From positions 911,056 to 975,055 of the forward strand of contig CATKHK010000001.1 of the NCBI GenBank assembly GCA_949751835.1: DNA of 64,000 nt, given 5' to 3'. A program made the position numbers and the translations under genes. Position 1 is the first letter of the stretch; every line of letters begins with the position of its first letter. This document shows positions 1 to 64,000 of this stretch, piece after piece. The notes under the pieces were generated by a model, which was given only the letters and a program-made list of their open reading frames with translations, had not been told where the DNA came from and ran no database searches. The stretch comes from Blepharisma japonicum (lineage: Eukaryota; Ciliophora; Heterotrichea; Heterotrichida; Blepharismidae).

Positions 1-522
1 GGGAATTGCACTTCTGGAGATATATCAGCGCTATATAAAGATTTCTTTCAGAATGGGTATTCAGACGATACATGCTTGCAGTATGTAGCAGACAATTCAA
101 GCACATTTGATTGCTATAATTGTGTACCGCCTGCACCTCAGGAAGGTAATAACTCATACTGCAGCCCTATTGCACCTCCGTTCTTATTTAAAATCAGTAG
201 CTACAAAAATCTTGCTGGGGTGACAAAAATGATGCAAGAAATTTATACAAATGGACCAATCACATGTGGAATCTACGCAAGTAAAGGGTTTGCTAACTAT
301 ACTGGAGGAATTTATAGTGAAATTTCAAAAATTTCTACAATCAGCCAATATGTCTCTCTTGTAGGCTGGGGAGTAGACCCATCAACAAAAACTCAATACT
401 GGATTGGGAGAAACTCCTGGGGAACAGGCTGGGGCGAGTATGGATTTTTTAGGATGCAAATGTTTAGAGATAACCTTGGTATTGAGACTGATTGCATGTC
501 AGCAGTTCCAATTTTTGGATAA
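1..522 (+). CDS. CZ1: C-terminal part of a double-domain cathepsin Z-like pseudoprotease (5' end outside window)
   Basis: The frame is open from the first base and ends at TAA 520-522, giving 173 residues that match the C-terminal half of a second cathepsin-Z-like domain in the neighbouring copies. Visible landmarks are S-D-D-T-C, the C-x-x-C-V-P-P-A-P segment, N-G-P-I-T-C-G-I-Y, and G-R-N-S-W-G, which holds the Asn of the papain-family triad. At the position of the catalytic His (cathepsin Z I-N-H-V-V) the sequence reads I-S-Q-Y-V, so His is replaced by Gln and the domain should be inactive. The nucleophile position lies outside the window. No UGA codon occurs in this part. Its 3' flank leads into CZ2 after about 750 bases. 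The family call is firm; catalytic death rests on the missing His. Confidence 0.85.
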   Translation, partial: GNCTSGDISALYKDFFQNGYSDDTCLQYVADNSSTFDCYNCVPPAPQEGNNSYCSPIAPPFLFKISSYKNLAGVTKMMQEIYTNGPITCGIYASKGFANYTGGIYSEISKISTISQYVSLVGWGVDPSTKTQYWIGRNSWGTGWGEYGFFRMQMFRDNLGIETDCMSAVPIFG

Positions 523-1260
523 ATTAATTAATTTATTCAAACTATAAGAATATTTAATTTATTTTAGTAAGGTTTCTAATGCTCAATCTAAATTAACTAA
601 TTAAATAAAAAAGATAAAGGATTAAAAAAATTCTTAGAATTAATGCCAAAATTAAAAAAGTGCATGCCTATTTATTTCAACCCTAAAGACTCATGGAATT
701 AGCTATTTAGAATTGAAATTCCTATAATTGAAAATATTTACCTAATATTGTCAAATTAGAAAATTAATGTCACTAAATATGGTTAAATTGATAATGAATT
801 GTTTTAAATAGAAAAATTACAATTTTTAAGAGATGAAACTTTATAATTTAATTCTGGAAAGCCAATATTGTATAAATTAAATAAACATATCAAAATAGGT
901 GTGCCAAAAAATAATTTTATGCTATTCTGAAGGAATGTCTAGCAAATAGGCTCGACCAAATGAGATGGAGCCAATTTTAAATTAAATCATTTATATCCCA
1001 TGCTATGGGCTCGAATTTATCGGACAATATTCCTAGCTCTAAGAGCAGCTTCTGGGAATTTCACCCTCCCCAGCCGTGACTGTGCAATGACTCAAGGATG
1101 ATCAAGAAGAATAAAAATTTCAGCTCAAAAAGTTTGCTTAAAATTAAAAAGTAAAATAACGTTTACAGTAATCTATCCTTTTAAACTGTAATTTTATTTT
1201 TATTCATTTCATAATACAAAACTTTATAATAGCTTTAAATCCTTATTTTTTTAGAGGTGA
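523..1260. other. Spacer CZ1-CZ2, no gene recognised
   Basis: AT-rich spacer with stops in all frames even when UGA is read as Trp. A slightly GC-richer stretch at about 945-1110 contains a small inverted repeat (CCCAT-GCT-ATGGG near 997) but no recognisable tRNA or other RNA. The last 120 bases resemble the spacer before CZ5. Confidence 0.5.
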
Positions 1261-1277
1261 CCATTTTTGGGGAAATA
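1261..1277 (+). promoter_or_regulatory. Conserved CZ leader before CZ2 ATG
   Basis: The sequence CCATTTTTGGGGAAATA abuts ATG 1278. The same 16-17 bases precede CZ3-CZ7 and survive in the decayed start near 3455. Conservation is stronger here than in the signal peptide that follows, so it may be a core promoter or 5'UTR element. Confidence 0.6.
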
Positions 1278-2960
1278 ATGTTTAAAGCTCAGCTAGCCAT
1301 TTTAACACTTGTTACCTTCTTGGTCTTTGCAAATGAAAGTAATTCTGATTTGATTTCATCCTTAGGCTTACCCACAAATTTGTTCTGGGGTAAAGTAAAT
1401 GGGACGAGCTATCTTACGGTAACAAGAAACCTAAAAAATCTCGAATATTGCTCAGCCTCTTGGGCTATGGCTGCCACAACTGTCCTTTCTGATCGCTTTA
1501 AGGTCCTTAGAAATGCTTCATGGCCTGACTATAATATTTCTCCACAAGTCGCGCTTAGTTGTATTCAAAACGTCCAAGGCTGCTCTGAAGAGGGAGACCC
1601 AGCGTTAGTTTACAATTATATAGCTAATAATGGAATTACTGATGAAACTTGTGCAATTTACCAGGCCCGCGATTTTTCAAATGGAGCCCCTTGTGATAGA
1701 TATGCTGTATGTAAAACTTGTTACCCTAATGGAAAATGTGACATTCCTAGTAGATATTATTTATATCAAATCACTGGATATACAGTAGCCAAAGGCCAAG
1801 CTCAAATGCTACAAGGTTTACAAAGTGGGCCAATTGTATGCAGACTAAATAGTACAAATCAGTTTGTACAATACAGTTCTAGTGATGATATACTTATCCC
1901 TACACAGTCACCAAGTAATGGTACCATTTATGTTTCTATTGTAGGATATGGAGTAGATTCTAAAGGTAACAATTATTGGATCGGCAGAAACTCTTGGGGG
2001 ATTGGTTGGGGAGATGCAGGTTTCTTTAATTTAATAAGAGGAACTGATGCTTTAGGGATTGAAGAATATTGTGTTTACCCTACCCCAAGCTTAGATGTTA
2101 TTGTTGTTAACACTAATAGTGAAGGAAAAGTAGAAAGATCTACTGTCAATAATTTCAGCTTACACGTAAATGAAGAAGGATCAGCCAGTTCTTTTAGAGT
2201 AAAGCCAGCAGCTGATGGGACTCTTTCCGCTGTTCCTTCCTCCTGGAGTTGGGCAAATGTGAAAGGTAAAAATTATTTATCATGGATCAGAAACCAAAAT
2301 ATCCCACAGTACATGGATGCTTCTTGGGCTTTTGCCGCAGCGTCTTCTGTAACTGACCGCTTTAATATTCTGTTTTTCAACGACACTTTTCCTCAATTCG
2401 TTATATCTCCACAAGATATGATTAATAATGCTCTAGGAAATTTCGATAATTCAGATATACCATCACTTTATCAATATTTCCTTCAATTTGGGTTTTCAGA
2501 TGACACATGTCTGCAGTATGTAGCAGATGATTGAAATATTTTTGATTGCAGAAATTGTGTACCTCCAGCACCTGCTGATGTAAGTGACAATTCATACTGC
2601 AGTGTTGTTGAAATCCCTATATCATTTAAAATTAGCAGCTACACAAACCTCGCTGGTGCGACCAAGATGAAACAAGAAATTTATACAAATGGGCCAATCA
2701 CATGTGGAATATACGCAAGTGCAAAGTTTGCGAATTACACTTCAGGAATTTATAGTGAAATTTCGAAAACTTCTACAATAAGCCAATATGTATCAGTTGT
2801 AGGCTGGGGAGTAGACCCAACAACGAAAAATCAATATTGGATTGGGAGGAATTCTTTGGGAACAGGCTGGGGTGACTTTGGATTCTTTTTTATGCAGATG
2901 TTTAGGGACAATCTTGGAATTGAAACTGACTGCATAGCTGCTGTCCCAACTTTTAAATAA
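1278..2960 (+). CDS. CZ2: secreted double-domain cathepsin Z-like pseudoprotease
   Basis: 560 residues reading UGA 2532-2534 as Trp; stop TAA 2958-2960. I chose ATG 1278, not the GTG 21 bases upstream, because the conserved leader ends there and a typical signal peptide (MFKAQLAILTLVTFLVFA) follows. Two tandem C1A domains (about 31-275 and 315-560) are joined by an acidic linker. Domain 1 reads E-Y-C-S-A-S-W-A against cathepsin Z Q-Y-C-G-S-C-W-A, so the nucleophile is Ser61, and the His position is Ile (T-I-Y-V-S). Domain 2 reads Y-M-D-A-S-W-A, also Ser, with Gln for His. Structural cysteines and many N-glycosylation sequons remain. Expected to be secreted or lysosomal and non-proteolytic; the actual role is unknown. 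Closest in sequence to CZ5. Confidence 0.88.
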
Positions 2961-3289
2961 ATTAGCTTACTGACTCTCAAATAATAAAAATTTAGATAAA
3001 AAATATTTTGTTCTTTGTTTGGTTGGCAAAATCAAAAAATAATTATTTCTTAAGCAGATTAAAAATTCTTTATATTAGAATATATATTTGAATAGATAAA
3101 TTAACTGTTGGCTATTTTAATAACATTTTTATTTTCGACAAGCAAAACCTTATTAGGCTTCATTTTCATAATAAAATTCAACAAAAACTACTAAAACTAT
3201 TTTATAAAGTAAAATAAAATTTCTACAACAGGCTTATCATTCTTAATAATATTGTTAAACAAATATGCAATAATAGTCAGCCATTTAGA
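2961..3289. other. Spacer after CZ2
   Basis: AT-rich sequence without a readable frame. The segment around 3155-3200 resembles the spacer downstream of CZ3 near 6580-6610 (shared CATTTTCATAATAAAA), so it is probably duplicated flank. Confidence 0.45.
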
Positions 3290-3575
3290 ATATTTAATCT
3301 AGCCATATAAAATTATAAGATAGCTCAGTGATACCTTGAAATTGAAATTCAATTAAAAAAGAATGCAAATGTCAAAAAAATCCCATCTCCACAATAATGA
3401 TTTTTTATCCCTAACTAATCGGATCTAAAAACTGCATAAGAATTTATTTTTATTATTCATTTTGGGGAATAATATTTAACATTAAATTAGTTTTTGCAGC
3501 ACTTTCTATTCTCATTGTTTTAGTATATAGGAATTGCTCTGACTTCAAGATATAAGCTCGGAGTTATCAGAGATG
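3290..3575 (+). pseudogene. Decayed CZ gene start (leader plus signal peptide region)
   Basis: This stretch aligns with the upstream region and first codons of CZ4 (7225-7480). It contains the leader as CATTTTGGGGAATAATAT at about 3460-3477, where the ATG has become ATA, then a recognisable but broken signal-peptide region (about 3478-3545) and the start of the mature part. Homology stops near 3575. It is the remnant of a lost family member between CZ2 and CZ3. Confidence 0.7.
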
Positions 3576-4640
3576 GAAGTTTAGGCTTAACGAAGCTGTG
3601 TAGAATATCCACTCGCAGAAGTAAAGGCCAGTGGGGTTAGATATATTTTTTAATTCGATAATATATGTTCCATCGATGCATATTAAAATCCCTAACAGCT
3701 GCATAACAGCATCACCAATAGATTAGAAACGAGAATGGAACTTCAAGAAGGTATGCAAATGGGCATTGAAAGACTGCATGACACATCGAATGCAGTTGAA
3801 AATGAAAATTTGCACACATTTATTATCTGCTTCTCATGAGACTAAATGCGAGACATCTTCCAGTCAGCTCATCAAACTTGTAGAGTTTGGTTATTTCTAG
3901 CGTAGATCTACTCCAAGATAAATAATAGTGATCCGAGTAGATCATTTAACTATTATTATCTATAAAAGAAAAATAAATTTGGAAAAAGACTTTTAAATAA
4001 TGAAAAAAATAGACAATTCTAATAATAAAAACAAATAGTAGCATTATATTTTGCTCTAATAAGATTATAATTAGCTTATTGCTGCTCTTTAATTTAATAC
4101 ATTTATAAGAGAATAATATTTATTTACGGTTAAATTGCTACTCTATCTTCTCATTTTTTAAGCATAAATATTTATTAAGTCGATCTGGTCACGCTTAGCT
4201 AGATTTGAGACTCTTGCAATCTATTTTCAAGCATCTGCCTATTTATAACAAAAATAATAATAAAAATATTTTTAATATTCATTTAGTCTGCCAATACTGA
4301 GTTGTAATAAAAAAATTCTTTGAATATTTTCTTAATCAATGTTTTGAAATAATTTATATCTTAAAAATATATATACAAGATTATAATTAAAATCAGTAGA
4401 AAAATTAAAAGCAAATATAAATTTAAAGCTCAGTAGAGAATAGCTCATCTGAGGAAAATTTATGATTAAAATAGAGCAAAAAATTAATAAAGATATTTAG
4501 CTCAAGAAATAATATCCAAATTGTCAAGCGCTGCTGCAAAATAAATCATATAACCAGCAAGCACCTTTAATAGATTGAATCATCTTTATATCAATCTTAA
4601 TTAAGCTAATAATTCCTTATTATTAGATTTTTTTGTCGAC
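3576..4640. other. Spacer before CZ3 with a GC-richer unexplained patch and duplicated flank
   Basis: About 3576-3960 is less AT-rich than its surroundings and has no long frame; no RNA family is recognised. About 4086-4250 resembles 12770-12925 and 13444-13560 and includes a degenerate copy of the CZ leader. About 4420-4620 is similar to the sequence upstream of CZ6 (13915-14110), as expected if CZ3 and CZ6 were duplicated with their upstream DNA. Confidence 0.5.
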
Positions 4641-4657
4641 TCCATTTTGGTGAAATA
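4641..4657 (+). promoter_or_regulatory. Conserved CZ leader before CZ3 ATG
   Basis: TCCATTTTGGTGAAATA abuts ATG 4658. The GGTG variant is shared only with CZ6, matching the CZ3/CZ6 subfamily. Confidence 0.6.
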
Positions 4658-6325
4658 ATGATTATCAAAAATCCAGCTTTTTTAATCCTTGCAGTCAATT
4701 TAGCTTTCTCATTTGCAATTTCCTCTAATTTGGCTTCTTCATCTTTAAGTATACCAACAAGCTTGTACTGGGGTAATGTAAATGGCACTAGCTATCTTAC
4801 GGTATCGAGAAATCAAAAAAGTCTTCAATATTGCACAGGTTCTTGGGCTATTGCTGCCACAACAGTCCTTTCTGATCGTTTTAAGGTCCTTAGAAATGCT
4901 TCATGGCCTGATTATAATATTGCTCCACAAGTTGCCCTTAGTTGTATTTCACAAGTACAAGGCTGTCATGAAGAAGGAGATCCAGCGTTAGTCTATGACT
5001 ATATTTCCAAAAATGGGATTACTGATGAAACTTGTGCAGTTTATCAAGGGCTTGATTTTTCAAATGGAAATCCTTGTGGTCCATATTCCATATGCTTGAC
5101 TTGTCTATCTCAAACCAGTTGTTTTACTCCTAGCAGGTATTATCTTTACAATATTACAGGATACTCAGTTGCCAAAGGGGAGGATCAAATGCTAAGCGCT
5201 TTACAAAGTGGTCCTATTGTTTGCAGGCTGAATAACACGATTGAGTTTGAAGCATACAGCTCTAAAGATAATATACTTGTTCCTGGCAAATTTCCAAGTA
5301 ATGGAACTATTTATGTTTCTATTGTCGGATATGGAGTCGATTCTGCTGGCACTAATTATTGGATCGGCAGAAACTCTTGGGGAACAACATGGGGCGACCT
5401 TGGATTCTTTAACCTGATAAGAGGAACTGACGCTTTAGGGATTGAGGAATATTGCGTGTACCCTACTCCTAACTTAACAGTCACTGTTGTTACTACTAAA
5501 AGTCAAGGAATAGAAGAAAGAACCTTTATTGATAACTTTGAGCTTCCTAAACTTGAAAATGAGCCTAGCTCTTTTAGAATCAAGCCAGAAGCTGATGAAG
5601 CTCTTGCTGCTGTTCCTTCAGCTTGGGACTGGAGAAATGCAAATGGCACAAATTATTTATCATGGGTCAGGAACCAAAATCTTCCTCAATATACTACCTG
5701 GTCTTGAATACTCGCTACAGCATCTTCTATTTCTGATAGAGTCAATATTATGTTTTACAACGCCACCTTTACTCCATTTACTATGTCTATTCAAGATTTG
5801 CTTGATGAAACTGATGGGATGCAGGAAGATCTTTACTCATCTTTACAATATGGTATTTCAGATGATACATGCCGTCAGTATGTAGGAGGCGAATTCGTTC
5901 CATATCCATGCTTAACCTGTGTACCGCCAGCACCTCAGTATGGCTCGGAGTCAAACTGCAAAAGTGTTACTCCTCCTTTTTTATATAGAATCAGCAGTTA
6001 TAAAAATCTTGCTGGAGCAACCAAGATGATGCAAGAAATTTATACAAATGGACCTATTACATGTGGGATCTACTCAAGTATAAAATTCCTTACATACAGT
6101 GGAGGAATTTATAGTGAAATTTCAGCAATTTCTAAAATCAGTCAATATGTATCAGTTGTAGGCTGGGGGGTAGACCCATCAACGAAAACTCAATACTGGA
6201 TAGGTAGGAATTCTTGGGGAACATTTTGGGGGGAGTATGGATTTTTCAGGATTCAAATGTTTAGAGATAACCTCGGTATTGAAACTGATTGCGTGTCAGC
6301 AGTCCCAACTTTTAAAAAAAAATAA
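4658..6325 (+). CDS. CZ3: secreted double-domain cathepsin Z-like pseudoprotease (CZ3/CZ6 subfamily)
   Basis: 555 residues, with UGA 5705-5707 read as Trp and stop TAA 6323-6325. A signal peptide (MIIKNPAFLILAVNLAFSFA) follows the conserved leader. Domain 1 has Q-Y-C-T-G-S-W-A, so Ser62 replaces the nucleophilic Cys, and Ile at the His position. Domain 2 is further diverged: Q-Y-T-T-W-S-W lacks even the structural Cys of the Q-Y-C motif, and its middle section is a rewritten stretch (M-S-I-Q-D-L-L-D-E-T-D-G-M-Q) shared only with CZ6. The triad Asn remains in R-N-S-W-G of both domains. The C-terminus carries three extra Lys. The frame is intact, so the gene may be expressed, but no peptidase activity is expected. 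Confidence 0.87.
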
Positions 6326-7385
6326 ATAAAAATTCATAATAGGGAAATTTATTTAAAAAGAAAAATTAGGCATATAATTTTCAAATCCTTAAATACGTAA
6401 ATATGAGGTTAAAGCCAGAGCCTTCTAAGGAAATCAGTAATATTAAAACAATTCATTTATTATGATAGATTTTAAATTTTTATATATTAGACTAAATACC
6501 TATGGACAAGTTATCTGCACTATATTAATTGCATTTGTATTTAAACATAGATATACATTACCAGAGCTATCATAAGCTTTTAAGCACATTTTCATAATAA
6601 AAATTTATCAAGTAACTACTGAAACATAAAAAAAAAAAAAAAAATTGAAAATAAGATTTGTGACAGTTTAGAATTTGTGACAGTTTAGAATTATATAAAA
6701 AAGAAGAGTCTTTAAAATATCAACAAGCCAAAGAAGATCTATCTAAATCTATAATTAATTGCTAGTCTGCAAAAAGAAGCAATGAAAGAAGCTGAAGAGG
6801 CACTTAAAAGTTTAGAAAGAAAATGCTTCTATTTATTAGAACGTTTGCCAAATATATTAGAACATTTGACTGGGAAGTTCAAAGAATTTGATTCAAAGTT
6901 AGAGCAATTTGATGGTTCAAAGAATTATGCCAATCAAGAGGCAATTATCGAGAAAGCGAAAAAAAAAGAGCATGTGAAAGTCTTGAGCCAACCATAGACG
7001 CATTTCTTCAAATATAGAATCTGGCTCATCATATATGTCAGTGAAGGTAAACAACAAAAAATATAAGGCTTTTTGAATTGGACTAAAAAGTTCTATAAAT
7101 AGATCCGCTTCCTTAATAGCCAAATAAACTTAAGTAAATATTAAATTATTATTAATTATTATCTGTCGTAAAAGAATCTTCTTGCTTATAATATTTATAA
7201 ACAAAGATTAGATAAATAGAAATCAAGCCATTAAAATTATAAAATTGCTCAATGATACATTGAAATTGTCTGAAGTTTAAAATAAAAATAAATCATATGA
7301 TCAAAGTACATTCCTAGCTATTAATAAATTTATTATCTTAAATTAATAAGATCTAAGAAGGTTTAAGAATTTATTTTTATTATTC
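6326..7385. other. Spacer CZ3-CZ4 with poly-A run, 18-bp tandem repeat and coiled-coil-like short frame
   Basis: A run of about 18 A lies near 6629-6646, followed by two copies of an 18-bp unit (GTGACAGTTTAGAATT core) at about 6659-6694. A 71-codon frame at 6782-6997, rich in Glu, Lys and Leu, looks coiled-coil-like. TAA lies just upstream of it and a second in-frame tract follows its stop, so I read it as a decayed fragment, not a gene. About 7225-7385 matches the flank of the decayed start at 3290-3460. Confidence 0.5.
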
Positions 7386-7402
7386 ACCATTTTGGGGAAA
7401 TA
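7386..7402 (+). promoter_or_regulatory. Conserved CZ leader before CZ4 ATG
   Basis: ACCATTTTGGGGAAATA abuts ATG 7403. It is kept intact although the gene behind it is frame-broken, suggesting recent decay. Confidence 0.55.
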
Positions 7403-9094
7403 ATGCTTAGCATTAAGTCAACTTTAACAGCACTCGCTATTCTCATCACTTTTGCTTATGAAAATGATCACTCTGATTTAACTTCTGCATCTTTAGGCTT
7501 ACCTACAAATTTGTTCTGGGGTAAATTAAATGGGACTAGTTATCTAACAGTAACAAAGAGCCTAAAAAATCTTGAATGATGCTCAGGCACTTGGGCCATG
7601 GCTGCAACAAGTGTCCTTTCAGACCGTTTCAAAGTCCTTAGGAATGCTTCATGGCCTGACTACAATATTGCTCCACAAGTTGCACTTACCTGCATTACAA
7701 AGGTTAAAGGCTGCTTTGAAGAAGGAGATCCAGCATGGGTTTATGATTATATCATCGAAAAAGGAATTACTGACGAAACATGTGCAGTTTATAGGGGTCT
7801 TGATTTTTCAAATGGAGGTACTTGCAATCGATATACCAGATCACAACTTGCATCGCTAGTGGAAATTGTGATGTTTCTAGCAGATATTATGTTTACAATA
7901 TTACTGGATATACAAAAGTCACAGGTCAAGCTCAAATGCTAACCCGCTTTACAAGGTGGACCAATTGTATGTAGGCTTAATAGCACAGATCAATTTTGAG
8001 ATTACAGCTCTAGTGACGATATACTGGTCCCAGAAGACTCACCAAATAATGGAACAGTTTATGTTTCTATTGTTGGATATGGTGTGAATGCTACAGGGAC
8101 TAATTATTGGATTGGTAGAAATTCTTGGGGAATAGGCTGGGGAGATGTAGGATTCTTTAATCTAATAAGAGGAAATAACGCTTTAGGGATTGAGGAATAT
8201 TGTGTTTATCCTACTCCTAACTTAACGATTACATTAGTTACTAATAACAGCCAAGGAGAAGAAGAAAAATCTTATATTAGTGATTTTAATCTCCCCAAGC
8301 TTGAAGAAGAGACAAAGCATCATTTGAGAGCTAAGCCTTCAGCTGATGAAAATCTTGCTGCTGTTCCTTCAGCATGGGATTGGAGAAATGCAAATGGTAA
8401 AAATTACTTATCATGGGTCAGAAACCAAAATCTTCCTGAATACTGCGCCGCCTCTTGGGCGTTTGCTCCTGCATCTTCTGTCACTGACCGTTTGAATATT
8501 ATGTTTTTTAACAATACTTTTCCTCAATTCATTATATCTCCGCAAGATATGATTAATTGAAATATAGGAAGCTGTGGTTACGAAGTTTTTGATACAACTC
8601 TATTCTATAAAACATTCTTAACATATGGGTTTTCAGATGAAACATGCCTTATGTACATAGCAACCAATTCATATGCTTTCACATGTGTGGAATGCTGACC
8701 TCCTGCGCCTCAGCTTGGTGAATTTGCTGACTGCAGAGCTATTTTACCTCCTATTACGTTTAGAATCAGCAGCTATAAAAATCTTGCTGGAGCTACCAAG
8801 ATGATGCAAGAAATTTATACGAATGGGCCTATTACTTGTGGGATTTATAATAGCACAAATTTTGCGAGGTATGCTGGAGGAATTTATAGTGAAATTACAG
8901 GGACTTCTCAACTCAGCCTGTATGTATCAGTTGTAGGTTGGGGAGTAGATCCATCAACAAAAACTCAATATTGAATAGGAAGGAATTCTTTGGGCACAGG
9001 CTGGGGTGAGTATGGATTTTTCAGGATGCAAATGTTTAGAGATAACCTTGGTATTGAAACTGATTGCGTTGCCGCAGTACCATCTTTTAAATAA
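7403..9094 (+). pseudogene. CZ4: frame-broken double-domain cathepsin Z-like copy
   Basis: Homology runs full length from ATG 7403 to TAA 9092-9094. A one-base deletion near 7841 (expected T-G-C reads T-C) and a one-base insertion near 7943 put about 35 codons out of frame; the original frame then meets TAA at 7940-7942. The two shifts compensate, so the rest of the protein stays in phase. UGA codons at 7577, 7997, 8558, 8696 and 8972 read as Trp; the one at 8972 is the invariant Trp of Y-W-I-G-R-N. Domain 1 has C-S-G-T-W-A, so Thr, not Ser, sits at the nucleophile position; domain 2 has Ser. Both His positions are lost and domain 2 reads N-S-L for N-S-W. Sequencing error at both sites is possible but less likely than decay. 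Confidence 0.8.
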
Positions 9095-9387
9095 ATTAAC
9101 TATTTTATTCAATCTTTTTAAAATTTTCTAAAAAGGGTTATATAATTTAAGTATTGAGATAATCATTTTTAACGATAACTAGGCTGGATAAATTGCTAAG
9201 AAATCCTTCAAAAGAAAAAAAAGCTGATGAAATATGAATATATGAGTTCAGTCGTTTTGTTATGTTTTTATGATAATAAAATTATTAAACGTGTTTATAT
9301 TATTATTTTTTCCAAATAATCCTTCATGCAATAATTCTAAAGTCTGTATGTTGCATTGCCATAGCGATTTATTGTAGTGCGTCATGT
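9095..9387. other. Spacer after CZ4
   Basis: AT-rich, no gene seen. It separates CZ4 from a duplicate of CZ4's own 3' end. Confidence 0.4.
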
Positions 9388-9907
9388 ATATAAGAAGCTG
9401 TGGTTATGAAGTTTTTGATGCATCTCTACTTTACCAATATTCTTAAAATATGGGTTTTTAGATGAAACATGTCTTATGTACATAGCAACCAATTTATCTT
9501 CTTTAATATGCATGGAATGCTGGCCTCCAGTTCCTCCAGATAGAGGAATATCTGCTGTAGAACTATTTTACCTCCTATTTTATTTAAAATCACAACTATA
9601 AAAACTTTGCTGGAGCTATCAAGATGATGCAAGAAATTTATACGAATGGGCCTATTACTTGTGGGATTTATAATAGCACAAATTTTGCGAGATATAATGG
9701 AGTGAAATTACAGAGACTTCTACACTCAACCTGTTTGTCTCTGCTGCAGGTTGGTAGTAGATCTGTCAACAAAAACTCAATATTGGATAAGAAGGAATTC
9801 TTTGGGCTCAGGCTTGGGTCGAGTATGGAGTTTTTAGAATACAAATTTTTAGAGATTATCTTGGTATTGAAACTGATTGCGTTGCCGCAGCACCAGCTTT
9901 TAAATAA
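9388..9907 (+). pseudogene. Solitary 3' fragment of a CZ gene, duplicate of the CZ4 end
   Basis: This segment aligns with CZ4 from about 8566 to its stop: the same S-C-G-Y-E-V-F-D opening, then the T-C-L-M-Y-I-A-T segment, N-G-P-I-T-C-G-I-Y and an ending that matches CZ4's last codons. Several small deletions break the frame, and the conserved G-G-I-Y-S-E and G-W-G-V-D blocks are damaged. No domain 1 and no leader are present. It arose by a partial tandem duplication of the CZ4 3' end and then decayed. Confidence 0.8.
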
Positions 9908-10699
9908 ATTATTTTATTCAATTTTTATAATTTTCTTAAAAGGGGTCTGATTATCTTAATTGAGTTATGAAATAATCGCTAATTTTTACAATAATTAGTC
10001 TGAATAATTGGCAAATAAAATAAATTGTTAGAATTAATTCAAGCATTATTTCTGAAAATTTCTTTGCTAATAAATAATAATCTTGCCCTATTTAGTTACA
10101 AATTTGACTAAATGCTATAGAATAATATGGCAAAATTAAAGAAATGACATCACCAAAATGGCTTATTGACCTAAAATTGTAGTAAAGAGAGATTCATAAA
10201 TTTAGAATCATAATTTATGGCAAGCATTGGAGAAGACTCTAAGGCTTAGGCTAAGTGTAGCATTCCACTTGTAAAATTTATGTGTAGAATTCAAATAAAT
10301 TTATATACAACTTTCGAAGAGTTTGGCGATCCTTAAAAAGTCTAGGCTCAACAAGATAAAAATTTTCCTTAAATAAATAAGAAAATATTATAAATGAAAT
10401 TTCTTACATTTACTATTAGATCCTGTCTAAATATTAGTTTTATTCAATTTATTTTATCATGAATATTTGAGTGCCATCATCTTCCTGGCTGAAATAATTA
10501 TCTCTAAAAAGAGATATTCAAAATTAGTATATTATTATAGGAAAATGCATCTCAAAAATAAAAATCTTAAAGTTTTCTATAATTTAAAATAGGGCAAATA
10601 ATTAGAGCTATTTATTGATTTAAAACTGCATGTTATCTTTGCTTAGTTTATAAAATAAGTATTATAATAATAGGATAAATCCTTATTTTTAACTAGTGG
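9908..10699. other. Spacer before CZ5
   Basis: AT-rich, no frame. A GC-richer stretch near 10215-10275 weakly resembles 3580-3630. The last 100 bases resemble the flank upstream of CZ2. Confidence 0.45.
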
Positions 10700-10716
10700 C
10701 CATATTTGGGGAAATA
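10700..10716 (+). promoter_or_regulatory. Conserved CZ leader before CZ5 ATG
   Basis: CCATATTTGGGGAAATA abuts ATG 10717. One T-to-A change relative to the CZ2 copy. Confidence 0.6.
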
Positions 10717-12399
10717 ATGTTTAGAACTCAGCTAAGCATTTTAATACTTTTTGCCTTGGTAGCTTTTACACAAAAAAGCTATTCAGATTTTATTTCTTCT
10801 TCCTTAAGCTTACCTACAAATTTGTTCTGGGGCAAAGTAAATGGAACGAGCTATCTTACGGTAACAAGAAATATTAAAAATCTTGAATTTTGTTCAAGTT
10901 CTTGGGCCATGGCTGCCACAACTGTCCTTTCTGACCGTTTTAAAGTCCTTAGAAATGCTTCATGGCCCGACTATAATATTTCTCCACAAGTCGCACTTAG
11001 TTGTATTTCAAATGTAAAAGGCTGTTTTGAAGAGGGAGATCCAGCATCCGTCTATGACTATATTTTAAAGAATGGAATTACTGATGAAACTTGTGCAATT
11101 TACCAAGCTCGAGATTTTTCAAATGGAGTTCCTTGCGACCGATATGCCAGATGCAAAATTTGTTTACCTAATGGAAAATGTGACATACCTAGCAAATATT
11201 ATGTTTACAATATCACTGGATATGCAGTAGTTATAGGTCAAACACAAATGCTAAATGCTTTACAAAGTGGGCCTATTGTATGTAGGCTAAATAGTACGGA
11301 TCAGTTTGTGAATTATAACTCTAGTGATGGTATATTTATTCCTCATTTATCAACAAATAATGGCACAATTTATGTATCAATTGTTGGATATGGAGTCGAT
11401 TCGAAAGGAACTAATTACTGGATTGGCAGAAACTCTTGGGGGATTGGGTGGGGAGATGCTGGGTTTTTTAATATTATAAGAGGAATCAATGCCTTAGGGA
11501 TTGAGGAATATTGTGTCTACCCTACTCCTAACTTAACTATAACTGTTGCTACTACTAGCAGTAAAGGAGAAGTAGAAAAATCCTTTATCGACAATTTTTA
11601 TCTCCCCAAAATTGAAGAAGAGCCAACCAGTTCGTTTAGAATTAAGCCCGTAGTCGATGAAACTCTTTCTGCTGTTCCTTCTGCATGGGATTGGAGAAAT
11701 GCAAATGGTAAAAATTATTTATCATGGGTCAGAAACCAAAATATTCCTCAATACTGTGAAGCTTCTTGGGCCTTTGCTCCTACATCTTCTGTCACTGACC
11801 GTTTCAATATTATGTTCTTCAACGACACTTTTCCTCAATTCATTATATCGCCTCAAGATCTAATTAATACCGGTTTAGGAAATTGCGATAGTGGAGATAT
11901 GTCACAGGTTTATCAATATTTCTTTAAAATTGGATTTTCAGATGATACTTGTCTACAGTATGAAGCAGCGAATCACGATCCTTGAAATTGTATGAATTGC
12001 TTACCACCAGCACCTGATATAAATGGCAATTCATTATGCTATCTTAGTAATGCTCCTATATTTTTTAAAATAGCCAGCTATAAAAATCTTGCTGGGGCGA
12101 CCAAGATGATGCAAGAAATTTATACAAATGGGCCAATCACATGTGGAATTTATGCAAGTAAAGGGTTTGCTAACTATACTGGAGGAATTTATAGTGAAAT
12201 TTCAAAAATTTCCATAATCAGTCAATACGTCTCAGTTGTAGGCTGGGGAGTGGATCCATCAACGAAAACTCAATACTGGATTGGAAGAAACTCTTGGGGA
12301 ACAGGCTGGGGTGAGTATGGATTTTTTAGAATGCAAATGTTTAGAGATAACCTTGGCATTGAAACTGACTGTACGGCTGCTGTCCCAACTTTTAAATAA
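10717..12399 (+). CDS. CZ5: secreted double-domain cathepsin Z-like pseudoprotease
   Basis: 560 residues with one UGA-Trp (11983-11985) and stop TAA 12397-12399, the same length as CZ2. The start is fixed by the leader and by the signal peptide (MFRTQLSILILFALVAFT); an upstream GTG reading through the leader is rejected. Domain 1: E-F-C-S-S-S-W-A, with Ser62 for the nucleophile and Ile for His. Domain 2: Q-Y-C-E-A-S-W-A, with Ser, and I-S-Q-Y-V, with Gln for His. The Asn and the following S-W-G are intact in both domains. Cysteines expected for cathepsin-Z disulfides are present, so a folded, secreted, non-catalytic protein is the likely product. With CZ6 it forms the second copy of the CZ2-CZ3 block. 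Confidence 0.88.
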
Positions 12400-14127
12400 G
12401 TAAGTTAGTTTACATAGAAATTTCATTAAATTTCATATAAAAATGTATTTAAAAGGGAAAAAACAGATTATAAGGATAAGGAATTAAAATTTATATTAAA
12501 CTCTTCTTCAGGGTGCCAGAGATAACAAGAAATTAATCAGACTTCTCAGTAGCGTTGAAATTAAATTCAATTGTAATCTGTTGCGGCTCTATGTGAATTT
12601 ACATCGATATTATTTATATAAGAGAAGCATTTCAATTATTTTAAAAATAAATTGGAAGAAAGAATTTTAAAGAATAATAGAAATTAGACAAGTTTAGTAA
12701 AAAGAATGCAAATAATATAGCTTTAACTCTAATAAGATGATAGTTATCTTAAATATATTATATATCCAATACCATTTATAAGAAAAATAATTTTAGCTTA
12801 AAATTAAATAGCAAATCTATCATTCCATAGTCTTAGCATAAGCAATTGAAAATCAGCATGCCACTCTTAGCTAGCGTTGAGACTCTTATTGTATATTTTC
12901 ATATATCAGTTATCTTTTTATAGCAAAAAGCCTATTATTCCTTAATTCGGCTGCTGAATTTTCGTCTGAGTAGCTACCATATCTATCATTTTAGATAATA
13001 GATTTTCTAAATCAATAATTTAGATGGTTGTTGAAGCTAATTTATATCAGAAAAAACAAATGCATACAGAGGAGATTTGTAATTAAAATTAGAAGCAAAA
13101 TTAAGATTAAGAAAATATTAATTTCATTTACAAAAAGATCCATTTATAAGGTGAATACAAATTAATTGGAATTAGGAATTAAACGTTTATATGGGCAATC
13201 TTTCTCAAGCTATCAGAAGCTATCAGAGATAACAAAAAATTAATTCAGAAAATAGCTTTAATTCTGATTTTAATCGCAATTAAATTCAATTTTTCTTTAT
13301 ATATAAATTTTAAATCAAATATTTAAGAAAATTAAAAATAAAGAATTTTAAATAATAAAAGAAATTAGATGAGATTGAAATTAAATCAAACAGATAGATA
13401 ATTTCTTACTCGAAAAAGATATTAATTTTCTTAAATATATTATTTAATTCAACACCATTTATGAGAAAATAATCCTTAACTTGAAGCTAAAATTGTAACT
13501 CTATCTTCTCATAGTTTTAAGCACAAGCGATTACAAGCTGGTCAGGTCATGCATCAGTTGTGTTTTGGAACAAAAACCATAACTTTCTTTACTACTGCAA
13601 TTTTTTATTTTCCATAATATTTAATCATTTTAAGGATATCCAAGAGCTGCTTATAGCCTTAGCCCTGGAATATCAGTTTAAATTAAATTATGCATTTCTA
13701 TTTGTTAAAATCGTGGAATTTGCTTAACAATTTATAGTGCAGAGTTCATAACATAAGGCAAGCTATAAGACATTCTGGCTTATAATAGTAAATTCTTTGT
13801 AGGTTTTCTATATCAATGGTTTAGATGACTATTGCTGCTGATTTATATTTTTCAAAAAGTAAATACATGTAGATGAAATTATAAATAAAATAAACTAAAA
13901 AATTAAAATAAGGATAAAGTTGAAGCTCAGTATAGAAAAGATTAAGGAAAATTTATTATTAAAATAAGGCCATATAAATTTATAAAGATATTTAGTTGTT
14001 CAACAAATCATATCTGAAGCGAGATTGGAAAAATAAAGTATATTACAAGCAAGCATTTTAATAGGTGAAACAATCTTTGCATAGCTTTAAATAAATTAAT
14101 AATACTTAAGGTCTATTTTAATTCGAC
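12400..14127. other. Long spacer CZ5-CZ6 with degenerate leader copies
   Basis: No gene is readable. Two segments, 12770-12925 and 13444-13560, resemble each other and 4086-4250. Each opens with a CACCATTTATGAGAAAATAAT-like sequence that recalls the CZ7 leader, so they may be the last traces of family members. The 12580-12620 and 13270-13320 flanks also resemble each other. About 13915-14110 matches the flank upstream of CZ3. Confidence 0.55.
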
Positions 14128-14144
14128 TCCATTTTGGTGAAATA
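14128..14144 (+). promoter_or_regulatory. Conserved CZ leader before CZ6 ATG
   Basis: TCCATTTTGGTGAAATA abuts ATG 14145 and is identical to the CZ3 copy, including the GGTG variant. Confidence 0.55.
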
Positions 14145-15801
14145 ATGTTTAGCAAGAAGCTTACCTTTTTAATCCTTGCTGCCCATATAGCTCTCACATA
14201 TGCTAGCCACTCAAGTTTGACTTCTCCTTCTTTAAGCATACCTACAAACTTGTTCTGGGGTAATTTAAATGGCACTAACTATCTTACGGTATCAAGAAAC
14301 CAAAATAGTCTCGAATATTGCTCAGGTTCTTGGGCTATTGCTGCCACAACTGTTCTTTCTGACCGCTTTAAGGTCCTTAGAAATGCTTCATGGCCTGACT
14401 ATAATATTGCTCCACAAGTCGCACTTAGTTGTATTACACAAGTCGAAGGCTGCCATGAAGAAGGAGATCCAGCTTATGTCTATGACTATAAATTTACAGA
14501 ATGGAATTACTGATGAAACTTGTGCAATTTACCAAGGTCGTGATTTTTCAAATGGAATCCCTTGTGATAGATATGCCATATGCAAAACTTGTTTATACCC
14601 AACAAGTTGTGATATTCCTAGCAGGTATTATGCTTACAATATCACTGGATACTCAGTTGCCAAAGGGCAGAGTCAAATGTTAAGTGCTTTACAAAGTGGG
14701 CCAATCGTATGCGGACTGGATAACACAACTCAGTTTGCAGAATATCAGGCTAAAGATAATATACTTATTCCAGACGGCTAACCAAGTAATGGCACCGTTT
14801 ATGTTTCTATTGTTGGCTATGGAGTTAATTCTGCAGGTACTAGTTACTGGATCGGCAGAAACTCCTGGGGAACAGCATGGGGTGACTTCGGATTCTTTAA
14901 CTTGATAAGAGGAACTAACGCTTTAGGGATCGAGGAATATTGTGTTTTCCCTACTCCTAATCTTACAATCAAATTAGTTACTAATAACGGCCAAGGAGAA
15001 GAAACCTGTATAAATAGCTTTGAGCTCCCTAAACTTGAAAATGAGCATAATTCTTTTAGAATCAAGCCAACAGCTGATGATGTTCTTACTGCTGTTCCTT
15101 CAGCTTGGGACTGGAGAAATGCAAATGGTACAAACTATTTATCATGGGTCCGAAACCAAAATGTTCCTCAAAATACTCCTTGGTCTTTTATAATTGCTAC
15201 AGCATCTTCTATTACTGATAGATTCAATATTATGTTTTACAACGGCACTTTTAGTCAATTCACTATGTCAATCCAAGATTTACTTGATGAAACTGATGGG
15301 ATGCAAGAAGATCTTTACCCATCTTTACTAGATGGTATTTCAGATGATACATGCCGTCAGTGAATAGGAGGCCAGATTATTCCAAATCAATGCTTGTGGT
15401 GTCTACCACCAGCACCTTATGAAGGCCAAGAATCAGATTGCGAAAGTATTGATCCTCCTTTCTTATTTAAAATAAGCAGCTATAAAAACCTTGCTGGAGC
15501 TACCAAGATGATGCAAGAAATATATGCAAATGGGCCTATTACATGTGGAATCTACTCAAGTACAAAGTTTGCTAACTACACTGGAGGAATTTACAGTGAA
15601 ATTACAGGAACTTCTATAATAAGCCAATATGTGTCAGTTGTAGGCTGGGGTGTTGATCCATCAACAAAAACTCAATACTGGATAGGTAGGAATTCTTTGG
15701 CTACAAGCTGGGGCGAGTATGGATTTTTTAGGATGCAAATGTTTAGAAATAACCTTGGTATTGAAACTGATTGCGTATCTGCAGTACCTACTTTTAAGTA
15801 A
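14145..15801 (+). pseudogene. CZ6: frame-broken double-domain cathepsin Z-like copy (CZ3/CZ6 subfamily)
   Basis: Homology is full length, from a signal peptide (MFSKKLTFLILAAHIALTYA) to TAA 15799-15801. A one-base insertion near 14490, just after V-Y-D-Y, shifts the frame. In the continuing frame TAA 14779-14781 interrupts domain 1, where CZ3 has sense codons. UGA 15361-15363 is a normal Trp. Domain 1 has E-Y-C-S-G-S-W-A (Ser); domain 2 has the rewritten Q-N-T-P-W-S-F, with neither the structural Cys nor the motif Trp. The rest of domain 2 stays open to the end, with 153 and 135 codon tracts, so decay is recent. A 22-nt GT...AG removal would restore frame but would delete the conserved V-Y-D-Y and is not a heterotrich intron length. 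Confidence 0.82.
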
Positions 15802-16042
15802 AATATCGATTTACTCAATTATTTAAAAAGGAATTTATTATATGTTTCTTTATTAGAAGTTAAATCTAAAACTTCATTTATAAAATAGGCATTAAAAATA
15901 TATCCATAGTATAAAATTAAGGTAAAAAATTTTAAATAATTTAATAAATAAATCACTGGCTTGAAAACCGAAAAAAAGATTATGATCTTATGCTATCAAC
16001 AAGAAAATTAATAAGCTTAAATATCCATTTTTTAATTCAACA

Positions 16043-16059
16043 CCATTTCTGGGGAAATA
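16043..16059 (+). promoter_or_regulatory. Conserved CZ leader before CZ7 ATG
   Basis: ACCATTTCTGGGGAAATA ends at ATG 16060. It is preceded by TTAATTCAAC, which also precedes the degenerate copy at 13444. Confidence 0.6.
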
Positions 16060-17772
16060 ATGTTTAGCTCAAAGCTAATCTTTGCAACTCTTGCTATCAT
16101 TATTGTTTTCACGTCTGGGAGGTATGCTGGTCCCAGCAATCGCTCTTCCCCAGAACTAAGTGCTCCTACAAGCCTTTTTTGGGGTAAAAATAATGGCATC
16201 AGCTATCTTACTGTAACAAGAAACCACAACATTCCTCAATATTGTACAAGCTCTTGGGCTGTAGCTGCAACAACTGTCCTTTCTGATCGTTTCAAGGTCC
16301 TCAGAAATTCTTCATGGCCTGACTATAACATTTCTCCTCAAGTAGCATTAAGTTGTATTTCAGGAGTTCAAGGATGCACTACAGAAGGTGACCCAGTTTC
16401 AGTCTATGAGTACATTTACCAAAATGGAATCACCGACGAAACCTGTGCAAGCTACCAAGCCCGCGACTTTTCAAATGGAATTGCATGTGACAGATTAGCT
16501 GTATGCAAGAATTGTTTACCTAATGGAAAATGCGACATTCCTAACAGATATTTCGTTTACAATATCACTACTTTCGCAGTAGCCAAAGGACCAACTCAGA
16601 TGGTTAATGCTTTACAAAGCGGCCCTATTGTCTGCCAAATTGGTGTAACATCTCAATTCCAAAGCTACCAAAGTGGAATTCTTACGCCAACTTCAGGCGC
16701 TGCAGTTCTTTTTACTGCTTACGTTTCAATTGTAGGCTATGGGGTCAGTTCTACTGGGACTAATTATTGGATTGGGAGAAACTCTTGGGGAACTGCATGG
16801 GGAGATGCAGGTTTCTTTAACTTGGTCAGTGGATCTAACGCTTTAGGGATTGAAAACTATTGTGTTTATCCAACTCCTAATAAAACAGTTACTGTAGTTA
16901 CTACTAACAATCAAGGAAAAGAAGAAAGATCTTATGTCGATATTGCAGAACTCCATAAGCTTGAAGAAGAGCCAGAAGAACCAATTCAGGGTTATCTTCG
17001 AGCCAAGCCAGTGGCTGAAGAAGCTCTTAGTGCTGTTCCTACAACTTGGGACTGGGGAAACGTCAAAGGTAAAAACTACCTATCCTGGGTCAGAAATCAA
17101 AATATCCCACAATTCTGTAATGCTTCATGGGCCTTTGCTTCTACATCTTCACTCACTGACCGTTTCAACATTTTGATTTTCAACGACACTTTCCCTCAAT
17201 TCACTATTTCTCCGCAAGTTCTCCTTAATTGTGGAGTCGGAAATTGCACTGGTGGAGACCCAACAGCAGTTTACAATTGGGCTCGTATGAATGGAATCCC
17301 AGATGATACCTGTCAACAATACGTAGGTGACTTTTTTGAAACATGTAATGCAACACAAGTTTGCCAAACTTGTGTATCTCCAGCACCAGCCAATGACACT
17401 GTAAACTCGGTCTGTAATCAAGTTACTCCTGCTCACTTATTTAAAGTCGGAAATTACGGAAATCTTGCTGGAGTCACCAAGATGAAGCAAGAAATTTACA
17501 ATAACGGGCCAATCACTTGCGGAATTTATGCAAGCAAAGCTTTTGCAGGTTACACTGGAGGGATTTTTAGTGAATATTCAAGAAGCACTACAATCAGCAA
17601 CTTCGTCTCTGTTGTCGGCTGGGGAATTGAAAAGAACTCAAATAATGAGTACTGGATTGGAAGGAATTCTTGGGGAACCAGCTGGGGTGAGTACGGGTAC
17701 TTCAAGATGCAGATGTATAGAGATAACCTTGGGATTGAAACTGACTGCACTTGGGCAACTCCAAGCTTTTAA
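16060..17772 (+). CDS. CZ7: secreted double-domain cathepsin Z-like pseudoprotease, well preserved
   Basis: 570 residues, uninterrupted, stop TAA 17770-17772. Signal peptide MFSSKLIFATLAIIIVFTSG. Domain 1 (about 35-275) reads N-I-P-Q-Y-C-T-S-S-W-A: Ser65 replaces Cys and the mini-loop His is Asn. The His position is Ala220; Asn241 is kept. Domain 2 (about 325-570) reads N-I-P-Q-F-C-N-A-S-W-A with Ser356; Asn514 stands for His and Asn536 is kept. It retains more of the mini-loop (N-I-P) than CZ2-CZ6 and has the intact G-N-C-x-G-G-D block in domain 2. No UGA is used for Trp and third positions are visibly richer in C/G than in CZ2-CZ6. Both features are shared with CZ8 and suggest stronger selection or higher expression. 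Confidence 0.9.
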   Translation: MFSSKLIFATLAIIIVFTSGRYAGPSNRSSPELSAPTSLFWGKNNGISYLTVTRNHNIPQYCTSSWAVAATTVLSDRFKVLRNSSWPDYNISPQVALSCISGVQGCTTEGDPVSVYEYIYQNGITDETCASYQARDFSNGIACDRLAVCKNCLPNGKCDIPNRYFVYNITTFAVAKGPTQMVNALQSGPIVCQIGVTSQFQSYQSGILTPTSGAAVLFTAYVSIVGYGVSSTGTNYWIGRNSWGTAWGDAGFFNLVSGSNALGIENYCVYPTPNKTVTVVTTNNQGKEERSYVDIAELHKLEEEPEEPIQGYLRAKPVAEEALSAVPTTWDWGNVKGKNYLSWVRNQNIPQFCNASWAFASTSSLTDRFNILIFNDTFPQFTISPQVLLNCGVGNCTGGDPTAVYNWARMNGIPDDTCQQYVGDFFETCNATQVCQTCVSPAPANDTVNSVCNQVTPAHLFKVGNYGNLAGVTKMKQEIYNNGPITCGIYASKAFAGYTGGIFSEYSRSTTISNFVSVVGWGIEKNSNNEYWIGRNSWGTSWGEYGYFKMQMYRDNLGIETDCTWATPSF

Positions 17773-17960
17773 GCAATAAGTTAATTCATTAAACATCGCC
17801 ACAATATTTTATAAATTTATAATAAATTTAACTGTAAATATTTTATATGAAAGAAAGAAAAAATATCATGAAGTCTTTACTTAATTATATTATATTGATA
17901 AGTAATAATATACATATATCAAACTAGGTATATCAAGATCTGAAAAAAAATTGATTTAAC
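17773..17960. other. Spacer after CZ7
   Basis: AT-rich; nothing recognised before the LRR fragment. Confidence 0.4.
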
Positions 17961-18062
17961 TTTTTCCGACACTTAAAAGAGCTTGAAGCCTAATTCATTT
18001 AATATTTACGCCAATTATCAACTTAGAGCACTTAAGCTGCTTAAGGAATTAAATTTTATATT
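17961..18062 (+). pseudogene. Decayed LRR gene fragment
   Basis: About 100 bases align with 18515-18620 of the LRR gene immediately downstream: shared TTAAAAGAGCT, then TTCATTTAATATT and CAATTATCA. An in-frame TAA and small indels break it. No homology was seen beyond this block, although 18140-18260 also has Leu-rich-looking short segments. Confidence 0.65.
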
Positions 18063-18351
18063 ATATTAAAATAATCACAGCACATTAAATTAAACTTAAA
18101 TATTCCACGAATTCTATATTTCTTTTCTATTTAGTTGAAAAATAAATATAGTACCCTTGTCAGTCAGAGAGAGCTTGGGATGAGTGACATTTTAAGGGAT
18201 ATGCACTTGACAAAGCTAAAAAAAGGGATTCTTAAGATCTTGACCTTGATTAGGTTAAGTTGCTAAATATATTAAGTTAATTCATTAAAAAATTATATAT
18301 GAATTTGTTATGAAGCTTTTAATTATATAAAAATATAAATTATAATAAAAC

Positions 18352-19206
18352 ATGAAAATAGAGGAAGAAGGAGAAGAAGACGAAAATAATGATAAAGAGC
18401 AGAACTATCACGGATGCTTTACTTCATTATCATATATTGATAAAGCAAGAAACCCAGACATAACGAAACTAGACTTATCAAGAGACACAGATCTGAAAAA
18501 CCTTTTCTTTTTAAGATTTTTCCCAAATTTAAAAGAGCTAGATTTATCAAATTCCTTTAATATTCGTGACAATTATCAGTTTGTAAAGCATCTAGAGCAG
18601 CTTGAAAAATTGAATTTATTTTCTATTGGACTAACCACAGCAGTCTATCTAACTCCACTTAAGAATCTTAAGCAGCTTTCGATTTCTTGTCCGATTATAG
18701 GTGAAGCAGTAGAATATCTTACCCAATTGCCAGTTCTTAAGGATCTTGAAATTTGTGGATGCACTAAAGGGATATGAAAGATCAGCCGTTTAACATCATT
18801 AAAAAGGCTTGGTCTAAGAGGCATATTTTCTGATGTTTGTGATTCTTGTAATGAAAGTATGAATGAAGAATTTCCGCAATTAGAATTTCTGGCTTCTCTA
18901 ACGAATTTGAGAGAACTAGATATTTCCTGCAACGAATATATAAATTTTATTCAGCCAATTGTAAATTTACCAAAATTAAAGCGCTTAAGCTTGTCTGGGG
19001 ATTTGGGGATTCAGGATTTATATCACCTTAAAGAGCTGAATTCTTTAGAAATATTGGATCTGAGGTATCTTAACTCTATATTTATTAGAACATTTGAAGA
19101 AGATATAAAGGTCTTGGCAGAGCATCCCAATCTTCAAGAGCTGTGAATTGACAATTATGTAGCTCTTCCTGAGCTACCGGATCGAGTAAAGATAATGAGA
19201 CGATAA
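18352..19206 (+). CDS. Leucine-rich repeat protein
   Basis: 284 residues when UGA at 18775-18777 and 19144-19146 is read as Trp; stop TAA 19204-19206. After an acidic N-terminus (about 20 residues rich in Glu and Asp) come repeated L-x-x-L-x-L units of roughly 23-25 residues, for example L-K-E-L-D-L-S, L-E-K-L-N-L, L-K-Q-L-S-I, L-K-D-L-E-I, L-R-E-L-D-I-S-C-N and L-E-I-L-D-L. No signal peptide or membrane segment is seen, so it is probably cytosolic and a protein-binding scaffold. Its partners are unknown. It interrupts the CZ array between CZ7 and CZ8, with a decayed piece of the same gene 300 bases upstream. Confidence 0.85.
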
Positions 19207-19497
19207 TATCATAAATGCTGTTAATTTGATACTTATATATATCTTGAAGATTGCTCTAAGAATAAAAAAAGCTAATAAAATGTTCTATCCAAATTTTTAA
19301 TTTCTGAAAAAATTAATAATTTAAGCAAAGGATTTATTATTGCTTTTAAGTCCTAAGAAATATGCTTAAAAGCTCATTTTTTACTTTATAAAGGTACAAC
19401 ATTTTTTAAATCATAAATGTTAATTTAAAGTAATTCCCTATGCGTAATTAAGCACATTCCTCCGTTATTTGCTCACATTTTATACATGGAGAATAAT

Positions 19498-21261
19498 ATG
19501 TCGAGGTTTTTGCTTCAACATTTACTGATAGTTCTTTTTATTTCTTCTGCTTCTGGCTGCTTTATTAAGAACAATGATATTGTACCTCCGCATTCAGCTC
19601 CAGAAACTCTTGTTGACCCTTCAAATCTTCCTTCTTATTTATTTTGGGGAAATTACAGTGGCATCAACTACCTCACAGTTTCAAGAAACCAGCATATCCC
19701 TCAATACTGTGGTGGCTGCTGGTCCTTTGCGTCAACTTCTGCCCTTGCTGACCGTTTTAAGATCCTTCGCAATGCGACTTGGCCAGACTACAATATTGCC
19801 CCACAAGTTCCAATCAGCTGTGATTATCTAAGTTTCGGCTGCAATGGAGGAGATCCTATGACTGTTTATAAGTACATATATGATCATGGGATCACTGATG
19901 AAACCTGTGCAACTTATCAAGCTAAAGATAGAGATAATGGGCTTGAATGTACAAGGTTATCAAGATGTAAAACTTGTTACAGTAATGGAAAATGCGACAT
20001 CCCTGACACCCACCTCGTCTACAACGTAACCACCTATGGCTCAGCAATTGGCGAAACCCAAATGCTTAATGCCTTACAAAATGGTCCAATTGCCTGCTCA
20101 ATGGACGCTACAAACCAATTTGAAAACTATACTGGAGGGATCTTCATCCCTACAAGCTTAGACGTCGCCACTAATCATGTAGTAGAACTTGTAGGCTATG
20201 GGGTAGAAAATAATACCAAATATTGGATTGGGAGAAATTCCTGGGGCACTTATTGGGGAGAAAAAGGACTTTTCAGGATTATCAGAGGAAGAGATGCCCT
20301 GGCTATTGAAGAATACTGCGCCTGGGCAACTCCAGACCCAGTTGTCAAGCAGGTAAATAAGACTTTGGTAGAAGAAAAATCCGTTACTGAGCTCAAGATA
20401 TTAGAAGTTTTTGAAAGACCTGAAAAAGCAGGCTGCAGGATAGAAAAATCAGAATTAAAGCTGCAGGCAGAAGCAAATGGGTATAAACTTGAAGAAGATG
20501 CAGCTGCAACAGTTCCAACAGCTTGGGACTGGAGAAATGTGTCTGGGCTGAACTATATGTCTTGGACAAGGAATATGAATAACCCACAGTTTTGTGGAGC
20601 TTGCTGGGCACACGCAGCAACATCTTGCATTGCAGATAGAATCAATATTCTAAGAAATGACACTGTTGCCCAGATTTCTATATCTCCACAGGTAATTCTC
20701 AATTGTAATGCAGGCGGCAACTGTACAAGTGGAGACCCAATTGGAGTTTATAAATTCGCTCAACAATATGGTCTTCCAGACGATACTTGCCAACAATATC
20801 TTGCAGAACCAGTCGAAAATGCAACTTGCTCAGCACGACAAGTTTGTGAAACCTGCATCCCACCACCTCCTAAAGAAGGTCAAATTTCTAATTGTTCAGC
20901 TATAACAAATCCTCCTCTTTGGTATGTCGGCTCTTATGGATTTTTAGCTGGAGTTACTAAAATGAAGCAAGAAATTTATACGAATGGGCCAATTAGCTGC
21001 GGAATTTACTACTCCAAGTCTTTCGAAAACTACAAAGGCGGCATTTTCAGCGAGCTCACAATGACCACTAAGGTCAATTATGAAGTTGCCTTAGTAGGCT
21101 GGGGAGTCGATAAAACAGGCACCCAATACTGGATAGGCAGAAACGCACAAGGCACAATGTGGGGCGAAAGTGGATTCTTCAGAATCCAAATGTATAGAGA
21201 CAATCTCGGTATTGAAACAGACTGCAGCTGGGCGATCCCAAATATAACCAGAACTAACTAA
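19498..21261 (+). CDS. CZ8: double-domain cathepsin Z-like peptidase, domain 1 predicted active, domain 2 predicted dead
   Basis: 587 residues from ATG 19498; ATG 19486 is in frame, but the AATAATATG context mirrors the AAATAATG start of the family. Signal peptide about 1-20. Domain 1 has the full cathepsin-Z signature R-N-Q-H-I-P-Q-Y-C-G-G-C-W: nucleophile Cys74, mini-loop His66 (in human cathepsin Z the HIP loop confers carboxypeptidase specificity), catalytic His227 in T-N-H-V-V, and Asn247 in R-N-S-W-G. Domain 2 keeps Cys369 in C-G-A-C-W-A-H-A, but Tyr528 replaces His, the mini-loop is N-N-P, and N-S-W is N-A-Q. So one competent carboxypeptidase-like unit is fused to a dead one. Trp is always UGG. 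The stop is only 15 bases before the next ATG. Confidence 0.9.
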   Translation: MSRFLLQHLLIVLFISSASGCFIKNNDIVPPHSAPETLVDPSNLPSYLFWGNYSGINYLTVSRNQHIPQYCGGCWSFASTSALADRFKILRNATWPDYNIAPQVPISCDYLSFGCNGGDPMTVYKYIYDHGITDETCATYQAKDRDNGLECTRLSRCKTCYSNGKCDIPDTHLVYNVTTYGSAIGETQMLNALQNGPIACSMDATNQFENYTGGIFIPTSLDVATNHVVELVGYGVENNTKYWIGRNSWGTYWGEKGLFRIIRGRDALAIEEYCAWATPDPVVKQVNKTLVEEKSVTELKILEVFERPEKAGCRIEKSELKLQAEANGYKLEEDAAATVPTAWDWRNVSGLNYMSWTRNMNNPQFCGACWAHAATSCIADRINILRNDTVAQISISPQVILNCNAGGNCTSGDPIGVYKFAQQYGLPDDTCQQYLAEPVENATCSARQVCETCIPPPPKEGQISNCSAITNPPLWYVGSYGFLAGVTKMKQEIYTNGPISCGIYYSKSFENYKGGIFSELTMTTKVNYEVALVGWGVDKTGTQYWIGRNAQGTMWGESGFFRIQMYRDNLGIETDCSWAIPNITRTN

Positions 21262-21276
21262 TTTAGATAAATAAAT

Positions 21277-21933
21277 ATGCACAATGTCAAAGCTATACAA
21301 AAATTAAACGAAGAAGAACTAAAGCTAAATATTTCTGGTGATGCCTCGTGGCATGCGAAATATAAAGACAGCGCTTATGTGTTTGTAGGAGGTCTGAATT
21401 ATGATATGAATGAAGGCGATATCATACAAGTTATGAGTCAATGTGGAGAAATCGTGGACTGTAATTTAATAAGAGACAAAGATACAGGGGAGAGTAAAGG
21501 ATTTGCATTTATTGCGTATGAAGATCAAAGAAGCACGATCTTGGCTGTTGATAATTTAAATGGAATTACACTGTGCGGAAGAATGATTAAGGTAGATCAT
21601 GTAAATGACTATAGGATAGGAAAAGAATATTTGCAAGTGGATGAAGAAGCTGAGGTGCAAAATCTGTATACACCATCTGGACCTGAAGGGAAAGGATGAG
21701 GCAAATTTAGGAGGCTAAATGAAGAAGAACTAAAAAAGCATGAAGAAAGAGAAGAGAAATTGGTTTACGACGAGGACGAAAAATGAGAAAAAGAATTTAT
21801 GAAAAATAATGAGAAAAAGCATAAAAAACATAGAGAAAAAGAACACAAAATGAAACATCATAAGCATAGAGAAAAGGAGCATAAAAATGATAGAAGAATA
21901 GAAAAAAATAAAAAGAAACATTCCACGAATTAA
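21277..21933 (+). CDS. RNA-binding protein of the RBMX2/Ist3 (Snu17) type
   Basis: 218 residues with two UGA-Trp codons; stop TAA 21931-21933. A single RRM (about 32-110) has RNP2 Y-V-F-V-G-G (34-39) and RNP1 K-G-F-A-F-I-A-Y (74-81). The flanking W-H-A-K-Y-K-D-S-A-Y before the RRM, and E-D-Q-R-S-T-I-L-A-V-D-N-L-N-G within it, are diagnostic of RBMX2/Ist3, the RES-complex subunit bound to the U2 snRNP in activated spliceosomes. A basic tail rich in K-H-K-H and K-E-H follows. A nuclear splicing role is inferred from the family; retention of this factor fits a genome with tiny introns. Its 3' end lies 11 bases from the end of a convergent archaemetzincin pseudogene, and part of its tail was copied to 30300-30356. 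Confidence 0.9.
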
Positions 21934-21944
21934 ATTAATAATTT

Positions 21945-22677
21945 TTAACAATTAGAGTATTTCAAATTTGCGTTGAATTGGCAAAGTTGGTTATCTTCGC
22001 TGAAAAATCTGTTATTTCGGGTAGTTAGCATATAAAGTTGCTCGTATCTTTCTTTGATATTCCATCTGAATAAGTATTGTAATTTATGTAAGCAGACGGG
22101 CATAAAATTCCAGGCTTTCTTCTAGACTCATCTAAGCTGTTAGACCCATTCATCAAGCATTTGTAATATACACAATGATGAACCTTAAACATATGAAAAA
22201 TCTCATGAGCTATGGGTTTACTCGCTCTAGCAATAATAACCTTTGCTTCATCTTCCTGCAAATTTTCATCCATAAACCTTGCAGCAGAAAACACCCCTTT
22301 ATTTCCTCCAGCATGACCAAAAACAAAATTTTATGGCTCCTGAGGATATATTGAATAGTCACAAACCTATGTCTTGAGATAACATTCATTTCTGACGAAA
22401 GCCTCATAGGGAGTATTTTTATTTTTGCCCCATAAAAGAAAGCTTTGTAAAAAAGCCTGATAAAAAATTGACAGTATCTTCTGGGATTCACTAAGGACTT
22501 GAATATAAATTTTATTTTTATAGCCAGCAGGAATTCTTACAACTTGTTGGAATTGGGCAAAGGTTTGGCCTTCTTCGTTATGAGATTCCAATCAATCCCC
22601 TTAGGAAGAGGCTGAAATAAATTTTCAGTAAAATATTTTTCTAGACTAGGAGCAACATTTTCAATGGCAGCTCTCAT
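21945..22677 (-). pseudogene. Archaemetzincin pseudogene, copy A
   Basis: On the minus strand, from ATG 22677, the pieces read M-R-A-A-I-E-N-V-A-P, then G-Q-T-F-A-Q-F, S-F-L-L-W-G, A-R-F-M-D-E-N, and the zinc site H-E-I-F-H-M-F-K-V-H-H-C, followed by C-L-M-N-G-S-N-S-L and L-C-P. This order fits the archaemetzincin (family M54) signature HExxHxxxxxHC...CLMxGS...CP. Several frameshifts and UAA codons break the frame, and the block between the second quarter and the metal site (about 22330-22370) is deleted relative to copy C. The M54 site usually has Gly in the HExxHxxG position; here it is Lys. It ends 11 bases from the RRM gene, so this is probably the original locus from which copies B and C were duplicated. 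Confidence 0.8.
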
Positions 22678-22740
22678 GGAGGTAAATTTTTATATTCAGA
22701 AAAGTTCATATTTTCTATGGTTTTCACCTTCATATTTAAT

Positions 22741-23829
22741 ATGTAAGGCTCTGCCGACATCAAAGATCAATCCTCAACTGAAAAGCAGCTTCAAATTGAT
22801 AATGATGGGACTGTAGAGATGGAAAAATCTGATTCTCAAAGCTGCTTAGCATCCCAAGAAGCAATGGCTTTAAATGAGCAAAATATCTCCTTATTAGATA
22901 TTGTAAAGCTGCAAAGTGTTCTCAGAGGTTATATAGATCGCAAAAATACCCAAAGTATTAACCTTTAAACTAATTTTATTCATGCAAGTGAAAATGCTGT
23001 GAAATCTCGCATAAAAGAAATCCCTGAAACCCAGATACCTGATTACTCAACTGAGGTTACTAGACTTGCGTTATCAAGATTAGGGCTATTTATTGCAAAA
23101 GAGCCTTTTAAAAATAATGAGCCTAGAACCAGGCATGGTCCTGTAGAAATAAAGAATGAAGCTATATATATTGGAGAATGAAACAATAATTACCAAAGAC
23201 ATGGCTTCGGCGTCCAGTTGTGAAATGATGGTTCTCGTTATGATGGATTTTGGCTAAACGACAAAGCAAACTTTAATGGAAGAATAATCCATCAAAATGG
23301 AGATGTCTATGAAGGCGAATGGAAAGACGATAAAGCCCACGGCTTTGGAGTTTACCTACATATGGATGGAGCAAGATATGAAGGAAATTGGAGAGATGAT
23401 AAGCAGCATGGAAAAGGCACTGAAACTTGGCCAGACGGATCAAGATATCAAGGAGAGTATGCAGGCGGACAAAAACATGGAAAAGGTAGATTTGAATGGG
23501 CAGATGGGAGTATTTATGAAGGCGAATTTAAAGATAATGACCTTCATGGGGTTGGGACTTTTATGTGGACTGACGGAAAAAAATATGTAGGAGAGTGGAT
23601 GTATGGCAAAAGGGAAGGGACAGGAACTTTTACATGGAGTGACGGAAGGTTCTATAAAGGAGGCTACCATAACGATGAAAAGGAAGGGTATGGAGTGTTT
23701 AAGTGATCTGATGGAAGAAGATATGAAGGATGGTGGTATAAAGGAGATGAGCACGGGAGAGGGGTTTATTATACTTCGGACGGAAATAAAGTAGAAGGAG
23801 AATGGAGAGAAGGAGAAAGATTTAAATAA
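22741..23829 (+). pseudogene. MO1: MORN-repeat gene, MEGS class, with two UAA codons
   Basis: Aligned with MO3 and MO6, the frame is preserved over all 363 codons, but codon 2 is UAA (22744-22746; GAA elsewhere) and UAA also occurs at about 22966-22968 where relatives have GAA. Both are G-to-T changes. Three UGA codons (in the first two MORN units and near 23704) are normal Trp. The IQ-like [11 protein letters not shown] and about nine MORN units (Y-E-G-x-W-x-x-x-x-x-H-G-x-G) are intact downstream. ATG 22999 could still start a MORN-only protein lacking the IQ segment; nothing in the sequence tells whether that happens. Confidence 0.75.
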
Positions 23830-24070
23830 GTAATATTTAACATGTGATAAATAAATTTTATGCAAGTTAATTATTTAATATATTAAAGCAATCTTATTCA
23901 GATATAATTTCTCTTTTTATAAGAAAATAAAGCTATTAAAAAGCTAAATTATATGGATATAGCACAATTTTTGAATTTCTATCTTAAAATATAAGTCTAT
24001 TTTAGCTTATATAGCCAATTAATGCTATTTTCAGCACAAAAACTAACAAAGGAAATTATGGAATTAATGC
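23830..24070. other. Duplicated spacer of the MORN array
   Basis: Noncoding. Nearly the same sequence follows MO3 (26560-26760), MO4 (28190-28405) and MO7 (32245-32475), so it belongs to the amplified unit. Confidence 0.6.
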
Positions 24071-24235
24071 ATAATAAAATTCATATAAGGTACATCCTAA
24101 ACAAGCAACACGAAATTGCTAGTTTTCTTATCATCACAGATTTATCTGAATTAGGTCTACACGAAAATTTAGATTAAGAGATTTAATTCCTACATTTTAT
24201 AACACCCTTGATTTTTCTATTATAAACTTAATTTA
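24071..24235 (+). pseudogene. 5' fragment of the Cys-rich gene at 35632 (copy 1)
   Basis: Aligns with 35620-35790, the start region of the Cys-rich gene: shared CAACACGAAATTG-TAGTTTTCT and GATTAAGAGATTTAATTCC tracts. The ATG is lost and there are stops. It sits between MO1 and the MO2 fragment. Confidence 0.7.
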
Positions 24236-24307
24236 TATATTCAGAAAAATTCATATTTAACTTCTTTTCGTGATTTAATTTCTATTATTTTCACTTTTAT
24301 ATTCAAT

Positions 24308-24487
24308 ATGGGAAATTGTGCCTGCCTCAAAGATCAATCCTCAACTGAAAAACACTTCGAATTAACAAAGACGGGACTATAGAGATAGAAAAATCCCCTC
24401 AAAGCCGCCTAGCATCCCAAGAAACAATGGCTTTAAAAGAGCTAAAAATCTCCTTATGAGGCATCGTAAAGCTGCAAAGTGTCCTTA
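24308..24487 (+). pseudogene. MO2: N-terminal fragment of an MGNC-class MORN gene
   Basis: Starts with ATG and codons for [11 protein letters not shown] one-base deletion near 24360 and UAG codons follow, and homology ends in the IQ segment at about 24487, where it is joined to archaemetzincin-flank sequence. No MORN units are present. Confidence 0.75.
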
Positions 24488-24547
24488 ATAATTTTGAGAT
24501 TGGAGAATGATGGAATCAAAAGCTTTCCAATCCCCTTTTGTTGTTAA

Positions 24548-25387
24548 TTTTTAAATTAGAGTATTTCAAATTTGAGTTGAATTGGCAAAAATGGTTATCT
24601 TCGCCAAAAAATCTGTTATTTTGGGTTGTTAGCATATAAAGTTGCTCGTAACTTTTTTTGAGATTGCATCCTAATAAGTTTTTAATTTATTTAAGCAGGC
24701 GGGGCATAAAATTAGGCTTTCTTCCAGATTCATTAAAGCTGCTAGACCCATTCATAAAGGATTTATAATATACACAATGATGAACCTTAAACAGTAAAAT
24801 TTTCTAAGAAAAAAGAATTTTTTTGGAAAATTTAATAATTTACACTTAAACATATGAAAAATCTCATGGGCTATGATTTTACTTGCATAATAACTCTTTT
24901 TTTTCATCTTCCGGCAAATTTTCATCCATAAACCTTGCAAACGAAAACACCCCTTTATTTCCTCCAACACGACCAAAAACAAAATTTCATGACTCCTGAG
25001 GATATAAATCAAAATTTGTTATCCCAAGCAATGGCCATCATTTGTGTTTTTATAATATCGCTGGCATTATATAAAATACTCCAAAACCAATGTCTTGAGG
25101 TACATTCATTTCTGACAAAAGTTCCATAGGGAGTGTTTTTATTTTTGCCCCATAAAAGAAAGCTTTGTAAAAACCTTATAAAAAATTGATAGTATCTTTT
25201 GGGATTTCATTGAGGGCTTGAATATAAATTTTCATTTTAGAGCTAGCAGGAATTCTTACGACTTTTTGGAATTGGGCATAGGTTTAGCCTTTTCCGTTAT
25301 GAGATTTCAATTAACCCTATGGGCTTGGGTTAGGAAGAGGCTGAAATAAATTTTCAATAAAATATTTTTCTAGACTAGGAGATACAT
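24548..25387 (-). pseudogene. Archaemetzincin pseudogene, copy B
   Basis: Minus-strand homology to copies A and C over nearly the whole gene, including the D-L-Y-P-Q-E-S block near 24995 and the H-E-I-F-H-M-F metal site near 24860. The site is split from the downstream H-H-C-V-Y-Y-K-C by a 59-bp insertion at 24786-24844. Other indels and stops are abundant. The N-terminal end runs directly into the MO3 leader near 25387; the first codons seen in copy A are missing. Confidence 0.75.
24786..24851. mobile_element. 59-bp insertion flanked by direct repeats CTTAAAC
   Basis: Copies A and C read straight through CTTAAAC-ATATGAAA. Copy B has CTTAAAC at 24786-24792 and again at 24845-24851, with 52 AT-rich bases between them. 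The insert has loosely inverted ends (AGTAAAATTTTC and GAAAATTTAATAATTTAC). A 7-bp direct repeat around a short insert recalls a target-site duplication or a ciliate internal eliminated sequence; neither is proven. Confidence 0.5.
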
Positions 25388-25434
25388 AATCAGAAAAATT
25401 CATATTTTCTATTATTTTCACTTTCATATTTAAT

Positions 25435-26541
25435 ATGGAAGGCTCTGCCTGCCTCAAAGATCAATCCTCAACTGAAAAGCAGCTTCAAATTGATAATGAC
25501 GGGACTGTAGAGATGGAAAAATCTGATTCTCAAAGCTGCTTAGCATCCCAAGAAACAATGGCTTTAAAAGAGCTAAATATCTCCTTATTAGATATTGTAA
25601 AGCTGCAAAGTGTTCTTAGAGGTTATATAGATCGCAAAAATATCCAAAGTATTAAACTTGAAACTAAGTTTGTTCCTGCAAGTAAAAATGTTGTGAGATC
25701 TAGCATAAAAGAAATCCCTGAAACCCAGATACCTGATTACTCAACTGAGGTTACTAGACTTGCGTTTTCAAGATTAGGGCCATTTACTGCAAAAGAGCCT
25801 TTTCAAGATAATGAACCTAGAACCAAGCATGGTCCTGTAGAAGTAGAGAATGAAGCTATATATATTGGAGAATGAAACAATAATTACCAAAGACATGGCT
25901 TCGGCGTCCAGCTGAGTAAGGATGGAGCCCGATATGATGGATTTTGGCTAAACGACAAAGCAAACTTTAAAGGAAGACTGATCCATGGAGATGGAGATGT
26001 CTATGAAGGCGAATGGAAAGATGACAAAGCCCACGGCTTTGGAGTTTACCTATATATGGACGGTGCAAGATATGAAGGTTATTGGAGAAATGATAAGCAG
26101 TATGGAGAAGGCACTGAAACTTGGCCAGATGGATCAAGATATCAAGGAGAGTATTCAGGCGGACAAAAACAAGGAAGAGGTCGATTTGTATGGGCAGATG
26201 GGAGTATTTATGAAGGCGAATTTAAAGATAATGACCTTCATGGAGTCGGGATTTATACGTGGATTGACGGAAGAAAATATGTAGGAGAGTGGAAACATAG
26301 CAAAATGGAAGGGAAAGGAACTTTTACATGGAGTGACGGAAGGTCCTATAAAGGAGATTACTTTGATGATAAAAAGCAAGGATATGGAGTTTTTGAATGG
26401 CCTGATGGAAGAAAATATGAAGGAGGGTGGTATGATGGAAAACAGCACGGGAGCGGGTTTTATTATACTTCGAATGGAAATAAAAGAGAAGGAGAATGGA
26501 AAGAAGGCAAAAGAGTGAAATGGATTATTGAGCAGATCTAG
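25435..26541 (+). CDS. MO3: IQ and MORN-repeat protein, MEGS class
   Basis: 368 residues with one UGA-Trp (25873-25875) and stop UAG 26539-26541. N-terminus [10 protein letters not shown], without the Gly2 needed for myristoylation. An IQ-like motif lies at about 53-68 ([15 protein letters not shown]), a known calmodulin or EF-hand-protein binding pattern. A linker with [14 protein letters not shown] follows, then about nine 23-residue MORN units from about residue 143. MORN arrays form elongated beta-strand rods that in many protists lie at membranes, basal bodies or cell cortex. The last residues (R-V-K-W-I-I-E-Q-I) match MO8. Cytoplasmic; the partner is unknown. Confidence 0.88.
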
Positions 26542-26761
26542 ATAAGTAATATTTTAACATATGATAAATAAATTTGAAATTTTAGGCAAGTTAATTATTT
26601 AATATATTAAAGCTAAGAATTTTCACATTAAAAAGCTAAATTATATGGATATAGCACAATTTTTGAATTTCTATCTTAAAATATAAGTCTATTTTAGCTT
26701 ATATAGCCAATTAATGCTATTTTCAGCACAAAAACTAACAAAGGAAATTATGGAATTAATG

Positions 26762-26925
26762 TATAATAAAATTAATATAAGGTACATCCTAAACAACAAC
26801 ACGAAATTGCTAGTTTTCTTATTATCAATGATTTATCTAAATTTGGGTCTACAAGAAAATTTAGATTAAGAAATTTAATTCCTACATCTTATAAAACCCT
26901 TGATTTTTCGATTATAAACTTAACT
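26762..26925 (+). pseudogene. 5' fragment of the Cys-rich gene at 35632 (copy 2)
   Basis: Same segment as copy 1, with CAACACGAAATTGCTAGTTTTC and GATTAAGAAATTTAATTCC; start codon lost, frame broken. It precedes MO4. Confidence 0.65.
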
Positions 26926-26999
26926 TATATATTCAGAAAAATTCATATTTACCTTCTTTTCGTGATTTATTTTCTATTATTTTCACTTTTATATTCAAT

Positions 27000-28182
27000 A
27001 TGGGAAACTGTGCCTGCCTCAAAGATCAATCCTCAACTGAAAAGCAACTTCGAATTAACAAAGACGAGACTGTAGAGATGGAAAAATCCGATCCTTAAAG
27101 CCGCCTAGCATCCCAAGAAACAATGGCTTTAAAAGAGCTAAAAATCTCCTTATGAGACATCGTAAAGCTGCAAAGTGTCCTTAGAGGTTATATAGATCGC
27201 AAAAAAATCCACAGTATTAACCTAACAAAATCAGTTGAAGTGAAATTCACCCAAGCTGCTCCTAATAACTATAATCCTACTCAGCCCCTTCAGATTCAAA
27301 TATTCAGTATAAGGTTAAAACTAATTTTTTCCCTGCAAGTGAAAATATTGTGAGATCTAGCATAAAAGAAATCCCTAAAACCCAGATACCTGATTACTCA
27401 ACTGCGGCTACAACTTGCGTTTTCAAGATTAGGGCCATTTACTGCAAAAGAGTCTTTTAAATATTATGAGCCTAGAACTAAGCATGGCCCTGTAGAAGTA
27501 GAGAATGGAGTTATATATATTGGAGAATGAAACAATAATTACCAAAGACATGGCTTTGGCGCCCAGCTGCGTAATGATGGTTCTCGATATGATGGATTTG
27601 GCTAAACGACAAAGCAAACTTTAAAGGAAGACTGATCCATGGAGATGGAGACGTCTATGAAGGTGAATTTAAAGACGACAACACGGCTTTGGAGTTTACC
27701 TATATATGGACGGTGCAAGATATGAAGGATGTTGGAGAGATGGTAAGCAGTATGGAGAAGGCACTCAAACTTGGCCAGACGGATCAAGATATCAAGGAGA
27801 GTATGCAGGTGGGCAAAAGCAAGGAAGAGGTAGATTTGTATGGGCTGATGGGAGTATTTATGAAGGCGAATAAAAGATAATGACCTTCATGGAGTCGGGA
27901 TTTATACGTAGAAATATGTAGTAGGAGAGTGAATACATAACAAAATGGAAGGGACAGGAATTTTTACATGGAGTGACGGAAGGTCCTATAAAGGAGATTA
28001 CTTTGATGATAAAAAACAAGGATATGGAGTGTTTGAATGGTCTCATGGAAGTAAATATGAAGGAGGGTGGTATGATGAAAAGCAGTACAGGAGAGGGGTT
28101 TTATTATACTTCGAACAAAAATAAAATAGAAGGAGAATGGATTGAGGGAAAAAGAATGAATGGATGACTGGAGTAGATCTAA
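27000..28182 (+). pseudogene. MO4: full-length but decayed MGNC-class MORN gene
   Basis: Starts [10 protein letters not shown] like MO8 and can be followed to the same C-terminal region. Breaks include UAA near 27097, a one-base deletion near 27272, a lost T in the G-F-W-L-N-D segment near 27598, a deletion at 27677-27685, a deletion near 27872 and a garbled MORN unit near 27905-27925. UGA in the IQ region and first MORN unit would be Trp. The number of independent lesions indicates older decay than MO1. Confidence 0.85.
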
Positions 28183-28408
28183 ATTAATAATGATAAATAA
28201 ATTTGAAATTTTAGGCCATCTTATTATTTAATATATAAAAGCAATCTTATTCAGACATAATCATTTTCAAATTATATGGATATAATATAATTTTTGAATT
28301 TCTATTTTAAAAAATAAGTCTAATTAGCTTATATAGCCAATTAATGCTATTTCAGCAATTAAACTAATAAAGAAAATCGCCTTTATTCCAAACTATGGAG
28401 ATTAATGC

Positions 28409-28570
28409 ATAATAAAAATGAATATAAGGTAGATCCTAAACGAGCAACACGAAATTGCTAGTTTTCTTATCACCAAAGATTTCTCTAAAAATGGGTCTAT
28501 ACGAAAATTTAGATTAAGAGATTTAATCCCTACATTTTATAGAACCCTTGAATTCTTTATTATAAACTTA
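28409..28570 (+). pseudogene. 5' fragment of the Cys-rich gene at 35632 (copy 3)
   Basis: The copy nearest to the parent at its start: AATAAAAATGAATATAAGG keeps an ATG in the right place. The frame then breaks. It precedes the MO5 fragment. Confidence 0.65.
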
Positions 28571-28650
28571 ATTTATAATATATTCAGAAAAATTCATATT
28601 TACCTTCTTTTCGTGATTTATTTTCTATTATTTTCACTTTTATATTCAAT

Positions 28651-28953
28651 ATGGGAAACTGTACTTGCCTCAAAGATCAATCTCAACTGAAAAGCAACTT
28701 CGAATTAACAAAGACGGGACTGTAGAGATGGAAAAATCCGATCCTCAAAGCCGCCTAGCATCCCAAGAAACAATGGCTTTAAAAGAGAAAAAATCTCCTT
28801 ATGAGATATCGTAAAGCTGCTAAGTGTCCTTAGTGGTTATATAGATCGCAAAAAAATCCACAGTATTAACCTAACAAAATCAGTCGAAGTGAAATTCACC
28901 CAGGCTGTTCCTAATAACTACCAATCCTACTGGCCCCTTCAGATGGATGTAGC
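28651..28953 (+). pseudogene. MO5: N-terminal fragment of an MGNC-class MORN gene
   Basis: Begins M-G-N-C-T-C-L-K-D-Q, then a one-base deletion near 28681. The IQ segment is recognisable with UGA as Trp. Homology to MO8 ends at about 28953, before the linker; about 110 bases of unrelated sequence separate it from MO6. No MORN units remain. Confidence 0.75.
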
Positions 28954-29064
28954 TGAATAAAGTACAGCGTCCTTTTTTAATACCAAATTTTTTAAAAAAA
29001 TAGAAATTTTACCTATATAATCAAAAAATTCATATTTTCTATTATTTTCACTTTCATATTTAAT

Positions 29065-30153
29065 ATGGAAGGCTCTGCCTGCCTCAAAGATCAATCCTCA
29101 ACTGAAAAGCAGCTTCAAATTAGCAATGACGAGACTTTAGAGATGGAAAAATCCGATTCTCAAAGCTGCTTAGCACCCCAAGAAACAATAGCTTTAAAAG
29201 AGCTAAATATCTCCTTATTAGATATCGTAAAGCTGCAAAGTGTTCTTAGAGGTTATATAGATCGCAAAAATCCCCAAAGTATTAACCTTGAAACTAATTG
29301 TCTTCATGCAAGTGAAAATGTTGTGAGATCTAGCATAAAAGAAATCCCTGAAACCCAGATACCTGATTACTCAACTGAGGTTACTAGGCTTGCGTTATCA
29401 AAATTAGGGCCATTTACTGCAGAAGAGCCTTTTAAAGATAATGAGCCTAGAACAAAGCATGGCCCTGTAGAAATTGAGAATGGAGTTATATATATTGGAG
29501 AATGAAACAATAATTACCAAAGACATGGCTTCGGCGTCCAGTTGTGAAATGATGGTTCTCGGTATGATGGATTTTGGCTAAACGATAAAGCAAACTTTAA
29601 AGGAAGACTGATCCATGGAGATGGAGACGTCTATGAAGGCGAATTTAAAGACGACAAAGCTCACGGCTTTGGAATTTATGTATATATGGACGGTGCAAGA
29701 TATGAAGGGTATTGGAAAGATGATAAGCAGTATGGAGAAGGCACTGAAACTTGGCCAGACGGAACACGATATCAAGGAGCTTATGCAGGCGGACAAAAAC
29801 AAGGAAGAGGTAGATTTGAATGGCCTGATGGGAGTATTTATGAAGGCGAATTTAAAGATAATGATATTCATGGAGTCGGAACTTATACGTGGATTGACGA
29901 AAGAAAATATGTAGGAGAGTGGATACATAACAAAATGGAAGGGACAGGAACTTTTACGTGGAATGACGGAAGGTCCTATAAAGGAGGTTACGTTGATGAT
30001 AAAAAGCAAGGATATGGAGTTTTTGAATGGCCTGATGGAAGAAGATATGAAGGAGGGTGGTATAATGGAAAACAGCACGGTAGCGGAATTTATTATACTT
30101 CGAACAAAAATAAAATAGAAGGAGAATGGAATGAAGGAAAAAGATTTAGATAA
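29065..30153 (+). CDS. MO6: IQ and MORN-repeat protein, MEGS class
   Basis: 362 residues, with UGA-Trp at 29503-29505 and 29548-29550; stop TAA 30151-30153. Architecture as in MO3: M-E-G-S start, IQ-like segment at about 53-68, S-I-K-E-I-P-E-T linker and about nine MORN units. It ends E-G-K-R-F-R, like MO1, instead of the MO3/MO8 tail, so the C-terminal end is of a second type. The leader just before the ATG (TTTCACTTTCATATTTAAT) is nearly identical in MO1, MO3, MO6 and MO7. The reverse strand is also open for 196 codons here, an antisense reading of the repeats that I do not count as a gene. Confidence 0.88.
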
Positions 30154-30299
30154 GTAATATTTTAACATATGATAAATAAATTTGAAATTTGAGGTAATTA
30201 TTTAATATATTAAAGCAATCTTATTCAGGCATAATTACTCTTTTTTATAAGAAACTAAAGCTACAAATTGTGTAGAATTTTTTGTTCCAATATGAAAGA

Positions 30300-30356
30300 G
30301 AGCGAAAATTTTGCTGAGCCGAATAAAAAAATAAAAAGAAACATTCCGTGAATTAA
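30300..30356 (+). pseudogene. Duplicated tail of the RRM gene
   Basis: Matches the last codons, stop and 3' flank of the RRM gene (21895-21945): AATAAAAAGAAACATTCC, then GAATTAAATTAATAA. It is the left edge of the duplicated block that brought archaemetzincin copy C here. Confidence 0.75.
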
Positions 30357-31175
30357 ATTAATAATTGTTAAATTAGAGTATTTCAAATTTGAGGTGAATT
30401 GGTAAAAATGGTTATCTTCGCCAAAAAATCTGTTATTTTGGGTTGTTAGCATATAAAGTTACTCGTATCTTTTTTGAGATTGCATCCTAATAAGATTTGT
30501 AATTTATTTAAGACAACGGGGCATAAATTCTAGGCTTTCTTCCAGACTCATTTAAGCTGTTGAACCTATTCATCAAGCATTTATAATATACACAATGATA
30601 GATCTTAAACATATGAAATATCTCATGGGCTATGGTTTTACTCGCTCTCAGCAATAAAAAATCCTTTGCTTCATCTTCCTGCAAATTTTCATCCATAAAC
30701 CTTGCAAATGAAGACACCCCTTTATTTCCTCCAATAGACCAAAACAAAATTTTAGACTCCTGAGGATATAAATCAAAATTTGTTATCCTAAGCAATGGCC
30801 GTTTGGGATTTTCAGTGTTTTTATAATATCGCTGGCATTATATTGAATAGTTACAAACCAATGTCTTGAGGTAACATTCATTTCTGAGAAAAGCCTCATA
30901 GGGAGTATTTTTATTTTTGCCCCATAAAAGAAAGATTTGCAAAAATCTGATAAAAATTGACAGTATCTTCTGGGATTTCATTGAGGACTTGAATATAAAT
31001 TTTATTTTTAGAGCTAGCAGGAATTCTTACGACTTGTTGGAATCGGGCAAAGGTTTGACCTTTTTCGTTATGAGATTCCAAATAATCCCCTGGGCTTAGG
31101 AAGAGGCTGAAATAAATTTTCAGTAAAATATTTTTCTAGACTAGGAGCAACATTCCCAATGGTAGCTCTGTCTGA
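30340..31175 (-). pseudogene. Archaemetzincin pseudogene, copy C
   Basis: The most complete copy. On the minus strand it shows in order G-Q-T-F-A-R-F, I-P-E-D-T-V-N-F-Y-Q, I-T-N-F-D-L-Y-P-Q-E-S, G-V-S-S-F-A-R-F, A-H-E-I-F-H-M-F-K-I-Y-H-C, then Y-Y-K-C-L-M-N, and a C-terminal tract F-F-G-E-D-N. The D-L-Y-P, S-F-A-R and HExxH...HC...CLM series is the archaemetzincin (M54) order. Frameshifts near 31090, 30925 and 30530 and UAA codons break it; C-P-x-C of the second zinc site is disrupted. The start codon region is altered (ATG of copy A reads CTG-like). Confidence 0.8.
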
Positions 31176-31235
31176 AGTAAATTTTCATATCCAGAAAAAT
31201 TCATATTTACCATTATTTTCACTTTCATATTCAAT

Positions 31236-32237
31236 ATGGAAGGCTCTGCCTGCCTCAAAGATCAATCCTCAACTGAAAAGCAGCTTCAAATTGATAATGA
31301 CGGGACTGTAGAGATGGAAAAATCCGATTCTCAAAGCTGCTTAGCATCCCAAGAAGCAATAGCTTTAAATGAGCTAAATATCTTTCCTGCAAGTGAAAAT
31401 GTTGTGAGATCTAGCATAAAAGAAATTCCTGAAACCCAGATACCTGATTACTCAACTGAGGTTACTAGACTTGCGTTTTCAAGATTAGGGCCATTTACTG
31501 CAAAAGAGCCTTTTAAAGATAATGAGCCTAGAACCAAGCATGGCCCTGTAGAAGTGGAGAATGGAGCTATATATATTGGAGAATGAAACAATAATGATCA
31601 AAGACATGGCTTCGGCGTCCAGCTGTGAAATGATGGTTCTCGATATGATGGATTTTGGCTAAACGGGAAAAAACACCATGAAGGAAGACTGGTCCATAAA
31701 GATGGAGACGTCTATGAAGGCGAATGGAAAGACGATAAAGCCCACGGCTTTGGAGTTTGGGTCGATATGGACGGAGCAAGATATGAAGGGTATTGGAAAG
31801 ACGATTACAAGCATGGAAAAGGCACTGAAACTTGGCCAGACAGAGCACGATACCAAGGAGAGTATGCAGGCGGAAAAAAGCAAGGAAGAGGCAGATTTGA
31901 ATGGCCTGATGGGAGTAATTATGAAGGAGACTTTAAAGATAGTCATATTCATGGAGTTGGGATTTATATGTGGAGTGACGGAAGAAAATATGTAGGAGAG
32001 TGAATAAATGACAAAATGGAAGGGACAGGAACTTTTACATGGACTGATGGAAGGTTCTATAAAGGAGGCTACCATAACGATGAAAAGGAAGGATATGGAG
32101 TGTTTAAGTGACCTGATGGAAGAAGATATGAAGGAGGGTGGCATAATGGAAAACAGCACGGGAGAGGGGTTTATTATACTTCGAATGGAAATAAAATAGA
32201 AGGAGAATGGGAAGAAGGAAAAATATCTCATAAGTAA
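31236..32237 (+). CDS. MO7: MORN-repeat protein, MEGS class, IQ segment deleted
   Basis: 333 residues, with UGA-Trp at 31584-31586, 31626-31628, 32001-32003 and 32109-32111; stop TAA 32235-32237. Relative to MO3, 90 bases (30 codons) are missing in frame after E-L-N-I, removing exactly the [10 protein letters not shown]-like helix; the linker (S-I-K-E-I-P-E-T) continues normally. About nine MORN units follow, more diverged than in MO3 or MO6 (for example [12 protein letters not shown]). Product: a MORN rod without the putative calmodulin-binding element and without an N-terminal lipid site. Confidence 0.85.
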
Positions 32238-32479
32238 TATTTTAGCATGTGATAAATAAATTTGAAATTTTAAGGTAATTATTTAATATATTAAAGCATA
32301 TCTTATTCAGGAATAATTAAGAAATTTCATATTAAAAAGCCAAATTATGTGGACATAGCACAATTTTGAATTTCTATCTTAAAAAATGAGTCTAATTAAC
32401 TTATATAGCCAATTAAATCTATTTTCAGCAATTAAACAAGGAAGGAAATCGCCTTTATTCCAAACTATGGAGATTAATG

Positions 32480-32630
32480 TATAATAAATATATGGTAGAT
32501 CCTAAAACGAGAAACACGAAATTGCTAGTTTTCTTATCACCAAAGATTTCTCTGAATTTGGGTCTACACGAAAATCTAGATTAAGAGATTTAATTCCTAC
32601 ATCTTATAACACCCTTGATTTTTCTATTAT
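32480..32630 (+). pseudogene. 5' fragment of the Cys-rich gene at 35632 (copy 4)
   Basis: Same segment as the other three fragments, with AACACGAAATTGCTAGTTTTC and GATTAAGAGATTTAATTCC; the region around the ATG is deleted. It precedes MO8. Confidence 0.65.
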
Positions 32631-32714
32631 AAACTTAACTTATATATTCAGAAAAATTCATATTTAACTTCTTTTCGTGATTTATTTTCTATTATTTTCA
32701 CTTTTATATTCAAT

Positions 32715-33914
32715 ATGGGAAACTGTGCCTGCCTCAAAGATCAATCCTCAACTGAAAAGCAACTTCGAATTAACAAAGACGGGACTGTAGAGATGGAAAA
32801 ATCCGATCCTCAAAGCCGCCTAGCATCCCAAGAAACAATGGCTTTAAAAGAGCTAAAAATCTCCTTATGAGACATCGTAAAGCTGCAAAGCGTCCTTAGA
32901 GGTTATATAGATCGCAAAAAAGTCCACAGTATTAACCTAACAAAATCAGTCGAAGTGAAATTCACCCAGGCTGTTCCTAATAACTACCAATCCTACTCAG
33001 CCCCTTCAGATTCAAATATTCAATATAAAGTTAAAACTAATTTTTTCCCTGCAAGTGAAAATATTGTGAGATCTAGCATAAAAGAAATCCCTGAAACCCA
33101 GATACCTGATTACTCAACTGCGGCTACTAGACTTGCGTTTTCAAGATTAGGGCCATTTACTGCAAAAGAGCCTTTTAAAGATAATGAGCCTAGAACCAAG
33201 CATGGTCCTGTAGAAATGGAGAATGGAGCTATATATATTGGAGAATGAAACAATAATTACCAAAGACATGGCTTCGGCGTCCAGTTGTGAAATGATGGTT
33301 CTCGGTATGATGGATTTTGGCTAAACGACAAAGCAAACTTTAAAGGAAGACTGATTCATGGTGATGGAGACGTCTATGAAGGCGAATGGAAAGATGACAA
33401 AGCCCACGGCTTTGGAGTTTACGTATATATGGACGGAGCAAGATATGAAGGATATTGGAGAGATGATAAGCAGCATGGAGAAGGCACTGAAACTTGGCCA
33501 GACGGAGCACGATATCAAGGAGAGTATGCAGGCGGACAAAAACAAGGAAGAGGCAGATTTGAATGGGCTGATGGGAGTATTTATGAAGGCGAATTTAAAG
33601 ATAATGATATTCATGGGGTTGGGATTTATATGTGGAGTGACGGAAGAAAATATGTAGGAGAGTGGATACATAACAAAATGGAAGGGACAGGAACTTTCAC
33701 ATGGAGTGACGGAAGGTCCTATAAAGGAGGTTACGTTGATGATAAGAAACAAGGATATGGAGTTTTTGAATGGCCTGATGGAAGAAAATATGAAGGAGGG
33801 TGGTTTAATGGAAAGCAACACGGGAGCGGGTTTTATTATACTTCGAATGGAAGTAAAAGAGAAGGAGAATGGAAAGAAGGAAAAAGAGTGAAATGGATGA
33901 CTGAGCAGATCTAG
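32715..33914 (+). CDS. MO8: IQ and MORN-repeat protein with predicted N-terminal lipidation (MGNC class)
   Basis: 399 residues, with UGA-Trp at 32868-32870, 33246-33248 and 33288-33290; stop UAG 33912-33914. The N-terminus M-G-N-C-A-C fits an N-myristoyl (Gly2) plus palmitoyl (Cys4/Cys6) membrane anchor. The IQ-like motif lies at about 54-69. It is followed by a 31-residue insertion absent from the MEGS class ([10 protein letters not shown]), the S-I-K-E-I-P-E-T linker, and about nine MORN units from residue 174. This is the only full-length open copy of the class besides MO9. The product is expected at a membrane or the cortex, held by lipid and extended by the MORN rod. Confidence 0.88.
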
Positions 33915-34094
33915 ATAAGTAATATTTTAACATATGATAAATAAATTTGACATTTTAGGTAAGCTAATTATTTAAAATATATTAGAGAAAGCTTATTCAG
34001 GCTTATTTTATTAGAAAATAAGCTACAAAATCATATTTTCTATAGAATAAATTGCCAAAAATGCATATCATATATTATACTATTTTCAAAAATT

Positions 34095-35270
34095 ATGGGA
34101 AATTGCTCGTGTCTCAAATGTCCAGGAGAAAACGAAAAATCCACTACTGAAAATTTCCACGAAATGCAAAAACCCAGCCTTAAACAAAAACTCCTTTGCG
34201 GCGACAAAAAGCCTCAAAGTGAGATTCAAGTTAGCATGTGGGAGATCATCCGTCTCCAAAGTGTCCTCCGTGGCTATTTAGAGCGTAAAAAAACTCATAT
34301 AATCAACAGAACAAAGTCAATAAAAGCACAATTTAGCTCAGCCCCACCCGACAAAGAATCATGAACTGACAACTCTCCCCAAATTAAGCCGAAAAAACAA
34401 TTTTTACCACCTTCTCTGTCCACAATTACAAGATCTTTTTTAAAAGAAATTTCAGAAGAAGACATCCCTGACAACTCCACAGCTGCCAGCAGAGCTACCT
34501 TAGCTAAACTTGGGCCTTATAATATTGCAGAGCCATTTCCTGAAAATGAGCCAAGAATAAAGCATAACCCAGTAGAATTGGAAAATGGAGCTATTTATAT
34601 AGGAGAATGGAATAAAAATAACCAAAGGCATGGGTTTGGGCTTCAGCTGTTTCCTGATGGGTCTCAATATGAAGGGTATTGGATAAAAGATAAAGCAAGC
34701 ATAAAAGGAAGATTGATTCATGATGACGGAGATGTATATGAAGGGGAGTGAAAGGAAGATAAGGCTTGTGGCTATGGAGTTTATGTATATATTGATGGAG
34801 CAAGATATGAAGGAGAATGAAAAAATGATAAACAAAATGGTATAGGAACTGAATATTGGCCTGATGGAGCAAAATATCATGGAGAGTATTTAGTTGGGCA
34901 AAAGCATGGGAAAGGAAAATTTGAATGGGCAGACGGAAGTATTTATGAAGGGGATTTTAAAGATAATGATATTCATGGATTAGGAGTTTATACATGATCT
35001 GATGGAAGAAAATATATAGGAGAATGGGCAAATAATAAAATGCATGGGAGAGGGACTTTTACGTGGAGTGATGGGAGATCGTATAAAGGGGAGTATGCTA
35101 ATGATAAAAAGCAAGGATTTGGAGTTTTTGAGTGGCCTGATGGAAGAAAGTTTGAAGGGAACTGGTATAATGGGAATCAGAATGGGATGGGCTGGTATTC
35201 AACTACAAATGGGTTGAAAAAGAAAGGCGAGTGGAAAGATGGAAAAAGAATAGCATGGATTTCTGAATAA
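34095..35270 (+). CDS. MO9: divergent IQ and MORN-repeat protein with predicted N-terminal lipidation
   Basis: 391 residues, with UGA-Trp at 34362-34364, 34749-34751, 34818-34820 and 34995-34997; stop TAA 35268-35270. It starts [10 protein letters not shown], a dual myristoyl/palmitoyl signal. IQ-like motif [16 protein letters not shown] lies at 51-66, then a linker with [12 protein letters not shown], and nine to ten MORN units from about residue 167. It differs from MO1-MO8 over its whole length far more than they differ from each other and lacks their spacer. So it is probably the older paralog from which the array unit diverged. It lies next to the intact Cys-rich gene. Confidence 0.9.
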
Positions 35271-35631
35271 TAATATAAAATGTTCGAATTTTTCTGCAGG
35301 CTCTTATATAAAATCTGATTTTGACAAATTTAATAATAATACTGAATAGGTTGCGAAAAGACATTTGATATGCAAAGGGATGCTAGAAAAAACGCAAATA
35401 GCAGCATTTAATTCAGTGTATGCTAATTAATATACATAATTAGGGAATTGCGATATTACTTAAGAAATTTTTATGATCGAAGAATTATATCAATTAAGCA
35501 AATTTTCTCGATTTAAATATTCAAAATTGAAATGCCACAAGTTTTATCCATATGTATATCACCAAATCATATTTATTATTGTAGATCAAAGATTTGATAT
35601 AATGATATATTAATATAGAGGTATAATAAAA
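35271..35631. other. Spacer before the Cys-rich gene
   Basis: AT-rich, no gene or repeat recognised. It is not the spacer type found in the array. Confidence 0.45.
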
Positions 35632-36732
35632 ATGAATTTAAGGCAGACCCTTAATCAGCAACACGAAATTGGTAGTTTTCTAACTCCAAACGATCTCTCT
35701 AATTTTGGAAATGCCCGAAAATCTAGTTTAAGAGACTTAATCCCAACTGTTTTATTTAGTTATTTGGAATTTTCAGTAACCTATTTTGATGATCAAAATC
35801 TCATTATGAATTTCCGAGCTTTTCTTCTAAATAAAGGTCTGTGGTGCAAAACAGTTGAAGGACTTGATTATATTATTGGCAATATTATCTCCCGAAAAAT
35901 AAATTTTTTAGACGAAATTTATGTGAACTTTTTTGAAGATTTAAAGTTAATTTTTGATAAATTGATTTTATCAAGGGATATTTCAGAAAAAAACGTTTTA
36001 TTTCACACAATGAAAGTTATTGCAATTGCTCTGGGGTTTAATATAGTTATTTTTAACAAAAATAGAAAGAAAATTAACAATCAAGGTGCTGAGAACTATT
36101 TTTATGTCCCTATTTTTAGAAGAAAAGGAAACTTTTATGTTTTGTATCCTTCTAATCCTAATTATCTGCAAACTATTTATGAAAATGCAATTGAAAAGAA
36201 ATATAAATTATTCACGCATTGTGGGCATTCTTTTAATGAGCCAAATCAAGCTTCAAATACAAATACTTGTAGAAAATGTAATGAAAAATTATATACAGCT
36301 GAAATAAAAATAATTTATCCTAACCAAAATAATCAAGCTCACAAAAATACTTACCAAGTTAAAACAAATAAAAATAATTTTAATCAAAAGCCTTCTCATG
36401 AAGAAATAAAGGGGGTATATGTAAAAGTGGAACTTAATAGAAATCAAAGCCACGGATTTGATAGATTTAATAAAGATTATACGTGCTCAAACTGTCAAAG
36501 GATGATTTGCTTATACTGTAGTGTAAGTAATAAAAACTATAATGAAGTTAATAGTAAAAGCAAAAGGCCAAGCGGATATAAATGCAGGAATTGCAGGAAA
36601 GATTTTAATAAGGAATTAAGAGAATATATTAGAAAGTTATCAGATCATGCCAGAAATATTGGAATGCAAGATAACTTCCACCAAAATAATTATTGCATAG
36701 AAAACCCCAATCAATTCAATAACTCTCCATAA
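35632..36732 (+). CDS. Cys-rich protein with an otubain-like segment (weak) and C-terminal zinc-binding clusters
   Basis: 366 residues, no UGA, stop TAA 36730-36732. The middle (about 120-180) has I-A-I-A-L-G-F-N-I-V-I-F and Y-V-P-I-F-R-R-K-G-N-F-Y-V-L-Y-P. This resembles the A-L-x-x-x-I-x-V and H-Y-D-x-L-Y strands of otubain (C65) deubiquitinases, but with the catalytic His position as Asn and no D-G-N-C motif in the N-terminal part, so any such domain would be inactive. From about 195 onwards come C-x-H and C-x-x-C pairs (C-R-K-C, C-S-N-C, C-L-Y-C, C-R-N-C), likely two zinc sites. I do not recognise a firm family. Four decayed 5' fragments of this gene are scattered through the MORN array upstream. 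Confidence 0.7.
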   Translation: MNLRQTLNQQHEIGSFLTPNDLSNFGNARKSSLRDLIPTVLFSYLEFSVTYFDDQNLIMNFRAFLLNKGLWCKTVEGLDYIIGNIISRKINFLDEIYVNFFEDLKLIFDKLILSRDISEKNVLFHTMKVIAIALGFNIVIFNKNRKKINNQGAENYFYVPIFRRKGNFYVLYPSNPNYLQTIYENAIEKKYKLFTHCGHSFNEPNQASNTNTCRKCNEKLYTAEIKIIYPNQNNQAHKNTYQVKTNKNNFNQKPSHEEIKGVYVKVELNRNQSHGFDRFNKDYTCSNCQRMICLYCSVSNKNYNEVNSKSKRPSGYKCRNCRKDFNKELREYIRKLSDHARNIGMQDNFHQNNYCIENPNQFNNSP

Positions 36733-36799
36733 ATGCAGATTTATGAGGCTTTTTAATTGAATCAATTTGCTTATTAAATAAGAAATCATTTAGCCATTA

Positions 36800-39700
36800 T
36801 TAAGGTGTAAATTTAGGTTCTTCGTCTTCAGACTTCTCTTCAGCTACTTCACTACAAGAATGTAAATAATCTGACTCATCTACTTGGCAAGCTTCTTGCA
36901 TCTCTTCTCTTGCCTCTCTTGGCAGCTCAGCAGTCAGCCATCTTCTTATCTTAATCCCACTATTTTTCACCTTAAACTTAAATTTAATTTTTTTCATAGC
37001 CTCAGCCTTTGGAAATGACTGTGATTTTTCCTCAAAATTCTCTTTCATAATTTCAGTCATCTGTGTCATTCTTGCAAAAGAAACCCCTAAATTAGTTTCA
37101 TATAATTTAAGTATCATTTTTGTTTTTTTGCCTTGCTTAATATCTTTAGGTGTATAAATAGAAAGTTCTGCATGCTTAGATTTTGCAATTGGGATAACAG
37201 AGCTATTTATATTCATTTCTGCTTTTGCATCAAAAATGCTGATCCCAAATAAATTGCTGAGAAGAGTGGCATTTGGTTTTTTATGCTTTTGGTTAGACAC
37301 AATTGAGGATTTATCAGTAAGTTTCATTGACTGCCGGACAGGGCGAAAAGCAATGGTGTCTTCTTCTGTATGTTTATTGCTCGCAATTGGGGTGCCTGAG
37401 TCTGACCTCAAGTTATTGAATCTTTCCTCACTGTCAATACTGCTTTCTTTAATCGGCAAAAGTTGATTTTTATTTATTTGATTTTTAGGGATTAAATAGC
37501 AAGCTTCTTCTTCTAATTTCCTTAAAATGGCTTTGGTCACTTTAATAGCCACGTTATCATCACTATTCGAATGCTTTGGGAAAATTATTTCACAGTTTTC
37601 AAATTCAAAACCTAAGCAAAACTTGCTTGGCTCTTCAAAATCATGGGTTTCCTTTGCAGAAAAGCTGAGGTGTTCAGTAATTTCATCAACAAAGCCAACA
37701 ATTTCATCAATAAAAGAGCTTAAAAAGTATATTTTTGCGTCACTTATAAATAGAGAAAGTTTGTCTTCAGTAGGGTCTAATTTAAAGATTAAGCTGGTTG
37801 CTTGCTTATTTTCGCATTTTTCTATCAATTTATTATACATGGAATTTTCAGGCGAAACTTGTAAATTTTCAATATTTCCTTCTAATAATGATTCTGAGTT
37901 CTTATTTATTGTATTTATGGAAACTTTAATTGTCCCTTTATCTAAGCATAGCTGGGATATTGGTTTATTAGAGTGTTTCATATTGATAAAAATTTTTGAT
38001 AAATTTATCCTTCATGAGCTGTGGCTATAATCTTCTATAACAGAATCTAAAAAGATATATCGAGAAGGTATTGATAAATATTCATTTATTTTTTTTGTAT
38101 CCAAAATGTCCAAAAAATGCACTATATCATTTTTCACCGAAAAAAATTCTTCTGTAGAAATGATCATTCCTATAGGATTTATATTAAAATCACTCTCACC
38201 CTGAGCTTTTTTCCTAATCAGTCCTTCTACGCTATTCTCCGTTTGATTTATTTTTAATGCTCATCTTGCTGAAGACACCTCAAAATTATCTTTATCAATA
38301 ACATTGCAAGGCACCATCATAATTTTCGACCCTTCTTTTCCTTTAGAAATACTGATTTCTGTAATTTTTATAGCATTTTCTTTATGTATATGAATATCTG
38401 ACGAAATTTCATAAAGCATGCCATTGCAATATACCATAATTTGTTCATATCTCTATATATAAATTACTGTTTTTGTAAAGAAATTGCATCCAGCAATATG
38501 GCCATATAAACTATTTCCAAACTCTATATTAAGCCGCCTTAGCGAAATATTGCTCCTTTCCTCTATGATTTCTTTCCTTTCTTCCTTTATTTCTATAGTT
38601 TTCCCTTTATCATCTTTTATTGCATCTTTTGACAAATTTTCTTGGCTTTCGATCCCTGAAAATTTTTTCATTATAAATCCTTCAGAAATAATCGAAAAAA
38701 TCCTACCATCATAAGCACAGATAAGCTCCAATTTGTCAATTTTAAAATTTATGTACAGCTTGCTTGCCTGAGCCACTTTTACGTTAAGATTTGTAGGTTT
38801 TACGTGCTTTTCATATAGATCGTACAAATCAAGGATATTTTTTATAATAAAAAATGTTTCACAAACTGGGGAACGGTTAAATTGCTCAGAGAAAAGTATA
38901 TTTATTGAAGAAATATGTAAGGTGACCTTATCATATTCATTTAGAGGGACAATATCTTTGGCAATGCTGTCTATAGGCTCAGAAGATTGTCTCATTCACG
39001 TTGATTTTTTGGTTTCTATAGCTCTTATTCGGTGCTTTACTAGCTGAGTTTCCCTTTCTTTTCATTTATTTTCATCAAAAGTCTCTGTATTGATTCGTTG
39101 ATCAAGCTTTAAAATTTTGTAAAAATGAGGCAAAATTTCTGGGCTTTGGTTATTTAAAGCAGAATCATAAACTCCTGAAGCTTTTGCCACAAGTGAGGTC
39201 GCCCTGAATTCGCTTGGGTCAAATAGTGGGGTAACGTCTTGGTAATCGAGGTCATCAATCCCTTCGAATTTTTCATGAATTTTTGAAGTAACCCCTGGTG
39301 TAATCGTTATTCTATAATCCTCCCCCATATTACTTCTTAAAGTTGTAGCAAACAAGCTAAAAGTCTGTTTAAATGGCCTTTTCTTATACATCCCAATAAT
39401 AGATGCACAAGCTAAATTTAAAATTTCTTTTTTCTGGTGCATCCCAAATACTTTAAAATCCACAAAATTCGTGTCCTCATCACTTGAAGTGACTTTTTGT
39501 ATTCTTCTTCCTAGGGCAAAATTAAAAATCGTCATAACTTTTTTGGTATTTAATAAACAATGTAAGCAGGTTTTTAAATTTGGGGCTGCATAATGCTTAT
39601 TTTGGAAGCTCAGCAGTAATCTTTCTAATTGCCGTCTATCATATTCCATTATTGATTTTTCCAGCTTATTTCTTTCATATTTTTCCTCACTCATCTGCGA

Positions 39701-42700
39701 ATTATTTCTTGAAAAATTCATGGTCGACAAAAGACCTAAAATTGTGATCATTTCTTTTTTAATAAAAACCTTAAAATGGTCCAAATAGCAGTCAATAATA
39801 GTTTCTGGGAGATTTGGGTGATATTTCATAATGCATTGTTTTATTTTTAAATTCAGCTTGGTCTGGAGCAGCAAATGATAGCTTTCTGAGCCTTCTAAAT
39901 CTCTAGTCTCAAATTTGATATTTTCAATCATTATTTTTTGCTTTGAGTAAAATTTTTTGTCTCGTATAAAATCATTCCGAAAGCGGCTTGACATGCCTCT
40001 TTCATTTTTTATGAAATCTGGCTGCTTTATTTCGTATTTAATTACTTCTAATAAGACTTTTACAACGTTTGTGTGGGAATTTTCGTTTTTAAAATTTGAT
40101 TCTATAATCCCCAGTGTAAAAGACATCAATTTTAGCTCAAATTTAAACCGTCTGGACTTAAGAAAAACGTCTTTAAGGATACTATAAAGCTGCCCAGGAG
40201 TTTTTTTGGCGTATTTTATTATGTCATATATATATGATAATGGCTGAGAAGGAGACGTCAAAGTTGTCAAAAAATTCGCTTTAAACTGCATATTTGTGAA
40301 AATTCCTATAGGTGGGCTGCTAATTAGCCAGTCTGCGAGCGAGCCAAGCGTTTGTGTTGTCAAAGCCATATCAAGGGTATGGGCTTCTATTTTGATAAAA
40401 TCTCTCCCCACGTCTTCTTTGTCAGTAATTTCTTCTTCTTTTCTTTTTCTATTTTTATCAATAAACTGTACTTGCAGAGGACTGGTTTGGCCTTTTAACG
40501 TTAAAGTTAAATTTATTGCGCCACCTGATACAGGCCTTCTGCTTCTCAAAGGGTTTATATTTGGAATTTCTTTATGTTGTTGTGTAATCCATCTCATGCA
40601 GCATCTAACGAAATTCAGCATCACTTTTTCGTTGAAAAAATTCATTATTTCGTTATATAAAATCCCTGCAGCTTCTTTTTTATGAGGATGATTTATCAAT
40701 TCATTTCTTTTTGCTAATGGCATATGCAAAAACAGCTCATTTTGTTGATTTAAAAATGTTTCGAATAATTTTTCATAGGTTTCAAATTCTTTTCCACAAA
40801 TACAAAGGTTTGTAGATGTGGTAGATAGGTCTTTCAGGTCTTTCAGGTCTTTATGGTCCTTTGGAAATCTTGCCCTGACCTCTTCATAGTGATATAAATA
40901 CTCAAGCTCTGATAAAAGCCCAATTTCCATCATATAAAACCTTAAGGCGTTTGCAGCTATATAGTCTGTGACTCCATTTCTAATAAAAATTTGTGTTAAA
41001 TTTTGCCCTGAGCTATAGCTATAAGACTTTTTAAAATCGTCTAAATATTCACTAAACCTTAGAGAAAGTGGGTCAAAAACATAAAAATTAGAAATTGTTA
41101 TGTTTTCTGATATCAGCTGAAGATCTCGCTGCAGGTAAAGTTTTCCTTCACATTTCCCAAACTCTACTAAAACTACTGTTTGTTCACTAACTAGCTTAGA
41201 ATCGCAGCATTTTCCATCCGCTTTTGACATAGTGATAGACAAAACGCTATCCCTTGGCATTCCAGGCTCAAAGGAATTTCTTTCTTCATACCCATACTCG
41301 TCATAAATAGACAGCCTTGGCCTTATCAATTTTCTTGGGGCACCGTCAAATACCCTAGGCGCATTTATGCATTTTTCACAGTAGCATTGGTCTTGTGGGT
41401 ACCTAGAAATTTTTTCTAAATCTGGGACACGAGTGGCGACTAAATAAAATGATGCATGGGCAATACTGAATTTTACGTCAAAAAGCTTGTCTTTTCTAGA
41501 ACTGCTCTTGCCGTTTAAGTAAGTATTGACGATATCTAGCTTGTCCATGTTAAGTAAGCAAGTAAGCTCATCTTTTTCTTTTTCAGTAAGCTCAATTTCT
41601 CGTTCTTCAGCTACTTTTTTATAAGGATCGCCAAGTAAGCTTTCGAAATCATTGAGATAATAATCTCATAAGTCGCCAAGATGGGTTTTCCCACGGACAT
41701 TTCCACGTGCTTTTACATAAGACATAGCTTCAATGCGTAGCTGGTAGAGGGCTAAAGTTCGGAATCAGGTTAGTTCTTCTAAGCTGAAGAAATCTTCGAT
41801 TTCTTCCATTTGCTTGATCCCAGTTTTGTCGATTATTTCGAGCCATGGAGCATGAATAATATTTTGGTATCTTTTATATAAATTTACATATTTTTCTCGT
41901 TTAATTTTCGCCCCTATTAATCCTTGCAAGCTCGCCCTTAAATCTTGTAGACCAGATTTTATTATATATTGCCACCAGTCTCTCGGACTATCACTAATAA
42001 TGCTAACTGGTCGAAAAACTTCATACTGCTTATATGCTTTTTTATGGGTAATTAAATTTAACACACCGTCTAGAAAATGCTTTTGTAGCTCATTAAGGGA
42101 TATAGAAATATTATCTGAGGTCACTTCTAGCTTATGGATAGGTTCATCAATAAACTCTTTATGGTTCACTTTATATAAAATTGTAATATTGCAAGGTTTC
42201 AGCAAATAATGCCGCTCGCTAAATTGAATATTCTCAAATATTTCTTCAACGTCTAATGCTGGGTTATTTGGCATTTCACACATCATTGCAATAGAAAAAT
42301 TTTTTATTTCAATTTTTCTATAAGTGACATCTTTTTGGTATGAATAACTTTTTTCCCAATTTTCATTAGTTGTATATATGTTAACTTCTTGTAGAAATAA
42401 TCTGACAGCACAAGGGTATCCAAGTGCTTCTACATCTTGGTAATATAAAATCATATTTTCAATAGAGATGCTCATGTTCTTTATAAGCATATGCATTTTT
42501 CGCTTTAGAAAGCTGTTTGAGTTCAGTTCTTTGAAGTTTCGCTTTTGGGCTTGTTCTCATTCGTGGAGCTTGTTGATTTTATAATTTTTCCACTGCTCAA
42601 AAGTTCAATCAGTTGAGTTTGGGCGCGCTATAATACGGATTCCTTTCAGAATTATGTTAACTTGGGACGTTGAATAGGCGATGTGAATTTGGCAGATAAT

Positions 42701-42982
42701 TTCTCTTACTACTGAAGAAGGCAGTACGTTCACAGGAAGTCTTAGCTCGTCTAATGCATCTTTGCGGAGCTTAATTTCGTATATTGTTATTTCAGGGGAT
42801 TTGCCTAAGGTTGCTTTGAGGTTTTTTTGTTTTATGTCTTTTAAGTACTTTCCTAAATATTGCTCAATTTTTTTGATAATAAATGTACGAGCTAAATTGT
42901 TTAAATTTCATTTGCGCTCTTCATTTTTCTTTTCTTTGTCTCTTCTTTCTTTATCCTTTCTTTCTTTATCACTCCTATCCAT
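36800..42982 (-). CDS. VPS13/chorein-like bridge lipid-transfer protein
   Basis: One frame runs on the minus strand from ATG 42982 to TAA 36800-36802: 2055 residues after removing a 15-nt intron (38453-38467) and reading several UGA as Trp (for example 38996, 39062, 41666, 41765, 42557, 42605 on the plus strand). The N-terminus carries the chorein pattern: Y-L-G-K-Y-L-K-D-I, then I-K-L-R-K-D-A-L-D-E-L-R-L-P-V-N-V and I-H-I-A-Y. It is preceded by an extra Asp/Arg/Lys/Glu-rich stretch of about 24 residues. The E-N-W-E-K-S-Y and I-L-Y-Y-Q-D-V-E-A segments recall VPS13 repeats. Known VPS13 proteins move bulk lipid at membrane contact sites. It is shorter than typical VPS13 (3000 or more residues), and I see no C-terminal VAB, ATG2-C or PH region. 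Confidence 0.85.
38453..38467 (-). other. 15-nt intron in the VPS13-like gene
   Basis: On the coding strand GTAATTTATATATAG lies between ...T-K-T and R-Y-E-Q. Reading through would meet UAG; removing the 15 bases keeps the frame. Its composition matches the other intron in this window. Confidence 0.8.
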
Positions 42983-43261
42983 TTAATATTTTATAAAAGT
43001 TAAATATATTCAAAAAGAAAGAAAGATTATTGGAATTTATATTATAATTTCAAAATCAAATAAATTAAAATTTTATAATAAAAAAGAATAAATAAAATTT
43101 TATATTCAGAATCCAGATCGACTGCTGGGGTTATTATATTAGAAATAATTAACATAACAATTTCATGTTTAATTTAATATATTTTTGTTAGGTTCTTATT
43201 TTTCGCATTTGAAATTAACTCACCCTGAAAGATAAATTAAATAATTACTTTAGAATAATAC
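42983..43261. other. Spacer upstream of the VPS13-like gene
   Basis: Very AT-rich. It should hold the promoters of the minus-strand VPS13-like gene; no motif stands out. Confidence 0.4.
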
Positions 43262-43791
43262 TTAATTTTCTGAATAATATTTAATATCAGCTGAAAATAG
43301 CAATCATGCAGGCCCTAAAATATTTATTGCAACAATCTTAAACGTATTTTCACCAGTAACGATATAAGATGGAACATCATGCTCCTTTAAATTACTTCAA
43401 GTGTTGCTTGCAACAAAATTTTCATTAACATATAAATCATACAGATCATCAACAATTGCTGTAAATATACATTATGATGGTGTTTTGTGGACATTAAATG
43501 CTTTTATAAAGGTGACCACTTTAGGAGCTCAATCATATGCTTGGTCTCATATAAAATAAGATCCTGGAATATAACTATTTACCATATCTGGACAAGCTCT
43601 GCATTGTAAGTTAAGCCATTACTAAGCACTAAAGTTCCAGTATCACTTATAAGATGAAAAGATTTTTGTCTGGGGACAATAAATCTCGAAGAAACTCTAG
43701 AATTCGCGGTAAAAGCTAGTGTAGATAATACCAATAAAGCTAAAACTTCATTATAATGGATATTATAGCTATTTTCTAAAAAACTGTGCAT
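43262..43791 (-). pseudogene. Broken copy of the small secreted galactose-binding-like family (copy 1)
   Basis: Minus strand, starting with a signal-like N-terminus (A-L-L-V-L-S-T-L-A-F-T-A) and V-S-S-R-F-I-V-P. A frameshift near 43577 is needed to go on into K-V-V-T-F-I-K-A-F-N-V. A UAA codon near 43470 then stands exactly where the intact relative at 44483 has UGA for Trp (P-L-W-C). The jelly-roll core (V-D-D-L-Y-D-L-Y-V-N) and the A-W-L-L-F ending are recognisable up to TAA 43262-43264. Confidence 0.75.
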
Positions 43792-44482
43792 TAACTTAAT
43801 TTATAATCCTGATATAACTAAAATGTTTACTATTAGAGGCTATTTATTTATACCAGCCAAGAAGAAGTTGTTTTTGTTATAATTACCCATATAAACTGTA
43901 TAGAGAAAATGGCAAAATCTACTTAATTAGTGTTAAAAAATCCAAGAAATTCGTTTATAAAAAAATTATCTACAATGTTTTTATTTAATATAACGATAGG
44001 CGCCCGCAAATTTCTATTTATAGCCAAAATAATAAAAACTGCAAATTAATCTTCTTGAATGAAATAGATTCTTAAAGATATCTACTGAATCAGCCTATTA
44101 TTAGTTAATTTATGCTATACAAGTATAATTCCTTTGAAAATTCTATTATTAAAACATATATAAAATGATAGTTATCAAAGAAAAAATTTAATGATATAAA
44201 TTATTTTTGGAAAAATTATAATTTACATCAACATATACAAGAACTAGAGAAATTAGAGAATTTATGAGTAAGGGCCAGACGATAAGTCTTATGGCTATAT
44301 CTAATATTTAGTTTATTCCTAACTATGTGAAAATACTCCTTTTTTGCTGTTTAATTTATAGCTCATGCCAGATTTTCATATGCAATATTACTTAAATTAA
44401 TTAATTCTTATTTTTGATGATTTCTATTTTCATTCCTATAGCTAATATTTTTATATATATATATATTAAGATCAAAATTATA
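43792..44482. other. Spacer between divergent members of the secreted family
   Basis: AT-rich, no gene seen; presumably contains promoters in both directions. Confidence 0.4.
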
Positions 44483-44983
44483 ATGAAAATCCTAATTTTT
44501 TTACTTTTATCCTTTATGATATTGAAGACTGAAGGTAAGGTTTCTTCACGCTTCATTGCCCCAAAATCTCATATATGACTTTTAAGTGATACGACAACTT
44601 TGATCCTAGAATATGGTTCCTATAGAAATGCAGTCCCATCATTGCTCTTATCAAGTTATGATTATGTTGCGAATGCTGTAGTTATTTGGGATGGAAATGA
44701 AGACGGTAGTTTTCGAACTGTTGTGTTTATTAAAAATTTTAACGTAGCAAAAGCTCCGTTATGATGCAAGCTAACTATTTGGGTTGATGATCGTGTAGAT
44801 ATTTATATTAACGATGTATTTCTTGATACTTTTGCTCCGTTTGGTATTAGATGAAATACTAATAAAAAGTATGACATTACTGATAAGGTTGTTATAGGTG
44901 CCAATAAATTAAGATTTGATGTTGCCAATGCTGGTGGTGGAGCTGCAGGGTTGCTATTTTTTGGAGATGTAGCTATTGATTAA
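44483..44983 (+). CDS. Small secreted galactose-binding-like (jelly-roll) protein
   Basis: 166 residues, readable only with UGA as Trp (three or more codons, including the Trp of F-G-I-R-W); stop TAA 44981-44983. A signal peptide (MKILIFLLLSFMILKTEG) is followed by S-S-R-F-I-A-P, a start shared by three family members. The core has A-V-V-I-W-D-G-N, R-T-V-V-F-I-K-N-F-N-V, V-D-I-Y-I-N-D, Y-D-I-T-D, G-A-N-K-L-R-F-D-V and G-L-L-F-F. This is the strand order of galactose-binding-like beta-sandwiches found in carbohydrate-binding modules (x-F-x-L..L-Y-V-N-G..Y-D-V-T..G-x-N-x-I-x-V-E-V). A secreted sugar- or surface-binding role is inferred from the fold only. Divergent from the minus-strand members around it. 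Confidence 0.75.
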
Positions 44984-45502
44984 ACACTAAATTAATAAAA
45001 ATCTTTTATTTAAGCCCAAAAATTGCTTCTATCCTTATTAAATTATTAGAATGATCTTTAATTCTTAAAATTTTAAGTAAAAAACATTGTTAGCTTTTAC
45101 CCAGTAATTTACAGCTAAATAATCAAAAAAGTTAATTATAATTTTTATCAATAAATTATGGAATATAATATCTAAATAGAAGAAAATGAATCACAATAAA
45201 GTAAAATAAATCTTTAAATATGCAGATACTGTAAGGGCTTTAATAAAGAATGCAATTGCTAATGTATAATTATTACTTAATCTTTTATTTATAAAAGACT
45301 AATCATTAAATCCATAGAGTCTTTTTAATTGAGGATATTTAAATTAATGATAATAAAGAAGATTTATGTTCTTTTTGTGATGTAAATTTCTAACTAAAAA
45401 ATGTTATCGAACAAATTTTAGTTGTTAACGAAAATAAATCGAAAAGTCAGCAAGATGGGTCAATAGCTTGAAACTCAATTTATAATAATCTATTTCAATT
45501 CA
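44984..45502. other. Spacer, no gene recognised
   Basis: AT-rich with short open tracts only; convergent 3' ends of two members of the secreted family flank it. Confidence 0.4.
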
Positions 45503-45947
45503 TTAATTATTTCCTCTTGTTCTATATTCAATCTCTGCATAAAATAACAACCCTCCTCTGAGACCATTATTTGTTGCAACAAATTTGAAAACATTAGTCC
45601 CAGCTACAATGTTTGATGAAAGATCATAAGTAGCTTCTGATCCAGATCATGCACTCCAATTGTCATAATTTATATCCAGATAAAATAAGCTCTTTGTATT
45701 CAGCTTTGGGCTAACATGTCTGGGGTAAGAATTGAATTATATGTTGAGCCATCTTTCAGGACTAATGTATCAGTATTACTTGTAAGATAAATGATTTTAA
45801 TAGGCTAGGAACAATGAATCTTGATGAAGCTCTTGAATTCGTTATAAAAGTCAGTGTAGAAAATAATAACAAAGATAAAATATTCATTAATAGCATTGTT
45901 TGACATTTTATATTTTTATCCCCACGTAATAATCGAATTAATGTCAT
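45503..45947 (-). pseudogene. Broken copy of the small secreted galactose-binding-like family (copy 2)
   Basis: The minus-strand start (M-N-I-L-S-L-L-L-F-S-T-L-T-F) and S-S-R-F-I-V-P match the relatives. A frameshift near 45790 follows, and the central A-x-I-W-D-G to F-I-K-N-F block is largely missing. The C-terminal half (Y-D-L-S-S-N-I-V-A-G-T-N-V-F-K-F-V-A, then G-G-L-L-F-Y-A-E-I-E-Y) is intact to TAA 45503-45505, with UGA as Trp in Y-D-N-W-S-A-W. Confidence 0.75.
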
Positions 45948-46008
45948 TGTTAATCAAAGAAGGCTGGGAAAAATATTTATATTAGTTCAAAACTTATTAT
46001 TATGATGA

Positions 46009-46515
46009 TTATTGCTTACTGTATTCAATATCTACTCTATACAGCAGCCCAGCGGAATCGACACCGCTTTCAATCTCAAACTGGAGAACATTTTCTCCTA
46101 TTATTAGGAACTGCTGAATATCATATGACATAGTAAATCCAGTTTGTAAGATAAATCCTTCATGCTGAATGGTTAGCATTGAATTAATATATAGGGTTAA
46201 ATATTGAGAGCAGCCATATACGAAGACCCCAGAAGTAGGAGTCTTAGGAATGTTAAAATATCTGATAAATGTAATAGTCCTGGGAAGATTACTATAATTT
46301 CCGTCCCAAATTATGTGTGCGTTTTTAATATGAGTGGGGAAAGGATAGTCAGGCTTATTACCATATGTTGACTTTCTTAGTGAGCCATTTTCTTGAATCT
46401 GGGTATACTCATCGCTGACGATTGATAAATGAGGAGTCCAATTAAACTCTGCAGACTTTCTTCCTTCGATTTTTATCAAAAATAGTGAAAAGATGCTGAA
46501 GGCTATAATAATCAT
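46009..46515 (-). CDS. Small secreted galactose-binding-like (jelly-roll) protein
   Basis: 168 residues, uninterrupted, no UGA. Signal peptide (MIIIAFSIFSLFLIKIEG) with a short Lys/Arg-containing boundary. Same strand pattern as the protein at 44483: A-H-I-I-W-D-G-N, R-T-I-T-F-I-R-Y-F-N-I-P, L-T-L-Y-I-N-S, Y-D-I-Q-Q-F-L-I-I-G-E-N-V-L-Q-F-E-I-E, and a final A-G-L-L-Y-R-V-D-I-E-Y. The G-E-N-V-L-x-F-E-I-E strand is typical of galactose-binding-like domains. The first 60 residues are unlike the other members, which share S-S-R-F-I-x-P, so this is a separate branch. Secretion is well supported; ligand unknown. Confidence 0.8.
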   Translation of the reverse strand: MIIIAFSIFSLFLIKIEGRKSAEFNWTPHLSIVSDEYTQIQENGSLRKSTYGNKPDYPFPTHIKNAHIIWDGNYSNLPRTITFIRYFNIPKTPTSGVFVYGCSQYLTLYINSMLTIQHEGFILQTGFTMSYDIQQFLIIGENVLQFEIESGVDSAGLLYRVDIEYSKQ

Positions 46516-47632
46516 ACTATATTCAATAATTTATTCTTATAAATACAAAAATAAAGATGAAGAATAAAAAGCCTATATATTTTAAAGAAATAGTAAACTA
46601 AACATACTTTTATATTGAGGGTAGCAATATCAACTATTTATCCTTTATAAACAACAAACACAGAGAAACGTTTATGTATTGCATATAAAAGAAATCAATC
46701 TAATATTTCATAGGCCATGCAGAATGAATTAGACAGTTTTGTACTTTGAAGTTGTAAAGTTGAATTGAAGCAGCAAAACGTCTCGATAAGAAATTTAATA
46801 ATAACCTAGCTATTTATTCTATTTCAAAACTCGCTAAAAATTTTAAATTTTTAAATATTATGAAGCACTAATGTTCCATAAAACGCTATAGAGATTCAAA
46901 GTCAAACTTATTAATCATTAAGATTATTAAAATCACTATTTTAGATAAAATAATCATATTTTAAAATATGGAATAAGTTGTTAAGAAAATTGATATCATT
47001 TATATTTTATTGATAATATGCAACTGCTGGAATTATTTTCCCAAAAACTGAATTATAATCGAGGATAATTAGATTTGCCAACTCTAGCAATCAAAGAGTT
47101 GAAAATGATTTAGCTACATTTTTCTATGCAATATCCTAATGAGCATAAAACTTTAATTAATGTCAATTTCTTGGTTGCTCAATAATAATTCTCATCAACA
47201 ATAATGCTGAATAAAATTAAACGGCATGCCAATGCTTATTAAGATATAAAGCATTGATATTATTTTTTATACTGATAATTATTATCAAAGTAGCATTCTT
47301 TCTATTAGTTCCAATTTAAAATCGAAGAGCATTATAATCTTAACTTGGAGGCAACTTACAGAGAAGCACTTAGGACCTTAAATATTAATGAGTACAAATA
47401 TCTCCATCATTTTTCTTATCAAAAATACGAATAAGCATCTAAGTTAAATGTCTTTCTTGCTTTATGTAGAACTATAAAAAGCACTGAAATTATTTCCAGA
47501 TAATAATTTTTCGAATTATTCTCTTGCCTAACATATTTTTAACCAGACATTTTTGCTACAAAGCGTGGCTTTGAACAGAGCAGTTGTCTTATAAAGCAAC
47601 CTACATCTTGGATAAGCGGATGCCTTTTATAA
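46516..47632. other. Spacer, no gene recognised
   Basis: AT-rich, frequent stops in all frames with UGA as sense. Confidence 0.4.
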
Positions 47633-47940
47633 TTAAGGTTTTACAAGGCAAAGTGGTGATTGCTTCCTAATTCCAAAAATAGTATGAAGGCCAGCAGACA
47701 TTAGACTACTAAAAAGGACTGCTAATGAGGGTATCAGATTAATGTCAGCGGATGATGACCCTAAACTAAAAGATCCACAAGTCCTTGAGTGATAAGTCAA
47801 AATGAAGGCAGACAATTTAAGACAAGTATGAGCAAGCCCATAGCTTATCGATCTCCAACTAAGGATATGCAAACTAATTGGCCGTAATCGACGAAAGAAA
47901 AGTTCTTTGATCAAAATAATTGGTGTTAGGTGTGAAGAAA
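47560..47940. other. GC-richer patch with a 93-codon minus-strand open tract of unknown nature
   Basis: Base composition differs visibly from the flanks. On the minus strand 47633-47914 is open without UGA, but has no ATG at its upstream end and no motif I know. It borders directly on the family fragment at 47955. It could be a transposon remnant or a decayed gene. Confidence 0.3.
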
Positions 47941-47954
47941 GCTATAATCCTATC

Positions 47955-48022
47955 GAAATGAGCCATTTTCTTGAATTTGAGTATGTTCATCGCTGACAAT
48001 TGATAGATGAGGAGTTCATAAT
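47955..48022 (-). pseudogene. Fragment of the secreted family gene at 46009
   Basis: GAGCCATTTTCTTGAAT and CATCGCTGAC-ATTGATA tracts match 46380-46440 inside the gene at 46009. Only about 68 bases remain. Confidence 0.7.
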
Positions 48023-49069
48023 AATAAAATGGTTATTTATATCGTAACGCTCTGCTAAATATGCTAGGCACACTAAATAAATTAATTTAAACTTTATTTG
48101 AAATAAATTTAAGTAATATCGAAATGAATTCATCAATATTATAAGGATCTTTATCATAAGTACTTGAGTGTAAAGTGATTATTTAATGAGATTATAAATA
48201 ATCAAAAAATTAATTATAATTAATTTTCGTAATTTAAGTAATGGGCTTAATTTTATTTTAAAATATATGAGAAAAAGAATATGAAAAAGACCTTATCCAA
48301 ACACAAACTTTATGAGAATAAGAATCTAGATTTTAATATCATTTTTCAAACTATTAATGATTCTTGAATTTATATTTAAATAAGTCATGCATACTAATTT
48401 ATAAATAGGCTATATTAATAAATTTAGCTATCCAAAATCAAAATATATCGCCATAGGCTAGTGTAATAATGATTATAATTATTTATAAAATACATTATAT
48501 TTAAAAGATTTAGTATTTTTCATATAATTAATAACGGTCAAAAGATCCCACTTCAACATTCTAATTTAGATATACTTATTATCCTTAATATCATTTCTTA
48601 GATTATATAAAAATTTCTGATATTGCTTTTATTTTAAGGTCTTCCAAAAACGATAAATAAGCCTTATTGACCTTGTCGACTTTTATATAATATCAATCTT
48701 TAGCATTAATTCTAATCCCCACCTCAAGGTCTTGAAAGTAAAATTTTGGGATTTTACAGTAGCCTGAGAAGCTGGAATTCCACCTAGATATAAATTAATC
48801 AATATCAGGACAAATATATGAGATGCCAAGGGAAGAAGCTATTATCTAGGTAAAAACTCAAAAAAAATAGGGAAAACTAAAAACGAAATAATTAATTAAT
48901 TGTCAGATAAAATTATTTTTAAAACAAAATTATTATATACAGTCGCCATCCAAATTAATATAATAATTAAATCTAAATATTTGTTTAAAGCAGAATATTG
49001 ATATGCATTATATATATTTTTAAATTTGATAAGTTATTAATTTTCTTTAATGTAAAAAGAGATAAAAAG
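48023..49069. other. Spacer, no gene recognised
   Basis: AT-rich throughout; nothing identified apart from the upstream region of the EF-hand gene. Confidence 0.4.
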
Positions 49070-49378
49070 ATGATGGCTTTTGACTTTGAAGAAATGAGAA
49101 AAATTGCTGATGATGAAGAAAAATTGAGTTTATTATCAAAAATTGCGTTTGAAAAACTAGATGCTAATAGGAGAGGATATTTAGCCAAAGGAGATATAAG
49201 AGCATTATTTCAAGAAGTTTCAGAAGAGATTGAACTGCCTATAAGTGATACAGATTTAGATGAAATTTTTGTTGAAATAGATGAAAACAGTGATAGTAGG
49301 ATTTATATGGATGAGTTTAAAAAATTCTTAAGAGAAATGATTATATATTTAGCTAACAAGAACAATAATTTGTCTTAG
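49070..49378 (+). CDS. Small EF-hand calcium-binding protein
   Basis: 102 residues from the first of two adjacent ATGs (49070 and 49073); stop UAG 49376-49378. Two EF-hands are visible. Loop 1 (31-42, D-A-N-R-R-G-Y-L-A-K-G-D) ends in Asp instead of Glu and has Arg at position 5, so weak or no calcium binding is expected. Loop 2 (71-82, D-E-N-S-D-S-R-I-Y-M-D-E) has the Asp/Asn/Asp and final Glu ligands and should bind calcium. Flanking helices are charged and amphipathic. It resembles centrin/calmodulin-type half molecules and could be a light-chain-like sensor; targets are unknown. An upstream in-frame TTG is not needed. Confidence 0.8.
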   Translation: MMAFDFEEMRKIADDEEKLSLLSKIAFEKLDANRRGYLAKGDIRALFQEVSEEIELPISDTDLDEIFVEIDENSDSRIYMDEFKKFLREMIIYLANKNNNLS

Positions 49379-50687
49379 TCAAAACATTTTGAAAAAGATA
49401 TAAATTCTAATAAATGCAGCTAATCAATCATTATTTTATGATACATCATTAATATTTCCTTCAAATTATTCTAAATGTTTCAGAGAAAGGTTTGAATTGC
49501 TATTTATTTCTATTATGTTTTAACTTAGATAGCACAAGCGCGACTATCCCTTTAACGATCATGATACAGAGGGATAAATTTTTTGTTTGAAATTTTGATC
49601 ATAATTATTTTATCTTGCCAGGGCATTTATTTTATGTTATTAAATATAATCTGGGATATTTTGACAGTAGGAAATATATGCTCTAATTAATTTTCATCCA
49701 CTTATTTTTCTAATTGTTACTCGCTCAGGGATGGGAGGCGAATGGGAATGTTTTAATAACATTATTGTTATCTATAATAAAGGTATTTTCGGAAGATGGA
49801 TTAAATTACTTAAAAAAAATTTATTGTTTAGATGACTATGCGAATTCAAATATTTCAAATGATTTGAATGATATCTTTTCACTTTGAGTGTTGTAAACAA
49901 TCAATTAGATTTTAAAAGTTTTATCAATAATGTAAAAGGCTAATTAATTATAATTGCTTAAAAATTATTGCTGTGCTTACTTAATACTGAACAAAAGTCA
50001 AAACTAACTCTTAAATTTTAAAAATTCTTCTAAAATATTACTCTGTACCTGACTGAGCTCTGCTTATAAGATGACAATGAATTTGTATTTGCATTTGTTG
50101 TTGAGGTTCTCAAAATACGATTTCATTGAATATAAGCAAGGTGGCTATAATATTTACAATTCATTATTAGAATGATTCCAACTATTAATCAATGATCTTA
50201 TTTTTAAACTTGTATCTAATATTTAAGCTCCATTTTCTTATTATAAATTTAATCCAAAACTAATTGGCTTCTTTAGAGTAATGAAAACTAAAAGAATTAA
50301 AAAGATCTCTCAGAAAAGATATATGGTATAATAATGATAATGAATTAATTAATTAACTAGATTTTATATTATTATTGTACAGAATCAAAGAGTAATATTA
50401 TCCTAAAATAATTCAGAATTTTTATAAAATTGCAAATAAAAGAAACAATTTATAGTGAATTTTGATGTATATTTTTTAAATTATTTTTTTAAGTTATTCG
50501 TAGCTAGCACGTAAGTTATGCATACAAACTAGGGTTAGTATTCCCACACTAGATAAGCATTATGAATAAGCTAAATGAGCTTCTTATAATAATAAAATTT
50601 AGAATTCAGGTTTAAAATAAAATTGTAAAGACCTAGCTTGTATCATATTTGAATTATTAACTAAATAAGCCATCAGATTCTATAAAA
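49379..50687. other. Spacer, no gene recognised
   Basis: AT-rich with a small GC-richer spot near 49535-49570. No frame, tRNA or repeat seen. Confidence 0.4.
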
Positions 50688-51980
50688 ATGTTTATCGGTC
50701 GGTGCTTCAAAGATGGATGTAAAAGCAAGATTTATGGAAAGTGCGAATGTAAAGAAGGCATTATCTTATTTTGCAAAAATCATGGTATTGAGCATTTTCG
50801 TAAAGAAACTTCTAAAGGGCATCGAATGGAAAGAATTTATGTTAAAGAAATTAGGCAGCTAATTATCAATAAGCTAAAAGAGCTCCGAAATGATATCAAA
50901 AGTTATAGAGTTGAAACGATTATGAGCGCAACTCAATTCATCAAGAACTTTAAAACTGCTTTTGGGAACTATATTGATCAAATTAATGAGAAAGAAATTA
51001 TGATCAATAAAATGATTAAGATTTTAGATAGTGATACAAATATTCTTGATGCAGCTGTTGATAGTGACATTGAAAGTGTGCTTAAACTAAATGTTTCAGA
51101 TTCCGAGCGCAAAATATCTGAATGAGGCATACAAAATTGATATTTAGACTATGAATATATAAATTCAGCAATTAAGAAAACCTATGAGACTTCATTTAAC
51201 CCTTTCAGAGAAAATTTAGATAATACTCCTAAGGGAAATGAGCTTTCATTTTTTAGGCATGCTACTTCCAATTTTGCAACAATAAACTTAGATACCTTCC
51301 AGATTTCTTCTACAGTAACTCTCCCAACTCAAGAACCAATTCACGGATACATGACAAGTTGTATAATTCCTGATTATAACTATTTTTATTGCTGTAATGA
51401 TTCCAGTTCAGGCCTCACATTTATCATTGACAAAGATAAAAATGTTAAACTGCTCCAAAAGTCAAAATCTAATATGTATGCTACCCCGATATTTTATTAT
51501 GATTCTATCTATTTAATAGGAGGAAGCAATAATTTGGCTGAAAGGTATGATTTAAAACAAAATGTGTGGGAAAGTATGGCTCCTTTACCTCAAGGTTTAA
51601 ATTTTAGTAGTGGTTGCAATGCTTTATATAAAGATTCAATTCTCTTAACAAGCTATTATATCCAAAAAGTGATAATTTATAGCATAACTCAAAATAACTA
51701 TCAAGAAGAACCCAATTTGATTTTACAATCTAATTATCATAAATTTATGCTGAATGGGAATAATAGAATTTATTTATTTGAGAAAGGGGGAAGGATTTTT
51801 GAAAGTGCTGAAAACAATATTTTAAGTTGGATGCTAATAGGGAATAATAGAATTCCAGAAAAATTAAATCAATCAAGCACTGTTCACTATAAGGGTTGCC
51901 TTTACTTCGTTGTTTATCCAAATCAGCTGTGGAAATTTGATCTTAGTTCTAAGGAAGCATCTCAGGTAGCAACAGTCTAA
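50688..51980 (+). CDS. Kelch-repeat protein with N-terminal Cys/His cluster
   Basis: 430 residues, with UGA-Trp at 51123-51125 and 51138-51140; stop TAA 51978-51980. The N-terminus (about 5-42) has C-F-K-D-G-C, C-E-C, C-K-N-H and E-H-F, an arrangement like a compact B-box-type zinc-binding module. A Lys/Glu/Ile-rich helical segment (about 55-130) follows. The C-terminal half holds kelch-type blades, for example I-Y-L-I-G-G-S, E-R-Y-D-L-K, N-V-W-E-S-M-A-P-L-P and I-Y-L-F-E-K-G-G-R-I-F-E-S. The B-box, coil and beta-propeller order resembles TRIM-like and kelch adaptor proteins, so ubiquitin-ligase or scaffold roles are possible but unproven, as no RING is visible. Paralogs are at 61313 and 63729. 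Confidence 0.85.
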
Positions 51981-52750
51981 AATAAAAATTTAGGAATTTA
52001 ATAAACTATCTTTAACTCATTAGAAATGGCATGAAATTAATTCATCTACTCTTTTTTAGCTGATTTCGCTGCTTTATTACCCTAATAGCAGAGAAATGAG
52101 CTAGAGAATGCTGCTCTCATTTGGTTCTCTAAAATTAAACTTTTTAATGCAATATAGTATTGAATGAATATCTTTCTTTTGAATCTTAATTTTGGCTATC
52201 CATTCATAATAATTGTAGAAGAATTAGGTAATTAGACTTAATTAAGATAAGAAATAAAATTTTAATGCTGCTATTATCATCAGTGTTTATTAAATAATAT
52301 CTAATTTAACCTTGTGTTTTATTGCGATTTATTTAATAATATTCATCTGTTTCTTGTCTACCGACACTGTCATAGTTTTCTTCCATCCCGCTCTATTCTT
52401 TATAATTTCTCAGTGAAACGGTTTTATTGGTGCGTTTAAACTCCTAACTTTATTATCTTTTCTTGATTTTAGAGTCTTCATAATCCTACCTTCCTTTTGT
52501 CAATTTCAAATTATTATAATCTCTTCAGCAAATTAAGCTTAAAATTCTGCAGTGTATGCTTTGTAATTTATAGTGATAATTATCTAAATTTTTCATATAA
52601 AATTTGATCCTAATTAATATTCAAATATATAAAGACTGTTATTGTATCAACAGCGGTAATTTAAATATCAAAGAAAAATGCCAGCATTGACTTCTCCCAA
52701 AGAAGATGCGATATTTGAGCAACTGTCAACTTACTCTACTTTATAACTAG
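51981..52750. other. Spacer with a short basic minus-strand frame
   Basis: Mostly AT-rich. On the minus strand about 52333-52482 is a 50-codon frame (M-K-T-L-K-S-R-K-D-N) with one UGA-Trp, basic and without a known motif; too short to call. Confidence 0.35.
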
Positions 52751-53101
52751 GAAGCTAAAGATCTGCCAAGCAAGACTGCTCTTTACTCATATTTGAGAAA
52801 AATCAGAGCTTTAAGAAAGCTTCCAAACTTCAATCTCAAGGATCAAAAGATATTTCTTGCAAAAATTCAGCGGAGCGGTCCCTTCCGCTGAAATAGTATC
52901 CAGTCAAGTGATATCAACTGAAGAGCTAAGAAGCGAAAGAGACTATCTCTTATTAATTCTCAAGAAAATCGAGAAGCTTGGAAACTAATCGAATTTTACG
53001 AGATAAGCAGTGCTAAGAGAAAAGTGATACTTCTTCTCAAAGGATTGTGCCAGAAAACTTCTGCCGCAGCATCACAAATGAGATGTACCAAGTCTTTCTA
53101 A
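52679..53101 (+). pseudogene. Possible decayed gene in a GC-richer patch, family unknown
   Basis: ATG 52679 opens 22 codons (M-P-A-L-T-S-P-K-E-D-A) before UAA. In another frame, 52751-53101 is open for 116 codons with two UGA as Trp and ends at TAA 53099-53101, reading L-P-S-K-T-A-L-Y-S-Y-L-R-K-I, then K-I-Q-R-S-G-P-F-R-W and R-A-K-K-R-K-R-L-S-L. Composition is coding-like and less AT-rich than the flanks. The two pieces would join by a frameshift; no 15-nt intron fits. Confidence 0.4.
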
Positions 53102-53770
53102 TGGAAAATAAATCCAAAAGACTTCAAATCAATTTTGAAGACTCTGATGAAATCGGAGTATTTATTATAAAAATTGAAAGTCTTTTCTAAGAATCACTCT
53201 CTTAATTCTTAAGGCTTGAGCTAGAAATTAAATAATTAATAATAATATTGCTTTAATTTAATCTATCTAAAATTGCTACTTTTGGAATATAATTAAGGAA
53301 AAATAATTTTTAGATCTTTTATTCAAATATTAATATTAAACAAGCCTCAAACAATATTCAATAAATTTAACTCTTTTTGAGTTAATTTTAATAATAAATT
53401 AAATTTAAAAGCTTATAAATCAAATAAAAATTTATTCTAAAACTTATAATATAATTAAATGCCTAAGGCGATATTATATTTTATGTGTTTAAGTAAATTC
53501 ACTGCATATTATCTTGAGAGTGTCTGTACACATTAATATTTAATATTAAATAATTGTAATCAAATTATTTAATTTAATTTGCTATTCAATTGAAGAATAT
53601 CATTTATTCACTCAGAGATTATTGATAATAACAAAATTAAGTTTCATTGAAGAGTTAAAGAGCAGAAATATTAGGTTAAATAAATTATTATATATCCTCT
53701 CAACCGAAAAATTTTTTTTGTTGATTTTCATGCCTTTGATTAGGATTTCTTTAATACAAATAATAAATAA
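53102..53770. other. Spacer before the LNR/beta-helix gene
   Basis: AT-rich, no frame seen. Confidence 0.4.
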
Positions 53771-56700
53771 ATGAATTACATGGTGATTTTCTCAACTCTA
53801 TGACTTGCTAAAGGCATAGACCTTACATGCAGTTTAACACAGTGCCCAGATATAAGAGTAATTTTAATTTAGAAAGGCAATCACAAATGTGATCCTGAAT
53901 GCATGGCTCCATCCTGCAACTTTGACACTTTGCTTACTATTGATGGAAAAGCTATCAAAGAAAACTCTGATTGTTATCAGACTTGCATTAATTCCGATAG
54001 TTGTAATCCAGAAAACCTTGGAAACGGCATATGCGATGAATCTTGTAATACTCAAAATTGCGGGTTTGACTGAGGAGATTGCACTTGTGCTCCTGGCTGT
54101 TTGAATTCTATGTTAGAAAATGGAAACTGTGATGAAGCTTGCAATAATTGAGACTGCGACCTTGATAATCATGATTGTGGAGCATGTGCTGATGGATGTT
54201 TTCCAATAATGCTTGGAAATGGTATATGTGACCCAGAATGCAATAATGAAGATTGCTTATATGATTATAAGGATTGCCAATGTGCGCAAGGCTGCTTACT
54301 TGAAGATTATGGAAAATGTAAGCCAGAATGTATGGTCGCAAATTGCAATTATGATAACCTTGTTCAATTTCCAAATAATCAATGCAAAAATACCTCTTTA
54401 GCAATTTTTTCTTCTTATCAGCAAATTATTCGGAATAATTTTTCATATGTGACTCATCTTGAAGACTGCTATGAGGCCTCAAATTATGAGTGCACATTGG
54501 AAAAAGCATTAGATCTTGATTTATACACCTCAGAAGAATGCAATTATCTTGAGTGTAACTATGGGAACGGGCGTCAAGGTAATTGATTTCAAAGCTGCAA
54601 ACGCTTATATGGTGATTCAGATTTATGCTTATCTTGCCCTCATAGTTTATTAGACTCATTTCTCATTTTAATAAATGGAAGATGCTACTCGAGATCATCA
54701 TTGATTTCAAGTGCTTCAGTTTTTCCTGATGGATCTCTCATACAGATCCTTCCAAATGATACCTCTTCAGCTAAAAATCCTCATATTTATTTTATATGCC
54801 CAAATGCAAGCTCCAACCCTGAAAGTGGAGAAGGAACTTATTTTTTTCCTTTTCAGTCTCTTACTTATGCACTTCACAGTATCAATTACAAGCACTCAGT
54901 CGTTTATTTATTAGATTGCGATGGGTATAATTTAACAACATACTTGACAATATTTTCACTAGACAATATAGAGGTGCATGAATCAATTGCATTAGCAGGG
55001 AAATATGTGAAATTTACTACACTGAATAACTCAAAAATAACATTACAAAGAGTAATAGATGACTGAAATAATGATAATCATTGAGGATTTAAATTTTATT
55101 TTGAAAATACTATAAGTGTCGAGATGAACAATTTAATTTTTGATTGGAAAAATACGGCTTCTTATTGTAATGACGATAATTATTGCGATTATTGTCCTTT
55201 TGTGACTCTTAATTCAAAAGAAAGAATTTATTATAGTGATAAAGGAGAAATTATAGACGATTTTCTATCACCTGACTGATGTGGAAATGATATGTCTAGT
55301 GAATTTATGCTACTTAAATCAAGCAATTTATTGCTGAAAAATGTTACTTTTATTAATTTTAGGAATGGGTTCAAATCTCTATTTTTAATAAAAAATGACA
55401 CAAATGTCACTTTTTATGATGTTAGTTTTGATAATATAAAGGTTAATGATCAATACGAATCCTGGGTTATACGATGGATGGGGACTGGCTATAGTAATTT
55501 TAAATATGAAAATGGAGTGATAAGCAGACTTAACAATGGATATGAGTTATATGATCCAATTAATACAAAAGGGTTTTTGAATGTAACAACCATTAATTCA
55601 GTTGTTTTTAGAAATGTGGAATTTTTAAATAATGCAGTATTTAAGCAGTCTGTAATTGGGCTAAATCTTGCCTCACTGATTTATTTAAATTCCTTCCAAG
55701 CACTTTGGATTGATTCTTGCAACTTTTTGTATAATTTGTGCGATTTAGGGATAATATATATTCAGCAGCAATTTAACAGTTTTCCAGAAGAAATTGATAA
55801 TGATGGAGTTGTTATTTACTCTAAAATTATTAATGTTTGGATTTCTAATTCCAATTTTATATCAAATTATGGTAGAGCTGGTGGGGTTCTTTATGCTTTA
55901 TATGAAGATAATAACCAGAATTTACTGATTGACAACTCAACATTTGTGTCGAATGGGATTGAGGTTGGCTCTTTAATATATATTAAAAACAATCATATAA
56001 ATGAAAATTATGTGACCGATAGAAAATTAAACATAACTTTTCCAGATGGAAATATTAAAGAAGGAAAATACTTAGCTAAATGAGTGAAATTTCAAAATTC
56101 AAATTTTACAAAAAATTATTCAGGAAAAGCTGGAATATTTGAAATTACAAGAATGGCTAACATTTATTGAGAGAAATTGAATATAGACTCAAATGGCTTG
56201 CCTTTATCTGAAGCTGTAAATATAAACTCTATATTTATAAATTTTTTTATAGAAAGTCCCTTGATTTATGCTAAATTCAACATCACCAATCCTACTGAAT
56301 TGAATTGTGAATCTTTATCAATTATGTCAGACTCAATCAATTTCAATATGGAAGCAATAAATATTGAAAAAAATTACTGCAAGTACTCTTCTCCTAGCAT
56401 TATCGTTTCAAATATAACTAATAGTATAGTAAAATCAAGCCATTTTAACGACAATAAAGGAACAGGAAATTACGCAGTTGGTTTAGCATTTCTTGGAAAT
56501 ACACTTTATAAAATTATAGATTCTGAATTTCATTATAATATCAACTATCAATTTGGCAGTCCTGGAGCTATAAGTAGCCTTTCAAGTTTGTTATTACAAA
56601 ATTGCACTTTTTCTAGCAATTCTGGCACACTTTATTTTGGAGGGCAAAATCTTAGTATTTTCTCTTCCAATTTTGATTCTAATAGCTCGCCTGGGTCAAA

Positions 56701-59700
56701 CGGTGGTGCAATTTCTGTTTCAATGCTATTAGATAATATAGACACTGCTATATTTTTTATTTCAAACACAACTTTTACAAACAATTTCTGCTCTTTTAGC
56801 GGAGGAGCAATTTATATTGAAAAAACTACTCCATTAACGATATTACTGACACTCCAAATGGAAAACACAGATTTTTTAAAAAATCAAGCTTTAGATGGGT
56901 CTTGTATGTACATAGACCACGGTATCGAGCTTACTTCTGATTCTTCAATTATGGATTGCTCTTTTCAAGAAAATATGGCAAGCTTTTCAGGCACTATTTC
57001 TGTATCTTACCTATATGGAATATTAAATTTTGATCGTTGCTATTTTGTTAAAAATGTTGGAATTCATAGCTCAGGATTAAATATAGCTATAAGTGAAAAT
57101 ACTGAGGAAAACCCTTCAAAAATAATTTTAAATTCTTGCGTTTTTCAGCACAATTCAGGAAATATAACAATTTCTATGGATAATACCAATATAAACTCTA
57201 CTTTAGAATCTTATGATTCCCTATTTGAATTTAATATTGGCTCAATATTTTCTCTTGACTATGACTATGCATTAATAAAAGACTCCAAAATTCAGCATAA
57301 TATTTCTCCTAACTCAGGTGGGGCATTGAGTCTTAAGAATTCAGCAATATTTTTTTCAGAAAATACAACTTATTTAAACTGCAGTAGTAATGCTAATGGA
57401 GGAGCTGCTTCTATTAGCTTAAAGTCCAAATTTATATGTTTGTCATGCATTTTTAACATAAATTATGCTGGCTCTTCAGGAGGTGTTATATATGCTGATT
57501 CAGATGCTCAGTTTTTTATTGCTAATTCTATTATTAGCAAAAATTCATGCAAAAGCAAAGGATCAGCTATATTTATGGCAAGTTCTTTAGTTAGTTCATC
57601 AATAAACAATACTGAAATATCTGAAAATATAGCATATAACGATGGAGTAATTTTTATCTTATCATCTCAAATTTCAATATTTTCGTCAAAAATTCACAAA
57701 AATGCTGCCCTTGGAAAAAATCCAAGCTTATATATTGATGATTCTAATGCTATAATAGTTAATACAACTTTTTCTAATCAAAAAGGAAATCAAGGATGTT
57801 TTCTTTATCTGAGCACAAGCTATACTAATATAACTAACTCTACCTTTTATGAAGGATTTTCTAATAGCTCAGGTATTGCAATACATGCGACGTCTAGCGA
57901 AATAGAAATTTATTCATCGGCATTTTCAGATCTTTTTTCCAGTGATGCAGGTGGATCGATTTACCTTTATGAAGGTAGCAACCTTTTTATTAGGGAATCT
58001 CAGTTCGTTAATTCTAGCTCATCTATAGACTCATATTCAAGCTCTATTTTTATAGAAAATACACTATTTAAAAATCATACAAGCACAGCTATATATTCAA
58101 GTCAAATTGAGGAGCTGCAAATATCAACCTCAAAATTTATCAATTGCCAAGGAGCTAATGGTGGAGCTATTTATTGCACCCAATGCAATATTATTTCAAT
58201 CTCCGACTCTTGGTTTATTAGCAACTTTGGTGTATATGGAGGAGCAATTTATACAAAAAATGAAGCGGACCATCCGGAATCATCTCAAATTAAGATATCT
58301 TCTTCTAATTTTCAATTAAACAAAGCAAGTATCGGTGGTGCGATTTGAACAAATAACATAAATCTGTATATTTTGTCATCAGTTTTCATTGAAAACAAAG
58401 CCGAAACACTGTCTCCATATAACCTTCAGGATATAGAAGATGGGATAGGAGGAGCAATGAAAATAAGCTGCCAAAGTTCAAACTCTATCTGCTATTTTGA
58501 TATTTCGTCAAACTCTTTTATTAATAATCTAGCCAGTTACAATGGTGGCGCTATAAGCTGAGATGACTCAAAACCATTTTTTGACAATAATTATTTTGAA
58601 AATAATTCTGCAATATATGGGCCTGATATAGCTTCTTTTCCTACAATGATGATTTTTCTAAATAACGAAACTAGGGGTCTACAAAGCAAGACTACATCAA
58701 AAGACCGAAGCATTTTAGTATTGGATAATGTTGCATCAGGTCAAACAAGTAACCCTTCATTAGCTTTTGCTCTGGTTGACGATCTTTATCAAATAATTTC
58801 TACAGATACTACAAGCCAAGCACAGATACAGGCAATAGCAACTGGCACAGTAATATCAGGCGTTACAATTGTTTATGCGAAAAATGGGATTTATTATTTT
58901 GATGATTATATAATTTCTGCAATGCCAGGCTCCTCTGTGAATATTGATATAGTTTCTTCAGCAATAGATAAAGAAAAAATGAATACATCAAGCGAAATTT
59001 TGCAAATATCAGAGAGTTTCTCTATAGAAGTCAATTTGCGCTTATGCGAAATGGGAGAAGCGACAGTTGGGCTAGTTTGTGAAATCTGCCCAAAACGGTA
59101 TTATAATATAGATTCTAGCAATTCTAAGTGTTTAGATTGTCCAAAACATGCAATTTGCTATGGAAATTTCTCAATAGTTCCAAAATCAGGATATTGAAGA
59201 GATAATAAATTCACAGATAAATTTTGAAAATGCCCTTATAAGCCAGCTTGTTTGGGCTCTCCTGATATTTCTAATTTATCATTAACTGGAAACTGTGATA
59301 AAGGCTACGAAAGCAATATGTGCCATTCATGCGAATATGGCTATTCACGATTATATAGAAATGAGTGTCAAATTTGCCCTGACTATACCAGCAATATTTT
59401 CAGATGGATTGGAATTTCTGCATTATTGATTTTTATCACAATAGTTATTTTAAAAACAACACGAAATTCTTGATACAAGCCAAATTCTTTCTCATCAATT
59501 TACATAAAAATATTTTGGAATTACTTGCAGATTATCATTATTATAGCAACATATAATTTAAATTGGCCATTTGAAGTAATCAAATTCTTCTATATCCAGA
59601 CATCTCTGGACTATATTGGAGGGCAGCTTTTTTCATTTGATTGCTTTTTGCAGCAATCATACTCTAAAAGCAGTATTTATTATATAAAAATTTTAATTAC

Positions 59701-60703
59701 AAGTCTGACTCCTTTTGTTGTAGGTTTCGCTTGTTTAATGTTTTGAATCTTAGTATATAAGATCAAAAAGAAACTTATAAAAGAAATTAAAGATGATTTT
59801 ATATCAACTTCTGTAGTTTTACTGTTTTTAATTCATCCAAGCATTATTGATAATATGTTTAATGTTTTTAGCTGTAAAGAAATCAATTCTGGAGAATATT
59901 GGCTTAATGTGGATTTGGGAATCAGATGCTGAGATCGTAATCATGCTTTTTATGCACTTTTAGTTGCTTTGCCTACAATCGTTATATGAATTATTACAAT
60001 TCCTTTGCTTTGCCTTATAAATTTGATCAAAAATAAAAACTATTTAGGAGAAATGTGGATGAAAAAGCGATATGGATTTCTTTGCAATGGATATGGACCA
60101 AAGCATTATTATTGGGAATTCATGATTTTATTCTATAAAGTTATTTTAATCGGCTGCTCCGTATTTTTATCAAATATATCAGCCAATATTCAAGCTCTTT
60201 CAGCAGCTCTTTTCTTTGTGCTATTTCTCCATCTTCATTCCAGGAATAAGCCATTCAGCGAAGTATTTTTCAATAGGGCAGAAACTTTCTCTAGATTAGC
60301 ATCATTAATCACAATTCTGACTGGTCTTTTTTTTCTAACCACAGATTTAGGTACCGCAGTTACATATATTTTACTTGTACTCTTGATATTTGTCAACACT
60401 TTGTTTATTGCTTACATTTTAGCTAAATTTTTCTTACAATTTTCAATTGTTGATCGCATAATTATGAAGATATTGAAAATTTTTTATAAAAATGAAAGAA
60501 AGTATATAGTCAACGTTGTTCCTGCTAATGAAAACGAACTAGATGAGAGCTGTAAAGAGGCTCAACAAGACTGTGGAAAAATAGAGAGCAGTATGATAAT
60601 TTTAGATAACACAAAAATTGGAATAATTTTCAAAGAGAGTTTAGGCAATTCGGGGGAGTATGACCCTTTTTCATCTATGAGAAGTATATCTGCTTTGAAT
60701 TAA
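53771..60703 (+). CDS. Large surface protein: LNR modules, beta-helix-like ectodomain, Cys-rich stalk, multi-pass membrane region
   Basis: 2305 residues after removing the 15-nt intron 53858-53872 and reading more than ten UGA as Trp; all segments share one frame to TAA 60701-60703. Order: a hydrophobic start (V-I-F-S-T-L-W-L-A); Lin12/Notch-type repeats at about 35-165 (G-N-G-I-C-D-E-S-C-N, F-D-W-G-D-C); a long stretch (about 320-1620) of degenerate N-x-x-F/F-x-x-N strands with S-G-G-A-I and N-G-G-A-I-Y, typical of parallel beta-helix (polymorphic outer-membrane-protein-like) folds; a Cys-rich GCC2/GCC3-like stalk (about 1750-1868, E-I-C-P-K-R-Y-Y, C-L-D-C-P); then about nine hydrophobic segments between 1870 and 2227 and a short cytoplasmic tail. 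Ciliates carry many such proteins; a surface adhesion or recognition role is inference. Confidence 0.88.
53858..53872 (+). other. 15-nt intron in the LNR/beta-helix gene
   Basis: GTAATTTTAATTTAG separates P-D-I-R from K-G-N-H-K-C-D-P. It contains in-frame UAA and UAG; removal joins the signal-peptide exon to the first LNR module without changing frame. Confidence 0.8.
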
Positions 60704-60769
60704 AAATTATTATCCAAATTATTTATTAATATTGATTTAATAACTAACTTCTATTTAATATTAAATGAT
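60704..60769. other. Short spacer
   Basis: Noncoding sequence between the big surface gene and the duplicated kelch upstream region. Confidence 0.4.
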
Positions 60770-61312
60770 TACTAATAATATGCGGATAGAGGAATTACAT
60801 ATTTTTATGCTCCAATTAAAAAGCAAAGATTGTAGATAAAATGAAAGGATATATTTTGCCATATAATATTAATACTTAGTTCAATCTTTCTGCCATTATA
60901 AGCTTAATTTAATTGGTTGAAAATAGAAAGTAATAAAATACTTTTTTTCTTATTATAAATTAAAATTTAAAGCCACTTTTTTTCTTTATCACTTATATGG
61001 GAGAAATGCCAAAAAATAAGAAAAAATCCATGCATACATAATTTAATTCATAAATTTTAACAGCCTATTTCACAAAATAAAAGGGTTTGTAGTGCGTATG
61101 ATAAGAAAATCAAGGTGACATTCCAAGCTGCCTTTCAAAATAGAAATTAGTCAAAAGCCAAAGTGCTAGAGGCACTCTGTGTTAAATTGCTTAATAATAT
61201 ATTTTTGTATGAATGACTTTACGATAAGAAAAGAACTAATAGCAATTGAAATGTTTAAAACTGAGCTATTTATATTAATTTTAAAATTAAAAAGCCATAT
61301 GATTCTATAAAT
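60770..61312 (+). repeat. Kelch upstream region, tandem copy 1
   Basis: Aligns base for base, with few differences, with 63183-63728. Shared landmarks are GCGGATAGAGGAATT, TTGCCATATAATATTAATAC, and GAATGACTTTACGATAAG just before the start. It likely carries the promoter of the kelch gene. Confidence 0.8.
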
Positions 61313-62614
61313 ATGTTCAGCGGCAGATGCTTCAAAGATGGTTGCACGAATAAGCTTTATGGAAAGTGTGAATGTGAAAATATTAGTTTATTTTGCAAAA
61401 AGCACAGCTTTGAGCACTGAGAAAAACAAACTTCTAAAGGACACCGATGTCTAAGAATTTACTTTAAGCCAGCAGAAGAAATTAAGCAGCCAGTTATTGA
61501 TAAGCTAATATCAATGAAAAAAGATATCAAAAATTACAGATTTGAAGCACTAATAAATGCAAATAAAATAATCAAGAATTTTATAACTGCTTTTGGGAAA
61601 TATATTAACCAAATTAATGAGTTAGAAATAAGATGCAACAAAATGATTGAGATTTTAAATAGTGGAGAAAATGTTCTTGACGTAGCTGCTGAAGACGATA
61701 TGGAAAGTGTGCTTAAACTAAATGCTTCAGATGCTCAGTACAAAATGACTGGGTGAGATATAGATGAGTGCTACTTAGACTATAAAGATATAAATGCGGC
61801 AATTATCAAAACTTATGAAACACCTTTTAATCCTTTTAAAAAACCTTTAGATGATAATACCATTAGATCAAATGAGCTTTCATTTTTTAGGCATAGTTCT
61901 TCAAATTTTGCAACTATAAACTTAGATACCCTGCAAATTTCTTCTACAGTAACTCTTTCTACTCAAGAATCAATTCACGGATACACTACAAGCTGTATAC
62001 TTCCTGATTATACTTACTTTTATTGCTGTGTTCAGACCGGTACAGGTCTCGCATTTACAATTGACAAAAACAAAAATGTGAAACAGTTGCAAAAATCGAA
62101 AGTAAATTACTATGCTGATCCTATATTTTATAATAATTTTATCTATTTATTAGGAGGAAACAGTAACTTGGCTGAAAGGTATGATTTTAAACAAAATGTG
62201 TGGGAAAGTATGGCTCCACTACCTCAAGGTTTGAATTTTAATAGTGGTTGCAATGCTTTATATAGAGATTCAATTCTCATAGCAAGCTATTCTATCCAAA
62301 AAGTGATAATTTATAGCATACCTCAAAATAACTACCAAGAAGTTCCTAATTTGGCTTTAACTGTTAATTGCTTTAAATTTATGCTAAGAGGGAACAATAG
62401 AATATATTTATTTGAGAAAGGGGGAAGGATTTTCGAAAGTGGTATAAACAATATTCTAAGTTGAACTCAAATAGGGACTAATAGCATTCCAGCAAATTAT
62501 AATCAATCAAGTGCTGTTCGCTATAAAGGCTGTCTTTACTTCGTTCATTATCAAAATCAGCTTTGGAAATTTGATCTTACTTCTAAGCAAGCTTCTCAAG
62601 TAGCAACTCTCTAA
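61313..62614 (+). CDS. Kelch-repeat protein with N-terminal Cys/His cluster, tandem copy 1
   Basis: 433 residues, with UGA-Trp at about 61418, 61754 and 62462; stop TAA 62612-62614. Same architecture as the gene at 50688: M-F-S-G-R-C-F-K-D-G-C, C-E-C, C-K-K-H cluster; a helical middle with K-N-F-I-T-A-F-G-K-Y-I; then kelch blades (I-Y-L-L-G-G-N, E-R-Y-D-F-K, N-V-W-E-S-M-A-P-L-P, L-W-K-F-D-L). An upstream ATG (61210) would add residues in copy 2 but is out of frame here by one base, so M-F-S-G is taken as the start. Probably a cytosolic adaptor; function unknown. Confidence 0.85.
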
Positions 62615-63182
62615 CATAAAAATTTAAAAGTTAATAAGGTCCTTTTGTTTTATTTTCGCTCTTTTTTGAATTTCTCATTGTAAATAGCCTAAATAATAAT
62701 GAAGAAGCTGCAGAAAACATCTTTTACCTAGATGATAGTTTGCTTCTTTATTAACTTTCAAAATTTCATTTTTTCGAATTAAATTACTTTGGCCTTTCTT
62801 AAGTTATCTTAGTCTTTTTGTAAGCTTTTTCCTGTAAAATTATAAAAATGTGCTAATTAACTATTTTAATTTAATAATTCAAGTCTCAGTTTCTTTTTGA
62901 AGTAATACATTTTTGTAATTTAAATTTATAAAAATAAATCTGCGACAGCCAAGATTAATATAAATAATCCGAAGAAATAAGTTTAATACAAGCTTCTTAA
63001 TGCGCTAATTAATTTATTTTGCCCAATTATTAGCATTAATGTTACATCAATTTCAAATTCAGCAAAACAAAAATTTAAACTGGGAATACCGAATTAAATT
63101 ATTCTTTATTAAGATTGCAATTTATAAGTATAAATATAACTCAGACAGCTATTCCTACCAATAGCTAGCGTAACCTGATCGC
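62615..63182. other. Spacer between tandem kelch copies
   Basis: AT-rich, no gene seen. Confidence 0.4.
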
Positions 63183-63728
63183 TGCTAATAATATGCGGTT
63201 AGAGGAATTCCATATTTTTATGCTCTAATTAAAAAGCAAAGATTGTAGCAAATAAAATGAAAGGATATATTGTGCCATATAATATTAATACTTAGTTCAA
63301 TCTTCTGTTATTATAAGCTTAATTTAAAAGGCTGAAATTAGAAAGTAATAAAATACCCTTTTTCTTATTCTAAATAAAATTTAAAGCCACTTTTTATCTT
63401 TATAACTTATATGGAACAAAAGCCAAAAAATAAGAAAAAATCCAGGCATACATAATTTAATTCATAAATTTTAACAGCCTATTTCACAAAATAAAAGGAT
63501 TTGTAGTGCGTATAATAAGAAAATCAAGGTCGATATACCAAGCTGTATTTCAAAGTAGAAATTAGTCGGAAGCATAAGTGCTAGAGGCGCTCTGCGTTAA
63601 ATTGCTTAATAATATGATTTTGTATGAATGACTTTACGATAAGAAAAGAACTAATAACAATTGAAATGCTTAAAACTGGGCTATTTTATATTAATTTTAA
63701 AATTAAAAATCCATATGATTCTATAAAT
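63183..63728 (+). repeat. Kelch upstream region, tandem copy 2
   Basis: Second copy of 60770-61312. One extra T in the CTATTTTATATTAAT tract changes the frame of the upstream ATG relative to copy 1. Confidence 0.8.
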
Positions 63729-64000
63729 ATGTTCAGTGGCAGGTGCTTCAAAGATGGTTGCACGAATAAGCTTTATGGAAAGTGTGAATGTGAAAATATT
63801 AGTTTATTTTGCAAAAAGCATGGCTGAGAGCATTTGGAAAAACAAACTTCTAAAGGGCACCGATGTCTAAGACTTTACTTTAAGCCAGCAGAAGAAATTA
63901 AGCAGCCAGTTATTGATAAGCTAATATCAATGAAAAAAGATATCAAAAATTACAGATTTGAAGCACTAATAAATGCAAATAAAATAATCAAGAATTTTAT
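63729..64000 (+). CDS. Kelch-family protein, tandem copy 2, 5' part only (runs off window)
   Basis: 90 codons are visible to the window end, with UGA-Trp at 63825-63827. The sequence is nearly identical to the copy at 61313 through the Cys/His cluster (M-F-S-G-R-C-F-K-D-G-C to C-K-K-H) and the helical segment ending K-I-I-K-N-F. The kelch half should lie beyond the window. The distance between the two starts is 2416 bases. Confidence 0.82.

Follow-up and report, generated by a model that had tools for sequence, protein, structure and literature searches.

Inactive paralogues of the papain family come from parasites or animals in the literature found. SERA5 of Plasmodium has a papain-like domain with a serine nucleophile and, in the available part of PMC4671257, an indispensable non-enzymatic role; the same part reports that SERA5 with cysteine in place of this serine is an active enzyme, and the remainder of the SERA5 site is therefore usable. 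The SMIPP-Cs of the scabies mite are described, in the available part of PMC5956821, as multicopy inactive cysteine-protease paralogues that exist alongside active paralogues; they have signal sequences, and disulfides are predicted for them. TINAG and TINAL (TINAGL1) are inactive papain-like human proteins that affect cell-matrix interaction, according to the available part of PMC10318531. Human procathepsin X (1deu; mature form 1ef7) has one domain, and its proregion is linked to the active-site cysteine, as stated in the title of the 1deu entry. Within the accessible text of three further papers, papain-family proteases are mentioned once in passing (PMC9371601, on Stentor), cathepsin Z appears once, in a table (PMC7602577), and nothing was found on cathepsins (PMC10946202). 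No report of a family like the one described below was found for any ciliate in a literature search that had most subscription papers outside its scope and some sources available only in part.

The window, by which we mean the whole stretch of 64,000 nucleotides of Blepharisma japonicum DNA that was analysed, starts with eight tandem two-domain cathepsin X/Z-like genes (CZ1 to CZ8) and one degenerate remnant (CZ4b); the first-pass annotation had listed the eight, and the remnant is an addition. Gene models were made with genetic code 4, reading TGA as Trp. The features are listed below, with residues given for the nucleophile and the catalytic histidine positions, in that order.

Positions 1 to 522, forward strand: CZ1, intact dead two-domain gene, 3' part (start codon 1.2 kb upstream of the window, C1:909895; entire gene L019:296-1978)
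Positions 1266 to 1280, forward strand: leader block TTTGGKGAAATAATG, found by alignment, ending in the CZ2 start codon
Positions 1278 to 2960, forward strand: CZ2, intact dead two-domain gene, Ser/Ile in domain 1 and Ser/Gln in domain 2
Positions 4646 to 4660, forward strand: leader block TTTGGKGAAATAATG at CZ3
Positions 4658 to 6325, forward strand: CZ3, intact dead two-domain gene
Positions 7391 to 7405, forward strand: leader block TTTGGKGAAATAATG at CZ4
Positions about 7403 to 9094, forward strand: CZ4, dead two-domain gene in which domain 1 carries two frame changes; Thr/Val in domain 1 and Ser/Leu in domain 2
Positions about 9388 to 9911, forward strand: CZ4b, degenerate domain 2 remnant with 85% identity to CZ4, 17 gap positions and many frame breaks
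Positions 10705 to 10719, forward strand: leader block TTTGGKGAAATAATG at CZ5
Positions 10717 to 12399, forward strand: CZ5, intact dead two-domain gene, with an AlphaFold2 model that was compared with solved structures
Positions 14133 to 14147, forward strand: leader block TTTGGKGAAATAATG at CZ6
Positions about 14145 to 15801, forward strand: CZ6, dead two-domain gene disrupted by a single frame change and a single in-frame TAA
Positions 16048 to 16062, forward strand: leader block TTTGGKGAAATAATG at CZ7, with one mismatch
Positions 16060 to 17772, forward strand: CZ7, intact dead two-domain gene, Ser/Ala in domain 1 and Ser/Asn in domain 2; first branch of the dead clade
Positions 19498 to 21261, forward strand: CZ8, two-domain gene with a full triad in domain 1; domain 2 keeps Cys and Asn, with His replaced by Tyr and Gln22 by Met

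The leader block at the start codons is conserved among the array genes, and N-terminal hydrophobic leaders, judged by eye, are present in the dead copies, in agreement with the signal peptides first proposed for them. The frames of CZ1, CZ2, CZ3, CZ5 and CZ7 are open, and those of CZ4 and CZ6 are broken. By Pfam, every one of the eight double genes submitted (six from the array and two of the three outside it) carries two Peptidase_C1 stretches. The two frame breaks of CZ4 and the single break and TAA of CZ6 correct the first-pass annotation. A scan of GTA..TAG lengths for short introns gave no excess over a plain shuffle. Whole-protein Peptidase_C1 scores exceed the curated cut-off in all eight submitted genes, which places them in the papain fold (C1A). 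Among solved structures, procathepsin X 1deu is the closest to each of the two CZ8 domains (E 1.7e-63 and 6.7e-66), and by this resemblance the genes fall into the cathepsin X/Z subfamily. The CZ5 model is of moderate confidence (mean pLDDT 65.6, pTM 0.64). Relatives were matched in 38 cases in prokaryote contigs, and none were found in viral contigs.

Three two-domain genes outside the array (C61a and C61b of C61, and C20) have full triads in both domains, and CZ1 to CZ7 form one clade beside this active type. No single-domain cathepsin Z was found by protein searches of this genome; a candidate on C88 was rejected on its long N-terminal extension and absent HIP loop, and we take it to be cathepsin C-like. 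Because the three paralogues share the layout with full triads, and because no single-domain form was found, the two-domain layout is older than the inactivation, and the association of this layout with the dead state in the first-pass annotation is not supported. With two-domain cathepsin Z genes in active, half-active and dead states, the genome offers a stepwise series for the change of an enzyme into something else.

Neither domain of CZ1, CZ2, CZ3, CZ5 or CZ7 has the Cys/His/Asn triad of an active C1A peptidase; within the array the full triad is found only in domain 1 of CZ8, which is indeed the one half-active member. The nucleophile cysteine is replaced wherever it is readable in the other seven copies, as had been noticed: by Ser in the two domains of each intact dead copy, in CZ4 domain 2 and in both domains of CZ6, and by Thr in CZ4 domain 1. 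For CZ6 domain 2 the profile alignment gives Pro, which was overruled because alignment by eye to the closest copy, CZ3 domain 2, puts Ser there. Every readable catalytic histidine of CZ1 to CZ7 is also replaced, by Ile or Ala (domain 1) and Gln or Asn (domain 2) in the intact dead copies; to these four residues, the only ones listed before, the profile alignment adds Val (CZ4 and CZ6 domain 1) and Leu (CZ4 domain 2). Asn200 persists in all intact dead domains, as first reported.

His23 of the cathepsin X mini-loop has a role in carboxypeptidase action. In the intact dead copies the mini-loop retains its length, and His23, characteristic of cathepsin X/Z, is replaced by Lys or Asn; the HIP motif is retained in CZ8 domain 1 and in both domains of C61a, C61b and C20. 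Domain 1 of CZ1, CZ2, CZ3 and CZ5 has an altered carboxypeptidase-type loop (Lys23) and an altered Gly-Gly loop (EEGDP), and keeps these together with Ser31 and Ile180. Compared with human cathepsin X, then, the dead copies of the array lack Cys31, His23 and His180 and have two domains instead of one; no cysteine precedes domain 1 in them, nor in C61a, C61b or C20.

That the dead copies are still enzymes (a transferase or a slow hydrolase, for instance), in which Ser31 would act as nucleophile together with a different base, is improbable. Ser, and not a random residue, occupies all ten intact dead nucleophile positions, and no domain among them lacks Asn200, but His is lost from both domains, Gln22 is gone from domain 1 in four of the five intact dead copies, and one shared ancestor accounts for the common Ser codon (TCT at nine positions, TCA at one). 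The Ser-bearing SERA5 has no detectable protease activity, in the available part of PMC4671257. SERA5 resembles the array copies, as far as that part describes it, in being papain-like with Ser at the nucleophile, but it is not a cathepsin Z, and the array copies have lost His too. The SMIPP-Cs, compared by description, differ in that they belong to a parasite, are homologous to mite group 1 allergens and have five inactive members (PMC5956821, available part). Both likenesses are drawn from descriptions, and the scaffold of the array is a two-domain cathepsin Z. TINAG and TINAL, to our knowledge, are human proteins and do not form an array of tandem two-domain genes.

It is very improbable that live genes look dead through an artefact of sequencing or assembly, or through use of the wrong genetic code: the frame breaks of CZ4 and CZ6 could be errors, but identical replacements are seen in copies that differ from one another by a dS of more than 0.5, and the codon at the nucleophile position is TCT or TCA, unaffected by the reading of TGA. 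TGA as Cys was itself rejected, since among the 44 TGA codons in an alignment of 89 C1A domains the commonest column residue is Trp 17 times and Phe 13 times, and Cys once.

Purifying selection on the intact dead copies is strong. Pairwise dN/dS is 0.20-0.33 in all ten pairs of these five copies, clearly below 1, as the check proposed beforehand had asked, and likelihood confirms this (omega 0.20; neutrality rejected, LRT 463). This omega is not distinguishable from the 0.18 of the active genes, so that constraint on the dead members of the series resembles that on the live members. The stem branch (0.113) and the CZ8 branch (0.104) are both near saturation. Constraint is looser in the first half of domain 2, where pairwise omega is 0.20-0.64; recent gene conversion in its second half was rejected, dS there (0.49-1.15) being similar to the other quarters. 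Loss of catalytic residues, dN/dS below 1 and open frames, three marks of a conserved pseudoprotease family, are combined in five of the eight array genes, CZ1, CZ2, CZ3, CZ5 and CZ7.

CZ4, CZ6 and CZ4b are disrupted, as would be expected of inactivated duplicates heading to decay with no present function, and the domain 2 terminal branches of the broken CZ4 and CZ6 still have omega 0.25, the same as intact copies; a low omega may persist for some time after function is lost, and therefore is not alone proof of present function. Five of the eight genes are dead but open, however, with mutual dS of 0.54-1.06 and omega 0.20, and a neutral simulation of open frames yields stops. For the intact copies this simulation and the likelihood test led us to reject relic pseudogenes, and decay of the array as a whole is hardly likely.

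The cutting residues are gone yet selection preserves the genes; therefore the job of the dead copies is probably other than cutting. We favour, with a probability of about 0.6, the reading that the array encodes conserved pseudoproteases of the secretory pathway, in which a two-domain cathepsin Z scaffold has been reused for binding. The genome has an active two-domain gene type, and the CZ1 to CZ7 clade beside it has lost Cys and His from both domains; purifying selection accompanied the divergence of the intact copies, which remain two papain-type domains with altered carboxypeptidase-type and Gly-Gly loops. The dead proteins may enter the secretory route and act by binding instead of cutting. 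Most likely they would share a compartment with the active paralogues (candidates being the food vacuole, lysosome or cell exterior) and serve there as non-enzymatic partners or decoys that might hold peptides, propeptides or protease inhibitors.

Of the two binding faces, that of domain 1 would vary less than that of domain 2. In domain 1 none of the ten shared non-catalytic Cys columns has been lost from any of the five intact dead copies, and the earlier claim that disulfide cysteines persist is upheld there; it fails in domain 2, where both members of one column pair are lost in CZ2 and CZ3, both members of another in CZ1, CZ2, CZ3 and CZ5, and one Cys pair of CZ7 has no clean match in the alignment. 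An even number of cysteines and their loss in pairs would also suit an oxidising granule, and tandem copies a high dosage, if the dead proteins were bulk structural contents of extrusomes or cysts, needing only a disulfide-bonded fold and no specific ligand; a mucocyst-processing cathepsin of Tetrahymena is cited in the available part of PMC12811490. Such cargo is unlikely, as domain 1 of CZ1, CZ2, CZ3 and CZ5 retains its specific constellation (Ser31, Ile180, Lys23, EEGDP) and the cleft segments of the dead genes are at least as invariant as the remaining segments. The excess of cleft conservation is smaller in the dead genes than in the active ones (C61a, C61b and C20, without CZ8).

The array does not stand alone: loss of the catalytic Cys is widespread in the C1A family of this genome, which the first-pass annotation did not have in view. 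In the whole genome 111 C1A profile matches were reduced to 101 by overlap removal and to 89 of at least 180 residues, 15 in the array and 74 outside it; CZ6 domain 1, split by the frame break, was left out. The catalytic Cys is absent from 48 of the 89 full domains, including 35 of the 74 outside the array, on several branches of the tree that include the Z-type array and the C16 cluster. At least 13 losses of Cys are placed on the tree, two of them those of the array's own two domains, and this recurrence makes the loss testable as a general trend. Tentatively, and with the odds somewhat against it, these domains (about half) could be conserved non-enzymes, a secreted pseudoprotease layer the size of the active set that would serve recognition or regulation in one free-living cell, with the two-domain cathepsin Z array as its most derived part, having lost His besides Cys. 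The branch of CZ4 domain 1 in this tree is long because that domain was read straight through in a single frame.

Eight tandem two-domain papain-family genes (CZ1-CZ8), all on the + strand, and one degenerate piece (CZ4b, a domain 2 remnant) make up the array, with the start of CZ1 lying 1.2 kb upstream of the window. The open frames of CZ1, CZ2, CZ3, CZ5, CZ7 and CZ8 encode 560, 560, 555, 560, 570 and 587 amino acids, respectively; CZ4 has two frame changes, and CZ6 has one frame change and an in-frame TAA. Genetic code 4 (TGA as sense) was applied to all frames, because papain-family frames that are open apart from this codon contain TGA, and 30 of the 44 TGA codons align with Trp or Phe columns of their relatives. 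Such a code would fit a heterotrich ciliate (Blepharisma), which the first-pass annotation takes the organism to be. The window is the terminal 64,000-base segment of a contig of 975 kb in a genome of 45.2 Mb, and no telomere-like repeat array was seen by eye in positions 63801-64000, where window and contig both end. Two Peptidase_C1 stretches per gene were identified in all eight double genes submitted to Pfam (six of the array and the paralogues C61a and C20), and procathepsin X is the best solved-chain match for both CZ8 domains. Two other open frames adjoin the last genes of the array:

18349-19206, leucine-rich-repeat open frame between CZ7 and CZ8 (Pfam LRR_4, E 3.1e-15)
21271-21933, RRM-type RNA-binding open frame starting 10 bases past the end of CZ8 (Pfam RRM_1, E 4.1e-21)

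The five intact dead genes (CZ1, CZ2, CZ3, CZ5 and CZ7) have lost catalytic residues, are kin to active double enzymes, and were conserved afterwards. Residue numbers are taken to follow human cathepsin X, anchored on alignments of the CZ8 domains to procathepsin X. In all five genes the nucleophile is Ser in both domains, Asn200 is retained, and the mini-loop His23 is replaced by Lys or Asn. The catalytic His is replaced in domain 1 by Ile (Ala in CZ7) and in domain 2 by Gln (Asn in CZ7). Gln22 is present in domain 2 of all five, and in domain 1 only of CZ3. The catalytic set of CZ8 is complete in domain 1; its domain 2 retains Cys and Asn, with His replaced by Tyr, Gln22 by Met and Trp202 by Gln.

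Protein searches of the same genome with CZ8 domain 2 and CZ5 domain 1, of which only the best candidates were scored, found further double genes, two on contig C61 (C61a and C61b) and one on contig C20. Each of the six domains of these genes carries the HIP loop along with Cys, His, Asn and Gln:

L010:4452-8236 (- strand) and L011:3619-5481, the three double cathepsin Z genes, with the triad complete in each domain, which represent this layout in its active form

No single-domain cathepsin Z was found among these best candidates; a match on contig C88 (L018:2738-4336, - strand) has a long N-terminal part and looks cathepsin C-like. Given the active doubles and no such single-domain gene, the two-domain layout would most simply predate inactivation. 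The gene tree unites the intact dead genes, among which CZ7 splits off first; CZ8 is the next branch outside them, and these nodes have support of 100. C61a and C61b, though active, lack one domain 2 Cys column pair (485/504), so paired Cys loss is not confined to dead copies.

The first-pass annotation had looked to dN/dS clearly below 1 between dead copies as support for a functional family, and values of 0.20-0.33 over 509 codons were obtained for all 10 pairs of intact dead genes (0.21 for the active pair C61a/C61b). Under the branch model the dead crown has an omega of 0.203 and the active branches have 0.178; a dead crown with omega fixed at 1 was rejected (LRT 463), and equal omegas for crown and active branches were not (p 0.32). 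Saturation is close on the stem branch (0.113) and on that of CZ8 (0.104), so their omegas carry little weight. When the protein is divided into quarters, constraint is weakest in the first half of domain 2 (dN/dS 0.20-0.64) and tight in the second half of that domain (0.11-0.23). When the broken genes CZ4 and CZ6 were added in a domain 2 set, omega was 0.250 on the intact dead branches and 0.248, again below 1 (LRT 40), on the CZ4 and CZ6 terminal branches; the frame breaks are therefore recent, or errors, and low omega alone is no proof that a copy works now. At 0.1 substitutions per site, 3 of 400 neutral simulations of CZ5 kept the frame open; at 0.2, 0.3 and 0.5, none of 400 did. CZ4b, with 85% identity to CZ4 and gaps at 17 of 539 positions, illustrates released constraint within this array.

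Each of the six starts of CZ2-CZ7 in the window carries a 15-base block whose last three bases are the start codon (five exact, one with one mismatch), with a seventh match (two mismatches) elsewhere; 0.83 matches are expected by chance, and seven were reached in none of 100 shuffles. A close form is present at CZ1 and none at CZ8, a 20-base form is exact genome-wide only at CZ2 and CZ5, and sequence farther upstream aligns poorly between genes. Conservation of this leader block suggests that expression has been kept.

In the intact dead genes, 33 of 50 cleft-segment columns are invariant in domain 1 and 28 of 46 in domain 2, compared with 110 of 212 and 83 of 188 outside the cleft segments. 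For the three active genes the counts are 36 of 49 (domain 1) and 45 of 50 (domain 2) in the cleft segments, compared with 73 of 213 and 109 of 193 outside them. The excess of cleft constraint in the dead genes is thus smaller but still present, and the domain 1 Gly-Gly loop has become EEGDP, with one residue inserted, in CZ1, CZ2, CZ3 and CZ5 (TEGDP in CZ7). From sequence, these two features together favour a changed ligand over retention of the old substrate. The dead proteins, in a putative secretory location, may act by binding, most likely as partner or decoy beside the active paralogues. The nearest systems in principle are SERA5 (PMC4671257) and the SMIPP-Cs (PMC5956821); another papain-like protein without activity is TINAG (PMC10318531), and ciliate cathepsin Z is reported as a phagosome or lysosome gene (PMC12241210; one table line in PMC7602577). 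Within the listings and passages covered, the literature search found no report of this two-domain family, nor of ciliate C1A pseudoproteases.

Loss of the catalytic Cys extends beyond the array. At least 89 full C1A (papain family) domains were read from the genome. The array holds 15 of these, 13 of which lack Cys; of the 74 that lie outside it, Cys-His-Asn is present in 39 and Cys is gone from 35, replaced by Ser (13), Gly (11), Asp (4), Pro (3), Ala (2), Phe (1) or Tyr (1). Cys-less domains outside the window include:

C16:344000-360000 (L014-L016)
C18:396914 (L036) and C18:420600-435750 (L012, L013)
L035, L038-L042, L045-L049 and others

The midpoint-rooted tree calls for 17 losses of Cys if loss cannot be reversed; Fitch parsimony counts 15 changes, and the figure is 13 once weak nodes are collapsed. 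The two domains of the array account for two losses in the count of 17 and for two in that of 13. Outside the array, dN/dS is 0.09-0.54 for 12 Cys-less pairs (nine at 0.09-0.26, three C16 pairs at 0.34-0.54) and 0.12-0.41 for 10 live pairs, with many of these dS values near or above 1. His and Asn are both retained in 24 of the 35 Cys-less domains outside the array, which is set apart from most of them by having lost His as well.
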